From: Tetraselmis striata
Lineage: Eukaryota; Chlorophyta; Chlorodendrophyceae; Chlorodendrales; Chlorodendraceae
Length of the DNA: 64,000 bases
Direction: 5' to 3'
Assembly: GCA_006384855.1 (NCBI GenBank)
Contig: VCJN01003362.1
Location: 1-64,000 of the forward strand
Part shown: positions 1-64,000 of the stretch, one piece after another
How the letters are laid out: each line of letters opens with the position of its first letter
Numbering within the stretch: the stretch's first letter is position 1
Made by a program: the position numbers and the translations under genes
The notes under the pieces: model-generated
Databases searched by the model: none
Seen by the model: the letters and a program-made list of their open reading frames with translations, nothing else
Told to the model about the DNA's origin: nothing

Positions 1-179
1 GGTCGGCATGGTCTAGCGACCAGTGCCGGCACCAACGATAGTATATATAGCGGCGGGTGGTGACAACCTTGTAACCAATATTGTTGTATTTTCAAACACA
101 GTAGCCTCTCGCCTTTGCACCACCACTGCACACCCACCTTTGTTTGTCTTTGAGTCTCTATCCTGTGAGACTGTCGCAT
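1..179. other. Left-edge non-coding DNA
   Basis: No gene is seen here. The stretch lies beyond the part of the adjoining LINE relic that aligns with the second LINE copy near 59.8 kb, so it may be unrelated flank or a diverged LINE 3' end. Confidence 0.3.
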
Positions 180-1616
180 GAACTCCGGAACTAACAACCC
201 CATATTATGACGGTGATACCTCAACCGCGGGCACTCCACCAACATATGTTCGATAGTCTCATATTCACCTCCGCCACATGCATGGCAGTGTTCAAGGACC
301 CGCTCAGGCATGGCATGAATCCGGGCCAATCGGCGGGCAGTGGGAAATACTCGGGTGCGTAATTGTATCACATTGTGCGGCCCGGCCACAACCCCCGTAG
401 GGACACCCACACCGTACTGTGGCAATGGGTTTGACACATAAGACGCTTGGACATATATATATATATATACCCCAGGTATTAGTGCGTGCTAACGCTGCCG
501 ACGACTCGTAACGCGCCCAGCACACGGATGCCTTAACAACTTTAGCGGCATCGCGCGCGCGCGGCAAGTGACCTCCACTCATCAAGTGGAATGTGCGCCC
601 CCTCAGCTAGCCCTACGTTCGCACTAGCTAGTCGATATAACAATTGCACAGTCCCCGACGTCCACGTGTTAGGGCGCGTCCGACTTGGCTGATCTACTGA
701 ATGAGTTATACATATGTACTCAAGTCGGATGCTTTAAGGAACGCTCGAGCCGCTGCCGCGGCGGGCCTCTATGGGCGCAATATCCAATTCCCGCATCATC
801 GGTGCAATGGCCGCCCAAGGGAGATTTTACCCACCCCAATAAGGCACCGCAAGCACTGATGAAGTACGGTTTGCAGTTTGTTAGCGCCGCTAGTTCTATC
901 CATACCCCATACTTCACACCCGTAAGTTAGAACCGGTAGTATACAAGTTTTAAAGATAAACACATGCACACTAACAGGAATTATGTCCCGTCCACCGTTT
1001 AATATATCGAATCGGCGCCTTAATGGCGCGTTTACCCTTCTTATACAGCCCGGTCGTCTGCGATGTGCCGCATACCTAAAGCCGAGTTATTGTATTCATT
1101 TACAACCGGTACCGGCCCCCCCCAAAGCTGCCACCGGGCAGCTTGTTCGCAACTTTGCGCGAAGAGGTCTCGTCAGAATATTGGCATAATGCCATCACTC
1201 CATACTTTTAAATAGCGACTACCCCAAAACCCATAAAATGGTCGTCATCCGCCCATAATTGCGAGAAGTGGGCGAACATGTGATGGCATGCGGGTTATCG
1301 AACGAGCATGTGATACCAACGAACTGCGTCGTCCACGCACGTTTAACTGCCCCGGCACCCGTAGTGGTTGCCTTGCCGCTAATGTGTCGGTGCAACCCGG
1401 TACATCACACCCTAGATGTTCTATTCCATCGAATATATTTAGTAAATATGTTACATCGGATGGGGGAAGCGGGGCACCCGTGTCGGAAGCCACGCTCTAT
1501 GGGTACGGGGTCCGATAATAGTGTTCCCGGGGTCAACCCGGTCTTAACCCGTGCCATTTTGTCATCCCGCCTCTACAAAGTTTTAATGAAGGTACAGGTA
1601 GTGACCAAGCACAGGA
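180..1616 (-). mobile_element. Decayed non-LTR retrotransposon (LINE), relic copy
   Basis: This is a degenerate minus-strand copy of the LINE that is better preserved at 59.8-61.8 kb. The two run in parallel from about 184 to 1600 versus about 59805 to 61170, sharing long stretches such as the block starting 'gaactccggaactaacaac'. Only short frames remain. One minus-strand stretch around 1380-1440 still reads as the region next to the RT active site (DGIEHLGCDVPGCTDTLAAR, matching the equivalent region of the other copy). Copies differ by many substitutions and small indels, so this one is older or less constrained. No complete ORF survives. An AT microsatellite interrupts it at about 451-469. 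It ends where a separate TIR element begins at 1620. Confidence 0.75.
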
Positions 1617-2104
1617 TAGGGCCTGGAAGATTTTATTCGTTGTCTTTGGTGGCCCCCCCCCTTTTTTTGGGGCCCCCCCTTTGGAAATACTTCCTTCCTC
1701 TGCAGTACTGCTAAAGTACTGCCATGAAACAAATAACAAAGAAACATCATGTTTGTGCCTTGTAAGCATGCAGGAACAGCCAGGGCAACTAAAAGCATGT
1801 TATAGATGAACTTCTATGGGTATTGGGCACCCCCACCTTCAGGTGAAAAAAGGGGGGGACTGTGACAGTACTTTGTGCAGTACTGTAGACAAGGCTGGGC
1901 AGCAGACATGCCGTTAATATAGATGCAGGAGGATACATAGAAGACCACGCACGGCACATAGATGAATATGGCACATAGATGAATGTAATAAATGACAATG
2001 TAGTTTTGTCAACCCCATACCCGCCCGACTGTATGAGACATCATAGACGGGGGTGTCCAACAACCGGGGGCTAAGCGAGCGCATGTCGGTTGGGAAATCG
2101 CGGT

Positions 2105-2444
2105 TCACTTGGTGGCCAGCGCTTTCAGCGCCTCGATGGTCTCCACATGCGACGCCGTCCCGGCCGACCGTACCGGCTCCTCCATCAGTTTTGACTTTAA
2201 GGTCATAGTCGCGCTGCTTGCCGAGCCGCTCCTCATACCGAAATAGCGAGAGCTCCAGGGCTTTTACCAACGCGATGATGCTCGGCATGTTGCCCTTTTG
2301 GACCCCATTTCCGGTGCGGACAGCGCGGTACTGAGGTACTCCAACGAGCTTCGGAACGTTCGGCCGATCTGCCTTATGTCCGAGTTTCTTCTTCCCAAAG
2401 AACTGCGCGAAGCGTTTGTCCGGCGGGGTTGGCCCTTTGCAGAG
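2105..2444 (-). CDS. Unrecognised basic coding stretch inside the TIR element
   Basis: A minus-strand frame opens after a stop at 2445-2447 and has natural-looking composition: a lysine-rich start (FAQFFGKKKLGHKADRPN) and a helical middle (IIALVKALELSLFRYEERL). A neighbouring frame carries a plausible C-terminus ending EALKALATK plus stop at 2105-2107, which implies one frame change around 2190. It has no ATG start of its own, so it would be an exon or a truncated gene. I recognise no family. It could be cargo or a DNA-binding protein of the TIR element, or a captured host exon. Confidence 0.3.
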
Positions 2445-2543
2445 CTACTCCCATCATACCCCAGATACAACGCCAGTCTTGGAACGAGAGCTGAGATGGA
2501 ACAAGGCGCGATGGAAGGCGAAGACGAAGTCGAAGCCGACTGA

Positions 2544-3305
2544 TTAAGCCATGTCCGCCGACCAACCGACGCCCTCTAACTCTTGCCAGTCTATCAGGGA
2601 GTTGTATTGCTGTTTTTTGGCAGACAGCGGGGCGCCGCTAGGCACTTTGTGAGTAGGGAGGCGGTGATGACTCTCAGGGCTCGGCGCGGCGCTAGCCATC
2701 ATCGTCGTCGGGAACGGGTTGTGCGGTGCTTGCCGAGACCTTAATTGTAACCGGGTAGCGGGGCGCTGGCAATCGACCTTAATCGTAACCGTTCTCGTCT
2801 CAAGGAACGCCAGGGTGTCTGTGACTGCCTCTAGCAGGAACGCTGTGCAGTCTCGCAAAAGCCCACGGTCGTGCCGGGTGCCGGCCAGGCACACCATCTT
2901 GATATCGGTGTTAGCAAGCAGGGGGTGGTTGTCGGGGGCGTGGGCCTCGATTGCCTCATTTAGCTGGCCCGTAGAGTTCTTGTCGCCCCACTCCTGAGCG
3001 CCTAGCTTTATCCATACGTTCCGCACTGCGGTCCTGCCGTCAACGGAAATGCTTACGCACGCCGCCAGTGACGCCAGAAGGTACATAGTGGTGCTGCCTG
3101 GTGTGGGCGGCGGGTGCTGCTGGTGGTGGGATAGGCTGGAGGGATATCGGATAATGGAAGGCAATGAATGGGCGGATGAAATGATGGTGGCTATCCTAAG
3201 TAGCTCCCCGGCCAGGCCCGGCGCAAGGCTCGCGGGCGATAAGGCAGCCCGGAGGGTACCGGTAAAAACCCGTTTGGAACCCGAAACATATTGCACGGGT
3301 CGCAC
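2544..3305 (-). CDS. Hypothetical protein, 253 codons, inside the TIR element
   Basis: This single open frame of 253 codons on the minus strand is not a shadow of a better frame. It contains a hydrophobic stretch near residues 73-90 (MYLLASLAACVSISVDG). The middle segment has ordinary amino-acid composition (DIKMVCLAGTRHDRGLLRDC and TLAFLETRTVTIKVDC). The first 70 residues are Ser/Pro-rich and may not be coding; a shorter start at the internal Met before YLLASL is equally plausible. It lies on the same strand as the coding stretch just downstream. No family recognised. It may belong to the transposon that encloses it. Confidence 0.35.
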   Translation of the reverse strand: MRPVQYVSGSKRVFTGTLRAALSPASLAPGLAGELLRIATIISSAHSLPSIIRYPSSLSHHQQHPPPTPGSTTMYLLASLAACVSISVDGRTAVRNVWIKLGAQEWGDKNSTGQLNEAIEAHAPDNHPLLANTDIKMVCLAGTRHDRGLLRDCTAFLLEAVTDTLAFLETRTVTIKVDCQRPATRLQLRSRQAPHNPFPTTMMASAAPSPESHHRLPTHKVPSGAPLSAKKQQYNSLIDWQELEGVGWSADMA

Positions 3306-3578
3306 TAGGACAGTTGACTAGTTCTTAAAACCCCATAAACATAGCTTAGAGGATGCATTGCGGCGGTTTGTCTCCCCATCAGCCGCTACTGTACTGTGCC
3401 GGTGTCAAGTCAGCTACGCCGGGGCTGTCGCCTACGACATCGGGGGCATCGACGAGTACTGTTCAAAGTACTATTAGACGATAAGTTTTTTTTCCCGGAA
3501 AAGGAAGATTTCCCCCCCCCCCCCCTTTTTTTCCGAGCAAAATCGCCACCAAAGACAACGGATAAAATCTTCCAGGCC

Positions 3579-4006
3579 TAGGACCTTTCTGATTGTCCTT
3601 TTTTTGGGTGATTTCCTGATATCGCCTCCTGCTGCTAGCTCATTTTTTTTTCGCCCCCGGGACAGGACTGGCACCAGTGAAACCCTGCTAGCTCATAGGA
3701 CAGGTAAGCACAGGATATCCTGTGTTCTATATAGAACGGTGACAGGACATAATTATAAGCTCACAAGTACCGGTAGCTGTCGCCCATCATCAACACGTCG
3801 CGATCCACCGCCGACGAGGACCTGACGATTCCCCCGCCGTCGCAATATTTCGTCCAGCACTACGGCACCAGCCGGCGGAGGAGTCCCCCCCCCCCCCCCC
3901 CCCCCGCGCTCGCGCGCTATCGGAATTGCAGTCCTCCGTCCAGGGCACAGCGCGGTAACCCCTTTCCCGGAAGCCATTTCCATCAAGCGCGGGTGTCATC
4001 ACCACC
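3579..4006. other. Intergenic region upstream of the methyltransferase gene
   Basis: It contains a fragment (about 3655-3690) of a dispersed ~200-bp repeat recognised by 'gggacaggactggcaccagtg', which also occurs near 34.4 kb and 59.3 kb, and a C21 homopolymer at 3885-3905 about 100 bp before the proposed start codon. No TATA box is evident. Confidence 0.4.
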
Positions 4007-6168
4007 GTGGACGCCACGCCGCGGCGCAGCTGCCCGATGCCCCTTCACCTTTCCACCTCGGCCCAGCGGCGGACTCTCGGCTGCGGGCCGCCCCTGCCGC
4101 CGCGGTGGGCTGCGGCGTCGTCAAAGAGGCACCGCGCTGTCGCCGCGCCCCCAGACAGCGCACGCCGGCGTCGGCGAGCACAAGGGCGGGACGGACGCGC
4201 GGCAGGGGGCGTCGCGACGACGGCTCAGCACAAGGATCGCGCCGAGGTCCAGGCGACACTAGCGGCCACGGGGTGGCGCTACTACTGCGACACTTGTGGC
4301 CTGGGTTTCGACAGCCGAAAGAACTGGGCGGCTCACACGGCGGGCCGCAAGCACGCGGCAGCGGAGGCGGGGCGCGCCGGCGCGTGGGGCGACTTCGCGG
4401 CCGCGGCGCCGAGATGGGCCGACGAAGCAGCGGGCGCGGCGGCGGCGGAGGCGCGATGGAGCGGCGCGGTGGACCTTCCCGCCTTTCCGATGCGCGCCAC
4501 GTGCCTGCACCCGGGCCCCACGGTGCCGGCGCTGCCGCCGCGGCTGCGCGCGCGCTTCTACGCCTACCTGCGCGACTCCTTCGGGCGGCACTTCCCCGAG
4601 CTGCCGGCCATATTTCACGCGGTGGACGCAGCGGGGGAGGGCCGCTACCTGCGCGTAAAGGAGCTGTTCGAGACGCTGGAAGCTTTCAAGGTATGTGCCC
4701 CCAGCAACCCCCAACCTCCTTCTCCCGCCGCTCGGGGCCAACACACATGCATCGGTGTCAAGTCACCAAATGACGGTGTCGCAGGGCATGCCAATTTTGC
4801 GCTTGCTGCCCGACGGATAAATGTTGCTGCGGCGGGCGGCGGGATTCTTGACATGCGACGCGTCCCTTGGTCCTTCCCGCGACGGCGCTGCTCCGAAACC
4901 AAAACGCTTACCGCAGCTCGGGCGCCGCACGGGGCCAACGAACCCGCATCCATCGTTGTAACGTCACAGAGCCACAGCCCCAACAACACCGCAAGCATGT
5001 GTTTTAACCGATTGTGGGCTTAGGATGGCGCCTCTCTGTCCATGGCACAGGAAGCATCCATAGTGAAAGGGCCCACAACCTGACCAATCAATCATTCAGA
5101 CCGACGCCTTTGTGCCGGACACCGGACTAGGGGTGGATGTCAAGCTGGGCACAAATGTACGACCTCTACCTTGCGCATTTCGTTGACGAGGATGCTAGCT
5201 CGCATCGTTTGCTGCCTTCATATCCATAGCCAGACTTAATATTGTCGGTTGTGGTCCCGTAAACAAAGCGCTAGCGCACCATTGCGTGTAATCACTGCCG
5301 TTGCCCCCCCCTTGTCGTGAACCCTGCCCTTCTCAGTGCGCAGCACGGGCATGCTTCATCGTGCAATGCGTATTGAATCCACAGCGTACGGCCAACAGTA
5401 TGACAGACGAGCTCACGGTTCCCGGTGCGTGCTCTGTTGTAGGTAGTGTCCGACATGGTGGTGGCCGCGGAGCAGGGGCAGCCCGGCCGGCGCTTTGACA
5501 CCATCTGGGACCTCGCCTGCGGGCACGGCTTGCTGGGCATCATGCTGGCGTACCGCTTCCCGCGCAAGCGTGTGGTGTGCGTCGACTTGGAGGCGCGCCC
5601 AGCGTTCCGCGCGTACCGCGCCGCGTGGGAGGTGGCGGGCGACAAGCTGCCCGGATGGCGCGCGCCGCTGCAGAATCTCGAGGGATTCCGGGAGGCGGAC
5701 CTCCGGGAGGCATTCGGCCATTCCGACGGGGCTATGACCGCAAACGCGCACGATACGGCGACGGTAGTGGGGCCGGACGACTGCGTCGTCGCGCTGCACG
5801 CCTGCAACGAGGCCAACCGCGACGTGGTCGTGGGCGCGCAGCGCGCCGGCGCTATGTGGGCGGTGATGCCCTGCTGCATCCGCACCTCGACGTACCTGCA
5901 AGACTGCGGCCTGGAGCAGCTGCCCGACGTCTCGCGCTACCTCATGCTCGCCGGCGCCTTCGCGGGCCGCTACGGCGCGCAGATGGTGCGCTCCATCGAC
6001 GCCAGCATCACCGCGCGCCCCGTCCTCATCGCGGGCGGCATGCTGCCTGGTGAGGAGCGCGGCGGCGTCGCCCCCGCCGTGCCGGATCTCATTCGTTTCC
6101 CGGACCACCCCGGACGCAGCGCCGGCAGCGCGAGGAGCAGCACGCCAAAGGATAAGCAGCGGCAGTGA
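4007..6168 (+). CDS. C2H2 zinc-finger / SAM-dependent methyltransferase-like protein
   Basis: This is a two-exon gene. Exon 1 is 4007-4690, the donor is GTATGT, the intron is 752 bp, the acceptor is TGTTGTAG, and exon 2 is 5443-6168. Both junctions are phase 0, giving about 469 residues. Residues 92-116 form a U1/JAZ-type C2H2 finger (C94, C97, H110, H116; YYCDTCGLGFDSRKNWAAH), a type often found in RNA-binding proteins. Exon 2 begins a Rossmann methyltransferase: motif I is DLACGHG at 251-257, followed by the acidic VVCVDLE loop, then VALHACNEANRD and AVMPCCIR. The LHAC and PCC pattern resembles the Methyltransf_32 group (METTL25-like proteins). The substrate is unknown; the RNA-type finger suggests RNA, which is inference. 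The start could instead be the Met at 4037; the first 60 residues are Arg/Ala-rich and poorly constrained. Confidence 0.85.
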
Positions 6169-6691
6169 CCTTTCGTCTTTCGTCTTGCGAAGCAGCAAAG
6201 TACAAAGGAGACACATGCTTCGTGCTCGTCTAGCGATATTATGTAACGACGGAAGCATCATGCCACGGACGACCTCTACGCACCAAGGTACCTCGAGCAT
6301 AGCAATGCGTCTGCGGAATTAGTCGCTACCAGTATGGTGGAAACTCGTAGTCGCTGAAACACCGCAAGCGTGACGCGATAAACTATAACATTAGTGACGA
6401 CGACGTGCAGCGAGGAAACATAAAGAAAATCGGAAGGGGAGAACACGAGTCCATTGTCGAGTTCGAGTTTAAGCTCACTATCCTTTGTGCAGCGCCTGCG
6501 GCTCGTCGTGCTTGGGGCTCCCGCACGGTCGCACCGGGTAGTCCATACATACAAAGGTGTTATAAAGGTCTTTGCACAGTACCATGCACTGCCGCGATGG
6601 TATCGCCGACGATGGTTTGGCACAGCGCGCATCTCCGACTCGCAACAATGTCCGGGGCAAACTGTTGGGGGAACCGCTGCCCCGCGGCCGC
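6169..6691. other. Intergenic DNA between converging genes
   Basis: It holds the 3' ends of the plus-strand methyltransferase gene and the minus-strand acidic-protein gene, which converge here. No convincing additional coding frame or RNA gene was seen. Confidence 0.4.
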
Positions 6692-9600
6692 TCAGCCCTT
6701 CTGCGGCTTCCCGTGCCGCGCCGCCGTCGCCGCCGCCGCCGCCTCGTGGCGCTTCTGCATGAGCGCCGCCATCTGCGCCTGCGCGTGCTGGTACGCCTTC
6801 ATGCTCGCCGGCAGCGCGTGCTGGCCGGGCGGCGCCTGCGCGCTGTTGCCGTTTTTGAGCCAGTTCTTGAAGCAGTAGTCGGAGGAGCCGCGCGCCAGGC
6901 ACTTGGTGTCCACCTGCGCAAACGCACCACCAGGGAAGGGGGGACCATAGGGGAAGGGACCGCTGGTTGAAACCGTACACCAGTGCAGAACAATATATCA
7001 CATATACAAAAGTAACAAATCCCATATGCATACAGGTGCCGGCGCACATATAAGAATCATCAGCAAAAGCCTCAAATTGGGCTTGCATGCCACCTATAAG
7101 ACCATGCGCCATAGTTCCGCTATGGTTTCGCCTGAATTTGACTTCTGGCAGGGTGGGCAGGCTCTTGGTATTCACACTGTTCTCAGTACCGCGTCGGCGT
7201 CCGCACATGATCATATCATGCATATGTATACACATACGTACGCAGGTAGGACACACGGATGACCTCGTGTGGCATACGGTACCCGATTGCATGCCCTATA
7301 GATATATACACATATCTATACATATATCTATCATATACATATATCTATCTATGTCTCAAAGAGGCGGGATGGAGGTCGTGGATGTGATATGGCCGATGGA
7401 GGCAACCCTCGCCGCACGCCGAAGACGGCTCACAGGGCCCACGCTTCCAGTGAAGGAGGTAGTTGTCGGAAACGGTGACCACTCGCGGCATATGGGCATG
7501 GAGAATACTTAGCACCAGGCGCGGGCACTGCTGCCGGCGTGGCATACTAACAACAACGTGAATAAGAGCACCGCCCTGTCTGCCAGAGGTCAAATGTGGA
7601 CGAGACCATAGCGGAAGCATAGCTAATGTTCTCATGGGTGGCATGCAGGCCCAAATTTGAGGCCTCATAAGCGGTCTCATAGGTGCGTCCGCACCCGTCC
7701 ATACATGTCCGCACATGGGTGCTTGTGGCAGGTACGAGCGACCATAAGCATCCCAATGTCTGCGGGCGGGCGGGCGGGCGGGTCACCTCCGTGGCGGGCA
7801 GCTCCCCCTCCATCTTGCGCCACGCCTCCTCGCGCGCGCGCGCCTCCGGGTCCTCGATCTCCTCCAGCGGCACCTTGGCCGCCGCCATCGCCGCGAGCAG
7901 GTCGTGCTTGAGCTTCTGCGCCGCCGTCGTCGGCTTGGGCGTCGGCGGAGACCGCTCGCGGCGCCGGACGGGGCGGCCCCCCTGCGCGCCCTCTCTGCCC
8001 TTTCCCTCGCCGGCCGAGCTCGAGGCCTCCACCTCCGCCTCCGCCATTCTAACGTCCTCCCCGGAAGCGCCGGCAGCCTGGATAGTCTTGTTCGCCGACT
8101 GCCCTGATGCCTCTCCCTGCCCATCCCCCTCCAACTCCCCCATGCCACCACTGCCGCCGCCGCCGTCCTCGTCGCCCGCTCCCTCAACCTCCTCCCCCTC
8201 CTCCTCCCCTCCCCCTCCCCTGCCTCCTCCACCACCTTCTCCTCCCCCGCCTCCCCCTCCTCCTCCTCCTCCGCCTCCTGCCGATCGTCGTCCCGAGCGC
8301 CGCTCTCCTCCTCCACCTCCGCGGCGTTTCCTTCCTGCACAGCGCCGCCGCCCTTCGCCGCCTTTCCGACCTCCCTCACGCCAGCGCCGGCGTCCTTCCC
8401 GCTCGTGCCTCTCACCCCCTCCCCCTCAAGCCCAGCCTCCGCACCGCCGCGGACCGCCTTCGCTGTCTCCGCCTCACGCTCTGCCATCGCCGCCTTGCCT
8501 CCTTCCCGGCCAGCGCCGCCGTCCTCACCGCCGACAGCTCCCTCCTCGCCCGCCTCCTCCTCCTCCTCCTCCTCCTCCGCCTCCTCCGCCATGCCAGCGT
8601 CGCCATCCACATCCCCTGCGGCGCGCTCCTCCGCTCCCTCCCCCTCCTCCTCCGCCGCCTCCTCTTCCTCCTCCGCCCCAGCGCCGTCCTCCTCGGCCAG
8701 CTCCCCCGCCCCCTCGACAACGCCACGGCCCGCCCGCATGGCGCCGCCCGTCGCTCCGCCAGCGACCTCCAGGAAGGACTTGCGCACCCCACCGCCCTCT
8801 GCCTCCTCGCCTCCCGCCCGCCCCGCCGCCGCCTCCCCTTCCTCCTCCTGCCCCCCTTCCTCCTCTGTATTTCCTGCCTCGTCTGCCGCGGCTCCCCCGC
8901 CCGCATCCTCACTTTGCCCAGCTCGCTCCTCCGCGACCTCCTCCGCCACCGCCGCACCCGTCGACGCATCCGTCGACGCCCCGGCAGCTGCCGCCAGCCC
9001 CGCCTGCGCCTCGCCGCCGTGCGGCTCCTCTCCCGTCGCCCCGCCCTTCTCCTCCTCCTCCTCCGCCTTGCCACGCGGCGTCTTGTGGGACCCCTTGCGC
9101 CCCCGTGCGCTCTCCCTGCCGCCATCAAGATACACTCCCCATCAAATGACGCAACGTTCACAGCAGTATAAACGCCCCGCAGTCACCTTCCTCTTGCAGA
9201 CGACAAATGCCATGCATTCGACACAATGTTTTGCAATTGGAATGCACCATAGCTCAAACACAGAATCAGACCATTCCATTGTGTTGCGCTATCTAGTTAT
9301 TGATGGCACATGCATCAGAAATAATTCTTTGCGAAATGAGCATTTACCATGCCAATATACAGAAATGAATGTATATAAATGTATGCATATAGTATTGCGA
9401 TATAGATATATAATATTGCTTTCCTCCCGCCATACATGAAATTGCGCGCCCCCCCCCCCCCCCCCCCTCTGTCCCCGCCAATGCAAAACTACAATTGTGG
9501 CAACTATGTATCAGAGTTGTTCCAGTGGTTGGCTGTGGCCAGGGTAAGGGGGGACGGACAAGGCAAGGGGGGGGGGGGGGGGGGGGGGGAGCTCACCGGG

Positions 9601-10286
9601 CCTCTCCCTCCCAGCCCTCCACCAGCACGAGCGGGTCCACCAGCCGCGCCTGGTGCACGTCCGCGCCCACCAGGTCCATCGTCGCGCCCGTGGAGACCTT
9701 GCCGCGCGAGGGCAGCTCCACGCGGTTGCCGCTCTTGAGCGTGATCGTCTTGCCGCCTTTCTGCTTGCCGCGCTTCACGTTGCGCTCCACCTGCGGGGCG
9801 CAAACCCGCCGCCGCCCTGAGACCACGAGCTGGCTTGGCTCGCCACTGCAAGTTTCTGCCACGAGTAACAGTTTCTCGATCCTGCACCGTCGGCCGGCTC
9901 TTTGCCCGTCGCTCGGCCCGGCCTGGCTCGGCGCGGCCCGAGTATTTATTTCCTTTTCAAAACATTGGCACTGCAGCAGCACGGCGGGCGCCCACCGCGC
10001 GCAGCTCCTCCGCGTCCTCCACTGCCGTCAGCACCTCCTCGATGCGGCTGTTGGCGGAGCGGTCGTAGCTGGCCCTCTTGCGCTCCTCCGGGCTGAGCTC
10101 CGCCCAGCTGCGCGCCTCGGGCGCCGGCTCGGCTGGCCCGCCGCCTCCGCCGGCCTGCCGCCGCGTGTCGGAGCCGCGCTCGGGTAAGTAAGGCCCCGAC
10201 GAGCGACAGCCAGGGGCGTGCACTCTAGGAGTAGGAAAAACATCGCTGCTCCGAAACCATTGCTGCTCCGAAACCATCGCTAACAT
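6692..10286 (-). CDS. Unrecognised acidic Glu/Ala-rich protein, four exons
   Basis: Proposed exons (minus strand) are 10286-9996, 9790-9597, 9115-7787 and 6913-6692. Junction phases are 0 (GCG|GTGGGC to CCCGCAG|GTG), 2 (CG|GTGAGC to GGCAG|G) and 0 (GAG|GTGACC to TTGCGCAG|GTG). Exon 1 includes a helical segment (SPEERKRASYDRSANSRIEE). Exon 2 is basic and probably folded (KGGKTITLKSGNRVELPS). Exon 3 is mostly poly-Glu/Ala/Gly, then AAQKLKHDLLAAMAAAKVPL. Exon 4 contains CLARGSSDYCFKNWLKNGN and ends KPQKG. Exon 3 does not stay in one frame: the upstream acidic part and the downstream KLKHDLL part differ by one frame around 8150-8230, inside a GGGAGG-rich stretch, so a small indel, an assembly error or a short intron must lie there. 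No family recognised; the acidic tract suggests a nuclear or chromatin role, but that is a guess. Confidence 0.6.
7030..7740. repeat. Inverted pair of the dispersed ~150-bp repeat (MITE-like), in an intron
   Basis: The arms at about 7035-7210 and 7540-7705 are inverted copies of one unit: the left arm reads 'gcctcaaattgggcttgcatgccacc', the right arm its reverse complement with changes. Each arm includes the family hallmark 'gacctctggcagggtgggcagg' or its complement. The loop holds a TATC/TATA microsatellite (about 7298-7351). The whole sits in the last intron of the acidic-protein gene. Long arms and a non-coding middle fit a non-autonomous foldback or MITE-type element. Confidence 0.65.
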
Positions 10287-10298
10287 TGGCGGCGGTGC

Positions 10299-10309
10299 CT
10301 ATTTAAACC
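10299..10309 (-). promoter_or_regulatory. TATA-like motif upstream of the acidic-protein gene
   Basis: On the minus strand the sequence GGTTTAAATAG lies about 13-23 bp before the proposed start codon at 10286. The spacing would give a very short 5' UTR, so the true start may be a later in-frame Met, or the motif may be fortuitous. Confidence 0.25.
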
Positions 10310-10517
10310 GCGGTGGACGGGCTTCTTGACGTCGAAATAAGATCGGTAACTCGGTGCTATTTATTCCCGGGGGCCCCTGTCGGATGTACTGTCGGTGTTG
10401 GGTCCGGTTCGATGCTCCCGCTGGTCACGCCATTGGGCGCACGAACTACATATGCACGGCATGAGCTGGGAGGACACCACGGGCAGCCCTGTATCCATTG
10501 AGGGGCGCCGCTGAGCA

Positions 10518-13500
10518 CTAGCACAGTAGATAGGGGAAGCAGCGCCGTACCGCAACGGCGACGGTGCCATCGGCCCCCAGGCTGGCCCCGCTCCGCATGA
10601 ACCTCTCCTTCTTAGCCGTGGTGGTGTCCACCGTCGGCGGCTTGCCCTCCCCTTTGCGCTTCTTCTTCGTGCCGCCGCCGCCGCCCGCGTTGCTGTTGGC
10701 ACCGCTGCCTCCCCGGGGCGAGCCCACCGCCCCCGCGCCGGTGGCTGCCAAGGGGCCCGCCCTCCCGGCGGCATGCCCTCGGCTGGCGGCCTCCGTGGCC
10801 CTGGCCTTTGCAGCGGCCACCGACTGTGCCGTGGCGGCGGCCGCCTGGGCGCCGTGGCGGAGCCCGTGCGCCGCCGGCGCGGAGGCGCCGCCCCCCGGCT
10901 TGCTCCCCGGCTTGCCCTCCTTTGGCGACTTGCCGGGCAGGAGGCCGCCCAGCTTGGCGCTCCGGCCCAACACCGACGCAGAGGCGCTCACTGCAACCGC
11001 AGATAAGGGTGAAGGGGGGCAGGGAGTGTCAGTCGGCGCGACTGCATTCACATCTACGCTGGAGTCTATATATTCATATATACATGATACCGCATGTTGA
11101 ACAATAACAGAGTACGGGTGCCGACACGACTATAAGAACCCGATTCTCTGCTCTCAGAAATTGGGCGCTAGCGAATGTTCTTAATTCTTGCAATGATATC
11201 GTGATGTATTTGGTCTGAAATTGGACCAATAAGGGCACAGCAGGTTCTTACTCTTTTTGTTCTTATAGTCGGCTCAGCACCCGGAAATGATACCCTACAA
11301 CAGATATGATATGTATATGTACGTGACTACGTGTTCATTATATATGCAGAGATATGCAAGGAGAGTAGGAGGACAAGGAGATAAGGAAGAGATAAGTACA
11401 TCTGGGTGACAGTTTGGGGGGGGCATGGGGGAAGGGGGGGGGGGGGGCATGGAGGCGGCGCACCCACGCAGCCCGGCTTCTCGCACAGCCGCAGGAGGCC
11501 CTCCCGGTGGAAGGTGGCCAGCAGGTCGCCCTCCATCTTGAAGGAGTGGTGCGGGTGCGCGCGAAGCTCCGCGCTGTCGATGTAGTTGGAAAAGTAGTGG
11601 TACCTGCGGGCCCCGCCGACGATCAGGCAGCCCGGAAAGCGGGAGGAGGGGGCGGGGGCGGAGCGGGGGCGCACGGGTAGGAGGAAGAGGACGCGTCGCG
11701 GCTGATCTCGTGCGAGAAGCCGTAGACGGTGACGGAGCTGCACGCGCGCAGCGCCAGCATGACTGCCAGCAGGCCGGTGGAAGGGGCGAGGCCGCCCTTG
11801 TAGCCGGCGCCGCCTGGAGGCAGGGCATGACAGGATGCGCAGGGGGGGGGTGGAGGGGGGGTCAGCTGTTGGCGCTCAAGTGGCGGCAGCCCGTCTCGCC
11901 AGGCAACTCTAGAGCGGAGCAGTATGTCGCCGCACACCTAGAAACTACTGACTGCCCCAGATGCCATTGGTTGGTTCAGGCGGGGAGCGGAACAGCTGCG
12001 CAAGGACTGCACCGAGACGGCCCACTAGTTGCATGGATTGGCGAAGCGCCTCCTCGTGGACCTGGAGCTCCGGGGCTTCAACCCTTCAAACCCGTACGGC
12101 CTCATGCCGGCTACGAGTACTGGCAGAGCCGTTCCCGGGCACGGTGATGTGGTGTCTCCGCAAAGCGGTACAGCGGCTGACAAGGTACACATCCCCACAC
12201 GGCAACGGTGCCTCCGCCACCCACCAGCCAGCGCGGTGACTCTACCTGTAAATCATGCGGCCGGCCGTCCCCTGTAATCCGCCATTCTGCCCCCGCCTCC
12301 GCCACAGGCCACCCCCGGCCACGCGTGTGCAGGGCCGAAACGCACCTGCACCCTCCCGCCCGGCCGCCATCGCCTGCAGCACGCCGATGCGCGCTGTCTG
12401 CAGCCGGAACTTGTCCAGCGCGCGCCGCGCGTCCGACACCAGGCCGTTGGCCAGCAGCAGCACGCTCACGTCGCCACGCTGCTCCGCCAGCTTGGCGGCC
12501 AGCTGCGCCAGGTTGGCGGGCGAGATGCGGGTGGCGACCAGTGCGACGTTGCGCTGCGCAGCGTGCGGGCGGAGGGGGCGGGGCAAGCGGGTGAGGGAGG
12601 GGAGGTGGCGGCAGGGGCGGCGCTGCCGCCAGGCTGACTATCCGCCACCACAACGTAAAGCGCCATACATTGTCAGCTTGCCGTCAGCCGCCACTTACAA
12701 TAATCAAGCACTGCCACCATGCGGAAAACCAATCACCGACTGCCCGTCCCCCCCCCCCCCCCCGCCTTGCTATGCTAAATAGGATCACAAGGCAGCCCAT
12801 TGCGTCAACAACCAACAGCTCGGTATATGCATGGGGAGGAACGGGCGGGGGCCGGGGCGGGCGGGAGGGGGGGGGGGGGGGGACCTCCAGCTGCGCCACC
12901 AGCCGCTTCTCGTGTGCGCCGCCGAGGTAGCCTTGCCCCCACACGCTGTTCAGCACACGCAGCGTCGTGCCGCGCCCCACGTCGGCCTCGTACCCACGCG
13001 TGGGCGCCTGCCACCAAGCCCATGCCAAAAGACAAGGCATTAGAGGGCGGAAGGAGGAGGGGGGGGAGAAGGGGGAGGAGGAGGTTGGGGGGGGGGGGGG
13101 GGGGAGGTCATCCTGCAATTGCCCCCGGCAGCCATTCACTCGTTCAGTTCCAAACGAGTGACTAGAGGGCGTGCCATTCCGCATGGCATCCCTGGTATGC
13201 GCAGGGGACCTCTTCCGTTGAGGCTACGCCATGCTGTCCGCGAGCCTCACTCACGGCTGCCGACACAGGGAGCTTCCCCTGACCCATCCCCCCCCCCCCC
13301 CCTTGTACTTTGCTTACGCGTGGCGCAGGAGGTTCTACGTGGGCGCCATGCTTCCCTTTGGCATACCTGTGCGAGCCGACTAGCCAACCAGGGACACACG
13401 GGGGCCGCATGCACGCCACGACCTCCGTCTGCTCAACCAGCCGCAAGCCCGCCCCCATCATCACACCCGCCACCGCTTGCCAGGGCCGGTGCCCCAGCCT

Positions 13501-14996
13501 GTCCCATCGATCATGACATGGAGTGGGCGGGGGGGGGGGGGGGGGGGGGGGGCAGCACTTGGTTGACGCGTAGCACTGCGTCATGCGCATCCACCGCCTT
13601 GCCGAAGCCACTGCCTGAGAGGATGCCCGAGTTGCCCACCACCGCGCAGCTCTCGTACCGGTACCTGCGGGGGAGGAGGGTCGTGGGGGGAAAGGGGGGG
13701 GGGGGGGGGGGGTGATCAACCACCCGGAACCTGGGATAGCACCTTTGGCATTGGGGGCAGGGCGCAGGGAGGGTAAACGCAGAGATGGGAGGAGTCCAGA
13801 GGGTCCAGGGGCAGGGGCCGCACCGTGAGGTGTCCGCCGGCAGCCAAGGCGCCAGCAGCGAGACGTTGGCGAGGTTGGAGCCAAAGGTGCGGCGGCCCTC
13901 CGCCTCGCTGGCGAACCCGAGCGCCGACGCCGTGGCAAAGGCAACGCCATCGCCTAGTCGGAGCCGCCGTAGGCACAGGCGCCCTGCAGTCAGCGATAGC
14001 TTCCAACCAATGCCGCGCCCCCACAAGCGCCCCTTCCCTCTGGACCCAAGGCCCAATGCTTCCGCCCACACGCCACGCACCAGCCACCGCCGCCCGGAGC
14101 GCCGCGACGGTGCTGGCCACACAGGCGTCCACGCTGCCGCAGCTCTCTGCAGCCAGCTGCTTCCCCAGCCGCGTCAGCTCCGCATTGCGCCGCAAGTGGA
14201 AGCCCTCCACCTCCTCCGGTGTCAGCACCCGCTTGCGGCTCAGCTTGCGCACCTGAGCCCGGCAAGGCCGGCCCCCGCGGGAGGCGCTCAGCCTCGCTGC
14301 GGTCCCCCCCCCCCCCCCCCCCCCCCTTCTCAAAACCTCCGCCGCTCCTATCGCCCGCCAGCCCGCGCTGCAGGCCGCACCTCCCCCGTCGCCTTGTCCT
14401 TCACCTTGAGCGCCTCCGCCTCCATCTCCCGCCGCATATCCGAGCTCAACCGAGCCCGCTCCAGCGCAAAAACCTGAGGCGCAGCGCTCGCCACTCACCG
14501 CTCGCCCAAAGCCGTGCCCGCAGACAGCGCCCCAATGAGCAGTCCCACCCTTGGGGGGGGGGGGGGGGGGGGGGGGGGGGCGGGGGGGGCTCCGAGCGCT
14601 GCCCTCCTCGGCGCCCCACCTGCCGCCCGGCCTCGTCCAGACTCGCCGCCAGGAGGCCCGGCAGCAGGGCGTCGCCGCCGGAGGAGGTCATCGTAGAGCC
14701 GACCTCCAGTGCAGGCCGCCCTGCCTGTCCTGCCGTGCCTGCGATTCCCCCCCGCCCCCCCCGACAGCAGCGAGTGGTCAACTTTGTGGGGGCCCGCATG
14801 GTCGGCGGGGGGAGGGGCGAGGGAAGACAGGGGGATGCGCTCGGCTCTGACCTGCCGCCGCGCCCTCGTCTGCCCCGCCGGCGTCGCGCCCACGGTGCAG
14901 CCCTTCCATAAGCTGCTGCAGCACGAAGAGCGCGCCCAGCCAGAGGGCGGCGCCGACCGCCAGCCAGCGCGCGGTGCTGAAGCGGCGGCGCGCCAT
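10518..14996 (-). CDS. GT29 sialyltransferase-like type II membrane protein, 11 exons
   Basis: Exons (minus) are 14996-14852, 14720-14620, 14473-14381, 14252-14081, 13953-13824, 13664-13559, 13007-12885, 12553-12346, 11813-11675, 11603-11464 and 10990-10518. All ten junctions keep phase and total 1830 nt (609 residues). Residues 1-30 form a type II signal anchor ([18 protein letters not shown]). Sialyl motif L starts at C220 ([20 protein letters not shown]), then NQ and [11 protein letters not shown] across an intron. Motif S is at 365-388 ([20 protein letters not shown]), motif III is YHYF at 407-410, and motif VS is H425 to E430 (HSFKME). GT29 enzymes transfer sialic acid or a related sugar from CMP donors in the Golgi. 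Residues about 453-609 are an Ala/Gly/Lys-rich tail not typical of the family. The intron 11674-11604 is only 71 bp. Donor and acceptor substrates cannot be read from sequence. Confidence 0.92.
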
Positions 14997-15599
14997 CGCG
15001 CTATGTTCGGTCGGCAGCGATACCCAGGCAATACTAATAAAACCCAACAATCTTTACACGAGTACCATCAGTAGCAGCCGGCGCGCAAGAGTAGCAGCTC
15101 AGGGCGCTGTCATGAGAGGCCTCTGCCTGTAAACTGCTCAAGCCGGCGAGGCCCTCCTTCACTGGTCCTACTTGCAGGTCGGCTAGCGTAAGACCCAGCC
15201 TCTAGCCGCCGCACCTCCAGACTTGGCGGGACCCGTCTCCCGGAAATGGTCTTTTTCGCCGACGTCGGAGCTGTGTTGGCACCGTGCCAGTGTAGCAGTG
15301 GCGGCGAAATATTAAATTTTGGAAGGGGCGGCACGACCGCGCGCGTCGCGCGCTCTCCGCTTAACGGCGCGGCGCGTTACGAACAATTGAACTAATTATT
15401 GCAACGCATCCGGACAGCTTTTCCGACAACTGAACCAGCTGAAGAAGCGTTGCCCTCCAACGGGCATACAACCACAGGATCGACGGAAGAGGGAGATCAA
15501 GCGACACCATGTCAAGGTGTAGTGGGCTGCGGGGGTCACGGGAGCCTCGGCTATCCCACTACAAATACTTAGGAGGTCTGCAAGATCCGGCTCAGTTCT
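14997..15599. other. Intergenic region upstream of the GT29 gene
   Basis: It lies between the minus-strand GT29 start and the retroelement nest. No coding frame of natural composition and no RNA gene was recognised. The boundary of the DIRS-like relic on the right is uncertain by a few hundred bases. Confidence 0.35.
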
Positions 15600-16835
15600 G
15601 GCTTTTTAATCGCTGAGATATCGACAAGACCACCGGCTCGCCTCTACCCGCTTGTGCTCCTCACACCTCTGCCCGACCTCATCATGACACCCATCCCGAG
15701 TCGCCCGACTAAGGCCGAGGGGGGCGCTCACCTCGGAACCCCAGCAGCGCCGGTGGCTGAGCCGCGTCGTGTGGGAACGGACGGACGTACTGCGATTGAT
15801 TGGTTGCGAGGTATGCTAAGCGTTGCCGAAGTACACAAGGACGTGTTGGTGGACAACAAGGACGGCGGCGGTAAAGAGTTGGCCATATTGGCCCGTCAGC
15901 TTTTGGACCGAGAGCAGCTGATGGCTCCGAGCTCAGCCGACCAAACTCGCTCTGGGGCGTTGTACGACAGCCTATTGGTGCGTATTTCGGGCAACGGCCT
16001 GCCGCCAGCTCGGTGCGGCGCACCGCAGAAAGATGGCAAGCGTTGCCCGCACGCCCCGTCGGGTAATGGTCCGCACTGTGGCAAACACAAGGCCCGCGGT
16101 CTACATATTCTGGCGAAGGACGTGGATATGGCCGGTCCCCTCAGCGACCGGATACGATTTGTTGCGTCTGTGGCAAGACACTGGATGAGCACGCCGTGGA
16201 GATTAAATTTCCGGAGGAGGTGGTGCGTTGCGAGTTATGTGCCACGGGTGCTGTCAAGTCATGCACTGAGATGCTCGAAGACTTCATGCTCACGGATATG
16301 CAGTACAAGAACGTGTGCTACGACACTCCCATGGAGTGGGGCCTTTTACTCGGTCGTGAGCTGAACGACGACAACGACGAGACAGTGAGGCCGAAGTCCG
16401 TATTATGACTACCGGTGCACGAGTATTTTTCCCGCGACCTTCAGCATATGCCGCCAGCCCCGGGTGGACCGTCGACGTCTACAAACAACCAACAGCAACA
16501 CCAACAGCAACACCAGCAGGCAACCGCAGCGAGAGAACCGTCTCATGGTGTCAGTGCCGTGGAGCGGGATCGAGCAGCACTGTCTGCGGTAATGGAAATG
16601 GTGCAAGGGACCGCTTCCCGGATGGAGGGTGTCGAGCAGTCTGTGGCGGGCCTCAAGCGTTCTGCGCCCGTCTCGGCTCCGTACCCACCAATGAACGCCA
16701 ATTTCGCCGGAGCTCCGTTACCTTATGGCCCCATGCGTCCGGCGCATGGGCGTCAAGTGATGTACGTCGCTGACATGAACCAAGGTACGCCCGCTACCCA
16801 GCAGCCGATAGACGACCAAAATTCCGTGGGCAAAC

Positions 16836-17139
16836 TTGTTGACAACTGAGGTCTGACAGTCAATGTGTTTGATATTACAATTCTACTGCGCTTAGCCGCT
16901 GCGGAGAAGCGCGCACTGGGGCGCGCGTACGATGACTAGATCAAGACCATGTGCGCGTTGTACGCACCACTAGATAGTAGCGCCAGTAGTCCTCCAGCTC
17001 CGGCTGCTCAGCCCTCATCAGTGAGGGGCTGCTAGCCTTGTAATCACTTCTTCGGTCTCACCTAGCAGAGCCTCCGGCACCTAGTGCACCTACCACCACC
17101 TGCGACTCAGGCGGGACGCACCAGGTTATGCGCATGACA
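16836..17139 (+). repeat. 5' LTR of the copia element
   Basis: About 304 bp, TG...CA bounded, about 97-98% identical to 22629-22931. It interrupts a gag-like frame of the host DIRS-like relic. A conventional tRNA primer-binding site was not obvious just downstream. Confidence 0.9.
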
Positions 17140-20100
17140 GGTTATGGGCTAGTTCCACACGTTGCTTTTGCCTCGCTCTGGAGACCTTGTAGGCAGGAGT
17201 CCGTCGTGCAACGGCGACGTTAAACAGAGCTCGGAGCTAGAGTCTACTCAGAGTATCGAAGCGTTATTTTTCTTTCCTTAAGCGTTATATATTTTAGCGC
17301 AGTCAACCACAACAGGCCGTCGACACCTTGCTTCCACCACCTACTGGTTACCATCAGCCCTTGGACAGCCGCCTTGGATCAGCTGCACACAGGTCGCATT
17401 ACAGGTACCCAGCGGGAGCAGGTGGGAGCATCGGGGGGGTTGGCGCGTGGGGCATTCATATTATGCACGTCAGTCGCAACGCCTTAACGCCTGGCTGTTG
17501 TTCCGTCAGCGCCGGGTGTCACGCATGACGTCTAACTGTGCATCGACCACGTACGAAAAGGGTTCGTGAGAGCCTGGCTTCCCTCAGCAGGGAGAAGAGT
17601 GTGGCGGTGTGGTCACCGAGAGGCCACCGCTCACGATATCCCGCGTGCTGCACGGTTGACGAGTGCTTTCGGCACTGGTGACATCAGGCATCCATGGGTA
17701 CTTACTGGTCGACAACATGTCCGACAGTGAATCGAGGGCGGTGTCGCCTTTACCTCCCGGTATGCACTCACCTGGCGGTACTCCCCGCCTGCGGACTACC
17801 ACAGGAGGAGGACCTGGTGTGAGGAGCAGTGGACGCAGCGGAAGACGTGGTAGCCGTAGTAGTGCCGTTGCCACCGGCGACGAGCCGGGGGGGGGGGGGG
17901 GGGTGGATCGAATCTTGACAGCCATAAAGGAACTCCAAGTCGGAATGGCAAGCATTGGCGAGGATCAGTCACGACTTAGGGAAGATGTCCAATGGCATCG
18001 CACTTGTGTCGACGACAAGTGCGGTCAGCTCGAGTCCAAATTGGACGCACCTGTAGCAACTCACCGAGTTGCTCCGACCAGTGGCGGTAGCGGGCGTCAG
18101 ACTTTAACACCCACTTAGGTGGAGTCGGCGCGCCGGGCTTCAGTGCGGCGAGCCCGAGGTGACACTTCAGCCCTCTCTCGCGAGAAACTGGAGTTTACCA
18201 AGCTGACCAAGGCCCTGCCGATGTCGTCTTGGACATCCCTCGCTATCTCGTGGTTCGGTATCAAAGCACCAGTTGCTTTACTAGGCTACTCTCTCGTCCA
18301 GACATCACGAAGTCGATGGTGTACTGCAGGATGAGCTCTATTCTTCAACGTACTCACATTGAGCATGAGCTCGTCCACGCAGGGCATGGATGCACTTGCA
18401 CTAGTCGATGTGAATGCGCCTAACCGAGGAGCGCTGGCATGGCAAGCACTACACGACAAGCTGGACAGATACTCGGTGGCTCGCAGCATTGACATTGGCA
18501 GTCGACTTACCGACAAGTATGATCCGACCGCAGGTCAAAGCGTCGGGGACTTCATCCAAGGCAAACGCCAACTGTGGCACAAGCTCAACGAGTCGGTTGC
18601 CGGTCTAATGCCACCCGGCCAACACTGTATTTCCGATCATTTTCTCGGGATTATACTGCTTGGGTGCCTACCGAGTGACCACCCAGTATTAGGCATGTGC
18701 AAACGCGCAGTGCTCGCCGGGGCTGATGGCGTTCGGACACTACTCGAGTCTCGCGTAGTCGAAGAGCAACTGCTAGTTCAGATAGACAATTCCGGCTTTG
18801 ATCATACGGGTCGACAGCGATCGGGCTCGCGTCCGACCATGGAGCCGGCCCAACCACAAGCATTTTTGGCTAACAAGTTTCGAAAGCGTGTTAGCCCCTT
18901 CGCCGGTAGTTGTTCCTGGTGTGGTTCTAAGAACCACCGAGGTTTCGACTGCAAGGCGTCAGATGGAGAACAGTTGGCATGGAACAAGGAGAGGAAGAGT
19001 ATCCTTAACATCAAGTCGAAGCTTCCCACCGGTGGCGCAACGGCTCATCTCACCGCCCTGGCCGAGGGTTCTACCGAGCCTACAACTGACGAGGAGGACG
19101 ATCCGATTGAGGGATCGGAGCTCGACGAGGTACGAACCTCTAGCGCATCTACCCCTACTGTCGGCAGGGATCTAGTGAGGGGCAACGATCAGCCTTCCAC
19201 CGCTAGTACTGAATCTGTGGCACCTGAACCGACCGCTCTAATGGCATCGGTTTGTTTCTGCATCACCACGACAGGGTCGTTGGGGCATTGTGGATGAGGG
19301 TTGCAATATCAGTTGCAATGCATACCGATCTGAGTTCAAATCCCTACGGAAGCTCAACCGTTCCGGCACTGTTGGAGGGGTTGATGTGCCTATCGAGGGC
19401 ATTGGTGTTGTTGAAGTGGCATTCCCCTTACCACATGAGGTTATGCATTTCTGGATATCACCACACTCTACACTTCTGCTTTGTTGTCCAAGAGTGGCTG
19501 TGGCAGATTACTCAGCCAGTCATGGATGCAACGCCACCGTGGCTGTGACTTCATATACCCTGGATCTAAGGATTATGGTCTGGTGGTTATGGATGCAGGA
19601 ATGGTAGGTCTGAAAGTGGACAATTGCCTCTACATCGTACCTGGCACAGAGGACCGCTTTCTCGACCATGAAGAGGCAGTGAGTGGGGCAGCATCTGCTG
19701 CTACAGCCGTGACAACAGCTGCCGATTCCGGCACTAGTGCTGATGCTAGTGATGCACATGATACTAGTAGCAATGTAAGTTAAGTTGACCCTGTGACGAT
19801 GCTGTCCGAAGCCAATGCAGAGGCGGCACTGTGGCACAAGAGACTCGGTCACTTACACATGGGCGGTGTTCAGATGCAACATGGCCACGGGGTCGCTGGC
19901 GTGCCTAATTTTCCGTCTCGCATCCGCAGTCAACTCTGTCATCGCTACCTACTCAATAAGGCATGTGCGGCACCTCAGAATAGACTACGAACTAAACCAC
20001 CTGATGGCCCACTCCAGAATTTTTCAGTCGATCATTGGGGTCCAGTGCGAGTGGCTTCACCTCATGGCCTGCGGTAGTTACGCTCTTCTTGTCACTGACC

Positions 20101-22628
20101 ACTACACCAACAAACGGTGGCTCAGATACATGGAAAACAAGACTGCAGAGGAGGTGGGCAAGCAGCTGGCAGTGACCTTACGCAAAAATAAGTTCACTCA
20201 TCAGCGCCATCATGGGCACTTACCGTTTGCCCCGATGATGAAATTTGATCAAGATCCCACTTTCTGCGCTGAAAGCCTGCAGAACATGGTCACCGCCATG
20301 GGGTTTGGGGTGTACAATGGACAGCACCGCGTCAACATAACATGTTGGGAAAGGCGGAGCGGCCTTTCAGGACTCTCAGAGAGGCAGCATGTACCATGAC
20401 GCATGCAATGAATGTGCCCACTTGGATATGGACTCCGGCATTCTCCGCCGCCAACTGGGTGCATGAGCGCACCTACTCCCGAGCTGTTGGACCTGGAGGC
20501 GGCATCCCATGTCAACTAGAGGCGGGACAGGCAGCCGATGTTAGCGCTGCCAGAGTATTTGGATGCGCGGCATTTGTGAAAATTCCGGATGATCAACGCA
20601 GCAAAATGGATGTTAAGGCATTCAAAGGGGTAATGGTCGGCTATGCTGAGGACTCAATTGGGTACAAGGTGTACAATCCCACCACTGGCAGCATCATCAA
20701 CACGGTCCATGTGCGCTTTGACGAGCACACACCTGGATTTGGGGGGTCCGCACCATTTGCGGCGGTGCGTCTGGAATCTGAAGAGGACTCCGATGGGGGA
20801 TCCGATGTGCCAGTGCTCTCGGATGCATCCCCAGATGAGTTAGATTCAGTGAGGGATACGGAGCCATCACTTGGGAGGGCACCTGGAGATGCTGCACCTG
20901 ACAGACCGGTGCGAGATCGACGCCCGCCTACGCGATTCTGCGATCAGTTTCAAGCTATGCTATATGCTGCTGGGGACGACAGAGCACTGATTGCTAAGGC
21001 ACACCTGTCAAATGGCAATGTGGTTGCACTCTTGGCCGCCAGTGACGTCCTTGAACCAGGCACCTACAAAGAGGCAGTCAGTGGTCCCAACGCCAAGGAG
21101 TGGCTGCAAGGCATAGCCAAAGAGTACAGTGCTCAAGTGGCTAATGGCACATGGGACGTAGATCTGGTGGCACTTCCACCCGACAGAAAGCGGTCAACTG
21201 CAAGTGGGTGTTTAAAGTCAAACTGACTCTAATGGCGAGGTTGCAAAATTCAAAGCCAGACTTGTGGCTAAGGGTTGCAGTCAAAAGGCCGGTATTGACT
21301 TCACAGAGACATTCTCACCTGTGATTCGACAGACCAGTCTCCGGGTTATGCTCACCATCGCTGCGGCCCTCGACATGGAACTATACCAACTAGATGTGGA
21401 CACGGCGTTCCTTCATTCCGATTCGGATGAAGAGGTATACCTGAGGGATTCCATTATGGCACAAAGCGGGTACTCAGACTGAGAAAGTCGCTATATGGCC
21501 TCAAGCAACCCCCTCGGAATCGGAACAAACTGATCAGTGGGTGGCTGCTACAGACCGGGTGGAAGCAGTGCAGTAAAGATCCAAGTCTGTACTACTGCTA
21601 CCAAGATGGAGTATTTTCTATGTTGGGGATGTACGTGGATGATATGCCCTTTGCGTCGAACTCTGTGGAGTGGGCTACCCACTTCAAGCAGCAGATCAGT
21701 CAGCGCTTCCAGATTACCGTCACGGATTTGCAATGGCTTCTGGGCATGCACATTGCCAGGGACATAGCCAAGCAATCGGACTATCACCATAGATCAGTCG
21801 AAATACATTGGCGACATTCTTCGTCAGTTTGGAATGGAGGACTGCTACCCCTCTGCACTCCCCATGGACACTTACTACAAGAATCACCTTCCTGATTTAG
21901 CGCCGCCGTCACCTGCACTTGGAGTGCAGGGTCGTGAAACTTACCGGTCCTTGATGGGCGGCCTCCTGTATGTCGGCTGCAACACCAGACCTGACATCAG
22001 TGTTGCTCTCAGCATTCTGGGCCAGGTGCAGAAAGCACCATGTCAGATGCACCTGACTGCTCTGAAAAAAGTCCTCCGTTATCTCAAAGGCAAGCAGTCA
22101 CATAGCCTCACCTTGGGGGGGGTCACCAGCCAGTCTGCAGCTCACATGCTATGCGGATGCTGACCATGCTGGGGATTTGGAATCTCGCCGCTCCAGGTCT
22201 GGCTACCTCTTATTTCTAGGTGATCACGGCGCTGTTAGCTGGAAATCCAGACTTCAGCTAGTCGTGTCCACCTCTCCTTGTGAGGCAGAGTATTACTCTC
22301 TCAGCCTCGCTGTGGAGGATGCCCTACTGGTGGGAGAGCTGCTTGATCGGGATACAACCAGCGTGTCAGCCGAGCCGGTCTACATCCATCAAGACAATCA
22401 GAGCACCATCAAATACTGTCACAATTCCATCGTCAGTGACAAGACTAAGCACATCGACATCAGATATCATTTTGTCAAGGAAAGAATTCTCTGGGGCACA
22501 ATCCAGATCGGATACCTGCCCACATCTGAGATGGTTGCAGACATGCTCACCAAACCACTTCCCAGGGAGGCCGTGCACAGACATGCGCGCAAGGCTCTGG
22601 GCTGGGGGGCTGCAGCATTGAGTGGGGG

Positions 22629-22931
22629 TGTTGACAACTGAGGTCTGACAGTCAGTGTGTTTGATATTACAATGCTACTGCGCTTAGCCGCTGCGGAGAA
22701 GCGCGCACTGGGGCGCGCGTACGAGGACTAGATCAAGACCATGTGCGCGCTGTACGCACCACTAGATAGTAGCGCCAGTAGTCCTCCAGCTCCGGCTGCT
22801 CAGCCCTCATCAGTGAGGGGCTGCTAGCCTTGTAATCACTTCTTCGGTCTCACCTAGCAGAGCCTCCGGCACCTGGTGCACCTACCACCACCAGCGACTC
22901 AGGCAGGACGCACCAGGTTATGCGCATGACA
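22629..22931 (+). repeat. 3' LTR of the copia element
   Basis: About 303 bp, the direct repeat of the 5' LTR, preceded by a purine run typical of a polypurine tract. The DIRS-like relic resumes immediately after it. Confidence 0.9.
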
Positions 22932-24885
22932 AAACCGCTCGCGGATCATTTCGGATTTATCGAGCTAAGGCCAATACTGATCCGGTGGGCCGTTCCATTT
23001 CTTCGCCAGGGCATTACTTGCACACTTGTTATCCGATGGAAGTCGATTGCACGGATCGAGGCCAGTGTGAGAAAGGCCCGGCCTTCATGAAGCTGATGAG
23101 GTACAACCGCGCAAATATCTCTAGCAACCCTCACCAGCTCGATACTTAATGGCGCAACTTGCCAACGTATCACGCTCAGCTCATGAGCGTGCGCGATGTG
23201 GCGTGGTTCGACCCGTCTACTCAGATGGGCGCACCCCGCCGCGAGGGAGTGGCGCGTGTCGTGGTTCGGCTGAGATTGCTCTACGGCACCAAGTTGGCGC
23301 TTGAGGAGGGCTAAGCGCGACCGGGCCAGGAGCTGTCGTGGGACACGATTTTTCGTTCTCTGTGCAACATGCACGACCACAATTATCGCCAGCACGCGGA
23401 CGCTACGTTCGGGCCGGAGGGCGTTTTTTCTGTTGCATGCAGTCATGCTTCAATTGCAGTTGTTCGATGCACGTGTGGCGTCACATTTCCACGATGGCTT
23501 ACAGGAGGATCTCAATCCCTTGCGCGGCGCAACGTCAACGAACTGTGGATCGAGCCATGCGGGCCGGGCCCGTCCGGTGGTGGCGGCCTAATCAGTGGAG
23601 CATGTGGCAGCGGAGGGGGTGGCGGGCCGCCACAGCCTCGCTCCCCGCAAGCCGTGCGTTTTGTACGGCTCTGATCAGCACAACGTACGGAAGCATCCCA
23701 CCAACGTACCCATGACCCGGCCATGTCTTCGGTGTGGGGCCAAGCACGCCCGTGTTGGGCGCCTCAAGACAGAGTACGTCTCGCCCCCCATGCATGGCTA
23801 ACCGAGGGCGTTGCCGATCGAGGAATGACGGGGAAGGGGCTTTCCGAGCCCCTCCGTGTCGGCTTTGATGTTAGTTATCGCCGACTGCTTCGACGAGGAG
23901 AGGCGGTACCGCTTTGTCTTCACCATAGCGGTCCTGGCTCGGACCACTACATACACTAGCGGGAGAGGGGTGCGAAGAGCGGGCGGGCGACTGTCGACGT
24001 CCGGGGTTGACCTCGGGCCCGGCTTACCACATGATGGTTGCTGCACAACTAGGTTGACGCTGGGGTTGTGAAACACTGACAATGCATCGTACTCTTCCGT
24101 GTTGCATGAGGGCATGACGCATCGAAATTCGCAACGCGGATGTTTGCCGGCGTTTTAAGGCGGGTAGTGCCGACATCCAGCGGCACTATGTTGAACTAGG
24201 CACAAGGGGGCATGACATGCCGGCCATGCTCACACTTAACGTACCACCACGCACATCGTCGGAGTAGGCGGCATGGTACGAAGTACAACCGGGGAGATTG
24301 GGCTCCGTGTACGATATTCATCAGCCCGGGATGCATGTCAATGTCGAGGCTTTACTAGCATCGGAATACGTCCCCGCGGAGTCGAAAGAGGCTCTGCAAT
24401 ATGGGTACGCACAACGGTGGACCGGGCGACCGCCGAAGCTGCGGAAAAAGAATTGTCGATCTTGCCAAGAAGGTGGCGCTGCAGCGGGAACCGAGGTAGA
24501 CCGGCAGCACGAGTAGGGGTATGTTGAAGGCCCCTTACAGTACGTGCCCTTGACGTACGGTTCGCGCGATCGCGTGCATTTCAAACATGACCGTACATGG
24601 TTCGAAACCTGTTCGATTTCCTTCGGTCTGAAGTGAATCCTAATATCGCGCGACAGGCGTGCAAGTCAAACCTCCTTTCCGATGTACTCCCGGGCATTTA
24701 GCAGTTTTCTTCGTTTGCGAAGTTTGACCTCACGGACGCACTCCACTGTTGGCCCAATCACGTCGGCGACGCCGACTATATGGGGTTCAAACATCTGGTG
24801 ACCAACGAGTATTTCCGATATCGTTTCGCCATTACGGGCGTCGCGTCATCACCAGGTTTACAACAGATGTGGGCGCGAGTAATTC

Positions 24886-24933
24886 ACAATATTTCAAGCC
24901 CTCAGCGAGCGAAATGAGGGCTTGAAATATTGT
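24886..24933. repeat. Perfect 19-bp inverted repeat with a 10-nt loop
   Basis: Arms 24886-24904 and 24915-24933 are exact reverse complements (ACAATATTTCAAGCCCTCA and its complement), separated by GCGAGCGAAA. It lies inside the DIRS-like relic. The perfect match in otherwise decayed DNA suggests a recent insertion of a tiny foldback element or a structural motif. Confidence 0.85.
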
Positions 24934-25740
24934 CGCCCGGGCAGTCCGGAGGCCGACCATTCAAATCTTCGCCTGTCGGGGGCGTACTTAGACGATTCCC
25001 CGCTTAAACTCTGCCGAAGGCTTTCGCGGTGGCAACAAGAGATGGATGCTTTACTCCGTGCTTTTGGTCCTCGAAGATGACGGCTTCGCAGTGAAGAGCG
25101 TAGAGACCGAGTGGCCGAACACGCGAATGGAATATACCGGCGTGATAATCGATTCCGCGCGGGGCGAGGTGTCCGTCACCGCTTGCGGGCAGCCAAGTGG
25201 GCTACGGCAGCCTAACCCGTCTACGAGTTGGCCCTAGCCGCGGGACGAGTTGTACCGCGGGGGCGTTTGGCCTCTAACATCGGGAACATGCAGTGGTGCT
25301 GTGCCGTTTTGCCCCGAGGGCAGGCATATTTGAATATGATGGAGTTATACGCAGCGCGAAACACTTTCGTCACCGGCCCGACGTCCAGCCCGACGGACGA
25401 GTGGCGGCCCCGGACGAGCTGTGCCGCGTCGGCGACCCCACCATCGCGGAACTTCGTTGGCGGTGGTTGGATTTGCTACACCGCGGGTGTGCGGTGCCGT
25501 CTGATCGAGGCGTGCAGCCCGAGGACGTGGTACTCGCGCGACCGTTTCTATGGGCGATGATGGCCCGAGTACGCTCTGGGACAAATCGGTTTTAACTTTG
25601 CTGCCGGACGATGCGGAATTGTTGCAACCATAAATCCTTACACGAGACCGGACCTTAACCGAAGGTACCGGGGGTGCTGCAGCCATTTCACGATTTCGAG
25701 GTCATTACTTCAGACGCTTTGGGTTTTGCGGGTGGTGCCT

Positions 25741-28700
25741 AGCGGTGGCGTAATGAACGGAGGTATTATATATGGCTTAACGCAACATCAGCTGACGTAC
25801 ATATGTTGGGCACCGCGAACTTGGCTCGGAACACGCTGCCCATCTAAAAGATCACAACAAATGTCACATCGTCAATAATTCGAAATATGTTGGTCAGTAA
25901 CATATACTTACACGGATGTAAAACACTACATCCATATACATACGTATGTGCAAAGATCACGATCTAGATTCCAAAGGCTCCGAAACTGGTCAAAATGCGT
26001 GTTCCGTAAAACCCGCTCGAGGCCGACGGAAGGCAGACGGCGAGCCCAAGAAGGGCAAGACAACCGTGCTTGACCAACCCGAAGGCAGAAGCAGCAAAGA
26101 GACCCCCGGAGGATACCGAGGAAGAGATCAAGGTGATCGAGGATCCAATCATCGCGAACAAAGATGACGGGGACGTGATCGAAGAGATCGAGATCGAGGC
26201 CAAGCGTCGGGGAACCATGAAATTGAAATTTAATTACAACTTATGTTCCGCTGCTCTCCGCCGCCCGGACCGTGTCGTTCTAAGGACCTGCCATCTCTAG
26301 TCATAGTACAGACGCGTGTGTTATTACAGCTAAGGCTACCGGCCATCAACCGGCCGTCCGGGGAACCATGGATCAACACGCCAGATAACAACGCAAGGCG
26401 GATCAGCCCGCCCGCGCACAACGGCGGAACATGACGAGTCAACCGCATGGGAGGCTCTGCACCACGCCAAGCGCGCTCTCGCGTGGCTGGAGCAATTGTA
26501 GCCACTGGAGCCGCGCACATGCAGGTCCCAAATCGACCAAGATTCCAACCGGATCACGATCACTAAGTTCAAGGGCCAAGTAGCCAGTTTCAAATCGGCA
26601 ACCCTTGGACATGGCGAAGGCCATGAACGGGCGAGCCAAGGATCAACGCGCCAACAAGCGCATCAGCCTCACCGCCGATCTTATCGAGATAAAACGACAC
26701 CACGATGATCGGGCCGCTCACCGCGTCTCCCTCCATGGCCGAGCGAGGCCCAGAAGATCGCCAATCTCCTCAAGTTTTCCTGCGTGTCTGAGCTCACAAC
26801 TTGACCGTCGCTGAGCTGGAGAAGCTCGTGACCACCCAAAAAAGGCAAGCCCCCCAAAATGTGCAAAAGCGCCATGCCTGGCACATCTCAAAATTCAGTT
26901 TCCCCCATCAAGTGCCTCCACATGGGACGATGGAAAAGGAGCCAGTCTTGCATGCTCGTGATAAAGAATGAACACGCCGCCAACGGCAAGGAGGCACAAC
27001 ACAGACTCGCAGTCATAGGTCTCACTACATCTCTCCTACCATCTGATCACCGATTTACGCAGAGTACCACCGGTTACATTTGAACTTGCGCCACTGCGCA
27101 AGCCACATTCGTTCGGATCATTAAAAGCCTCTCACCTCAACCACGCTGCCTGGAAACGGCCACCGATCAAGCGCGCGGACCGCCATGTAGCCAGGCTTAT
27201 AAGCTGTACAAAAAGACATAGGCCTCCAACAAACCAAAAATATGCACATATATTTCAAGCATATGAAAATGCAGCGCTACAAAAATGTTGCGTTATAACA
27301 AAACAACGGAAGATAATCAAATAAGAGCGATCGATCTCTCCTCCATGTTCTCAGTGCCAACATATCACAGGTCAAAGAATCGACAACATGGATCAAGTTA
27401 CGCAACACACCCTCAGCTAATATGGGAATGTCTGATGGAGCCGGCCACCGCGTGGGCCCGCATCAAAGAACCCAATAAGTTCAGGCATGAAGCTGGAGGA
27501 TTTCCCGTCCTCAACATGCGCGTTGGCCAGATCGTGCAAACCTATGGCGTGCACGCGCAACATGAGGGCGGCTCAAAAAGTACGGGGATACAACGACGTC
27601 TACGACCGAGCCAGGAATCCATCGGCTTAGTTGACCCAAACGCTCAAGCACGACAAGCCGTCGCAATGAGACAGTGACTCGCTCAACGACTAGAAGCAGA
27701 GGGCCCCAAGGGACCTCGCCGAGTTTGCTGTCAAGGCCGATCTCGTGTCCCGCATCAAGGATTCACTGCCAAGTCGTCATGCCGGGGCACAACACGGCAG
27801 GAGATAGTTTGTGGCTCAGCGGCAGCAAGCATATCGGGTCTGGTGTTCAAGCTGATGATGGTCATGCGGGCACTCCGCGAATGCTACACTGCAGCATGAT
27901 GGAAACCCACAACGCCTGGCGATGCGCCGTTCGCGGGGATACGAGAACATAACCCATCTTCGAGACATGTACTCGCCCGCTCATTTTGGAAGCCAAAAAG
28001 CAAGTTTTCGCTCACCGTCTAGGGGAATCACTGCAACCCGACGCCGCATTGGCGGGATCAAGCGCCGATCGCAAACCGGCGCTCTTCTCCTACACATGGA
28101 CGGAGAGCCGGTTTAACCCCATCCATGACTGACTCCTCCTACCAATGCTCGGATCATCCAAGAACTGTATGTCGCCAAACAACATGCTGCAGACTATCGA
28201 ATCATGGCATATAAACCTGCACTACCCGCAAAACACGATGGGCAGTCTTGTGGAAAGCTCGCCAAAAATTACATGCGCTAAGAGAACTCATATGTTTTAA
28301 AACGCCATCGGCGCGCACGGTGCAGACACGGAATGGGAGTAGGGTTTCTCACACGAGATCAATCAAGTATGACGCGTATACCATCAACACCACCAACCCA
28401 ACAGATCAAACTAACCATGGGGTTCTTAGGAAATCACAACCTACAATAGGTCAGATGACGCGGCAACTTCGTGACTCAGCCATGAGAGCTCAATCCGACA
28501 ATATTGATATCCCATATTACAATGTAATCGGTGATGAGGTCATTGCCCACTCGGTTCATCATTGCCCACTACGGAAGTAAGTGGCGGCAATGCTCGTGCC
28601 ATGCCCCTGGAATCCGGCAGGACGTCCAACCCTGGGGGGACGAAATAAAAACCACCAACGGCCATTAGGCGTAAGCCATGGCAACATCATATATAGCGGT

Positions 28701-30222
28701 CATGTAAGTACTCGTGGCAGTACTTAATGAAACATGGCTCTACTCGTAGTGTTTGGCGAATTAAGTTGGTTGCATAATGTAATATGTTACAAAATGCCAG
28801 TGGCATTACATATCTATCATGTAGCGGTCCGACTCGGTACCGCGGATAGGCAGCTAGTATCCTGGTGATTAAGGAGTTGTAGCGCGTACTGTATGTTACA
28901 AGGAATATTAATGGCGTTTGGTTGTGGCCGTACCAATAATAACACGCATGCTGAAATATCAGTACAGCAGCATATGATTACTTGGCCATAATCTCGGCGT
29001 CGCAGGTTGTGGTGGTACTAGGTAGTCGCTAGGCGTAACCCTTACATGCCCAACCAAAGGAGCAAGCATAGCGACTCACTACCAGGCGGCAACAGCTCCA
29101 GCTCCATGACGCCATTGTGAGTCGGCAGGTTTCTCTTGGTGCCGTAGCGGGGCTCCGCAAAAAAACACTGTAATCTGCGGTCGGGCGACCAACAACAGTC
29201 CGCTCCCCGACGGACAGCAGATCCGCGCCGCGCATCGGAAACCATGTCAATTCCATGGTGCCAGCCTCAAAGCCGCGGGCGGCGCCCCCCCTACAAATAC
29301 AACACGATGCAAACATGCGAAGCACAACGGCAGTGATAACCACATCAGTGGTAGCCCGCAAAATCAGGTTGTCAATGAATTGGAACAGCTCCACCAAGGT
29401 TCAAAGGAAGGGCTTCACTCTCCACTGACGTAGCGCAGCTCAACTAGCAGTCCACGCTGGTAACCGCTCAAATATTTGACGACGCTCGCAGCATACACGG
29501 GTTTGGCGTGTTTGGGTACTCCCATCTCATGCGCATGGCGGTAGTCGCCAATTGCGATAACGCATGCGGCAAATACCTTGGGAACGCAGGTCTGCCCCCG
29601 TCACGAACCGTCTTGCGCCCGTGATGATTGCGATGCCAATATTCAGCAACAATCCCACTCGGTACATCCCACTCGGTATAGATCTCTGGGGTAGTAGCCA
29701 ACGGCGGAGGCACAGTGCCTGCCCGGGTCTCAATATCTGTCAGAATTCCGCGACGGCGCGGGATGGTCACATGCATATTGTGCCGAAGGCGTCGCAAAGG
29801 ACTTGCGCTGCATCGATCGCATAGACTGCGCCTAGTCTTGATCGCCGTGCAAGGCGAGGATAAAAAAATGGCAATGACATTCAGTCAGCCCAAGGAAAAA
29901 ATGTAACATTTCTTCCGCCCGTATATATTCCGGCAAGTCAAATCACAAGGCAAGGCAGGCGACTAGGTATATAGGGAAGATTAATGCAAACAACATCAAT
30001 GCCGAAATACACACCAAATGGGCTAAATAGCCTAAATTGGGGCATAATTGGGAAGATCAATGTGTATTTCAACAAATAAAGCCATCAGCAACAAGAAATA
30101 GGCCAGATAACTCCATCGTGCCTTAGGGGCTGTAGCAGTGGCCTAGGCGGGCGAGAGGCAGAAGTTGAGGGCAGGGTATGATGCTCCTAGGAAGGGCACC
30201 GCACCACCCCACATAAGTCGCG
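25741..30222. other. Repeat-rich region without recognisable genes
   Basis: Base composition is more AT-rich and CA/AC-skewed than in the flanking genes. Open frames are short and discontinuous. A few stretches have protein-like composition: Lys/Glu-rich frames at 25946-26220 (EETEEEIKVIEDPIIANKD-like), 27400-27680, and minus-strand frames at 29029-29397 and 29468-29797. None matches a family I know. It probably consists of decayed mobile-element sequence inserted between the DIRS-like RT block and the tyrosine-recombinase fragment. Confidence 0.4.
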
Positions 30223-30507
30223 ATGCAAAAACAGATCAAGTACGGCATTAAAGATAAATGCAGACCCTTACGTAAGGGCGCCGCGTCCGGCGCAAACGCA
30301 GCAGGCGTGCCCCTAGAAATTCCGTCAACGTGGGGCGGTTGGGCCCACAATTCTGCAGTAATCAACGACTACATCGACCCAACAACGCTTCCTACCCGCG
30401 CCGCCGCGCTTTTGTTCGGCTGGCTCCCTCCCCCAGTGGTCCTTCGCAACCTTATCGACAGCGCCCCCGCTCCGTCGGCCGCCGCCCCGCCCACGCCGCA
30501 ATCCTGA
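30223..30507 (+). mobile_element. Tyrosine-recombinase fragment of a DIRS/Ngaro-type element
   Basis: A 94-codon frame carries the C-terminal tyrosine-recombinase pattern of DIRS/Ngaro/PAT retroelements: KGAASGANAAGVPLE, then WGGWAHNSAVINDYIDPTT, in which the Tyr of NDYID is the likely catalytic position, then LLFGWLPPP. It is a fossil fragment. It may be the detached 3' end of the relic that begins near 15.6 kb, since orientation and part order agree, or an independent copy. Confidence 0.55.
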
Positions 30508-31447
30508 AGACCGAAGTGGCTAATCTCGCCTGCCTACCTCCCTTTGAAATCTTTAGAGCTGTGTTCTTGGGGTTTCCTTTTTCCCTCCCTGCACCTACGG
30601 TATACGGGTGTCGACACCAGCTGCCCGCGATCTCTACGCCACGCCAGTAATCGACCAGGGGCAGTTATGCATGGTGCTTTAGCACTGAGAAGCCGATGTA
30701 CGGCACTTTGTGTGCCGCCCACGGCGAGAACAGCGGTCACGCCCGTACCCATCAAACCTTATAAAAGTATCATCGTCCGCTAGACTGAACCACTCTCTTA
30801 GTTTTGTGCTGGCCTCCAACCCGCCCTCCCCCCCTCCTCTTGTGGCTCTTTGCCGCAGGTACCCCGCCCTTTCAGTGTAATTAAGCCTGCACACTATTCG
30901 GCTAATCTTCCCTGCCTACAGTACTTACCTTTGAAAGGCTTCAAAAACCCGTTGAATACTTTTCACGCCTGTAGTAGTCGCTACTGGTACCCGTCACCGG
31001 TACAGGGTACCGGAAGTAGCGCAGCGCAGCACCGTGGCGAGGCAGCAGCAGGGAGGACGGGTGACGACGCCCCTTCCATCACGCGGCATGCAACCTCAGG
31101 CGCTCGACAATCACAACGCCGAGCATACGCACCACGTGCGCCGCCAAACCGACGGTGATCCGGTAGGTTGCACGCAAAGGGACGGATTCGGCTCTCCGAG
31201 GTAGAGACGTAGAGACACGTGCAGGCGGGAGGTGTTCGTCGCGTCTCGCGCGCAGCCGAGAGGGCGCCGACACCTCAATAAAACCCGACGTTGCGTCCAG
31301 CCGGTATATCACCGAGCGCTGTCCACGCACCACTGAGCTGTATTTGTCACGTGCAGCCAGCCCTTGTGCTCGTATCATTTAAGGCTGCCTCGGAAGGACC
31401 ATTCGAAGCGTGTCGCTTTAGCCGATCCAGTTGGCGGGGTGGAGAGG
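30508..31447. other. Intergenic region upstream of the GT31 gene
   Basis: No natural coding frame was seen. It should contain the promoter and 5' UTR of the downstream GT31 gene. No clear TATA box lies at canonical distance from the start at 31448. Confidence 0.35.
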
Positions 31448-33123
31448 ATGGGCGAGCGCGAGGTGTGGACGCTGCTGTTTCTTGCTTTCGCGTGGCCCTT
31501 CGCCGTCTTCAGGATCAACAACAGCACGCTAGCGCTTGGTGCCCGCGAGGCGCTGGGCTCGCAACCGGATACCATCCCAGGAACGTCCAAACTCAGGCGC
31601 ACAAGGGTCTCGCTGGTGCGGGCTGCCGGCAGTGCGGTGACACGTGCCAGTAACGAGGACGGCCGGGGCGTCGTGGTGCCATCGCGGCACGACGCCCCGG
31701 CCTCAGCGCGGCACGGCGCGGCAGGGAACGACGATGACGGCAAGAAACGGATCATAGCGTTCATCGGGGTCCAGGTGCGCCTGCCGGATCGACACACGCC
31801 GGCATCACATCGTCCATGCCAGGCGTTTTGCGCCCTTTTAGCACCTTCCCATGCTGACACGCCTATAATGGCGTGCAGACAGGTTTCCAGAGTCATGGGG
31901 ATTCCCAGAAAGTGCGGCCCGATCAGTACAACTATGAGCTGCGCCGGCAGGTGCTCAGGCAAACCTGGTTCCCAGCCGACGAGACGGAGATGCGAAGGTG
32001 TGCTGGCTGGATATAGCGCGCAACGGGGATGTTTGGCTGAAGTAAGCATTGCTTGGCTCACGTTGCAACTGCCCTGTCCCGGCGCATAGGCAGCTTTCTG
32101 TGCACGGCTACGTCATGCGCTTCGTAATCGGGCAGACGGACAACACCACTGCAGAAGAGCGGCTGCACGAGGAGATCAGAAACTACGGCCCCATGCTCAG
32201 GCTAGACGTCACGGAGAGCTACAAGAATCTGGCATGGAAGTCACACCACTTCTTCTTGGCGGTGCACCGATACTACAATGCGGATTACGTGGTGAAAATT
32301 GACGACGACGTGTACCTCAGGTGGGCAGCGAATTCCATGATACGGAGGCTGCATGTGATTCTGCTCTTCCCTGTAGTGATTCTCACTGCATGATGGGCCT
32401 TATCCTGGGCAGGCCCGATCGGCTAATGGCGGGCATCCGCCAGTACACCGCCAACAAGCAGGACTACATTGGCTGCATGACGCAAGGCACGATTGTCAGA
32501 AACGCAACCCGCAAGTGGTTTGAGCCGCAACACGTGCGTTATTCCCTCCTTTTGGCTCCCAGGTCCGCGTGGGCGAAGAGTGTCTCCGCAATTGCTTGGC
32601 GCCACAGCCGCCTTCCTCTCAGCTTGCGAATGTCTTTGCATCCTGCAGGCGCGCCTTGGCGACGGCAACTACTTCACCCATGCGTTGGGGCCTTTGTATA
32701 TCCTGTCAGGCCGAGCTATCGACCTGGTCGCCAGTCTGCCAATGCATAAGCTCCGGCACTTCATAAATGAAGGTGGGCCGAGCTACAAATGTACCCTCAT
32801 CAGCCGCCCAAGTACTGGTTACTCCCCCGCATTGACCCACGCATCTGCCCATGCCCGTCGCTGCGACAGATGTGACAGTAGGCGGCTGGATGATGATGCT
32901 CGACCTGAAAGAGTATGATGATCGCCGGCTGTGTACACCAGGATGCAACCCGATCTCCATAGGGGTGTACCCGACCGATAGATGCGCGGGGCTGTGCGAC
33001 CCAGTGCGCAACTTGCCGTATCTGCATGGCCACCCAAACTGCCAGACCCCCACCATCCCGCATCCTCACCACCAGCTGCCAAATTACAAGCCACTTGTGG
33101 ACATGGAGGAGGTAGATAAATAG
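31448..33123 (+). CDS. GT31 beta-1,3-galactosyltransferase-like type II membrane protein, six exons
   Basis: Exons are 31448-31774, 31879-31997, 32090-32320, 32377-32533, 32649-32772 and 32870-33123. Phases at the junctions are 0, 2, 2, 0 and 1, and all close, giving 1212 nt (403 residues). Donors are GTGCGC, GTGTGC, GTGGGC, GTGCGT and GTGGGC. An N-terminal anchor lies at about residues 6-22 (VWTLLFLAFAWPFAVF). The Galactosyl_T domain follows: IIAFIGVQ|TGFQ, NYELRRQVLRQTWFP, MRFVIGQ, the metal-binding DDD at 220-222 (VVKIDDDVYL), DYIGCM, YFTHALGPLYILSGR and the conserved EDVTVGGWM at 319-327. These enzymes add galactose or a related hexose from a UDP-sugar in the Golgi. Introns are short (56-115 bp) and lack the homopolymer tracts of the minus-strand genes. 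The Cys-rich tail (LCTPGCNP to NC) is extra. Exact acceptor unknown. Confidence 0.93.
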
Positions 33124-36100
33124 AGAGGCGCCTTTCAGATACGCTTGGGTTGGGGGTCATGGAGCACGGTTATGCTATTACGGCAAGCACGTGAGTCCTT
33201 GTGATGCAAGAGACGATGTAGAAGATTTATAGGGATGGATATTATTCCTTAGTTTATGTGTCCAGCAAGGAATCACTATTCAAAAGACTACTCGTACTTG
33301 ATTGTCAACAGTGCTCCTGCAACCGACGCGTTTGCTTCTCCGTGATTCACAGTTTGACAATTTTACTCGCATTCAGCCTCTCCATTGCTGCGGCCCATGG
33401 TATTGCCTGCGCACATGTCACTTTCTGCATCATGCATAGCCATAGCCATACTACACGCCGAAGAAGCAATGTCAGTGTGATGTTTGTATTGCAAGTTGAT
33501 GGCATTCTAATATTTACCAGCATCCTACATATGCATGCTGCTGCTACTGTCAGTTGTTGGTCCTAGTGTATGGTAATTGCAGACCTTGTAATGGTTTCGG
33601 AGCATTTTTGCAGAAACGAAGGCCTCCCACCACCCTGCGCGACTTATTGGATTGTGCATCTTGCTATTGTATTATACCCGCCAGCAGCACGAGCGATAAA
33701 ATAACGCACACTCATCTGCTTGGTCAGGCTACGAGCGCGCCATCAGCACAGCAGTGCTATGAGCTTTCATGACGCAGTGTGGTGACTGGCGCTATTTGGT
33801 AGTATCTAGGTAGAACTACCAGCGTGTTCCCCTATGCATCTCCTGGCCGATGACGACGACGGCGCCTACTCATATGCATCTACCGGGGTGAAAGTTAGGA
33901 TTGTGCCGCCAGCATACCTCATCGTGGGTTAGGTAGACGGCCGCAGTAAGGATGATAATTACATAAGTAAGGATTACCATACATAATTACGCAGTAAGGA
34001 TTACACCGTACCGTAGTGCTGCTGTGGCAGTAGGCGGGTAAGTACAGAACATATTGGCGGTATCCCCATACTGGTCCTGGACGGCGGGTGGCGGGTACCC
34101 CGTACCGGTAATCCTGCTTAATTACACCTGTAAGGATTACGTGTACTGTAGGTCGTACCCGTAGATTGGTTTATGGTCGCTGTTATTATAACGCTGTGGT
34201 ATAAAACGACTGACGGAGATGCTGTTGGAATGCTGTTGGAATTCCGTCACTAACCCTCAATTAGTCTTGCAGAATGCTTCGGCAATTTTGCTTGATGAAG
34301 GAGAGTCGCCTACCCAGGGCTTTCCGTAAATCGATTGCTGCGGAAACGGCCGTCGTAGAGACTCTGCAGCGGTTTCACTGGTGCCAATCCTGTCCCGCAG
34401 GCGGGAAAATGACTGACCGGCATAATAATACCGGTATCCCAATATACTAATCCTCACCTGTTAACAGCTTGCTGATAGATTAATGAAATCTTAAAAAAAA
34501 AAGTAAAGGCGATTTTTTGCGTTGTAAATGCGTATATGTATCGTGATCGATCTGACACCTGCCCACGTCTGTTATTCCACTCATCACCAGCGCCATCACT
34601 CGTACAGCCGTATAGGTAGTCGCTACCCGGTACCTGTAGTCAGCGCATCATATAATCATCCCCTGGTCGATGGCGCAGCCCGCCCGCTACTTTGAGACGG
34701 CGACGAAGCGGTTGGTCGCGCTACGTCGCTACATGTATGTACTGGTACGGGCAGGGGTTACCCCTGGTACGGGTATGTTGCTGCTTGCTGTGCGCGTCCG
34801 TCAAACGCGTCGTCCCCACACGACAGCTGTCGTACCGGTCGTTCCCTGTAGCGACTAAAAAAACACTGCGTCGTCGTCGCATCTACGAGGCAGTGACGCC
34901 GTCATCAGCAAGCGGCAAACGGGCGGCTCGACAACTGCAGTGTCGCCGTACCTTAAGGCAACACAGCAAGCCATCTGGACGAGACCTGTCAGACACTTCA
35001 CTCCACGAGGTGGGGATGCGCGTTGCGTGCATGCACATGCCCACGCCATGTTGACGATGGACGCGGTGCTGGCGGAACGAACTATACTAGCGTGGGTGTG
35101 TGTGTATATAGGTCCTTTCTGTGTGTATGCGCTACCCGCGCACACTCGCTACTGGTACCTACATTTCCACGGCGGTTTACCCAGCAGGATCTGTCGCTGC
35201 GATGCTAAACCCCACCTCTGGCACCCGGTCGTCGCCATAAGGATTATTCTACGGTATACAGGCAGTTTCACCCCGCCGCGTGTATTTATGCTGCCTTTCC
35301 GTGGACTGGACCAATCCCACCTAACGCGGCCTGCTGAGGCAACGGTGCCCCCGCAAGATAGGGGGCTCTAACCAACCGCGACACGGGCCGAGGTATTCGC
35401 TGGCGCATGTTGCTTTGCGCAAGTATACTGAGGCGGTGGACAGGGCCACTCGATGTCACAGAGCGGGGCTGACGACGCGGCGGGTCGGCGCAGCTCCGCC
35501 GCCGAACTGTCCGCCCGCCGAACTGAGCAGCAGGCACTCATCCTTATTTTTACCGGTAGTCTATAAGAATACAGCAGAAATTTGGTTTTAGGTAAAATGT
35601 CCCGGCTATTCTGTAGCCCTTTTTACTCACCAGGACGACACATACTACACAGCAGTAAACATAGCTATTAATAACTACCCCTAGCCGCTTTTACGCCCGG
35701 GCGACACGGCAGCGGGCCGACATACTCAGATGCGCTGCGTGTGGCCACCAACACAAGGAAACGGGTCTGCTCACGAGACGTACGGCGCAAAGACTCACGC
35801 TGGCCACTTGCTGAAGTTGACAGGGTAACGGCTGGTGCGAAGGAGCCGGAATAAGAAGGCCTTCATCACCGCCACCGGTCCGCCAGCAGCGCGATGGGAC
35901 AGACCTCGGTGGTGTCGGCGGTTGAGGCGGGCCCGGAGCACGACGGACGCGACTCCCAGGTGTGGAGCGACGGCCCTCCTGGCCACATGCATTGGGCACA
36001 TGGAGCGCCAGGGGCTAATGAAACTCGACCTAGTGGCCGCTGCGGTGTCCGGCACTTCTCGCTGGAAGTACGGCAAGCAAGCGCCGCCGAGTTATTAGCC

Positions 36101-36374
36101 GACACTGTCCCGGACGGACGCAGTGAACCACAGCCATTTATTTGAGCCGCCGCAATTTGGCGGTTCGACGCTCCGAGACGGCCATAAATGCCGCGCGGTC
36201 TTCAGTCCTTACAGTCTTCCATAGCATAGAGAATGGGCTACTCTCGTTGTTTAGGCAGAGGGGCGAGGGGCGAAAGCTCGTCTATCCCTCAACACTGGAC
36301 GACGAACCCGATATTACTGCGTTTGTGTGGTAGTGTGCGCCCACCAGTACTTTTAACAGGCGGCGAATTTTGGG
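33124..36374. other. 3.2-kb gene-poor region with dispersed repeats
   Basis: It holds a run of short 'gtaaggatta' repeats (about 33944-34140) and a copy of the ~200-bp element (34215-34420). GC-rich stretches with short frames on both strands occur around 34.7-35.4 kb and 35.8-36.1 kb. One plus-strand frame ending KLDLVAAAVSGTSRWKYGKQ near 36085 looks mildly protein-like but has no clear start or splice partner. No gene is called. Confidence 0.4.
34215..34420 (-). repeat. Dispersed ~200-bp non-autonomous element, copy A
   Basis: Its sequence parallels the reverse complement of 59275-59465 over its whole length, including 'gcagaatgcttcggcaattt' and 'gtttcactggtgccaatcct'. A third partial copy is at about 3655-3690. 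There is no coding capacity. The family is unknown; it may be a MITE or a solo end of a larger element. Confidence 0.6.
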
Positions 36375-38077
36375 GTGAGATCAGTGAGTCGAGCTGATGA
36401 GGAGACTCGTGCTCCGACGATTGCTACGACAATTACTACCTGTACGTTGAATCTCCTGCGTAGCGCGTTCGATGCATTCATGTGTCGCCGACGAAGCTGC
36501 CGCAGAAGGTATTGCATGCTGGCTGACAAAGCATGCCCCTGCTCGCCTCCCTCTGCTCAGGACGAGGGTCCTGCGAGCAACCAGGAGGTGCTCGAGAAGG
36601 CAGACATGCTGGAGGAGGTGCTGTCGCAGCTGGAGCTGCTCGGCCTGGTGCGCGCCAGCAGCGTCTGCAAAGCCTGGGGTGCCACCATCGCGGGCGAAGG
36701 CTCGCAGGCCCCGTGGGTGGCTCTCCTGCGCCGCATTGAGGGCTGGGAGGCGGAGGAGGGGCAGCAGCTGGACGCCTGGCTCGCGCAAGAGCGCCTGCAG
36801 TTCCCACACGCGACTGGCGACTATGAGTGGGTGTCCACCGAGCTGCTCGCGCGGGCGCTGCGCGCCCAGGAGGCTTCTGGCGAGGCGGTGCCGCGCCGCC
36901 CACCCAGCATGCTGGAGCTGATGCGCAGCCCCGCTCTGCGCACTTGGGTCGCTGCAGTTGCGCCTGCCGCCACGCCCCCCTCACCGAAAGAGACCGTCAT
37001 GACCTCGGGCCTATGGTGAGACAGTGCCATCAACAAAGCCTGCCGCTCCCACCTGAATTGCTATGATGTGTGGAGCATTGGAGGGCCTCAGTCAAGTTGC
37101 ACACATCTTATCGGGGGTGTTTGGGACGCTGAGCCAAGTTCTCCTAGATGACGGGCCGCGCAATAAAGTACAGGGTCTCTAGGACTGGGCAATGGGGCTG
37201 TGACCCTAAATTGTTAATAAGAACACTTCGGATAGAACCTGCCCGCCCTGTCAGAGGTCAGATGCGGATGATACTATAGCGGAACAGTGGCGAATCTTCT
37301 TGTAAGTTGCATGCAATCCCAACGGTTCTTAAAATTACTGCGGGGCACGTACTTAACTCATTGAATATGGGCGGTCGTGGCGCATTCATCAGAAAGATGC
37401 GTGTAGTCCTATGCGTCGCAAAAGGACTATATCTACCTTAGATGTTGCAGTGTTGCAACACTGGTGACCGGGATCGGCTCTTCGAAGCTTGGCCGAGCAG
37501 TGGGAGTTGTCCCCTCGGAGGGCATCAGCGCCCAAAGAACGGCATGCCAACCAACGCCGTGCAATGTCGGCCCGTCCTTTCACCCCACATTATCAACCGC
37601 ACAGTGCATTCTAGCAGTGCGTAGTTTGCTGAAGATGACTGCGTTGCCTTTGCTGAATGCCGCAGGCAACATGCGCAAGGCGTGGTGGAGCTGCTCCACC
37701 AGTGGGCAGCCGACATTCGCGCGGCAGAGGTCCCCTTCCCGGATAGCCCCGCCGCAGATCATGACTGCGCTTCCCTGCTGGGATCCATGCCCGGCCAGGA
37801 CTGTGCCGAGGACAGCGTGCCGGAAGGCCCCGCGGGGAGCTCGCCTGCATTTGAGGCCATCAGCGCGGAGACTGTGCTTCTGCGCGACCGCATGGATTGC
37901 TGTGGCGACACGCACGCGCAGGATGGCAATGAGGTGTGCAACAGCAGCGCGCAGAGCGAGGGGTCGACGGAGCTGCCGGCGGACAGCATCCTCTGCCAGC
38001 AGCTGGAGGAGCTCGCCATTTTCCCTGACGAGGCCTCCGGTGCGTGGCCCCACACCTGCCACTTCATTTTTAACTAG
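36375..38077 (+). CDS. F-box-like protein, two exons
   Basis: Exon 1 is 36375-37015 (the start could be a later Met, e.g. near 36519), the donor is CTATG|GTGAGA, the intron is 650 bp, the acceptor is GCCGCAG|G, and exon 2 is 37666-38077. The junction is phase 2, rebuilds a Trp codon and closes on the stop at 38077. An F-box-like helix set lies about 90 residues in: MLEEVLSQLELLGLVRASSV, then CKAWGATI, the usual 'L..L...L..A..VCK.W' pattern. F-box proteins bring substrates to SCF ubiquitin ligases through SKP1. After the F-box come WEAEEGQQLDAWLAQE and a Pro/Ala-rich linker; exon 2 is acidic with no recognised repeat, so the substrate-binding part is unknown. If the gene is not spliced it ends at 37019, 214 codons long. 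The intron holds one copy of the dispersed ~150-bp repeat. Confidence 0.65.
37215..37330 (-). repeat. Dispersed ~150-bp repeat, single copy in the F-box intron
   Basis: It carries the reverse-orientation hallmark 'cctgcccgccctgtcagaggtca' followed by 'actatagcggaacagtggcg' and 'gttgcatgcaatccca', matching the arms near 7.6 kb and 50.7 kb. No opposing arm was found in this intron. Confidence 0.6.
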
Positions 38078-38346
38078 ACATGGTTTCACTTTGTAGTAGT
38101 GATGCAGTTCATAATAATTACATGGGAGTAGACCGAGACATTGCAACTCTACTACTGCTGATTTGCGACTTCGCGACTCCGTCTCTTTGAATGCAACGAT
38201 ATATACTAGGGACTTGAAGCGGTGGGTACTCTGAGCTGTGTCTGCTGGCGTGGAAATATATTCACACCGCCTGCATTCCGTTATTAATCCGTATATGATG
38301 TGGTGGCGCAGATGGCGGGAGCGACGGTGCTGAGGAGGAGGCCGGC

Positions 38347-39604
38347 ATGGGGACCCGGACGCCGCCGCTCGACGCCGCGGCGGCTTCCCCGCGCACCACG
38401 ATGCCCTGCAACTTCATATGCACCGCGGCGGAGCTGCTGGAGGAGCAGCAACAGCGGCACGAGCGCGTGGCGGCCATGCAGGCGCCGGCCGCGCCCCGCG
38501 CAAAGCGCCGCTTCCGCCGCCCGCCCTCGGCTCGGCCCACCACCGCAGCCCTCCGCTCCGTCCGCCGCACGCTCGACTTCAACGGCGACTCCGACGGCAG
38601 CGCCATTCGCCGCCGCTGGCGACGAGTCGCCTCCTCTTGCGCCGTCGACTCCGCCAGCAGCGGCCGTCCTCACGTCTCCGGCGTCGCTCGACCAGCGCTG
38701 GTTTGCTGCGAGCTGGGACGGGCCGATGCCGGCCGTGAACAGCCCCAAGAAAAGGAGCAGCCAGGCGGCCGCGCAGCTCGCGGCCTTTGCAAGGCGCCTG
38801 AGCGTGACTCGCTTCGTCGACCTGCTGGGCAACTTGAACGCGCCGTCAGGGGGCCCGCGGCAGCCGGACATCCACAGCTTCATCCAGAAGGTGGTGGTGC
38901 AGGCGGAGGTCGGCGGGCTGGAGGCCCGCGTGCTGCAGTCGTTCGGCTGGCAGCGCAGCTCGGCGCAGTGGACAGCCGCGGCGGCACAACAGGAGCAGCG
39001 CGGCCCGCCTGCCGCTGCCGATGCTGACGGCGACGGCGAGCCGCCGCCCAGCGAGCCACTGCCGGTGTGGGCGGAAGCGGCGGGCGGCGGCAACATCATG
39101 ATCACGCAGCTGGAGCACCGGTACACCGCGCTGCTGAGCGTCAGCGTTCGGCGCACGGGCGGGCGGGCGCCGCCGCAGCCGTGGCGGGAGCTGCTGCACA
39201 TCTCCCAGCACACGGGGCGCCAGTTTAGCCCGGAGGAGACGCTGCGCCTGCGGCACGAGACGCTGACGGAGCTGCGCGCCGCGTGGGGCCTCTCCGCCCT
39301 GACCGACAAGCAGGCGGTGCGGCTCCTGGTCGCGCTGGGCGGCCGACAGCCCCTCCAGATGGCCTCCATTCTGCGCCACCTCTTCCGCACGCTCGATCCA
39401 CAGCCGTCGCGCAGCTGCGCTGCCCGCCACCGCCGCCGCGGCGCCGCGGACGAGCAGCTGGGAGGCGGCCCGTACTGCGACAGCTGCGACGGAGGGTGCT
39501 TCGAGTCGCGCATGCTGGCCAACCTACCGCGCCTCCTGTGCATGACGGACGAGTCGCTGCTGGAGGACATTGCCTGGGTGGTCACCCTGGGGCAGCAGGC
39601 CTGA
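38347..39604 (+). CDS. Unrecognised conserved-looking protein
   Basis: A long open region ends at a TGA at 39602-39604. From about 38640 the natural frame contains DQRWFAASWDGPMPAVNSPK, FIQKVVVQAEVGGLEARVLQ, NIMITQLEHRYTALLSVSV, ELRAAWGLSALTDKQAVRLL and a Cys motif YCDSCDGGCFESRML, ending EDIAWVVTLGQQA. Upstream of about 38620 the better-composed frame is a different one (MPCNFICTAAELLEEQQQRH to RSVRRTLDFNGDSDGSA), so the two parts are offset by one frame. Either a small indel or sequencing error, or an unseen short intron, lies between, or the in-frame Arg/Pro-rich N-terminus starting at 38312 is real. I do not recognise the family. Confidence 0.55.
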
Positions 39605-40280
39605 CGCGCCGTCACCCTCGTCTGCATGCTCGCAATTATTCCCACGTGACGTTGAGCCTTAGCACAGCGCCAAGCACGTCACTCTTGGACAAGCCACCCC
39701 CCCCCCCCCCCCCCCCCCGCCTTTGATTGTCGCATGTTTATATACCGTTTGCTCCGTGAATACCCGCAGCGATTCACCACTTGTTGCTATTTTTTCTTGT
39801 TTAATGATATCGTTGTACATACCATCGTCCCTCCGCATTTGTACCGGCTGCTGGAACTCTGCGGCATACACTGAGACCACGCGCCGCCAGCTAGTGGGGA
39901 CATGGCCCAGGCGGTTGGCGGTGCTACTGAGGTCGGCAGCGCCGCAGACAAAGCGACATTACATTGCCCTGCGCTTAGCGCATTGGCTGTGTCGTTGTAT
40001 CTTTAAGAAAGGATGAATGGCCATGTTGGCGCGCAACCTGCTCTTCCTGCCACAGTTTGTCCATGCTGGCGGCCCGGCAGTCATATCAACAGTGGCCGCG
40101 CATGTTATGATAGCTGCATAACATTCGATTTCGCACAGTTTCATGACAGTGTCGTTTGCAGCTGTGCGAGTAGGCATGTTAAATCTTACAACCTACGGGA
40201 TGCCATGGGATGGGATGCTAAGGATGATATAGGATGCTTGCGGCCGAGCAAAATAGCCTGAGGTCGGCATCTGCTTAATA

Positions 40281-40334
<54 letters not shown>

Positions 40335-43300
40335 CGACTTATGGTAAATCATCGGTGGTCGGAATAATCATGTATTGTAGCGCTACTTGATTTCAATGCG
40401 GCGACTAGCAACGTATTCTCTCCGTTGTAAAAGACTACATTGCAAAAGGAAGATTGTTTGTGGCATGGTATATCCAGTACCGCATCCATATATTATTTAC
40501 CATCAAGAGATGTCGTAGCAGCGCGCGCGCGATGGTAATATAAATAACAATGATAATAACGATATAGTGACACTGAATTATTTGTGGCGTGCTATAGTTG
40601 TTTATACGCCCGCCCAGCGCGCGCATATATGTATACTTCTTCACATAAGTATGGGGCTCATTACGGATTTATCGTTAGATCGAGGTAGTGCGCGCGTGCA
40701 TGCATGTTGCAAAGGCTAGGACAGCCTGGGTCAAATTCTGTGATACCGCGTTAGAGCGACCCGATAATGCCGCGTTGTAGCCGTTAACATCGACAATCTC
40801 ATTATTTATGCCAAAACAATACGTATGGCGATAGCACTGCAAAAACCAGAAATCCACGCCATTCATGCGCCATATATAATCCATGCCCATACGTAGCCAT
40901 GGGCCACACTTGGCGCTGAAGTTATAGCACATCCCCCTTGGCATGCGAACTATCGGCTATGCATGTAGGGCTTTGAAGTTAGGTTATTCAGGGTATGTAT
41001 CAAGCCCTATATATCGATTTCATTGGTTTTGTAGCCACTGTATGGCAGTAATATACTTGTTGTAATCGTTGCATGTCGAGCATGAGAGGGTTCTCGAGGC
41101 CTCGTTGCTGTAGGCTGAAGTGTAGTTGGGCACTTTATCCATGCAAATCGCAGGCTGCTGTGATATAATATCCAAACTCGGGCGGTGACGCATGAAGGCG
41201 TATGGCAAGTGAAGCGGTGGCGTGCCGTTGTAAAAACCGCTGTCGACACAATCTACAAAACGCGATCGTGCCGGGGCAAAGATCACAGTACTTAAGGCAA
41301 GTATGCGTAACCCTAAATTCGTCCTTTTTACTACAACGAGATTTGGTTCAGTTTGCTCGGATTAGGGCTCAAAAACAGAGCCAAAATCCGAGCATCGTGA
41401 TACAGTACTTTTATGCTCGCGTTTTGGCCCCCTCCCGGCTGAAACCTTTATGTAATTCATGTAGTGCATGTCCATGTGCTCATACCGCGATATCGCGGGA
41501 CAAGTGGCAGCACGATAACGGTGTGGCCTTTTTTTGTCTCGATGATGATGGAAATAACGTTGTAGAAAGGGAGGATAAAGCGTGGCATCCATGCTTATCT
41601 CTAAAGGGTATGAGTGTTTCAAAAGTATGAGTGTTTCGCGTGCAAGTACACATCCAGAACAATGCCCCGTCACATGGTGTTGCGTATTGAGAGGCATGCA
41701 CCGTAAAGTTATACGCCCATGATGTGGCCAATTGTTGGAATGCGCATCGTGTTGACATGTTCCCACCTGCTTAAAAGTTTTGGGAGAAAAGGTACCTAAA
41801 CAAGCCCGGACAGCAGCGAAATAGTGACATCTTCTCGTTCCTTTTTCGCGCAAATAATCGTCCGTTTTTTCGGAATTTTCTGAGCAATCCCCGATGAGCC
41901 GCTATGAATTTTCTGGTTAGGGGAACGTGGCAACGGTTGCTCAACGTGGCAACACTGCATTCGCGATGGTATCAATACATAGCGTACAGTGGCCCACGCT
42001 CACATGCCCCATCCAGCCTGAAATCACCCTAGCCCCTTCGCTGACATGTTCCCTAGCTCATCCATGGCCATTCCATCATCCAATGGTCTATGTGCGCACA
42101 CCGGCACGTCATGGGCACGAACCCATGTGTTCAGGGGGTACTTGAAACGCTCCATCTGGCGACATGACGGGTTGTATGGCACATGTATTTTGGCATTAGG
42201 CTTGATTAAACTCGATTGTGATGACGACTTCACATAAACGTGCAACATTCCAGAGTTTTAGGTCACAAACCCTATATGAAGTTGCCCTACTTTTTGCAAA
42301 GTCATATTCAATCAGCGAAAAGGGGGCCTCAGATTAATGTGAAACATGTAGTACGACGAGTACAAGTAGCGACTATAGTCCACGCTTTTGTCAGTTCACG
42401 ACTCCATCGCGCCGGTGACGCACCCGCTACCCTATGACGGCTACTCGGCGCATCATCCGCCGTGCTGCCGCCGCAGCAAGCTGCGCGCGTATCATGATGA
42501 TCACTTCGACTCGTATACATACTCTTATTGCGCTGCCGGTGCGGCTACGATACGCGCGTTGCCTGGTATGTTGCTGCGCGAAGCGACAACAAGCTGAGCG
42601 TGCCTTATTGCAAATGGTGACAATGCGGGCCCATTTTTCATACTGCTCCTGGCAAACAACCGTGTGCAGGGATGCCGTGCCGGGGACGATGAAGCCGATT
42701 GGCCAAGCGCCCTCTGCTAGCGGCAGTATCTGCCGCCTGCCTGGGTTGTAGGGTTTGGCTGCTTGCTCATTTTGCTACCAGATGACCTGCCGCCTGAACA
42801 GGCGCTTCCAGCGCCGAGCTGCGCACGTATGGACACCGAAAGGGGGGGGAGGGCAGATTATATTCGCGACGACTGGTTATAATTCACATATGGTTCTCTA
42901 TAGTGGTTGTGTTTTTAATTCCTCGTACCGGATACGTAGTTCATTCTGTTTGGCGGCTTCACGTTGCGCAGTGGTGTTCGCTGACGATCGCAAATGCGAG
43001 CACAAGTAGTGCGGCATTTGACGCCCATAACGCCCAGTATACTCGAATATGCTCAGCGCCGAGTATATATAGCTGCTGCCCGCGCTGCGCATGCCTGCCA
43101 GCAAGGGTGCTATGACGAGCACGGGGGCGGAAGGCGAGACGTCGTGCTTGCGTGTACGGGTTGCGAGGATGGGTAGCTCACTCATTCCACCGCTCGCGCG
43201 GTGGGCAAGTTTTCTTATGGCTACGGAGCAGCGCAGTGAGTCCGATAGGCTGCACCAACGCGCCCTCTATCTTGAAAATTCACTGACTTACTGTTGCGGT

Positions 43301-44389
43301 CATGTGATGTCAATGTGTCGCGCAGCAGAGATGACGTGCCACCATCGATGCGTGCAGTCAGCCGGAAAAGGCGCCCAGTCGGCATTCCGAGACGCGGGTG
43401 TCGTGACCACGCATCAGTTGGTAAGCACGTAGCGTGGTATAGTGGGTCGCGGCTTCGGGCGGTGCCGCTAGATCTGGCGGCTGCGTCGTAGTAAACCGGT
43501 ACAGGTAGCGCGTGTCGAACGCGTGTTTTGCTGCGCATGGTTTCGGGGCAGTCAAGTATCGGCTATATCTCCCTAGGGCAGAAAACAAGAACATCAGCAC
43601 AGCGGCTTTAGCGACTTGTTCTTAAATACCCCGTCAGTCCTCTCTGGTGTCGCCATGGCGGGGGCATGCTTTGGGGACGGCGGTAGGTTCTGAGAACTCA
43701 TGAGGATTATTACGGTGAAGCTAACAGGGTTGCTTGCGCGCCGCCCAACACATCCGCGGCCGCCGGCGCGAAGCGTGATGCGATTTTTGATTTCTGAGCA
43801 AAGATAGGCTCCAGCCGGGTTTTTGTGTATGTTGCGACATTGCTGCGTGCCAACGGCGCATGCTCTTTGGCCAGTTGGCGATTGCATGTTCCTTGTTACC
43901 GCGCGGGTAGCCCACCGCAGCTGTGATATCGCGTTGTATGTGCGGATTATTGTGGCGCATGCACTTCGCTGTGTAGCAATCTAGACTTATAAACTAAGTT
44001 GGGGGCGGCATGTGGGCCGGTGTGCGTTGCTCGGGCGCGTATATTTGTGGCTTTTGCACAAGGCGGGCTAGCGCCCGTGGAGGGGGGGGGGGGGGGACGT
44101 CGTACATCGTGGATAAATGATTTTCCAAATGCCACCCGTGTGGTTTAAATGTGCTGCCAACAGCCTTTTGCAAAATATAATTATCGTTAAGAGGCCGGGG
44201 AATGATGTATGTTATCAGTGACACAGCGAGTAGGTACTTAGATTTTGCCCACTACTTCCAAAACTAAGGGCCGGCGGGGGGGGGGGGGGGGGGGGGGGGC
44301 ATGAGCCCACGTCGACTGGCTATGCATGAGGTGTAGCTATGCTACATTAGTAGGTGGAACACAGACAGGGCTACCTGCCCGACTATTGT
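39605..44389. other. 4.8-kb gene-poor region
   Basis: It contains a C22 homopolymer (39697-39718), a TA microsatellite (40284-40331), G-tracts at about 44082-44096 and 44276-44299, and AT-rich DNA around 40.3-41.0 kb. From about 43.7 kb there are faint, diverged relatives of the 295-bp satellite that follows ('gatttctgagcaaagata' versus 'gtttcggagcaaat'). No supported gene or RNA was found. Confidence 0.4.
40284..40331. repeat. TA dinucleotide microsatellite
   Basis: About 24 uninterrupted AT/TA units, the longest pure dinucleotide run in the window, in the AT-rich gene-poor region. Confidence 0.95.
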
Positions 44390-46685
44390 TCCAGGCAGCA
44401 CATCAGCGGCGGCTACTGTGTGATTTTTGGTTCAGGAGCAAGTATGCACAACCATAATTTTGCAGCTTTGCGCCGAGATAGTGTTGAAGAGGCCGCCCCA
44501 TGCCATGCCGAGGCTGATCGATGATGCGCTTGAGGTTATCGTCACTGACACTCAGATTGCTGCTACCTTGGCCTTCAAAGGACGACTCACATGCCACCGC
44601 GGCGTAACCGGTCATATGCGAATTTATCATGAACTAGAGCCTTGAAACCATCGGTAGTCAACGCAGGTAAGTGCCATAACTACCGATGCACGAGTTGCAA
44701 CTACGGGACGCAGACAAGGCTCAAGGAGTCAAGGGTGACGTGCCCGCGCTACTGCTTCGCAATTTATGGTTTCAAGGCAGATAGACACAACCAATTACCA
44801 ATAATTTACGGCGCGCCCACGGCTGTTCAGGAACGTTCCATGCCATGCCATGCCGCGGCTGATCAGCAATGCGCTTGAGCGTCTCATCACTCATTCATGG
44901 CTCGTTGGACCTCGGGGGGGGGGGACATGCAAGCACGGGCACGCCGGCCCTATGCGGATTCAGAATGGCGTCAGGTTGGTGCCACGACTACCGATGCACG
45001 AGCTGCAGGTAGGGTAGGACGCAGATCGGGCTGAACAGTGAGCTGCCGGCACCTCAGCGGCGGCGATGCAATTGGTGGTTTCGGAGCAAACAAGCACCAC
45101 CAAGGCTTTGCGGTGCGCCCCGCGAGGAGCTGTGCGGTGCCATGCGATGTCGCGGCCGGTTGTCGACGCGACTGAGGGTCTCTTCACTTACTTTCATGGC
45201 TTTTTGGAACTCGAGGGCGACATGCAACATGGACACGCCGGCCCTATGCGGATTCAGAGTGGCGTCAGGTTGGTGCTACGACTACCGATGCACGAGCTGC
45301 AGGTAGGGTAGGGCGCAGATAGGGCTGAACAGTGAGCTGCCGGCACCTTGGCGGCGGCGATGCAATTGATGGTTTCGGAGCAAATAAACGCCACCAAAAC
45401 TTTGCGGTGCGCCCCGCGAGGAGCTGTGCGGTGCCATGCGATGCCGCGGCCGATTGTCGACGCGACTGAGGGTCTCATCACTTGCATTCATGGCTCGTTG
45501 GACCTCGGGGGCGACATGCAAGCACGGGCACGCCGGCCCTATGCGGATTCATAATGGCGTCGGGTTGGTGCTACGACTACTAATGCACGAGCAGCATGTA
45601 GGGTAGGGCGCAGATCGGGCTGAGCAGTGAGCTGCCGGCACCTCAGTGGCCGCGATGCAATTGATGGTTTCGGAGCAAACAAGCACCACCAAGGCTTTGC
45701 GGTGCGCCCCGCGAGGAGCTGTGCGGTGCCATGCGATGCCGCGGCCGGTTGTCGACGCGACTGAGGGTCTCATCACTTGCATTCATGGCTCGTTGGACCT
45801 CGGGGGCGACATGCAAGCACGGGCACGCCGGCCCTATGCGGATTCAGAATGGCGTCAGGTTGGTGCCAGGACCACCGATGCACAAGCTGCAGGTAGGGTA
45901 GGGCGCAGATCGGGCTGAGCAGTGAGCTGCCGGCACCTCAGTGGCCGCGATGCAATTGATGGTTTCGGAGCAAACAAGCACCACCAAGGCTTTGCGGTGC
46001 GCCCCGCGAGGAGCTGTGCGGTGCCATGCGATGTCGCGATCGGTTGTCGACGCGACTGAGGGTCTCATCACTTGCATTCATGGCTCGTTGGACCTCGGGG
46101 GCGACATGCAAGCACGCGCACGCCGGCCCTATGCGGATTCAGAATGGCGTCAGGTTGGTGCCAGGACCACCGATGCACGAGATGCAGGTAGGGTAGGGCG
46201 CAGATAGGGCTGAGCAGTGAGCTGCCGGCACCTCGGCGGCGGCGATGCATTGATGGTTTCGGAGCAAATAAACGCCACCAGCACTATGCGGTGCGCCCCG
46301 CGAGGAGCTGTGCGGTGCCATGCGATGTCGCGATCGGTTGTCGACGCGACTGATGGTCTCATCACTTGCATTCATGGCTCGTTGGACCTCGGGGGCGACA
46401 TGCAACCACGCGCACGCCGGCCCTATGCGGATTCAGAATGGCGTCAGGTTGGTGCCAGGACTACCGATGCACGAGATGCAGGTAGGGTAGGGCGCAGATA
46501 GGGCTGAGCAGTGAGCTGCCGGCACCTTGGCGGCGGCGATGCAATTGATGGTTTCGGAGCAAATAAACGCCACCAGGACTATGCGGTGCGCCCCGCGAGG
46601 AGCTGTGCGGTGCCATGCGATGTCGCGATCGGTTGTCGACGCGACTGATGGTCTCATCACTTGCATTCATGGCTCGTTGGACTTC
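44390..46685. repeat. ~295-bp tandem satellite array
   Basis: The phrase 'atgcaattgatggtttcgg' (or a one-base variant) recurs at 45066, 45360, 45655, 45950, 46245 and 46539, a spacing of 294-295 bp. 'gctcgttggacctcgg' marks the same period from about 44898 to 46680. At least six well-conserved units are present, with more diverged units upstream from about 44390. Each unit carries a minus-strand and a plus-strand open frame of 75-95 codons, but 295 is not a multiple of 3, so no frame runs through the array and coding is unlikely. The array ends abruptly at about 46685. Confidence 0.93.
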
Positions 46686-46761
46686 AAATAAAGGACGACA
46701 TACAGCAGGGCCACTAGCCGACCCCGTGCGGGGATCATCAAGTCGGGCCGTATTAAGACAG

Positions 46762-47013
46762 CTAGCCCGCGGTATTGCCCAGGAAGAACTTGTAGTCGGC
46801 GCTGGAGCCCCCCCCCCCTCCCCTCCCCCTTCAGGCGGCACCCCCTTTGCGGGGCGGGAGCTGCGTTCTTCGGCTCGCTCACCGCGCCGCCCGCCGAGCT
46901 CCGCCCGCGCCGGGCGGCCCCTCCGGCGGCGCGAGGCTGCCCAGCACATTCATCACCTGCCCAGGGGCGCAAACAAGGGCGGCGATCAGCAGAGGCAGAA
47001 ACAGCGCGAGCAT
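46762..47013 (-). CDS. Possible tiny membrane or secreted protein, two exons
   Basis: Exon 1 is 47013-46883, the donor is GCGCG|GTGAGC, the intron is 81 bp, the acceptor is CTCCAG|C, and exon 2 is 46801-46762. The phase-2 junction closes, giving 56 residues. It starts MLALFLPLLIAALVCAPGQV, a strong signal peptide or single transmembrane helix, and ends DYKFFLGNTAG. The frame also extends upstream through an amphipathic stretch (QIGLQISALESAVCRLQSLE), so exon 1 could be part of a longer exon beginning after an AG at about 47098. No family recognised. The intron has a C10 run on the plus strand (sense G). Confidence 0.3.
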
Positions 47014-47304
47014 ATTCCGGCTTTCAAGCGACTGCAGCCGGCAAACTGCGCTTTCCAACGCACTAATTTGCAGCCCAATCTGATAAAACGCTGAAATCTT
47101 ATGGTCTGTCAAGGTTACCCCCCTGTTCTGGTATCCCAGCCAGCCCACTCACTGTGGATGGGGGCGCATGATGGGGGCATGTAATGTGCTCTTCCACGCA
47201 AGCTCCCAGGCGCGAGGACCCCGTTGATAGGTCTCCACGTCGCGCGGACCCCGTCATCATTTTGGCTTTTCCCTTTGGATGATGGGTGACATGTGTGACA
47301 ACAT

Positions 47305-47587
47305 GCGCACAGACCCGTGCCGCAGTGGCACATCCCTTGTCCGCTTGTTTGAGCGGTCGTCTCGTACGCGAGAGGTCCGGGTATCGATTCCTGGCCGATG
47401 TATTTCGGCAAAATCGGCCCGGCGTGTCCCGGGTTTTCTCGGTTGATGCATTAGCCCTTCGGGGTTCGAATGAGGCAATGGTCTACTGGCTATGCCAGAC
47501 CTACGACTGCAGTTGGCGCGAGAGGTCAAGTGCTGGGGCGGCTTCGGCGGATATCCCGGGGCAAACTTTACTTTACTTTACTTTACC
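47305..47587 (+). mobile_element. tRNA-derived SINE-like element
   Basis: The head resembles a tRNA with an A-box-like TTGTTTGAGCGG (about 47345-47356) and a B-box-like GGTATCGATTCC (about 47380-47391), separated by a self-complementary TCTCGTACGCGAGA. A ~170-nt body follows, then a (CTTTA)4 tail at 47566-47585. This layout, a pol III promoter head, an unrelated body and a short simple-repeat tail, is that of a tRNA-derived SINE. No second full copy was noticed in this window. Confidence 0.5.
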
Positions 47588-47759
47588 CCCCAAGAAAGCA
47601 TCAATGCCGACGACCATTTCAGTACCCAAGCACAGTATCTGAGCGCATTTGGTGCTATCTGATGTCCACTGATGTTGCTTTACATCAGTAGTTAGGCACT
47701 TTACATCGAGTCTGCTCGGGGGGGGGCGCTTGAAAACCGGAATATGTACACCCCCATGT

Positions 47760-48215
47760 TCAATGTGTTCTACGGGTAGCAACGGACCCATGAGAAGCCT
47801 CGAATCGGGCTGGCATGCAGCCCATGAGAGAATTCGCCACTGTTCCGCTAAAGCTTCGTCCGAAGCTGACCACCGGCAGGGTGGGCGGGCTCTTAGTCGC
47901 AGTGGTCTTATACCACCGCGTTGGCACCTGTAGTAGATACCTCTCCTACCGCGCGGCCAGGTTCCTCCTTGACAAAACGCTGAAGGGCCGATCTTGGTGC
48001 CTGCACGTATATACAACGGGGTGCCGCCGCGGTAGTAACCAAAAACAGTACGAGTGAGACCCTGCCCGCCCGGCGAGGGACCACATCGGGACGCAACTAC
48101 AGCGGGACGATGGCTATTGTTATTTTTTACATCATGGCTAATGTTATCATTCGGGACTATGGAGGCCGGATTTGAGGCTCTGAAAAAGGGCTCCAATAGA
48201 TACGTGGGCACCCGC
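47760..48215. repeat. Inverted pair of the dispersed ~150-bp repeat
   Basis: The forward arm is at about 47795-47935 (hallmark 'accggcagggtgggcgggctct'). The reverse arm is at about 48055-48215 ('cctgcccgcccggcgaggga', ending 'ggatttgaggctct'). Together they form a foldback unit downstream of EMC10. The C27 homopolymer at 48236-48262 follows directly. Confidence 0.6.
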
Positions 48216-48609
48216 AGGATGATCACACCACAACTCCCCCCCCCCCCCCCCCCCCCCCCCCCACAACAGCCCCAACGCGTCCGGTGTGGAATCGAGAGCT
48301 AGGGCGGAGGTGAAACAGCCGAGGCGACATCCGCCTCGAAAGCGCAACACTTGCCACCGGGCAGCGTAAGTTCGCATTTTCACTCGTACGCTAGCGGTAG
48401 AAACTGCAGCCTGCAGTTAAGCTACTGCACTGCAGCCTGCAGTACTTCCCGAAAAGGGGCTGCCGTGCAGTTACCCAAAGTGCCCCAAATGTATGCCCTT
48501 CACTGTCCCGCGCTTCCCTATAATCAGCAGCTTCAGTGCTACTGCAGCCTGCACTGCAGCCTGCAGCACTGGAAAGTGGACGGCAGCCCGACCCTGGTAG
48601 AAACCTCAG

Positions 48610-49135
48610 AGCCCCCCACCGTACGTGTGCCGACGCACCTGAACAGAGCCTGATTACAAAGTAGCCTCAACCTGGGCGCGCGTGCCACCTGTGAGAATAT
48701 GCGCTATGTTTCCGCTACCGTCTCGTCAATATTTGACCTCTGGCTAGCAGGGCGGGTTCTTGTTCGCAGGGTCTGTATTACTGCGTCGACACCCTGGCCT
48801 AAACCCCTGCGCAGGGCACCTGGCCACCGCTGGACGCGCAGTAGTAAGCACGCCGCCCACCTGGCAGCCCGGCAACATGCCACGCGCTGAGGGGTGCTCC
48901 CATTGACCCGCTATTATCAAAGTACGCGCGCCGACGCACCTAACAGAACTCTAACTGCCAGTAGCCTCTAACGAGGCATTGCATGTCACCTACGAGAAAA
49001 GTCGCTATGGTTCCGCCACGGTTTTGTGTATATTTGGGCTCTGATAGGCAGCAGGGCGGGGCGGTTTAGGGTTTAAACCCTAAAAACCCTAAAACCCGTC
49101 CGCAGTGTTACTAGTACCGCGCCGGCAGCCGTATC
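48610..49135 (+). repeat. Two forward copies of the dispersed ~150-bp repeat
   Basis: Copies lie at about 48615-48800 and 48935-49135. Both contain 'gcctc', then 'tgccacctgtgagaatatgcgctatg' or a variant, then 'gacctctggctagcagggcggg' or 'gctctgataggcagcagggcgg'. The order is direct rather than inverted. The second copy has a telomere-like 'aaccctaaaaaccctaaaac' insertion. Confidence 0.55.
49069..49102. repeat. Short interstitial telomere-like repeat
   Basis: Mixed TTTAGGG/CCCTAAA units occur in both directions ('gtttagggtttaaaccctaa', then 'aaccctaaaacccg'). Plant-type telomeres use TTTAGGG and some green algae TTTTAGGG; this tiny head-to-head patch could be a repair scar or chance. Confidence 0.5.
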
Positions 49136-49222
49136 TATAGTCGAAGCATGTATAGACATCACGATTGCCACAGCGGGGGTAGAGGTGCCAAGGGGGCGGG
49201 GGGGGGGGGGGGGGGGGCGCAC

Positions 49223-50471
49223 CAGCATGCCCCCAAAGACCAGCAGCATCCAGTTGCGCTCCATGAACGACTTGGGCTCCTCCTTGCCCTTCCGCTTGCG
49301 CTGCCCGTCCTCCGAGAGCTCCCCCTCTGCGAGTCGCATTCCAGCCGCATGCATTCAGCCTCCCCATCGGTCGGCGTCCACGATGTCGTCCGTGTCAGGA
49401 TGCACCGGGTCAAGCTAGACTCTAGGGCTAAACCAGGTTTCACTAACCAAATTGAGGGTGATAAAAACTTGATGCCTAAGATGAAACCCTAAGCCCCCCC
49501 CCCCCCCCCCCCCCGCGCCCCCCCCCCATCCACCTCACCCCTGAGATGAAAACTCTGAGGCCCCACCCCCCCCCCCCCCCACGGGAGGGCTCAAACAGGG
49601 CGCAAAGTGTTAAAGACCCTAGCTAGTAACACCTTCCAGTCTCAACGTTAAGAACTCAATGCAAACGTATGCACAATATGCCTGGATCCTAGGCGCATAG
49701 CTTTAGGGTCTGACAGTATCACAGTTTCATGCTGTAAAGTACAACATCAAGCCCTAGAGCCCTATCATAACCCTAATTTCTTCGAGAAGGGGGCCCCAGC
49801 TGCCTGCCGCCCCCCCGGCTACCCACGCAGTCGGCCGGCGCCACCTAGCATTCTAGCCGCCACTGCACGCAACCGGTCGGCACCACCTGGCCGCCACTGC
49901 ACCCTATGCCCGGTCGCTTCCGCGGCGAGGGGGTGGCGGGGGGGGGGGGGGGAGGAGTTCACCGCCCGCTTCCTCCAGGTCGTACAGCGCCTCCGCCGCC
50001 GCGGCGTCCTTCAGCTGCGGCTTGGGCACGTCCACCACGGGCGCGGGCGCCGCCTTGCGCACTGCCACCTCCACCACGGGCGCGAAGGCCCACGAGGCCG
50101 GGAGGTCCGCCGGCAGGCCGGGGCGGCAGGGCGGCCTGCGCCGCGCCGCAGCGAGGAGCAGCACCCCCTCAGCGCGCTGTCCCCGCTGGCAGGCAGGGCG
50201 GACAGCTCTCACCCCCCCCCCCCCCCCCCCCCCAATGCGCCACAAACAAATGGACTGTGCGGGAGGGCAGGGGTAAAGAGGTGAGAAAAGGGGGGCGCAC
50301 CCGCCCCCAAGGCCATAGTCCATCGAGAAGATACGCTCCGCGCTGTCCACATGGAGCACCAGCACCTCCTGCAGGCCGTGCAGCGGAAGGAAGTTGTGGC
50401 GGGGGGGGGGGGGGCAGGCTGAGGCGCCGCGCAAGCTCGGGCGACCTTTGCTGCGAACCACACGTGAAGCC

Positions 50472-50503
<32 letters not shown>

Positions 50504-53500
50504 CAGACAGACAGAGATGCGGAGAGAGACAGAGCGGGGCGGGCTCACGGGGGTGTGCGTGGCTGACGGGTATCATCACATGCAGTCAACATGTGACGAT
50601 CAGCATGTGTGCCGGGCCGGTGCTAACAACACTGCGAAAAAGAGCCCCGCCCTGCCTGCCAGAGGTCAACCGTAGACGAGACTAAAGCGGCACAATGGCA
50701 AATACTCTTATAGGCTGCATGCGACCCGGTTTGGGACTCATGCAATGGGTTTGTTTAGGCGCATCGGTTACCGTAGACGCGGCGCTCGGTAGCCGCTCCA
50801 GATGCATGCCCCAGGTCGTTACGGCCCCCGGCGCCCCTCTTGGAACCCACAACACGAGCCTCAAATTGGGAGCTGCCGCCAAACTGGGAACATTTGCTAC
50901 CTGTAGCAGCGCTACGGTTTGATCGGCCTCCAACCTTTGACAGGGCGGGCGGATGCGTATTCAAAGTGTTCCGATCACCGCGCCGGCACCCATGTTTACC
51001 ATAAACCTGAATGACTACGAAATGACTACCACTTGTTTTGCCATGATGCACATCCACTCCAACTGCTGTCCGGAAGGGGGGGGGGGGGGGTTGTGCGACC
51101 TCCCTTCTTGACCTGCATGCAGCCCCCCCAGCGCGCATTGTGTAGGGAGGCCAGGGTTAAGAAGGGGATGGTGGCGGTCGTGGTAGCTGCAGGCATGGGG
51201 TAAGAGAGGGGGGGGGGGGGGGGGGGAGGGGGGTCCCCACCTTGAAGCCGGCGTGCACGAGGCAGCGCGCGCGCACGGAGGCGACGACGTCGGACGCGGC
51301 GTCCAGCTTCTGCGCGGCGCCCGGCACCTTCACGCGGTAGAATCTACAGGGCAGATGCGCGGGTGGTGGTCAGTTATGCATTCGGCTCAGGTTGGGTTGG
51401 GTTGGGTGGGTGTTGGGGAGGCTAGGGCGCCTCCATGGGTTGTTAGGGTCGGATCAGCGTTGGAAGTAATCCGGAGTTTGAGAGACGCAACGCACACAGC
51501 GCATAAACATAATTACGTTGCGATACGGCTTAATTGCTGTACTTTGTTGTGTGACAATACATTTCAAAATTATGTCAAATTACGCCGTCGCAATCCACGC
51601 AAGTCACGGGATGCGGACAATATGGACCCAATGGACGGGGAGCTTGCGGCCGGGCGCGACTGGTCACCCCATCATGGGGTCATCGACGTCTATTAGGATG
51701 CATGTGCGGCAATGAGAATAGAAAAAAGAAAAGAATATAAAATGTCTTGATAACTTGGCAAAGTGCAGGTGGTTGTACGCGGAGCTCCCCGTGACGCTGC
51801 AGCCACGGCTCAGCCTCTGGCATGCCTGGCGAGCCAGGAACAAGCGCCCAATCGCGCCGTTCCATGGCGTCACGCGAGGATGACTACGTCGGAGCGGAAA
51901 CTACGCCTCTGACGGCGGGGGGGCAGACGCGGCATAACTTTAAGTAAGCGGCAAGTGCGTTGTGTCGGGGTCCCAACGACGCATTGCCGCCAGCCCTGGT
52001 TCCGGTGGCCCCAGCAGAAACTGCCAGGGTCAAGGGCCAGCGCTGCCGCCGCGCTCCCATTCAGAAGCAAGGAGACGCGGTCGATTTCCTCGGCTGACTT
52101 GGTGATGTGAGGTGAGGGTCGAGGTCGAGCTGGCGGGCTGCACCGGTGCCCGGAGCTGGACGGCACCCCTTCCCGGGCGGGACTCGTGCGCGCTGCGGCG
52201 GGCGGCGCTGGCTATTGGTCTGCCCGCGGCGGGTACCCGTGCCATCTGATGGGCTGCTCCGGCCGCAAAACTAATGGCAAATCAACTTGCGCCACCGAGT
52301 CGGAGATTCCGTGCCGCCTTGGCGGTGTGTGTGGAACGCTCTTATCAGCTGAATGCAAGCCCAGATTGAGGCTTACGGTAAGGGCTCCTATAGGTGCGTC
52401 GGTACCTGCTCATCTGGACATCAACGGGTGCCGACTCGCCCATTTAGGCTTTCAATGGGGGTGGTTATCTTTCGCGGTGTATGCGGATACGGGTGTGGGC
52501 GCGGTAGCGAGAGCACTGCGAGTAGGAACCCGCCCACCCTGCCAGGCCAAATCCAGACGAGACTAAACCGAACGCTCCTACAAGCTGCATGAAAGCCCAA
52601 TTTGAGGCGTATTGGAAGGGGTCTTATGGGTGCGCCCGTATTTCATCTGGACATCAACGGGTGTCGGCTCGCTCATAAGCTCCCCTATTGAGAGCCTCAA
52701 ATTGGGCTCGCATGCCACCTGTAAGAACATCCGCTATAGTCCCGCTGCAGCCTCGTATACATTTGACCTCTGGCAGGGTGGGCAGGCTCCTGTTCGCTGT
52801 GTTCTCATTACAGCGTCGGCGCCAGGGTTGCGCGGAAGCCGCCCTGGGAGGTTTTAAGTGAAGACGAAACTTACTTAGCGGAATTAAGCAGAACAGACTC
52901 CAGCCGGGATACTGAGGCTGGAGTGAAGGTATTCAGCAGGAATTAAGCCGGAAGCCCAGGGCTGAAGAGCGCCCAGACAAGCACAAGTGCCGCGAAGCGG
53001 TCGCCGCCACTGCACTGATGGCCTAGCCGGAATTTGGCTTAATCAATCCAGCTGGAAGTCAGACGGGAATAAAGTTCCTCAAGGGTTTCTTAAATAACCC
53101 TAAGTCAGAACCTCTGTCGGAAGTGCCGCGGCGGTGCGCAAGCCATTCCGCACAACCGTGGTGAGCACCCGTTGATTTCCCTTCTCCGCGAGGGGGTCCA
53201 AAACAATACTCCATAGCGAACCCGGCGTGTGATTATCGCAGGTGGGCAGGCTGTTTCAGGTGAGGGAGGGGCTGGTCCCCGTGGGCAAGGGGAAGGGGGA
53301 GGGGGGGGGGGGGGGGGGGGGCATTGCGGGCGCGCACCCGTCGTCGCGCACGAGGCGCTCGAACCCGGCGCGCTCCTCCTCGCTGAGCAGGGCCGCGCGA
53401 CAGGACGAGCCGCCCGGCGCGGCCCTTGGCCTGGCCGGCGCCCTGCTTGACGGTGAGTGAGCCGGCGCGCGAGAAGGAGCCGCCGCCGAGGTCGTGCTGC

Positions 53501-54127
53501 AGCTCCACGTTGAACGCGGCGGCCACGTGCAGCTGGGTGGGGGAGGAATGGGGGGGGGGGGGGGGGTCGCCAGGTCAGTGCTGATTCAACCGGAGCACAG
53601 TTGTGGCAAGGGATGTTCAGCCGGGACTCATGGGGACTCATGGGGTGGTATCAGGGCAGAGGACAAAGAGTTCAGCCCGAACTCAGCAGAGAAGCACGGG
53701 ATGCATCGTCAGAATTCAGGTTATAAACAGACTCATTCGGCCGGCGCCCCGTCCCCACCCCGTCCCGCCTCTCCACCACATCCACGGAGCGCCAAGGCGC
53801 ATCCCTGGAATGCCCTGGCGGTCTGTCAGTCACCCTCCACAGCGTGTGTGTTGGCGGGAGGTAGGTTGCCAGAGCTTAGCACGGACGCTAAGCGCTCAGA
53901 AGGGGCAGCCGAGCTGGGCGGGCGTGTATCGTGAGGGGGACGGGGGAATAGGGAGATGTGGTAAAGGAGGGGAGTAGGGAGAAGGTGGGAGGGGGACATA
54001 GGAGGGGCAATGGGGCGATAAATGAGGGGAAGTTAGGGGAAGATAGAGGGGGGATAAAGGGGATAATATTGGAGATAAGGGGAAAGAGGGCTAAGGGAGT
54101 GTTGGTGGGGGTAGGGAGGGGGTAAGG

Positions 54128-54171
<44 letters not shown>

Positions 54172-54218
54172 ACCAGAGGCAGCAGCGCGCATAGCGGCGC
54201 CACGAAACGGAGCGCCAT
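49223..54218 (-). CDS. EMC10: ER membrane protein complex subunit 10 (EMC10)
   Basis: Exons (minus) are 54218-54174 (signal peptide MALRFVAPLCALLPL), 53532-53338, 51343-51241, about 50400-50301, 50135-49963 and 49326-49223. Matching EMC10 features are: FNVELQHDLGGGSFSRAGSL, then LLSEEERAGFERLVRDDG, FYRVKVPG, VRARCLVHAGFK, LVLHVDSAERIFSMDYGLG, CRPGLPADLPASWAFAPVVE, and the C-terminal anchor KSFMERNWMLLVFGGMLV. The EMC inserts tail-anchored and multi-pass proteins into the ER membrane; EMC10 is a luminal beta-sandwich subunit with one C-terminal TM. Exon 2 needs one base fewer to stay in frame (LTVKQ and LSEEER are in different frames near 53395), so an indel or base-call error is likely. The exon 4 acceptor is obscured by a C14 run. 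The last exon or stop after 49223 is not resolved. Introns of up to about 2 kb hold inserted repeats. Confidence 0.85.
50470..50530. repeat. ACAG microsatellite
   Basis: About ten (CAGA)/(ACAG) units with a few interruptions, in an EMC10 intron. Confidence 0.9.
50610..50995. repeat. Inverted pair of the dispersed ~150-bp repeat, in an EMC10 intron
   Basis: The reverse arm is at about 50620-50745 ('gccctgcctgccagaggtcaac', 'gctgcatgcgacccg'). The forward arm is at about 50855-50990 ('gcctcaaattgggagctgcc', 'cctttgacagggcgggcgga', ending 'accgcgccggcacc'). The outer edges carry GTGCCGG/CCGGCAC ends. Confidence 0.6.
52350..52820. repeat. Cluster of dispersed ~150-bp repeat copies, in an EMC10 intron
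   Basis: A partial reverse copy is at about 52365-52440, a reverse copy at about 52510-52650 and a forward copy at about 52690-52815. Adjacent copies share an extra 'catctggacatcaacgggtg' block present twice (about 52411 and 52647), showing segmental duplication within the cluster. Confidence 0.6.
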
Positions 54219-55034
54219 CGTGCCGGCGGTCCCGGCGGAGGGTGGACGGCACGAGCACAAGAGGTGCTGTGGCTTTGTGCGGCGATGTGAGGCTGTGAGA
54301 AACTCTGCGCCTGTTGGTTGCTGTTGTCGGACTCGCAGTTGAGGAGTGGCGGAGGGGTGGATGCGTTTCGGGGGCGGGGGGGGGGGGGGGGCAGGGGCCG
54401 GGCGGGCTACAACAGGGCATGTTGCGCTGCTCATATTTACCTGCTGTATTGCTACCTGTACGACGATAGTCGCGAGTCGTCATCGCTAAAAAGTTTTTGT
54501 TTCCGTCGCTCAAGATGTATGTAGGTCGCTATGTATGAAGCGACCAAATTATGGGTATACAAAGAGGAATATAAAAACTCGGATGAATTTTGTCCCGCGG
54601 GTCAGAATTAGGACCTACCCCTGCCCGGGGCCTAAATTATGATACTGTATGTCCTCTGAATGACCCGCCGCCGCTGATGGATAATCCTTAGCCATTTTTC
54701 AGCCAGCTATCGCACTAGTCGCTAGCGACTGCTGTGCCCCCGGGGGATACTGACACAACAGCGAGCTAAGACACAACTGACGCGCAGTCGCAGAGCAGCT
54801 GTTCGGTTGTGAGATACCAAGCAGCAGAGTCCCCGCGAAGCTGCTGCAGCACCGCTGCCACGCTACGAGCGTAGCGACTAGCAGGAGTAGCGGGCGTGCA
54901 CACAGCCGTCGTGCCGCATCAGCGTCCTTGAGCCCACGTGACGACACGGCAACATCAACCGCTCGCTCGGAACCTGCTAGCCCACCAGCCACCCAGCCAC
55001 CCGTGGGAGCCGGCCGGGCAGGGCGGCGTGCATC

Positions 55035-55646
55035 ATGACGGAGGCGCTGGCGTTCCACATCATGCGCTCCGTGCAAGCGCGCGACTTCCACGCCGTGGCG
55101 ACCGCCCTCAAGGGCGGGGCGGACCCCGACTGCCGGTACGCGGGGATGCGGCCGCTGCACACGGCGGTGGAGGCGGGTGACCTGGAGATGGCGGCGTTCC
55201 TGCTGCACTGGGGCGCCAAGCCGGACGAGATTCTGAACCAGAACCGGAAGACGGCGATCATGCTGGCCCGGGAGCTGGCGAAAGACCCCAAGAGCGACCC
55301 TATGCTGGCGCTGTTGACGGATGAGGAGCCGCGGAAGAAGGTGCTGGCCACCCTGCAGGAGCGGCTGGAGGCGGAGAACGCCGAGATCGCTGCGCGCAAG
55401 CGTGCCGCGCTGCCGCGCCAGATGGTCTTCATCTTCGTGCTGTTCATGGCCACCATGCTCGCGCTGCACGGCCTCATCATGCTGGCGCCGGAGGCCGCAG
55501 CGCGCTGGATTCCGCCCAAAATGCTTAGCGACATTCAACTGCTCAGCCCCGTGCTCAAGCACCCCGACCAGATAGCCTTCCAGAACGCGCTGCTGGCGGA
55601 GCAGCAGCGGCAAGCCGCTGCCGCGGGCGGGCACACCGAGCTGTGA
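55035..55646 (+). CDS. Ankyrin-repeat protein with C-terminal membrane anchor
   Basis: This is a single-exon gene of 203 residues. About two ankyrin repeats span residues 15-80 (DFHAVATALKGGADPDCRYA, then MRPLHTAVEAGDLEMAAFLL, then KTAIMLARELAK). A charged, probably coiled segment follows at 97-125 (KKVLATLQERLEAENAEIAA). A hydrophobic helix at 130-150 (MVFIFVLFMATMLALHGLIM) is followed by about 50 soluble residues. Ankyrin repeats bind proteins; the layout suggests a cytosolic scaffold tethered to an internal membrane, which is inference. It is divergent from EMC10, with about 800 bp between the two start codons. The start is the first ATG of the frame with natural composition. Confidence 0.85.
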   Translation: MTEALAFHIMRSVQARDFHAVATALKGGADPDCRYAGMRPLHTAVEAGDLEMAAFLLHWGAKPDEILNQNRKTAIMLARELAKDPKSDPMLALLTDEEPRKKVLATLQERLEAENAEIAARKRAALPRQMVFIFVLFMATMLALHGLIMLAPEAAARWIPPKMLSDIQLLSPVLKHPDQIAFQNALLAEQQRQAAAAGGHTEL

Positions 55647-56261
55647 CAGGCTCGCGCCGCCCCGAGCATCCCCTGAGCGCCAGCGGTCATCCCGGCGGCA
55701 CTCGCAGGCCCATCGCCTGTGGCCCCTGCTGTGCCGCAAGGTGGCCATCACGGACCCGGCACCCCACCTCACGGGCCGTCCCCTATCGCCCGCGTGCGGG
55801 CTGTCGAGGGTAAAAATCTGCAAAGTGTGAACATTTTTAAATTATGTAGCCAGCCGTGATCCACACATAGCTGCAAGCTGAGCGGCTCAGATGGGCAGGG
55901 CTGTAACGTGGTGATTACCTCATACCCTCTTCATCGCCTGTCTGCGCACCCAGATCCACGTGGCCCTGTCTAGTGACATCCAGAGATACTGGTGTGCACA
56001 AGGGGATGAGGGGAAGCGTGATTGCAGAGAGATAGGTACAGGCTCTCTCATCTATTGGGACAGTCCGACCCGTCAACCTGTAGGAGCGGCACATGTTGAC
56101 AGACTCGCATTCCTCCCAGTTCCGGGATCTCCATCGTGATGAAAGCACTCATCTATCGGACGAGAGAGTTCGATAAGGCTGTTTCCTGTGCGTGAGCAGA
56201 GCACATGACTATTCAACGACAAGCCGAGTACACAGTCACAGCACCCTACGGCGCTCTGCTC
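55647..56261. other. 3' flank of the ankyrin gene and left flank of an LTR-like element
   Basis: The first ~150 bp are probably the 3' UTR of the ankyrin gene. A near-repeat of 'tctcatctattgggacag' and 'actcatctatcggacgag' occurs around 56050 and 56150. No gene was found. Confidence 0.35.
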
Positions 56262-56629
56262 TGATGTAGCATCGGCTCCTCTTGTGCTCATCAAAGTACA
56301 GACGGAGCTAGTCTCTAGTTCGTCACCTCGGCCGAGAGGCGGATATAAATGCCCCCCTGGCCGATATTGTATGCAGGCACTTTTCCCAGTCCTGTGGTAA
56401 TCAAGACTTTCGTGTCTTCCCGTCGGCCTGTTCCTTCTTGCCCACTGTGCTGGGGCATCGTGTTACCCTGAGCTAGGCTCACTAGTTCTTCTCCCTGTTG
56501 TCAAGGCCTCTCGACCTACCTCTACTCCTGCCGACTCACTGGTAGTCAGTCTGTTAGTCTGTATCCGCATCCCTCAATGGCAGCGGCGGCACGGAGGGGA
56601 ATGTTGAACTCCTCAGCCCTTTTCCTTCT

Positions 56630-57890
56630 GGTGGCGATGACGGCGGCGGCATGGAGAGGCACCTTCAGCCTTTCAGCCCTTTTCTTCCAACAGCTATGAC
56701 GGCATCGGCGTGGAGGGGTATCGTCATCGTATCAGTGCTTTTTCTTACGGCGCCAACCACAGCACTGGCATGGAGGGGCACCTTCAGCTTTTCAGCCCTT
56801 TTTCCTTCCAACATCAATGACGGCATCAGCAGGGAGGGGCACTCAGCCTTTCAGCCCTTTCTCTGCCAGCGGCGACTGTGGCGGTGGCATGGAGAGGCAC
56901 CTTCAGCCTTTCAGCCCTTTTCTTCCAACAGCTATGACGGCATCGGCGTGGAGGGGTATCGTCATCGTATCAGTGCTTTTTCTTCCGGCGCCAACCACAG
57001 CACTGGCATGGAGGGGCACCTTCAGCTTTTCAGCCCTTTTTCTTCCAACATCAATGACGGCATCAGCAGGGAGGGGCACTCAGCCTTTCAGCCCTTTTTC
57101 TGCCAGCGGCGACTGTGGCGGTGGCATGGAGGGGCACCTTCAGCCTTTCAGCCCTTTTCTTCCAACAGCTATGACGGCATCGGCGTGGAGGGGTGTCTTC
57201 ATCGTTTCGGTGCTTTTTCTTCCGGCGCCAATCACAGCACTGGCATGGAGGGGCACGTTCAGCTTTTCAGCCCTTTTTCTTCCAACATCAATGACGGCAT
57301 CAGCAGGGAGGGGCACTCAGCCTTTCAGCCCTTTTTCTGCCAGCGGCGGCTGTGGCGGTGGCATGGAGGGGCACCTTCAGCCTTTCAGCCCTTTTCTTCC
57401 AACAGCTATGACGGCATCGGCGTGGAGGGGTATCGTCATCGTATCAGTGCTTTTTCTTCCGGCGCCAATCACAGCACTGGCATGGAGGGGCACCTTCAGC
57501 TTTTCAGCCCTTTTTTTCTTACAACATCAATGACGGCATCAGCAGGGAGGGGCACTCAGCCTTTCAGCCCTTTTTCTGCCAGCGGCGGCTGTGGCGGTGG
57601 CATGGAGCGGCACCTTCAGCCTTTTCAGCCCTTTTTCTTCCAACAGCTATGACGGCATCGGCGTGGAGGGGTGTCTTCATCGTTTCGGTGCTTTTTCTTC
57701 CGGCGCCAACCACAGCACTGGCATGGAGCGGCACCTTCAGCCTTTCAACCCTTTTTCTTCCAACATCAATGACGGCATCAGCAGGGAGGGGCACTCAGCC
57801 TTTCAGCCCTTTAATTTCCAGCGGCAACTGTGGCGGTGGCATGGAGCGGCAGCTTCAGCTTTTCAGCTCTCGCTACTCTATCGACAATGG
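56630..57890 (+). repeat. ~237-bp higher-order minisatellite of four ~59-bp subunits
   Basis: 'cagctatgacggcatcgg' recurs at 56691, 56929, 57166, 57403 and 57644 (spacing 237-241 bp). Each unit holds four related subunits of about 59 bp, each built on 'cttcagccttttcagccctttttcttcc'-like sequence interrupted by 'gacggcat'. Because 237 is 3 x 79, plus-strand frames stay open through several units (for example 333 codons from 56651), with repeating SAFQPFSSN-like peptide. Two frames are open in parallel, which argues that openness reflects the period rather than coding. Confidence 0.92.
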
Positions 57891-58345
57891 CGGCGGCAGC
57901 ATCGAAGGGCATCTTCATATCTTCAACACTTTTTACTCAAGCGGCGGTGGCATGCACGGGTGGCTTCAAGTTGTGAGCCCATTTAACCACGTCGTACAAA
58001 GGCGCTTCTTCTCGGTATTTTAGCGCTTATTTCACTTTATGCTGATGGCATCCTCTAGTAGTGGGCATCCGGGTTATCTCCCTTTCACGGCTCTTCTCTT
58101 GCCTAGGGGTGGAGGGGTGCTGGGAGGCTGGGGTTCAGGCAACCCTATGCATCTCAAACCCTAGCACAAGCACCATGACTTCTACCGGTGTACGGCACTT
58201 AGCTGTGATCTAGTACCGGTTCCTCTTGTGCTCATCAAAGCACGACCGGAACTAGTCTCTTCCCCACCTCGGCCGGGAGGCGGATATAAATGTCCCCGCC
58301 TGGTCGCTATTGTACGCAAGCACTTTCCTAAGTCCTAAACCCCTC

Positions 58346-58874
58346 CTATGAAGTAACTTGACAGTTGAATCAGCGATGCGTCGATTTTTCAGAAAATTTT
58401 AAAAGAACGGGTTCTATATCACTGGCCTACAGTTCCATGAATTGCATTGCCAGCGCTTTGAAGTACCAGCAGCGAGCGTTTGCATTGCCAGCGCTTTGAA
58501 GTACCAGAGTTTTTTTTTCCATTATCAGCACGAGTAGCGAGTTCCAGTACCAGCAGCGAGCGTTCGCATTGCCAGCGCTTTAAAGTAACAGAGTTTTTTT
58601 CCATTACCAGCAGCGAGTAGCGAGTACCAATACTCATAGCCTTCCAACCGTGAGATCGTAATCGGACGGCTGTGTAATTAAGGACCGTGGGCGGGCGGGT
58701 GGGCGGGCGGGTGGGTGGGTGGATTATAGTATTTAGTAGTACATTCCATTATATAAGCGCTTTAGTCATGCAGCACCTATAGGCCCGATCCGCTGCACTA
58801 TACGGGTACCCGTACGGCAATAAAGCTCACCGCCGAAAATCGACGCTTCGCTGGATAATAATCCCAAACCCCTC
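58346..58874. mobile_element. 529-bp insertion in the right LTR-like repeat, with 9-bp target duplication
   Basis: The right terminal repeat is interrupted relative to the left. AAACCCCTC occurs at 58337-58345 and again at 58866-58874, bracketing the inserted DNA, as expected for a 9-bp target duplication. The insert contains three or four copies of a 'gcattgccagcgctttgaagtacc' motif (58440-58600) and a GGGC/GGGT run (58690-58722). No terminal inverted repeats or coding frame were seen. The type is unknown. Confidence 0.55.
58688..58723. repeat. GGGC/GGGT tetranucleotide run
   Basis: About eight (GGGC)/(GGGT) units in a row, capable of forming a G-quadruplex on the plus strand. Confidence 0.85.
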
Positions 58875-59274
58875 TCGCGGTAATCATGCCTGTTATGTCA
58901 CCGACCGGCTCACTGCCCGCTCAATGTTCTTTCTTGCCCTTTGCTGTGGCATCGTGTTCTTCTTAGCTAGGCTCGCACCAGTTCTTCTGAGCTAGGCTCA
59001 CTAGTTCTTCTCCCTGGCATCCTGCATTATTGGCAAGGCCTCTCGACCTAGCTCGACTCTTGCCGACTCACTGGTAGTCAGCCTGTCGGTCTATATCCCC
59101 CCTCCCTATCTGTCACCTCATCACCTGTCAGTCCATAATATCTTATGTGCTCCACGTACTGCAGTCGTCGTTTGTACCACGCGATTATGCGCGCTGCCGC
59201 TGTCACGAGTACTAGCTACCTGTAACTACGGGGAGAGCAGGGTATGTACGAGTACCATGCGCCGGTACATGGTT

Positions 59275-59465
59275 TTTTTCCCCGCCCGCCCCGGGACAGG
59301 ATTGGCACCAGTGAAACCCTTTCCGCGTCTCTGCGACGGCCGTTTAGGCAGCAATCCAGATACGGAAAGCCCTAAGTAGGCGACGCCCCGTTACAGTCAT
59401 GAAGCAAATTGCCGAAGCATTCTGTAAGACTAATTGAAGGCCATTGACGGAATTTCCAACACTGT
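59275..59465 (+). repeat. Dispersed ~200-bp non-autonomous element, copy B
   Basis: Plus-strand relative of copy A (34215-34420, opposite orientation): 'gggacaggattggcaccagtg', then a diverged middle, then 'gccgaagcattctgtaagac'. Overall similarity looks around 75-80% by eye. Confidence 0.6.
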
Positions 59466-59799
59466 TGGATCACCGTCTAAAACACTGCCATGAAAATACC
59501 CGGCACTGACCACGAAAGGTCCGCCCTACTCGTTTGGGCGTGGGCCCATTCGAGTAATGCGAGTTGGGGGCTTGGGGCAAGCGCCAACCCGCGGAGCAAA
59601 GCATTTCGGGAGTGCGATACATGTGCAACAAAGAAGGCAATGTGAGGGAGGGCCCAGCGCCCTAGCTGGAAAAATCTCCCATTCCCAGTAAAATTCAGGG
59701 CGCCGTGAAGGGAGGGGGACCCCGCCCAAAATACAGGCAATTAAGTCCTCAGGTGTTGACGCCATAACCTGACTACAAATAAAATCAATGATCAGTACC

Positions 59800-61826
59800 G
59801 AACTCCGGAACTAACAACCCAAAATTATGACGGTGATACCCCCACCGCGCGCGGGCACTCCACCAACACCATCTCGATAGTCGCAGATTCACCTCCGCCA
59901 CATGCATGGCAGTGTTCCAGGAACCGCTCATGGCATGGATCCGGGCCAATCGGCGGGCAGTGGGAAATACTCGGGTGCGTAATTGTATCATAATGTGCAG
60001 CCCGGCCACAACCCCCGCGGGGACACCCACACTGTACTGTGGCAACGGGTTTGACGCATAAGACGCCTGGACATATATACCCCAGGGTTTATTGCGTGTT
60101 AACGATGCCGACGATTCGTAACGCGCCCACACCGATGCCTTTACTAGTTTAGCGGCATCGCGCGCGGCTAGTGACCTCCACTCAAGTGGAAGGTGCGCCC
60201 CCTCAGCTAGCCCTACGTTCGCCCTAGCTAGTCGATCTAACCACCGCACAGTCCCCGACGTCCACGTGTTAGGGCGCGCCCGACTTGGCTGATCTACTAA
60301 ATGGGTTATACATGTGTTTAAGTCGGATGCTTTAAGGAACGCCCGAGCCCGTGCCGCAGCGGCCGTAGCCTCTATGGGCGCAATATCCAATTCCCGCATC
60401 ATCGGTGCAGTGGCCACCCCAAGGGAGTTTTTACCCACCCCAATCAGGCACCGCAAGCACTGATTGAGTACGGTTTGTAATTTTTTTGCGCCGCTAGTTC
60501 TATCCATGCACCGCACCATATCCATATCCTTCACACCCGTAAGTTAAAACCGGCAGTACACAAGCTTTAAAGACAGACACACGCACATTAATAGGAATTA
60601 TGTCCCGTCCACCGACTATTACCGAATCGAGCGGCGCCTCAATGGCGCGTGTACCCTTCTTAACCCGGTCGTCTACTATGTGTTGCATTCCTAAATCCGA
60701 CTTAATGACCGTACCCAAATACCTTTATTCATTTACAACCGGTACCCTCCCCCCCCCCAAGCTGCCATCGAAACGCGGTCTCGTCGGAATATCGGCCTAA
60801 TGCCATCACCCCACATTTAAGTACCCAAACCCCATAAAATGGTCCTTCGCCCATTGCGAGACGTGGGCGAACATGACATGCAGGTTATCGAACGAGCATG
60901 TGATACCAACAACGTCGTCCGCATATAATTGACCTCGCACCCTTAGTGGGTGTCTTGCCGCTATTGTGTCGGTGCACCCTGGTACATCACACCCTAGATG
61001 TTCTACCCCATCGAATATATCGTGAATAAATATGTTAAATAGGATGGGGGAAGCGGGGCATCCCTGTCGGAGGCCACGCTCTATGTTTATGGGGTCTGAT
61101 AGTGTCCCCGGGGCCACCCCTGTCTTGATCCGAACCATACTATCCCTGTATAAAGTTTTAATGAAGCTAAGCATATGACCAATGACTCCCATGGCTTGAA
61201 GTTCTAGGAATAAAAGCTAATGAGGTACGGTATCATATGCCTTCCTGAAGTCAATAAAACCCGCGTACGTGGGTAGACCTGCCGCTTGGCGACGAGCCGC
61301 GATATCGAACAAGCTGGCGAGTTGCATTGGGCACTCCCCATTCTGCATAAAACCCGCTTGCCAACGGCGGATTATCCCTTTAGCTTGGCAGACGTCTTGC
61401 AAGCGTTGGGTATTGACGGTCATAAATAAGGAGTTTCATAGCGGCACCCATAATCTCAATACCCCTACCTGTACAATTGTCCATAAGGGTCGCGTCGCCT
61501 TTCTTGGGCACTGATACTATGGCCGAGCTACGCCACTGCTGGGGGATGTAGTTCTTAGTCCAGAACCCGTTAATTAAGGCCAGCGCAATGCCCTGCCAAA
61601 CTGGCTATTTCGGGCGTATATCGCCAATTTTAAAGCCGCCGCAGTAATCACATCCTGCCTATGGGCCTTATTATGGTTTAAACGCCCAAGAGCCTTGACA
61701 AGTTCCTCCCATGCTGTATGCCCATTAATCCCGTTATTTATATGAGCCAGCAGCAGAAGGCGATATCCCGTTATTTCATGCGGGGTACTCGTACATAGTA
61801 TCAGGTGCCGGGTTTCTTCCGCCCGC
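59800..61826 (-). mobile_element. LINE (non-LTR retrotransposon), 5'-truncated, with recognisable RT
   Basis: Minus-strand RT motifs occur in the right order from 61.8 kb down: palm-entry VKALGRLNHNKAHRQDVITA (about 61640), motif A AGFIDFRKAYDTVPH (about 61220), GLRQGCPASPILFNIFIHDI (about 61040), catalytic YADDVV (about 60920), thumb VFKACVLPVLTYGCEG (about 60530), then a C-terminal region with a CCHC-like finger (HCHACGGGE, about 59910). Frames switch about five times, so it is not functional as read. No endonuclease is seen upstream of the RT; the element stops near 61826, abutting a plus-strand ORF, as 5' truncation would leave it. It belongs to the same family as 180-1616. Confidence 0.9.
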
Positions 61827-61829
61827 CAG

Positions 61830-63101
61830 TATGACCACTTCCTCAACGATGCTCATGGGTCGGACAGCTACGCCGCGGAGATGCGCGAGGCGTGGGGCCG
61901 CCTCCAAGCGGCTACTGCCGGCCATCTTGGCGACGCAGATGCGCGCCAGATGGAGCGGGAAGTGGAGGCTGCGTCGGGCTCGCAAAAGGAGCTGACGGCA
62001 TTTCTAGACCAGGCCAACAACTCTCGGCTTCGAAATGAGGTGTCCGCTCTCCCTGCCACATGTAGAGAACGGATCTTGTTCAACCAGCTCGACGCGGCGT
62101 CAAGCATGTGGACAGTGGCCATCCCCACCGCGCGGACAGCCATGACTCCGCATGAGCTGCGGGAGGTCGCTGCCGGGTACTTACTTCTGCCTAGCCCGTG
62201 CTTGGCCCCGGTGGTTGGGAGCCAAATCATTCTGCCCTCGACGGAGCACAACCCCGTCACTGTTGACCTATACGGCGACGCGCTCATGAACCTCCCGGCG
62301 CCTGGAGACGCTCACTGGCGTGTACAGCATGACGCTATCGCAGATGCCTTCCGCGATCACTGTGTTCACGACCTAGGTATCGCTATACGGCGGGAGGTGG
62401 ATGACTTGTTCCAGCAGGCAGTGCCTCTCGGCAACACCGTGCCCATGGATGAACTCAAGGACCTAGTGCCGGACGCAGAGCTCTCCCTTCCGGCGTTCAA
62501 CGTCGTGACCGGGAGTTATGATCCCCGGAGCTTGAAGTCCACGCTGCTGGAGTTCAAGACTATGCGGTACGGGGTCAAGTACACTGCAGTGCCCCGGGCC
62601 ACGGCTGTGGATCGGTTTGAGCGCTCCCTGTTGGGCGACATACAACGGGGGTTGGCTGCGCGGGATGCGGCGTGGCACAACACGGAGCCCGGACAGAAGG
62701 GTCCTCTTCGAGACATCCTGGATATGTTGGAGTACACGCACGGGCAAGGTCTTCGGCATAGTGGTGAGGTGAGCAAGGGGTTGCGCCGCACAGTGCGTGG
62801 TATCGCATGCTTGGCTGCGGATCTGGGTGCCCTCTCATCGCGGGGCACTCTGTGCATCACCCGGGCCCACCAGGAGGCCTTGCTCGCAAGAGATTTCCTC
62901 GGGGTCTTGAGCTTGGTGGCCGCTCGAGCGCGCGCTCACTGCCTCATCAGACGGCGCAGATTCGTCTGCCATCCCGTTGCTGAAGCTGCACAGCACGTCC
63001 GAGGATCACCCACGCACACACGTGCACGCGGGGCCCGGACTCTGAACCGTGTGCGCATCACTCATCCATCCCGCCTTATGCGGGATGCGGGTCGCTTTTA
63101 G
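61830..63101 (+). CDS. ORF with PD-(D/E)XK nuclease-like signature, probably mobile-element derived
   Basis: A ~420-codon open frame runs to a TAG at 63099-63101. The frame is open from the LINE junction (QYDHFLNDAHGSDSYAAEM), so the true start is missing or is the Met at 61881. Central features are LDAASSMWTVAIPTARTAM, GYLLLPSPCLAP, HWRVQHDAIADAFRDHC, then VPDAELSLPAF and LLEFKTMRYGVKY. The 'PD ... E-x-K' spacing matches PD-(D/E)XK nucleases. The preceding 'insert-WxxAxP' and 'RH..I.DAF' patterns resemble the C-terminal segments of algal and invertebrate retroelement proteins. The last ~100 residues are Arg-rich and may be out of frame. No Cys/His finger was recognised. It could be cut from its upstream part by the LINE insertion. 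Confidence 0.5.
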   Translation, partial: YDHFLNDAHGSDSYAAEMREAWGRLQAATAGHLGDADARQMEREVEAASGSQKELTAFLDQANNSRLRNEVSALPATCRERILFNQLDAASSMWTVAIPTARTAMTPHELREVAAGYLLLPSPCLAPVVGSQIILPSTEHNPVTVDLYGDALMNLPAPGDAHWRVQHDAIADAFRDHCVHDLGIAIRREVDDLFQQAVPLGNTVPMDELKDLVPDAELSLPAFNVVTGSYDPRSLKSTLLEFKTMRYGVKYTAVPRATAVDRFERSLLGDIQRGLAARDAAWHNTEPGQKGPLRDILDMLEYTHGQGLRHSGEVSKGLRRTVRGIACLAADLGALSSRGTLCITRAHQEALLARDFLGVLSLVAARARAHCLIRRRRFVCHPVAEAAQHVRGSPTHTRARGARTLNRVRITHPSRLMRDAGRF

Positions 63102-63643
63102 CTAGGCGCCTTGCTGTGTTGATTTTCTAATTACGGGGAACTGCCCCTTTTTGTAATTCACACCAGGTGCCGGGCCGCTGTGAGGTGATGTACCCGGGGA
63201 CCGTAGCGGATTCGGGGTACGAACGGTATCGCCGGCGGCGGTTATTTGGCAGTCGTACGGTATAATAATTCAGGTGGTCCTCGTATCCCCGAATCTGCCG
63301 TGCCATGGGCCCATTCCCATTATTATAATCAGCAAAGTTCCTTTGCCTCCGCCATTTTGCATCCCCTGGCCTGCTGCTGCTGAGCCGACACGCAGATTCA
63401 TCAGCATCGTCGACGTCCTCACCGCGGCACAGGCATACGCGAGGGAAGCCTGCGCCAGACGCGCCCGCTCTCCGAACGAACCACGCAGCGCGTGGGCATC
63501 ACCTTGACACTGCGCGCTGCGGCGAGGTGGAAGGCACCGACGAGAGAGCGACAGCGACGAACCAGGCGGTGGTCGCTTCGCCGTACCCTGAGCGCGCAGT
63601 ACGCCTGTGCGCGTACCGCGTAACTAAGTCATCAAGTACTGAG
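63102..63643. other. Intergenic region upstream of the last gene
   Basis: A 77-codon plus-strand frame (63274-63507) includes RRFISIVDVLTAAQAYAREA but has no partner domain or splice support, and is left uncalled. The region probably contains the promoter of the secreted-protein gene that follows. Confidence 0.3.
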
Positions 63644-64000
63644 ATGCCGGATACCCGAGCGGTTCCCGCGGCCCCGCGGCTCCGTTGCCGAGGTCCGCTG
63701 CTGCCGGCCCTGGTGGCCAGTACGCTCCTGCTGCTCCTGATGCTTCTACCCGGCGCCACGCGCGCTCAAGGCGCCAGCCAACGGGTGGCCGAGACTGGCT
63801 GTGTGGTAGGCTCCCGCCCCTCGCACCCTCCCCTGAACCGGGCCAGGAATACCCGTCATGTTCGTTGCGCAAACCAGAAATTACAGTACCGGTACAGCCT
63901 TCCGGCGGAGTCGCCGAGCCGAGGCGATGCCCGCCGGCGCCTCGCCGGCGCATCTGCGCCTGGGAGCTCAGCTACCCGATGCCCGCGCTTTGTAGCACCG
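63644..64000 (+). CDS. 5' part of a gene encoding a secreted or membrane protein (runs off the window)
   Basis: From ATG 63644 the frame stays open for 119 codons to the window edge. The N-terminus is a textbook signal peptide: a basic n-region (RLRCRG), a hydrophobic core (LLPALVASTLLLLLMLL) and a likely cleavage after GATRAQG around residue 44. Beyond that the sequence includes QRVAETGCVVGSRP and LQYRYSLPAESPSR. The exon may end earlier at a GTGGCC or GTAGGC donor near 63786 or 63806, so the downstream residues are less certain. No family can be named from this much. Confidence 0.5.
   Translation, partial: MPDTRAVPAAPRLRCRGPLLPALVASTLLLLLMLLPGATRAQGASQRVAETGCVVGSRPSHPPLNRARNTRHVRCANQKLQYRYSLPAESPSRGDARRRLAGASAPGSSATRCPRFVAP

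Follow-up and report, generated by a model that had tools for sequence, protein, structure and literature searches.

Three minus-strand genes in the window (the whole 64-kb stretch of Tetraselmis striata DNA analyzed here) carry long C homopolymers on the sense strand shortly after their 5' splice sites. The GT29 and EMC10 genes are real: proteins spliced by hand match PF00777 for GT29 (1.4e-38) and PF21203 for EMC10 (1.1e-6). The third gene encodes an acidic protein; our gene finder fuses it with the GT29 gene, and the boundary between them is provisional. The features are as follows, all on the minus strand.

11464..14996, minus strand: GT29 gene of the sialyltransferase family with hand-read exons; may extend downstream
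14553..14580, minus strand: sense C28, 39 nt into intron 14619-14474, donor after 14620
14304..14326, minus strand: internal sense G23, 54 nt into intron 14380-14253
13694-13712, minus strand: sense C-tract closer to an acceptor
13529..13552, minus strand: sense C24, from +7 of the intron beginning at 13558 (VNQ, then GTGCTG), donor after 13559
12867..12882, minus strand: sense C16, from +3 of the intron beginning at 12884 (LE, then GT-C16), donor after 12885
11434..11447, minus strand: sense C14, 16 nt into intron 11463-10991, donor after 11464
9567..9589, minus strand: sense C23 of the acidic-protein gene, 7 nt into intron 9596-9116, donor after 9597
49223..54218, minus strand: EMC10 gene, exons recognized by hand; the gene-finder model puts the gene end at 46762
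54137..54168, minus strand: sense C32, 5 nt past the donor; exon 1 ends at 54174
53550..53566, minus strand: sense C17, ending 17 nt upstream of an acceptor
53301..53321, minus strand: sense C21, 16 nt into intron 53337-51344, donor after 53338
51208..51226, minus strand: sense C19, 14 nt into intron 51240-50369, donor after 51241
49938..49952, minus strand: sense C15, 10 nt into intron 49962-49327, donor after 49963
49198..49217, minus strand: sense C20, 5 nt into the intron beginning at 49222, donor after 49223
13288-13302, 12748-12763, 9449-9467, 50212-50233, and 49494-49514, minus strand: internal sense-G tracts, among others

A sequence-only reading had named ten C-tracts after donors of these three genes. 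By eye, all ten are present 3' of those donors on the minus strand and agree with every distance that was stated, but they are not peculiar to the three genes, as an excess of near-donor C-runs recurs in others. The gene finder takes the identical donor for 8 of the 10; only at the C24 and C32 introns did it place the donor elsewhere (13594 and 54985), and the donors of the sequence-only reading are followed here. The junction of the C24 intron falls within the PF00777 match of GT29, and the acceptor of the C16 intron is at 12623 in the gene model and at about 12.55 kb by hand. We note that tract-bearing introns also contain internal sense-G tracts and sense-C tracts closer to acceptors.

G/C homopolymers in the 64-kb window exceed chance by far, as 34 runs of at least 10 nt (20 G and 14 C) were seen and an order-2 Markov model predicts fewer than one (0.37 G and 0.20 C). 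Runs of A and T of that length number one and zero, respectively. Among 35 predicted window introns of 60 to 2,500 nt, nine C-tracts of at least 10 nt start no more than 45 nt from the donor compared to 1.6 under uniform placement, and G-tracts in that position number 0 compared to 1.4. Introns of three plus-strand genes, read as putative GT31, F-box, and methyltransferase genes, had been said to lack tracts, and no run of at least 10 nt was found in ten predicted introns (starting at 4105, 4691, 31775, 31998, 32321, 32534, 34711, 35960, 37016, and 38040). The predicted plus-strand intron starting at 3114, however, contains C14 and C21, both distant from the donor.

Introns were predicted with a small home-made gene finder that was trained on this genome and penalizes C and G tracts of at least 10 nt in exons equally. 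Genes scoring below 90 were left out (10 of 19 were used), as were introns below a minimum of 60 or 80 nt and those above 2,500 nt (1,000 nt in the helicase set). The predicted introns total 178, with 34 in the window and 144 outside, and five DEAD-box helicase genes picked blind to tracts provide a held-out set of 55 introns. Two of these genes, L030 and L033, were called helicases from a Pfam DEAD match only, and L033 gave no match in a structure library at the strict limit of 1e-90. The gene finder takes GT donors only, joins adjacent genes, permits a stop codon across a junction (seen in L030), and miscalled at least three donors, those of GT29 (13594 for 13558), EMC10 exon 1, and eIF4A-III. 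The eIF4A-III model skips ten residues, and thus its C21 follows a GC donor, at about +6. At the junction of an intron that begins GTG-C24 after CAG, the DDX46 alignment is gapless, which supports a donor with Cs from +4.

Runs of C are concentrated in the first 45 nt of introns. Across the 178 introns, runs of at least five Cs start at 13.1, 9.7, and 8.3 per kb in +4 to +15, +16 to +30, and +31 to +45 and at 3.1, 3.6, and 2.8 per kb in the next bins, and the corresponding values for G are 1.9, 1.1, and 1.9, followed by 1.6, 3.8, and 4.3. Such a C-run lies near the donor in 55 of the 178 introns and is absent there in 123, and two genes are nearly without them (L030, 1 of 11 introns; L027, 1 of 10). 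Of the 144 introns outside the window, 44 carry a near-donor run of at least five Cs and 9 a run of at least five Gs. In the held-out helicase introns, near-donor runs of C and G, respectively, occur in 35 and 7 of 55 introns for lengths of at least 4, in 19 and 3 for at least 5, and in 7 and 1 for at least 10; at +46 to +90 those numbers become 16 and 11, 8 and 5, and 1 and 1 (of 46). In random loci alone, the excess of runs of at least 10 Cs is modest, with 11 seen and 5.0 expected (for G, 3 and 2.1). Other pyrimidine runs are not enriched over +7 to +130, either mixed runs of at least eight without C5 (3.1, 3.4, 3.4, 4.3, 4.1, and 2.4 per kb) or T runs of at least four (1.3, 1.5, 3.4, 1.2, 2.3, and 3.3 per kb).

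Whether sense C exceeds sense G near donors genome-wide was a test set beforehand, and the excess is present. On the plus strand of the genome, a C14 tract lies no more than 20 nt downstream of the word AGGTGCG in 536 places and a G14 tract in 156, compared to 228 and 183 places at 100 to 120 nt (ratio shift, P = 4e-14), and the reversed word GCGTGGA is followed by C14 45 times (reversed words were counted against C14 only). The C:G excess after AGGTGAG is small (218:142). Local composition weighs on such counts, as the control words TCCACTC and TCCACGC give 68:13 and 69:81, respectively. The 21- to 41-nt bin was left out, as its complement-word count of 296 does not fit the 81 and 108 obtained elsewhere, perhaps due to a repeat, and its own count of 350 also takes in tracts that start nearer than 21 nt. 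The arrangement of C14 and then AGGTGCG (30) is confounded by the exons that precede donors, and on the acceptor side, C14 and then TGCAGG was seen 303 times, a count without a matched control that was not used. Motif counts made without annotation around 87 tracts of at least 12 nt in random loci gave no clear donor enrichment, probably because most of those tracts are not genic.

Perhaps the C-runs have no function. Intron 5' ends might be C rich through mutation or composition, for example, by spread from the GTGCGC consensus, and then have been expanded by slippage. Indeed, the donor consensus is itself C rich (C in 52% at +4 and 53 to 55% at +6), and donor strength is unrelated to a nearby C-run (P = 0.71 between 36 introns that have one and 63 that lack one). 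Rescue of weak donors by C-runs is disfavored by the same result. A strand-wide mutational bias, however, should neither drop near +45 nor make G-runs scarce within the same 45 nt. Moreover, the near-donor C excess survives masking of runs of at least 7, with C/G ratios of 1.96, 1.63, and 1.41 at +7 to +25, +26 to +45, and +46 to +80 in the helicase introns and 1.36, 1.25, and 1.04 in another intron set. Composition is bounded less sharply than the runs, with C/G at 1.3 to 1.6 right up to the acceptor in helicase introns. We regard a purely neutral origin as somewhat unlikely. Alternatively, the first 45 nt might shun G runs and GT words as competing donors or structure and so leave C, and from +7 to +15 to +91 to +130, frequencies increase for GGT (3.8 to 15.7 per kb) and GTG (7.5 to 23.6 per kb), and GT observed/expected climbs from 0.69 to 0.96, alongside the near-donor scarcity of G runs. 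AC, however, is no donor word and is similarly depleted (0.73 to 1.0), which disfavors avoidance of decoys, and avoidance of G would not favor C runs over mixed pyrimidines. Avoidance is thus a rather improbable source of the pattern.

Introns bridged by complementary repeats are a known system, and some introns here contain a C and a G tract together. A near-donor C-tract might pair with a downstream sense-G tract and loop out intron sequence, and a later run of at least 10 Gs is found in 9 of 27 introns with a near-donor C10+ tract versus 17 of the 151 others (P = 0.006, or 0.016 when stratified by length). For a second C10+ tract, no association was seen (5 of 27 and 23 of 151). Genome-wide, however, C and G pairs are in no clear excess in the one spacing bin counted, as AGGTGCG-C12-(80..110)-G12 occurs 10 times on the plus strand compared to 6 to 7 estimated by hand for independence, and at least 2 of the 10 places are copies of one locus. 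Moreover, G tracts are mostly distant from acceptors. Pairing seems very unlikely to explain the tracts. Neighboring tracts, window included, show no clear asymmetry of order (26 C-then-G and 22 G-then-C pairs). The tracts had also been proposed to mark a class of inserted introns, and they might then be the end signature of introner-like mobile elements. GTGCGC-C-run starts do recur among the listed genomic places where C14 follows AGGTGCG, but the bases between word and tract vary among those places, and intron 3' ends are dissimilar. When 1.3 kb of the GT29 gene was searched against the genome (one stretch, common words skipped), besides the query itself only matches of 26 to 107 nt were found, most at homopolymers. 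Unlike introner elements, no sequence beyond homopolymers is shared along the intron length for this query. Insertion is scarcely credible.

A polypyrimidine tract proximal to the 5' splice site and bound by TIA/Nam8-type proteins with U1C is described in PMC2766253 for almost all of 22 eukaryotes, in about 20 to 40% of introns and centered at 15 to 25; its anticorrelation with 5' splice site strength is reported there for most metazoans and Arabidopsis and was unseen in most fungi and protozoans. The C-runs likewise form a sense-strand pyrimidine element just past the donor, in 55 of 178 introns, and are enriched in the first tens of nucleotides (8 to 13 C5+ runs per kb to +45 and then about 3). 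Unlike the U-rich tract of other eukaryotes, however, they are pure C with mixed pyrimidine and T runs unenriched, some reach C10 to C40, and they lack the anticorrelation with donor strength (P = 0.71) that is reported for most metazoans and Arabidopsis. C-rich intronic splicing enhancers are read by PCBP1/2 (PMC4797308 and PMC8789036). In SMN2 intron 7, poly-C at position 10 promotes exon 7 splicing like poly-U, more strongly with more Cs, and poly-C at position 15 suppressed splicing, which the authors attribute to a GCACC motif (PMC8789036). As with those enhancers, C-runs here adjoin a splice site (at least four Cs near the donor in 35 of 55 held-out introns). In PMC4797308, the motif usually precedes the exon (686 exons had a C-rich flank, 644 of them upstream and 42 downstream only), whereas the runs here are on the donor side in many genes.

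We lean toward the view that the runs are a C-rich equivalent of the pyrimidine element proximal to 5' splice sites, kept for 5' splice site use and swollen by slippage in a minority of introns. The element would occupy about the first 45 nt, and the C-runs may be retained because they aid 5' splice site use, as the proximal pyrimidine tract does. A candidate poly-C-preferring factor of the KH/PCBP type might bind them and assist U1 snRNP; reading by a poly-C-binding protein is plausible. Of the three earlier ideas, that the tracts help define introns has the best, though indirect, support, from their position, strand, and C specificity, also in genes picked blind to tracts, but not from donor strength, which is unrelated. 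More speculatively, and with little likelihood, a C-run-specific donor element might replace the usual U-rich one, and even the donor consensus from +3/+4 on, with rapidly changing tract length acting as a per-gene rheostat on intron removal. If a C-rich element of this kind is real, a conserved pyrimidine signal could be rewritten as pure-C runs in a GC-rich lineage, such a splicing signal could be physically unstable, gene finding in GC-rich genomes would benefit, and naturally occurring tract-length alleles would allow a direct test of the splicing effect.

Under the C-rich-element reading, strong genomic slippage at G/C homopolymers would swell seeds to C10 to C40 in a minority of introns, such that the long tracts are mostly a by-product. 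The near-donor C:G ratio is 30:4 at run lengths of 5 to 6 and 20:3 at lengths of at least 10; as short runs share about the same bias, the long tracts look like the tail of a C-rich 5'-intron element that slippage has expanded. Preferential expansion at donors, also suggested earlier, finds mixed support. The ratio of long to short C-runs is higher near donors (20:68) than mid-intron (12:167; P = 0.0004), and that of G runs is 3:16 and 10:156 (P = 0.14), but near donors the C and G ratios do not differ (P = 0.76), and thus the strand bias sits in the short runs, not in their expansion. Finally, the tracts readily change length, as shown in part by duplicated copies with both flanks matching (22/23 and 29/19) or one flank matching (19/25, 11/33, and 39/26). 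Two pairs of similar introns have 18 versus 22 and 19 versus 23 Cs, and such variation also speaks for a neutral origin.

All ten sense-C homopolymers that the sequence-only reading placed downstream of donors in the minus-strand GT29, acidic-protein and EMC10 genes are present in the window, and the identities of GT29 and EMC10 are borne out. Whether such tracts favor donors more widely was addressed with 20 arbitrary loci (183 kb) and a small gene finder trained on that sample plus the window. In 125 predicted introns of up to 2,500 nt, window included, 20 sense-C tracts of at least 10 nt started within 45 nt of the donor when 6.6 were expected under uniform placement, while sense-G tracts did so 3 times against an expected 3.4. 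For the 120 introns of 60 to 2,500 nt, the 20 near-donor C-tracts were matched by none of 20,000 uniform placements, and shuffling of C and G labels gave a P of 0.011. Without the window, the remaining 85 introns had 11 near-donor C-tracts versus 5.0 expected (G-tracts, 3 versus 2.1), and thus the window is stronger than average. The window has a GC content of 58%. Runs of 10 or more G or C number 34 in its 64 kb, where fewer than one is expected; there is one such run of A and none of T, and homopolymer growth across positions 1 to 64000 is thus confined to G/C.

An independent set was assembled from DEAD-box helicase exons, found by protein family with tracts disregarded. From 39 matches, five 8-kb stretches were chosen for matches split over exons, and these were excluded from gene-finder training. 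The first 45 nt of 55 helicase introns (80 to 1,000 nt) contained a C-run of at least 4 in 35 and a G-run of that length in 7; the counts were 19 and 3 for at least 5, and 7 and 1 for at least 10. From +46 to +90, the C and G counts among 46 introns were 16 versus 11, 8 versus 5, and 1 versus 1. Three of the genes align as close relatives of DDX3, eIF4A-III and DDX46. The DDX46 alignment runs gap-free for 295 residues across a junction whose intron reads GTG followed by C24. In DDX3, two junctions, after residues 349 and 520, are covered by alignment without gaps; the junction with C11, after residue 479, borders a gap of two residues. The eIF4A-III alignment exposed ten residues skipped by the gene finder; sequence and alignment together place the intron start at GCAAGC, with C21 at about +6, and this is probably a GC-AG intron.

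Pooling gave 178 predicted introns of 80 to 2,500 nt, of which the window contributed 34. Runs of at least five C had a density per kb of 13.1 at +4 to +15, 9.7 at +16 to +30 and 8.3 at +31 to +45, then 3.1, 3.6 and 2.8; the corresponding G values were 1.9, 1.1, 1.9, 1.6, 3.8 and 4.3. A near-donor C-run of this kind occurred in 55 of the 178 introns and a G-run in 10. By locus, the C share ranged from 0/5 (L021) to 8/15 (L025) and 8/16 (L033). In helicase introns, C also exceeds G deeper, as far as the acceptor (C/G, 1.3 to 1.6), and therefore the sharp drop near +45 is true of runs and less so of plain composition.

Word counts, made on one strand of the whole genome (224 Mb in 2903 contigs), are independent of gene models and include non-donor words; those anchored on the word itself were taken as one count per word. 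The preference for sense-C over sense-G described for the window holds genome-wide: for the donor-like word AGGTGCG, C14 lay in the next 20 nt in 536 cases and G14 in 156, and for AGGTGAG the figures were 218 and 142. At 100 to 120 nt from AGGTGCG, the counts were 228 for C14 and 183 for G14 (P of 4e-14 for the shift in ratio). The reversed word GCGTGGA was followed by C14 45 times. Because AGGTGCG is about twice as frequent (43 versus 21 occurrences on both strands of random loci), the corrected excess is about sixfold. Among complement-column controls, TCCACTC preceded C14 68 times and G14 13 times, and TCCACGC preceded them 69 and 81 times. These controls show that counts of this kind can be biased by local composition alone, although near G-rich donor words it would favor G over C. 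Separately, G14 followed TCCACGC 296 times at 21 to 41 nt, against 81 at 0 to 20 nt and 108 at 100 to 120 nt, perhaps reflecting a repeat family.

What the tracts are can be read from their lengths. Near-donor C and G runs stood at 34:11 for 4 nt, 30:4 for 5 to 6 nt, 4:1 for 7 to 9 nt and 20:3 for at least 10 nt, such that the bias of long tracts about equals that of short runs. Near donors, no difference between C and G was seen in the ratio of long to short runs (P of 0.76); the ratio for C was higher near donors than in mid-intron (P of 0.0004). Tract lengths differ between duplicated sequence copies. We interpret the tracts as the product of a C-run element lying in the intron's first 45 nt together with general G/C slippage. 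Mixed pyrimidine runs lacking C5, T-runs and purine runs were not enriched in the first 45 nt, and thus the element is C-specific. Loci L011 and L014 carry copies of a several-kb duplication in which the C-tracts sit at matching places but differ in length.

How C-runs might serve splicing is suggested by other systems. Pyrimidine tracts downstream of the 5' splice site are reported across eukaryotes and act via TIA-type proteins and U1C (PMC2766253). In SMN2 intron 7, poly-C at position 10 promotes splicing as poly-U does, poly-C at position 15 had a suppressive effect that was lost when a flanking motif was disrupted, and PCBP1/2 are the proposed readers (PMC8789036). Exons flanked by C-rich motifs are enhanced by PCBPs, the motif being mostly acceptor-side (PMC4797308). 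The runs here likewise lie just downstream of the donor, but neither U-rich composition nor a relation to donor strength was found, and so we liken them to the known pyrimidine element and do not place them within it. Among the titles listed in literature searches, with subscription journals mostly outside coverage, none dealt with algal introns that are cytosine-rich or carry poly-C or other homopolymers. The likeliest function, we infer, is that a C-reading factor at the near-donor runs would aid U1, although C-runs showed no relation to donor strength. A neutral origin of the near-donor C-tracts is still a serious rival.

Other features of the window are as follows.

3959-5023, + strand: zinc finger of the zf-met family (PF12874, 2.7e-5), within an open reading frame of the gene earlier read as a methyltransferase
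20273-21226, + strand: retroviral polymerase SH3-like domain (PF25597, 2.8e-24)
about 55022-55646, + strand: predicted exon, by eye ankyrin-repeat-like with a membrane-spanning tail, divergent from EMC10

The open reading frame at 54699-55841 (- strand), which overlaps the last of these, had no Pfam match. EMC10 exon 2, at about 53.4 kb (- strand), has an apparent one-base frame break, due either to a mistake in the assembly or to a genuine lesion. The polymerase domain suggests a retroelement in the stretch around it, presumably of the Copia type.
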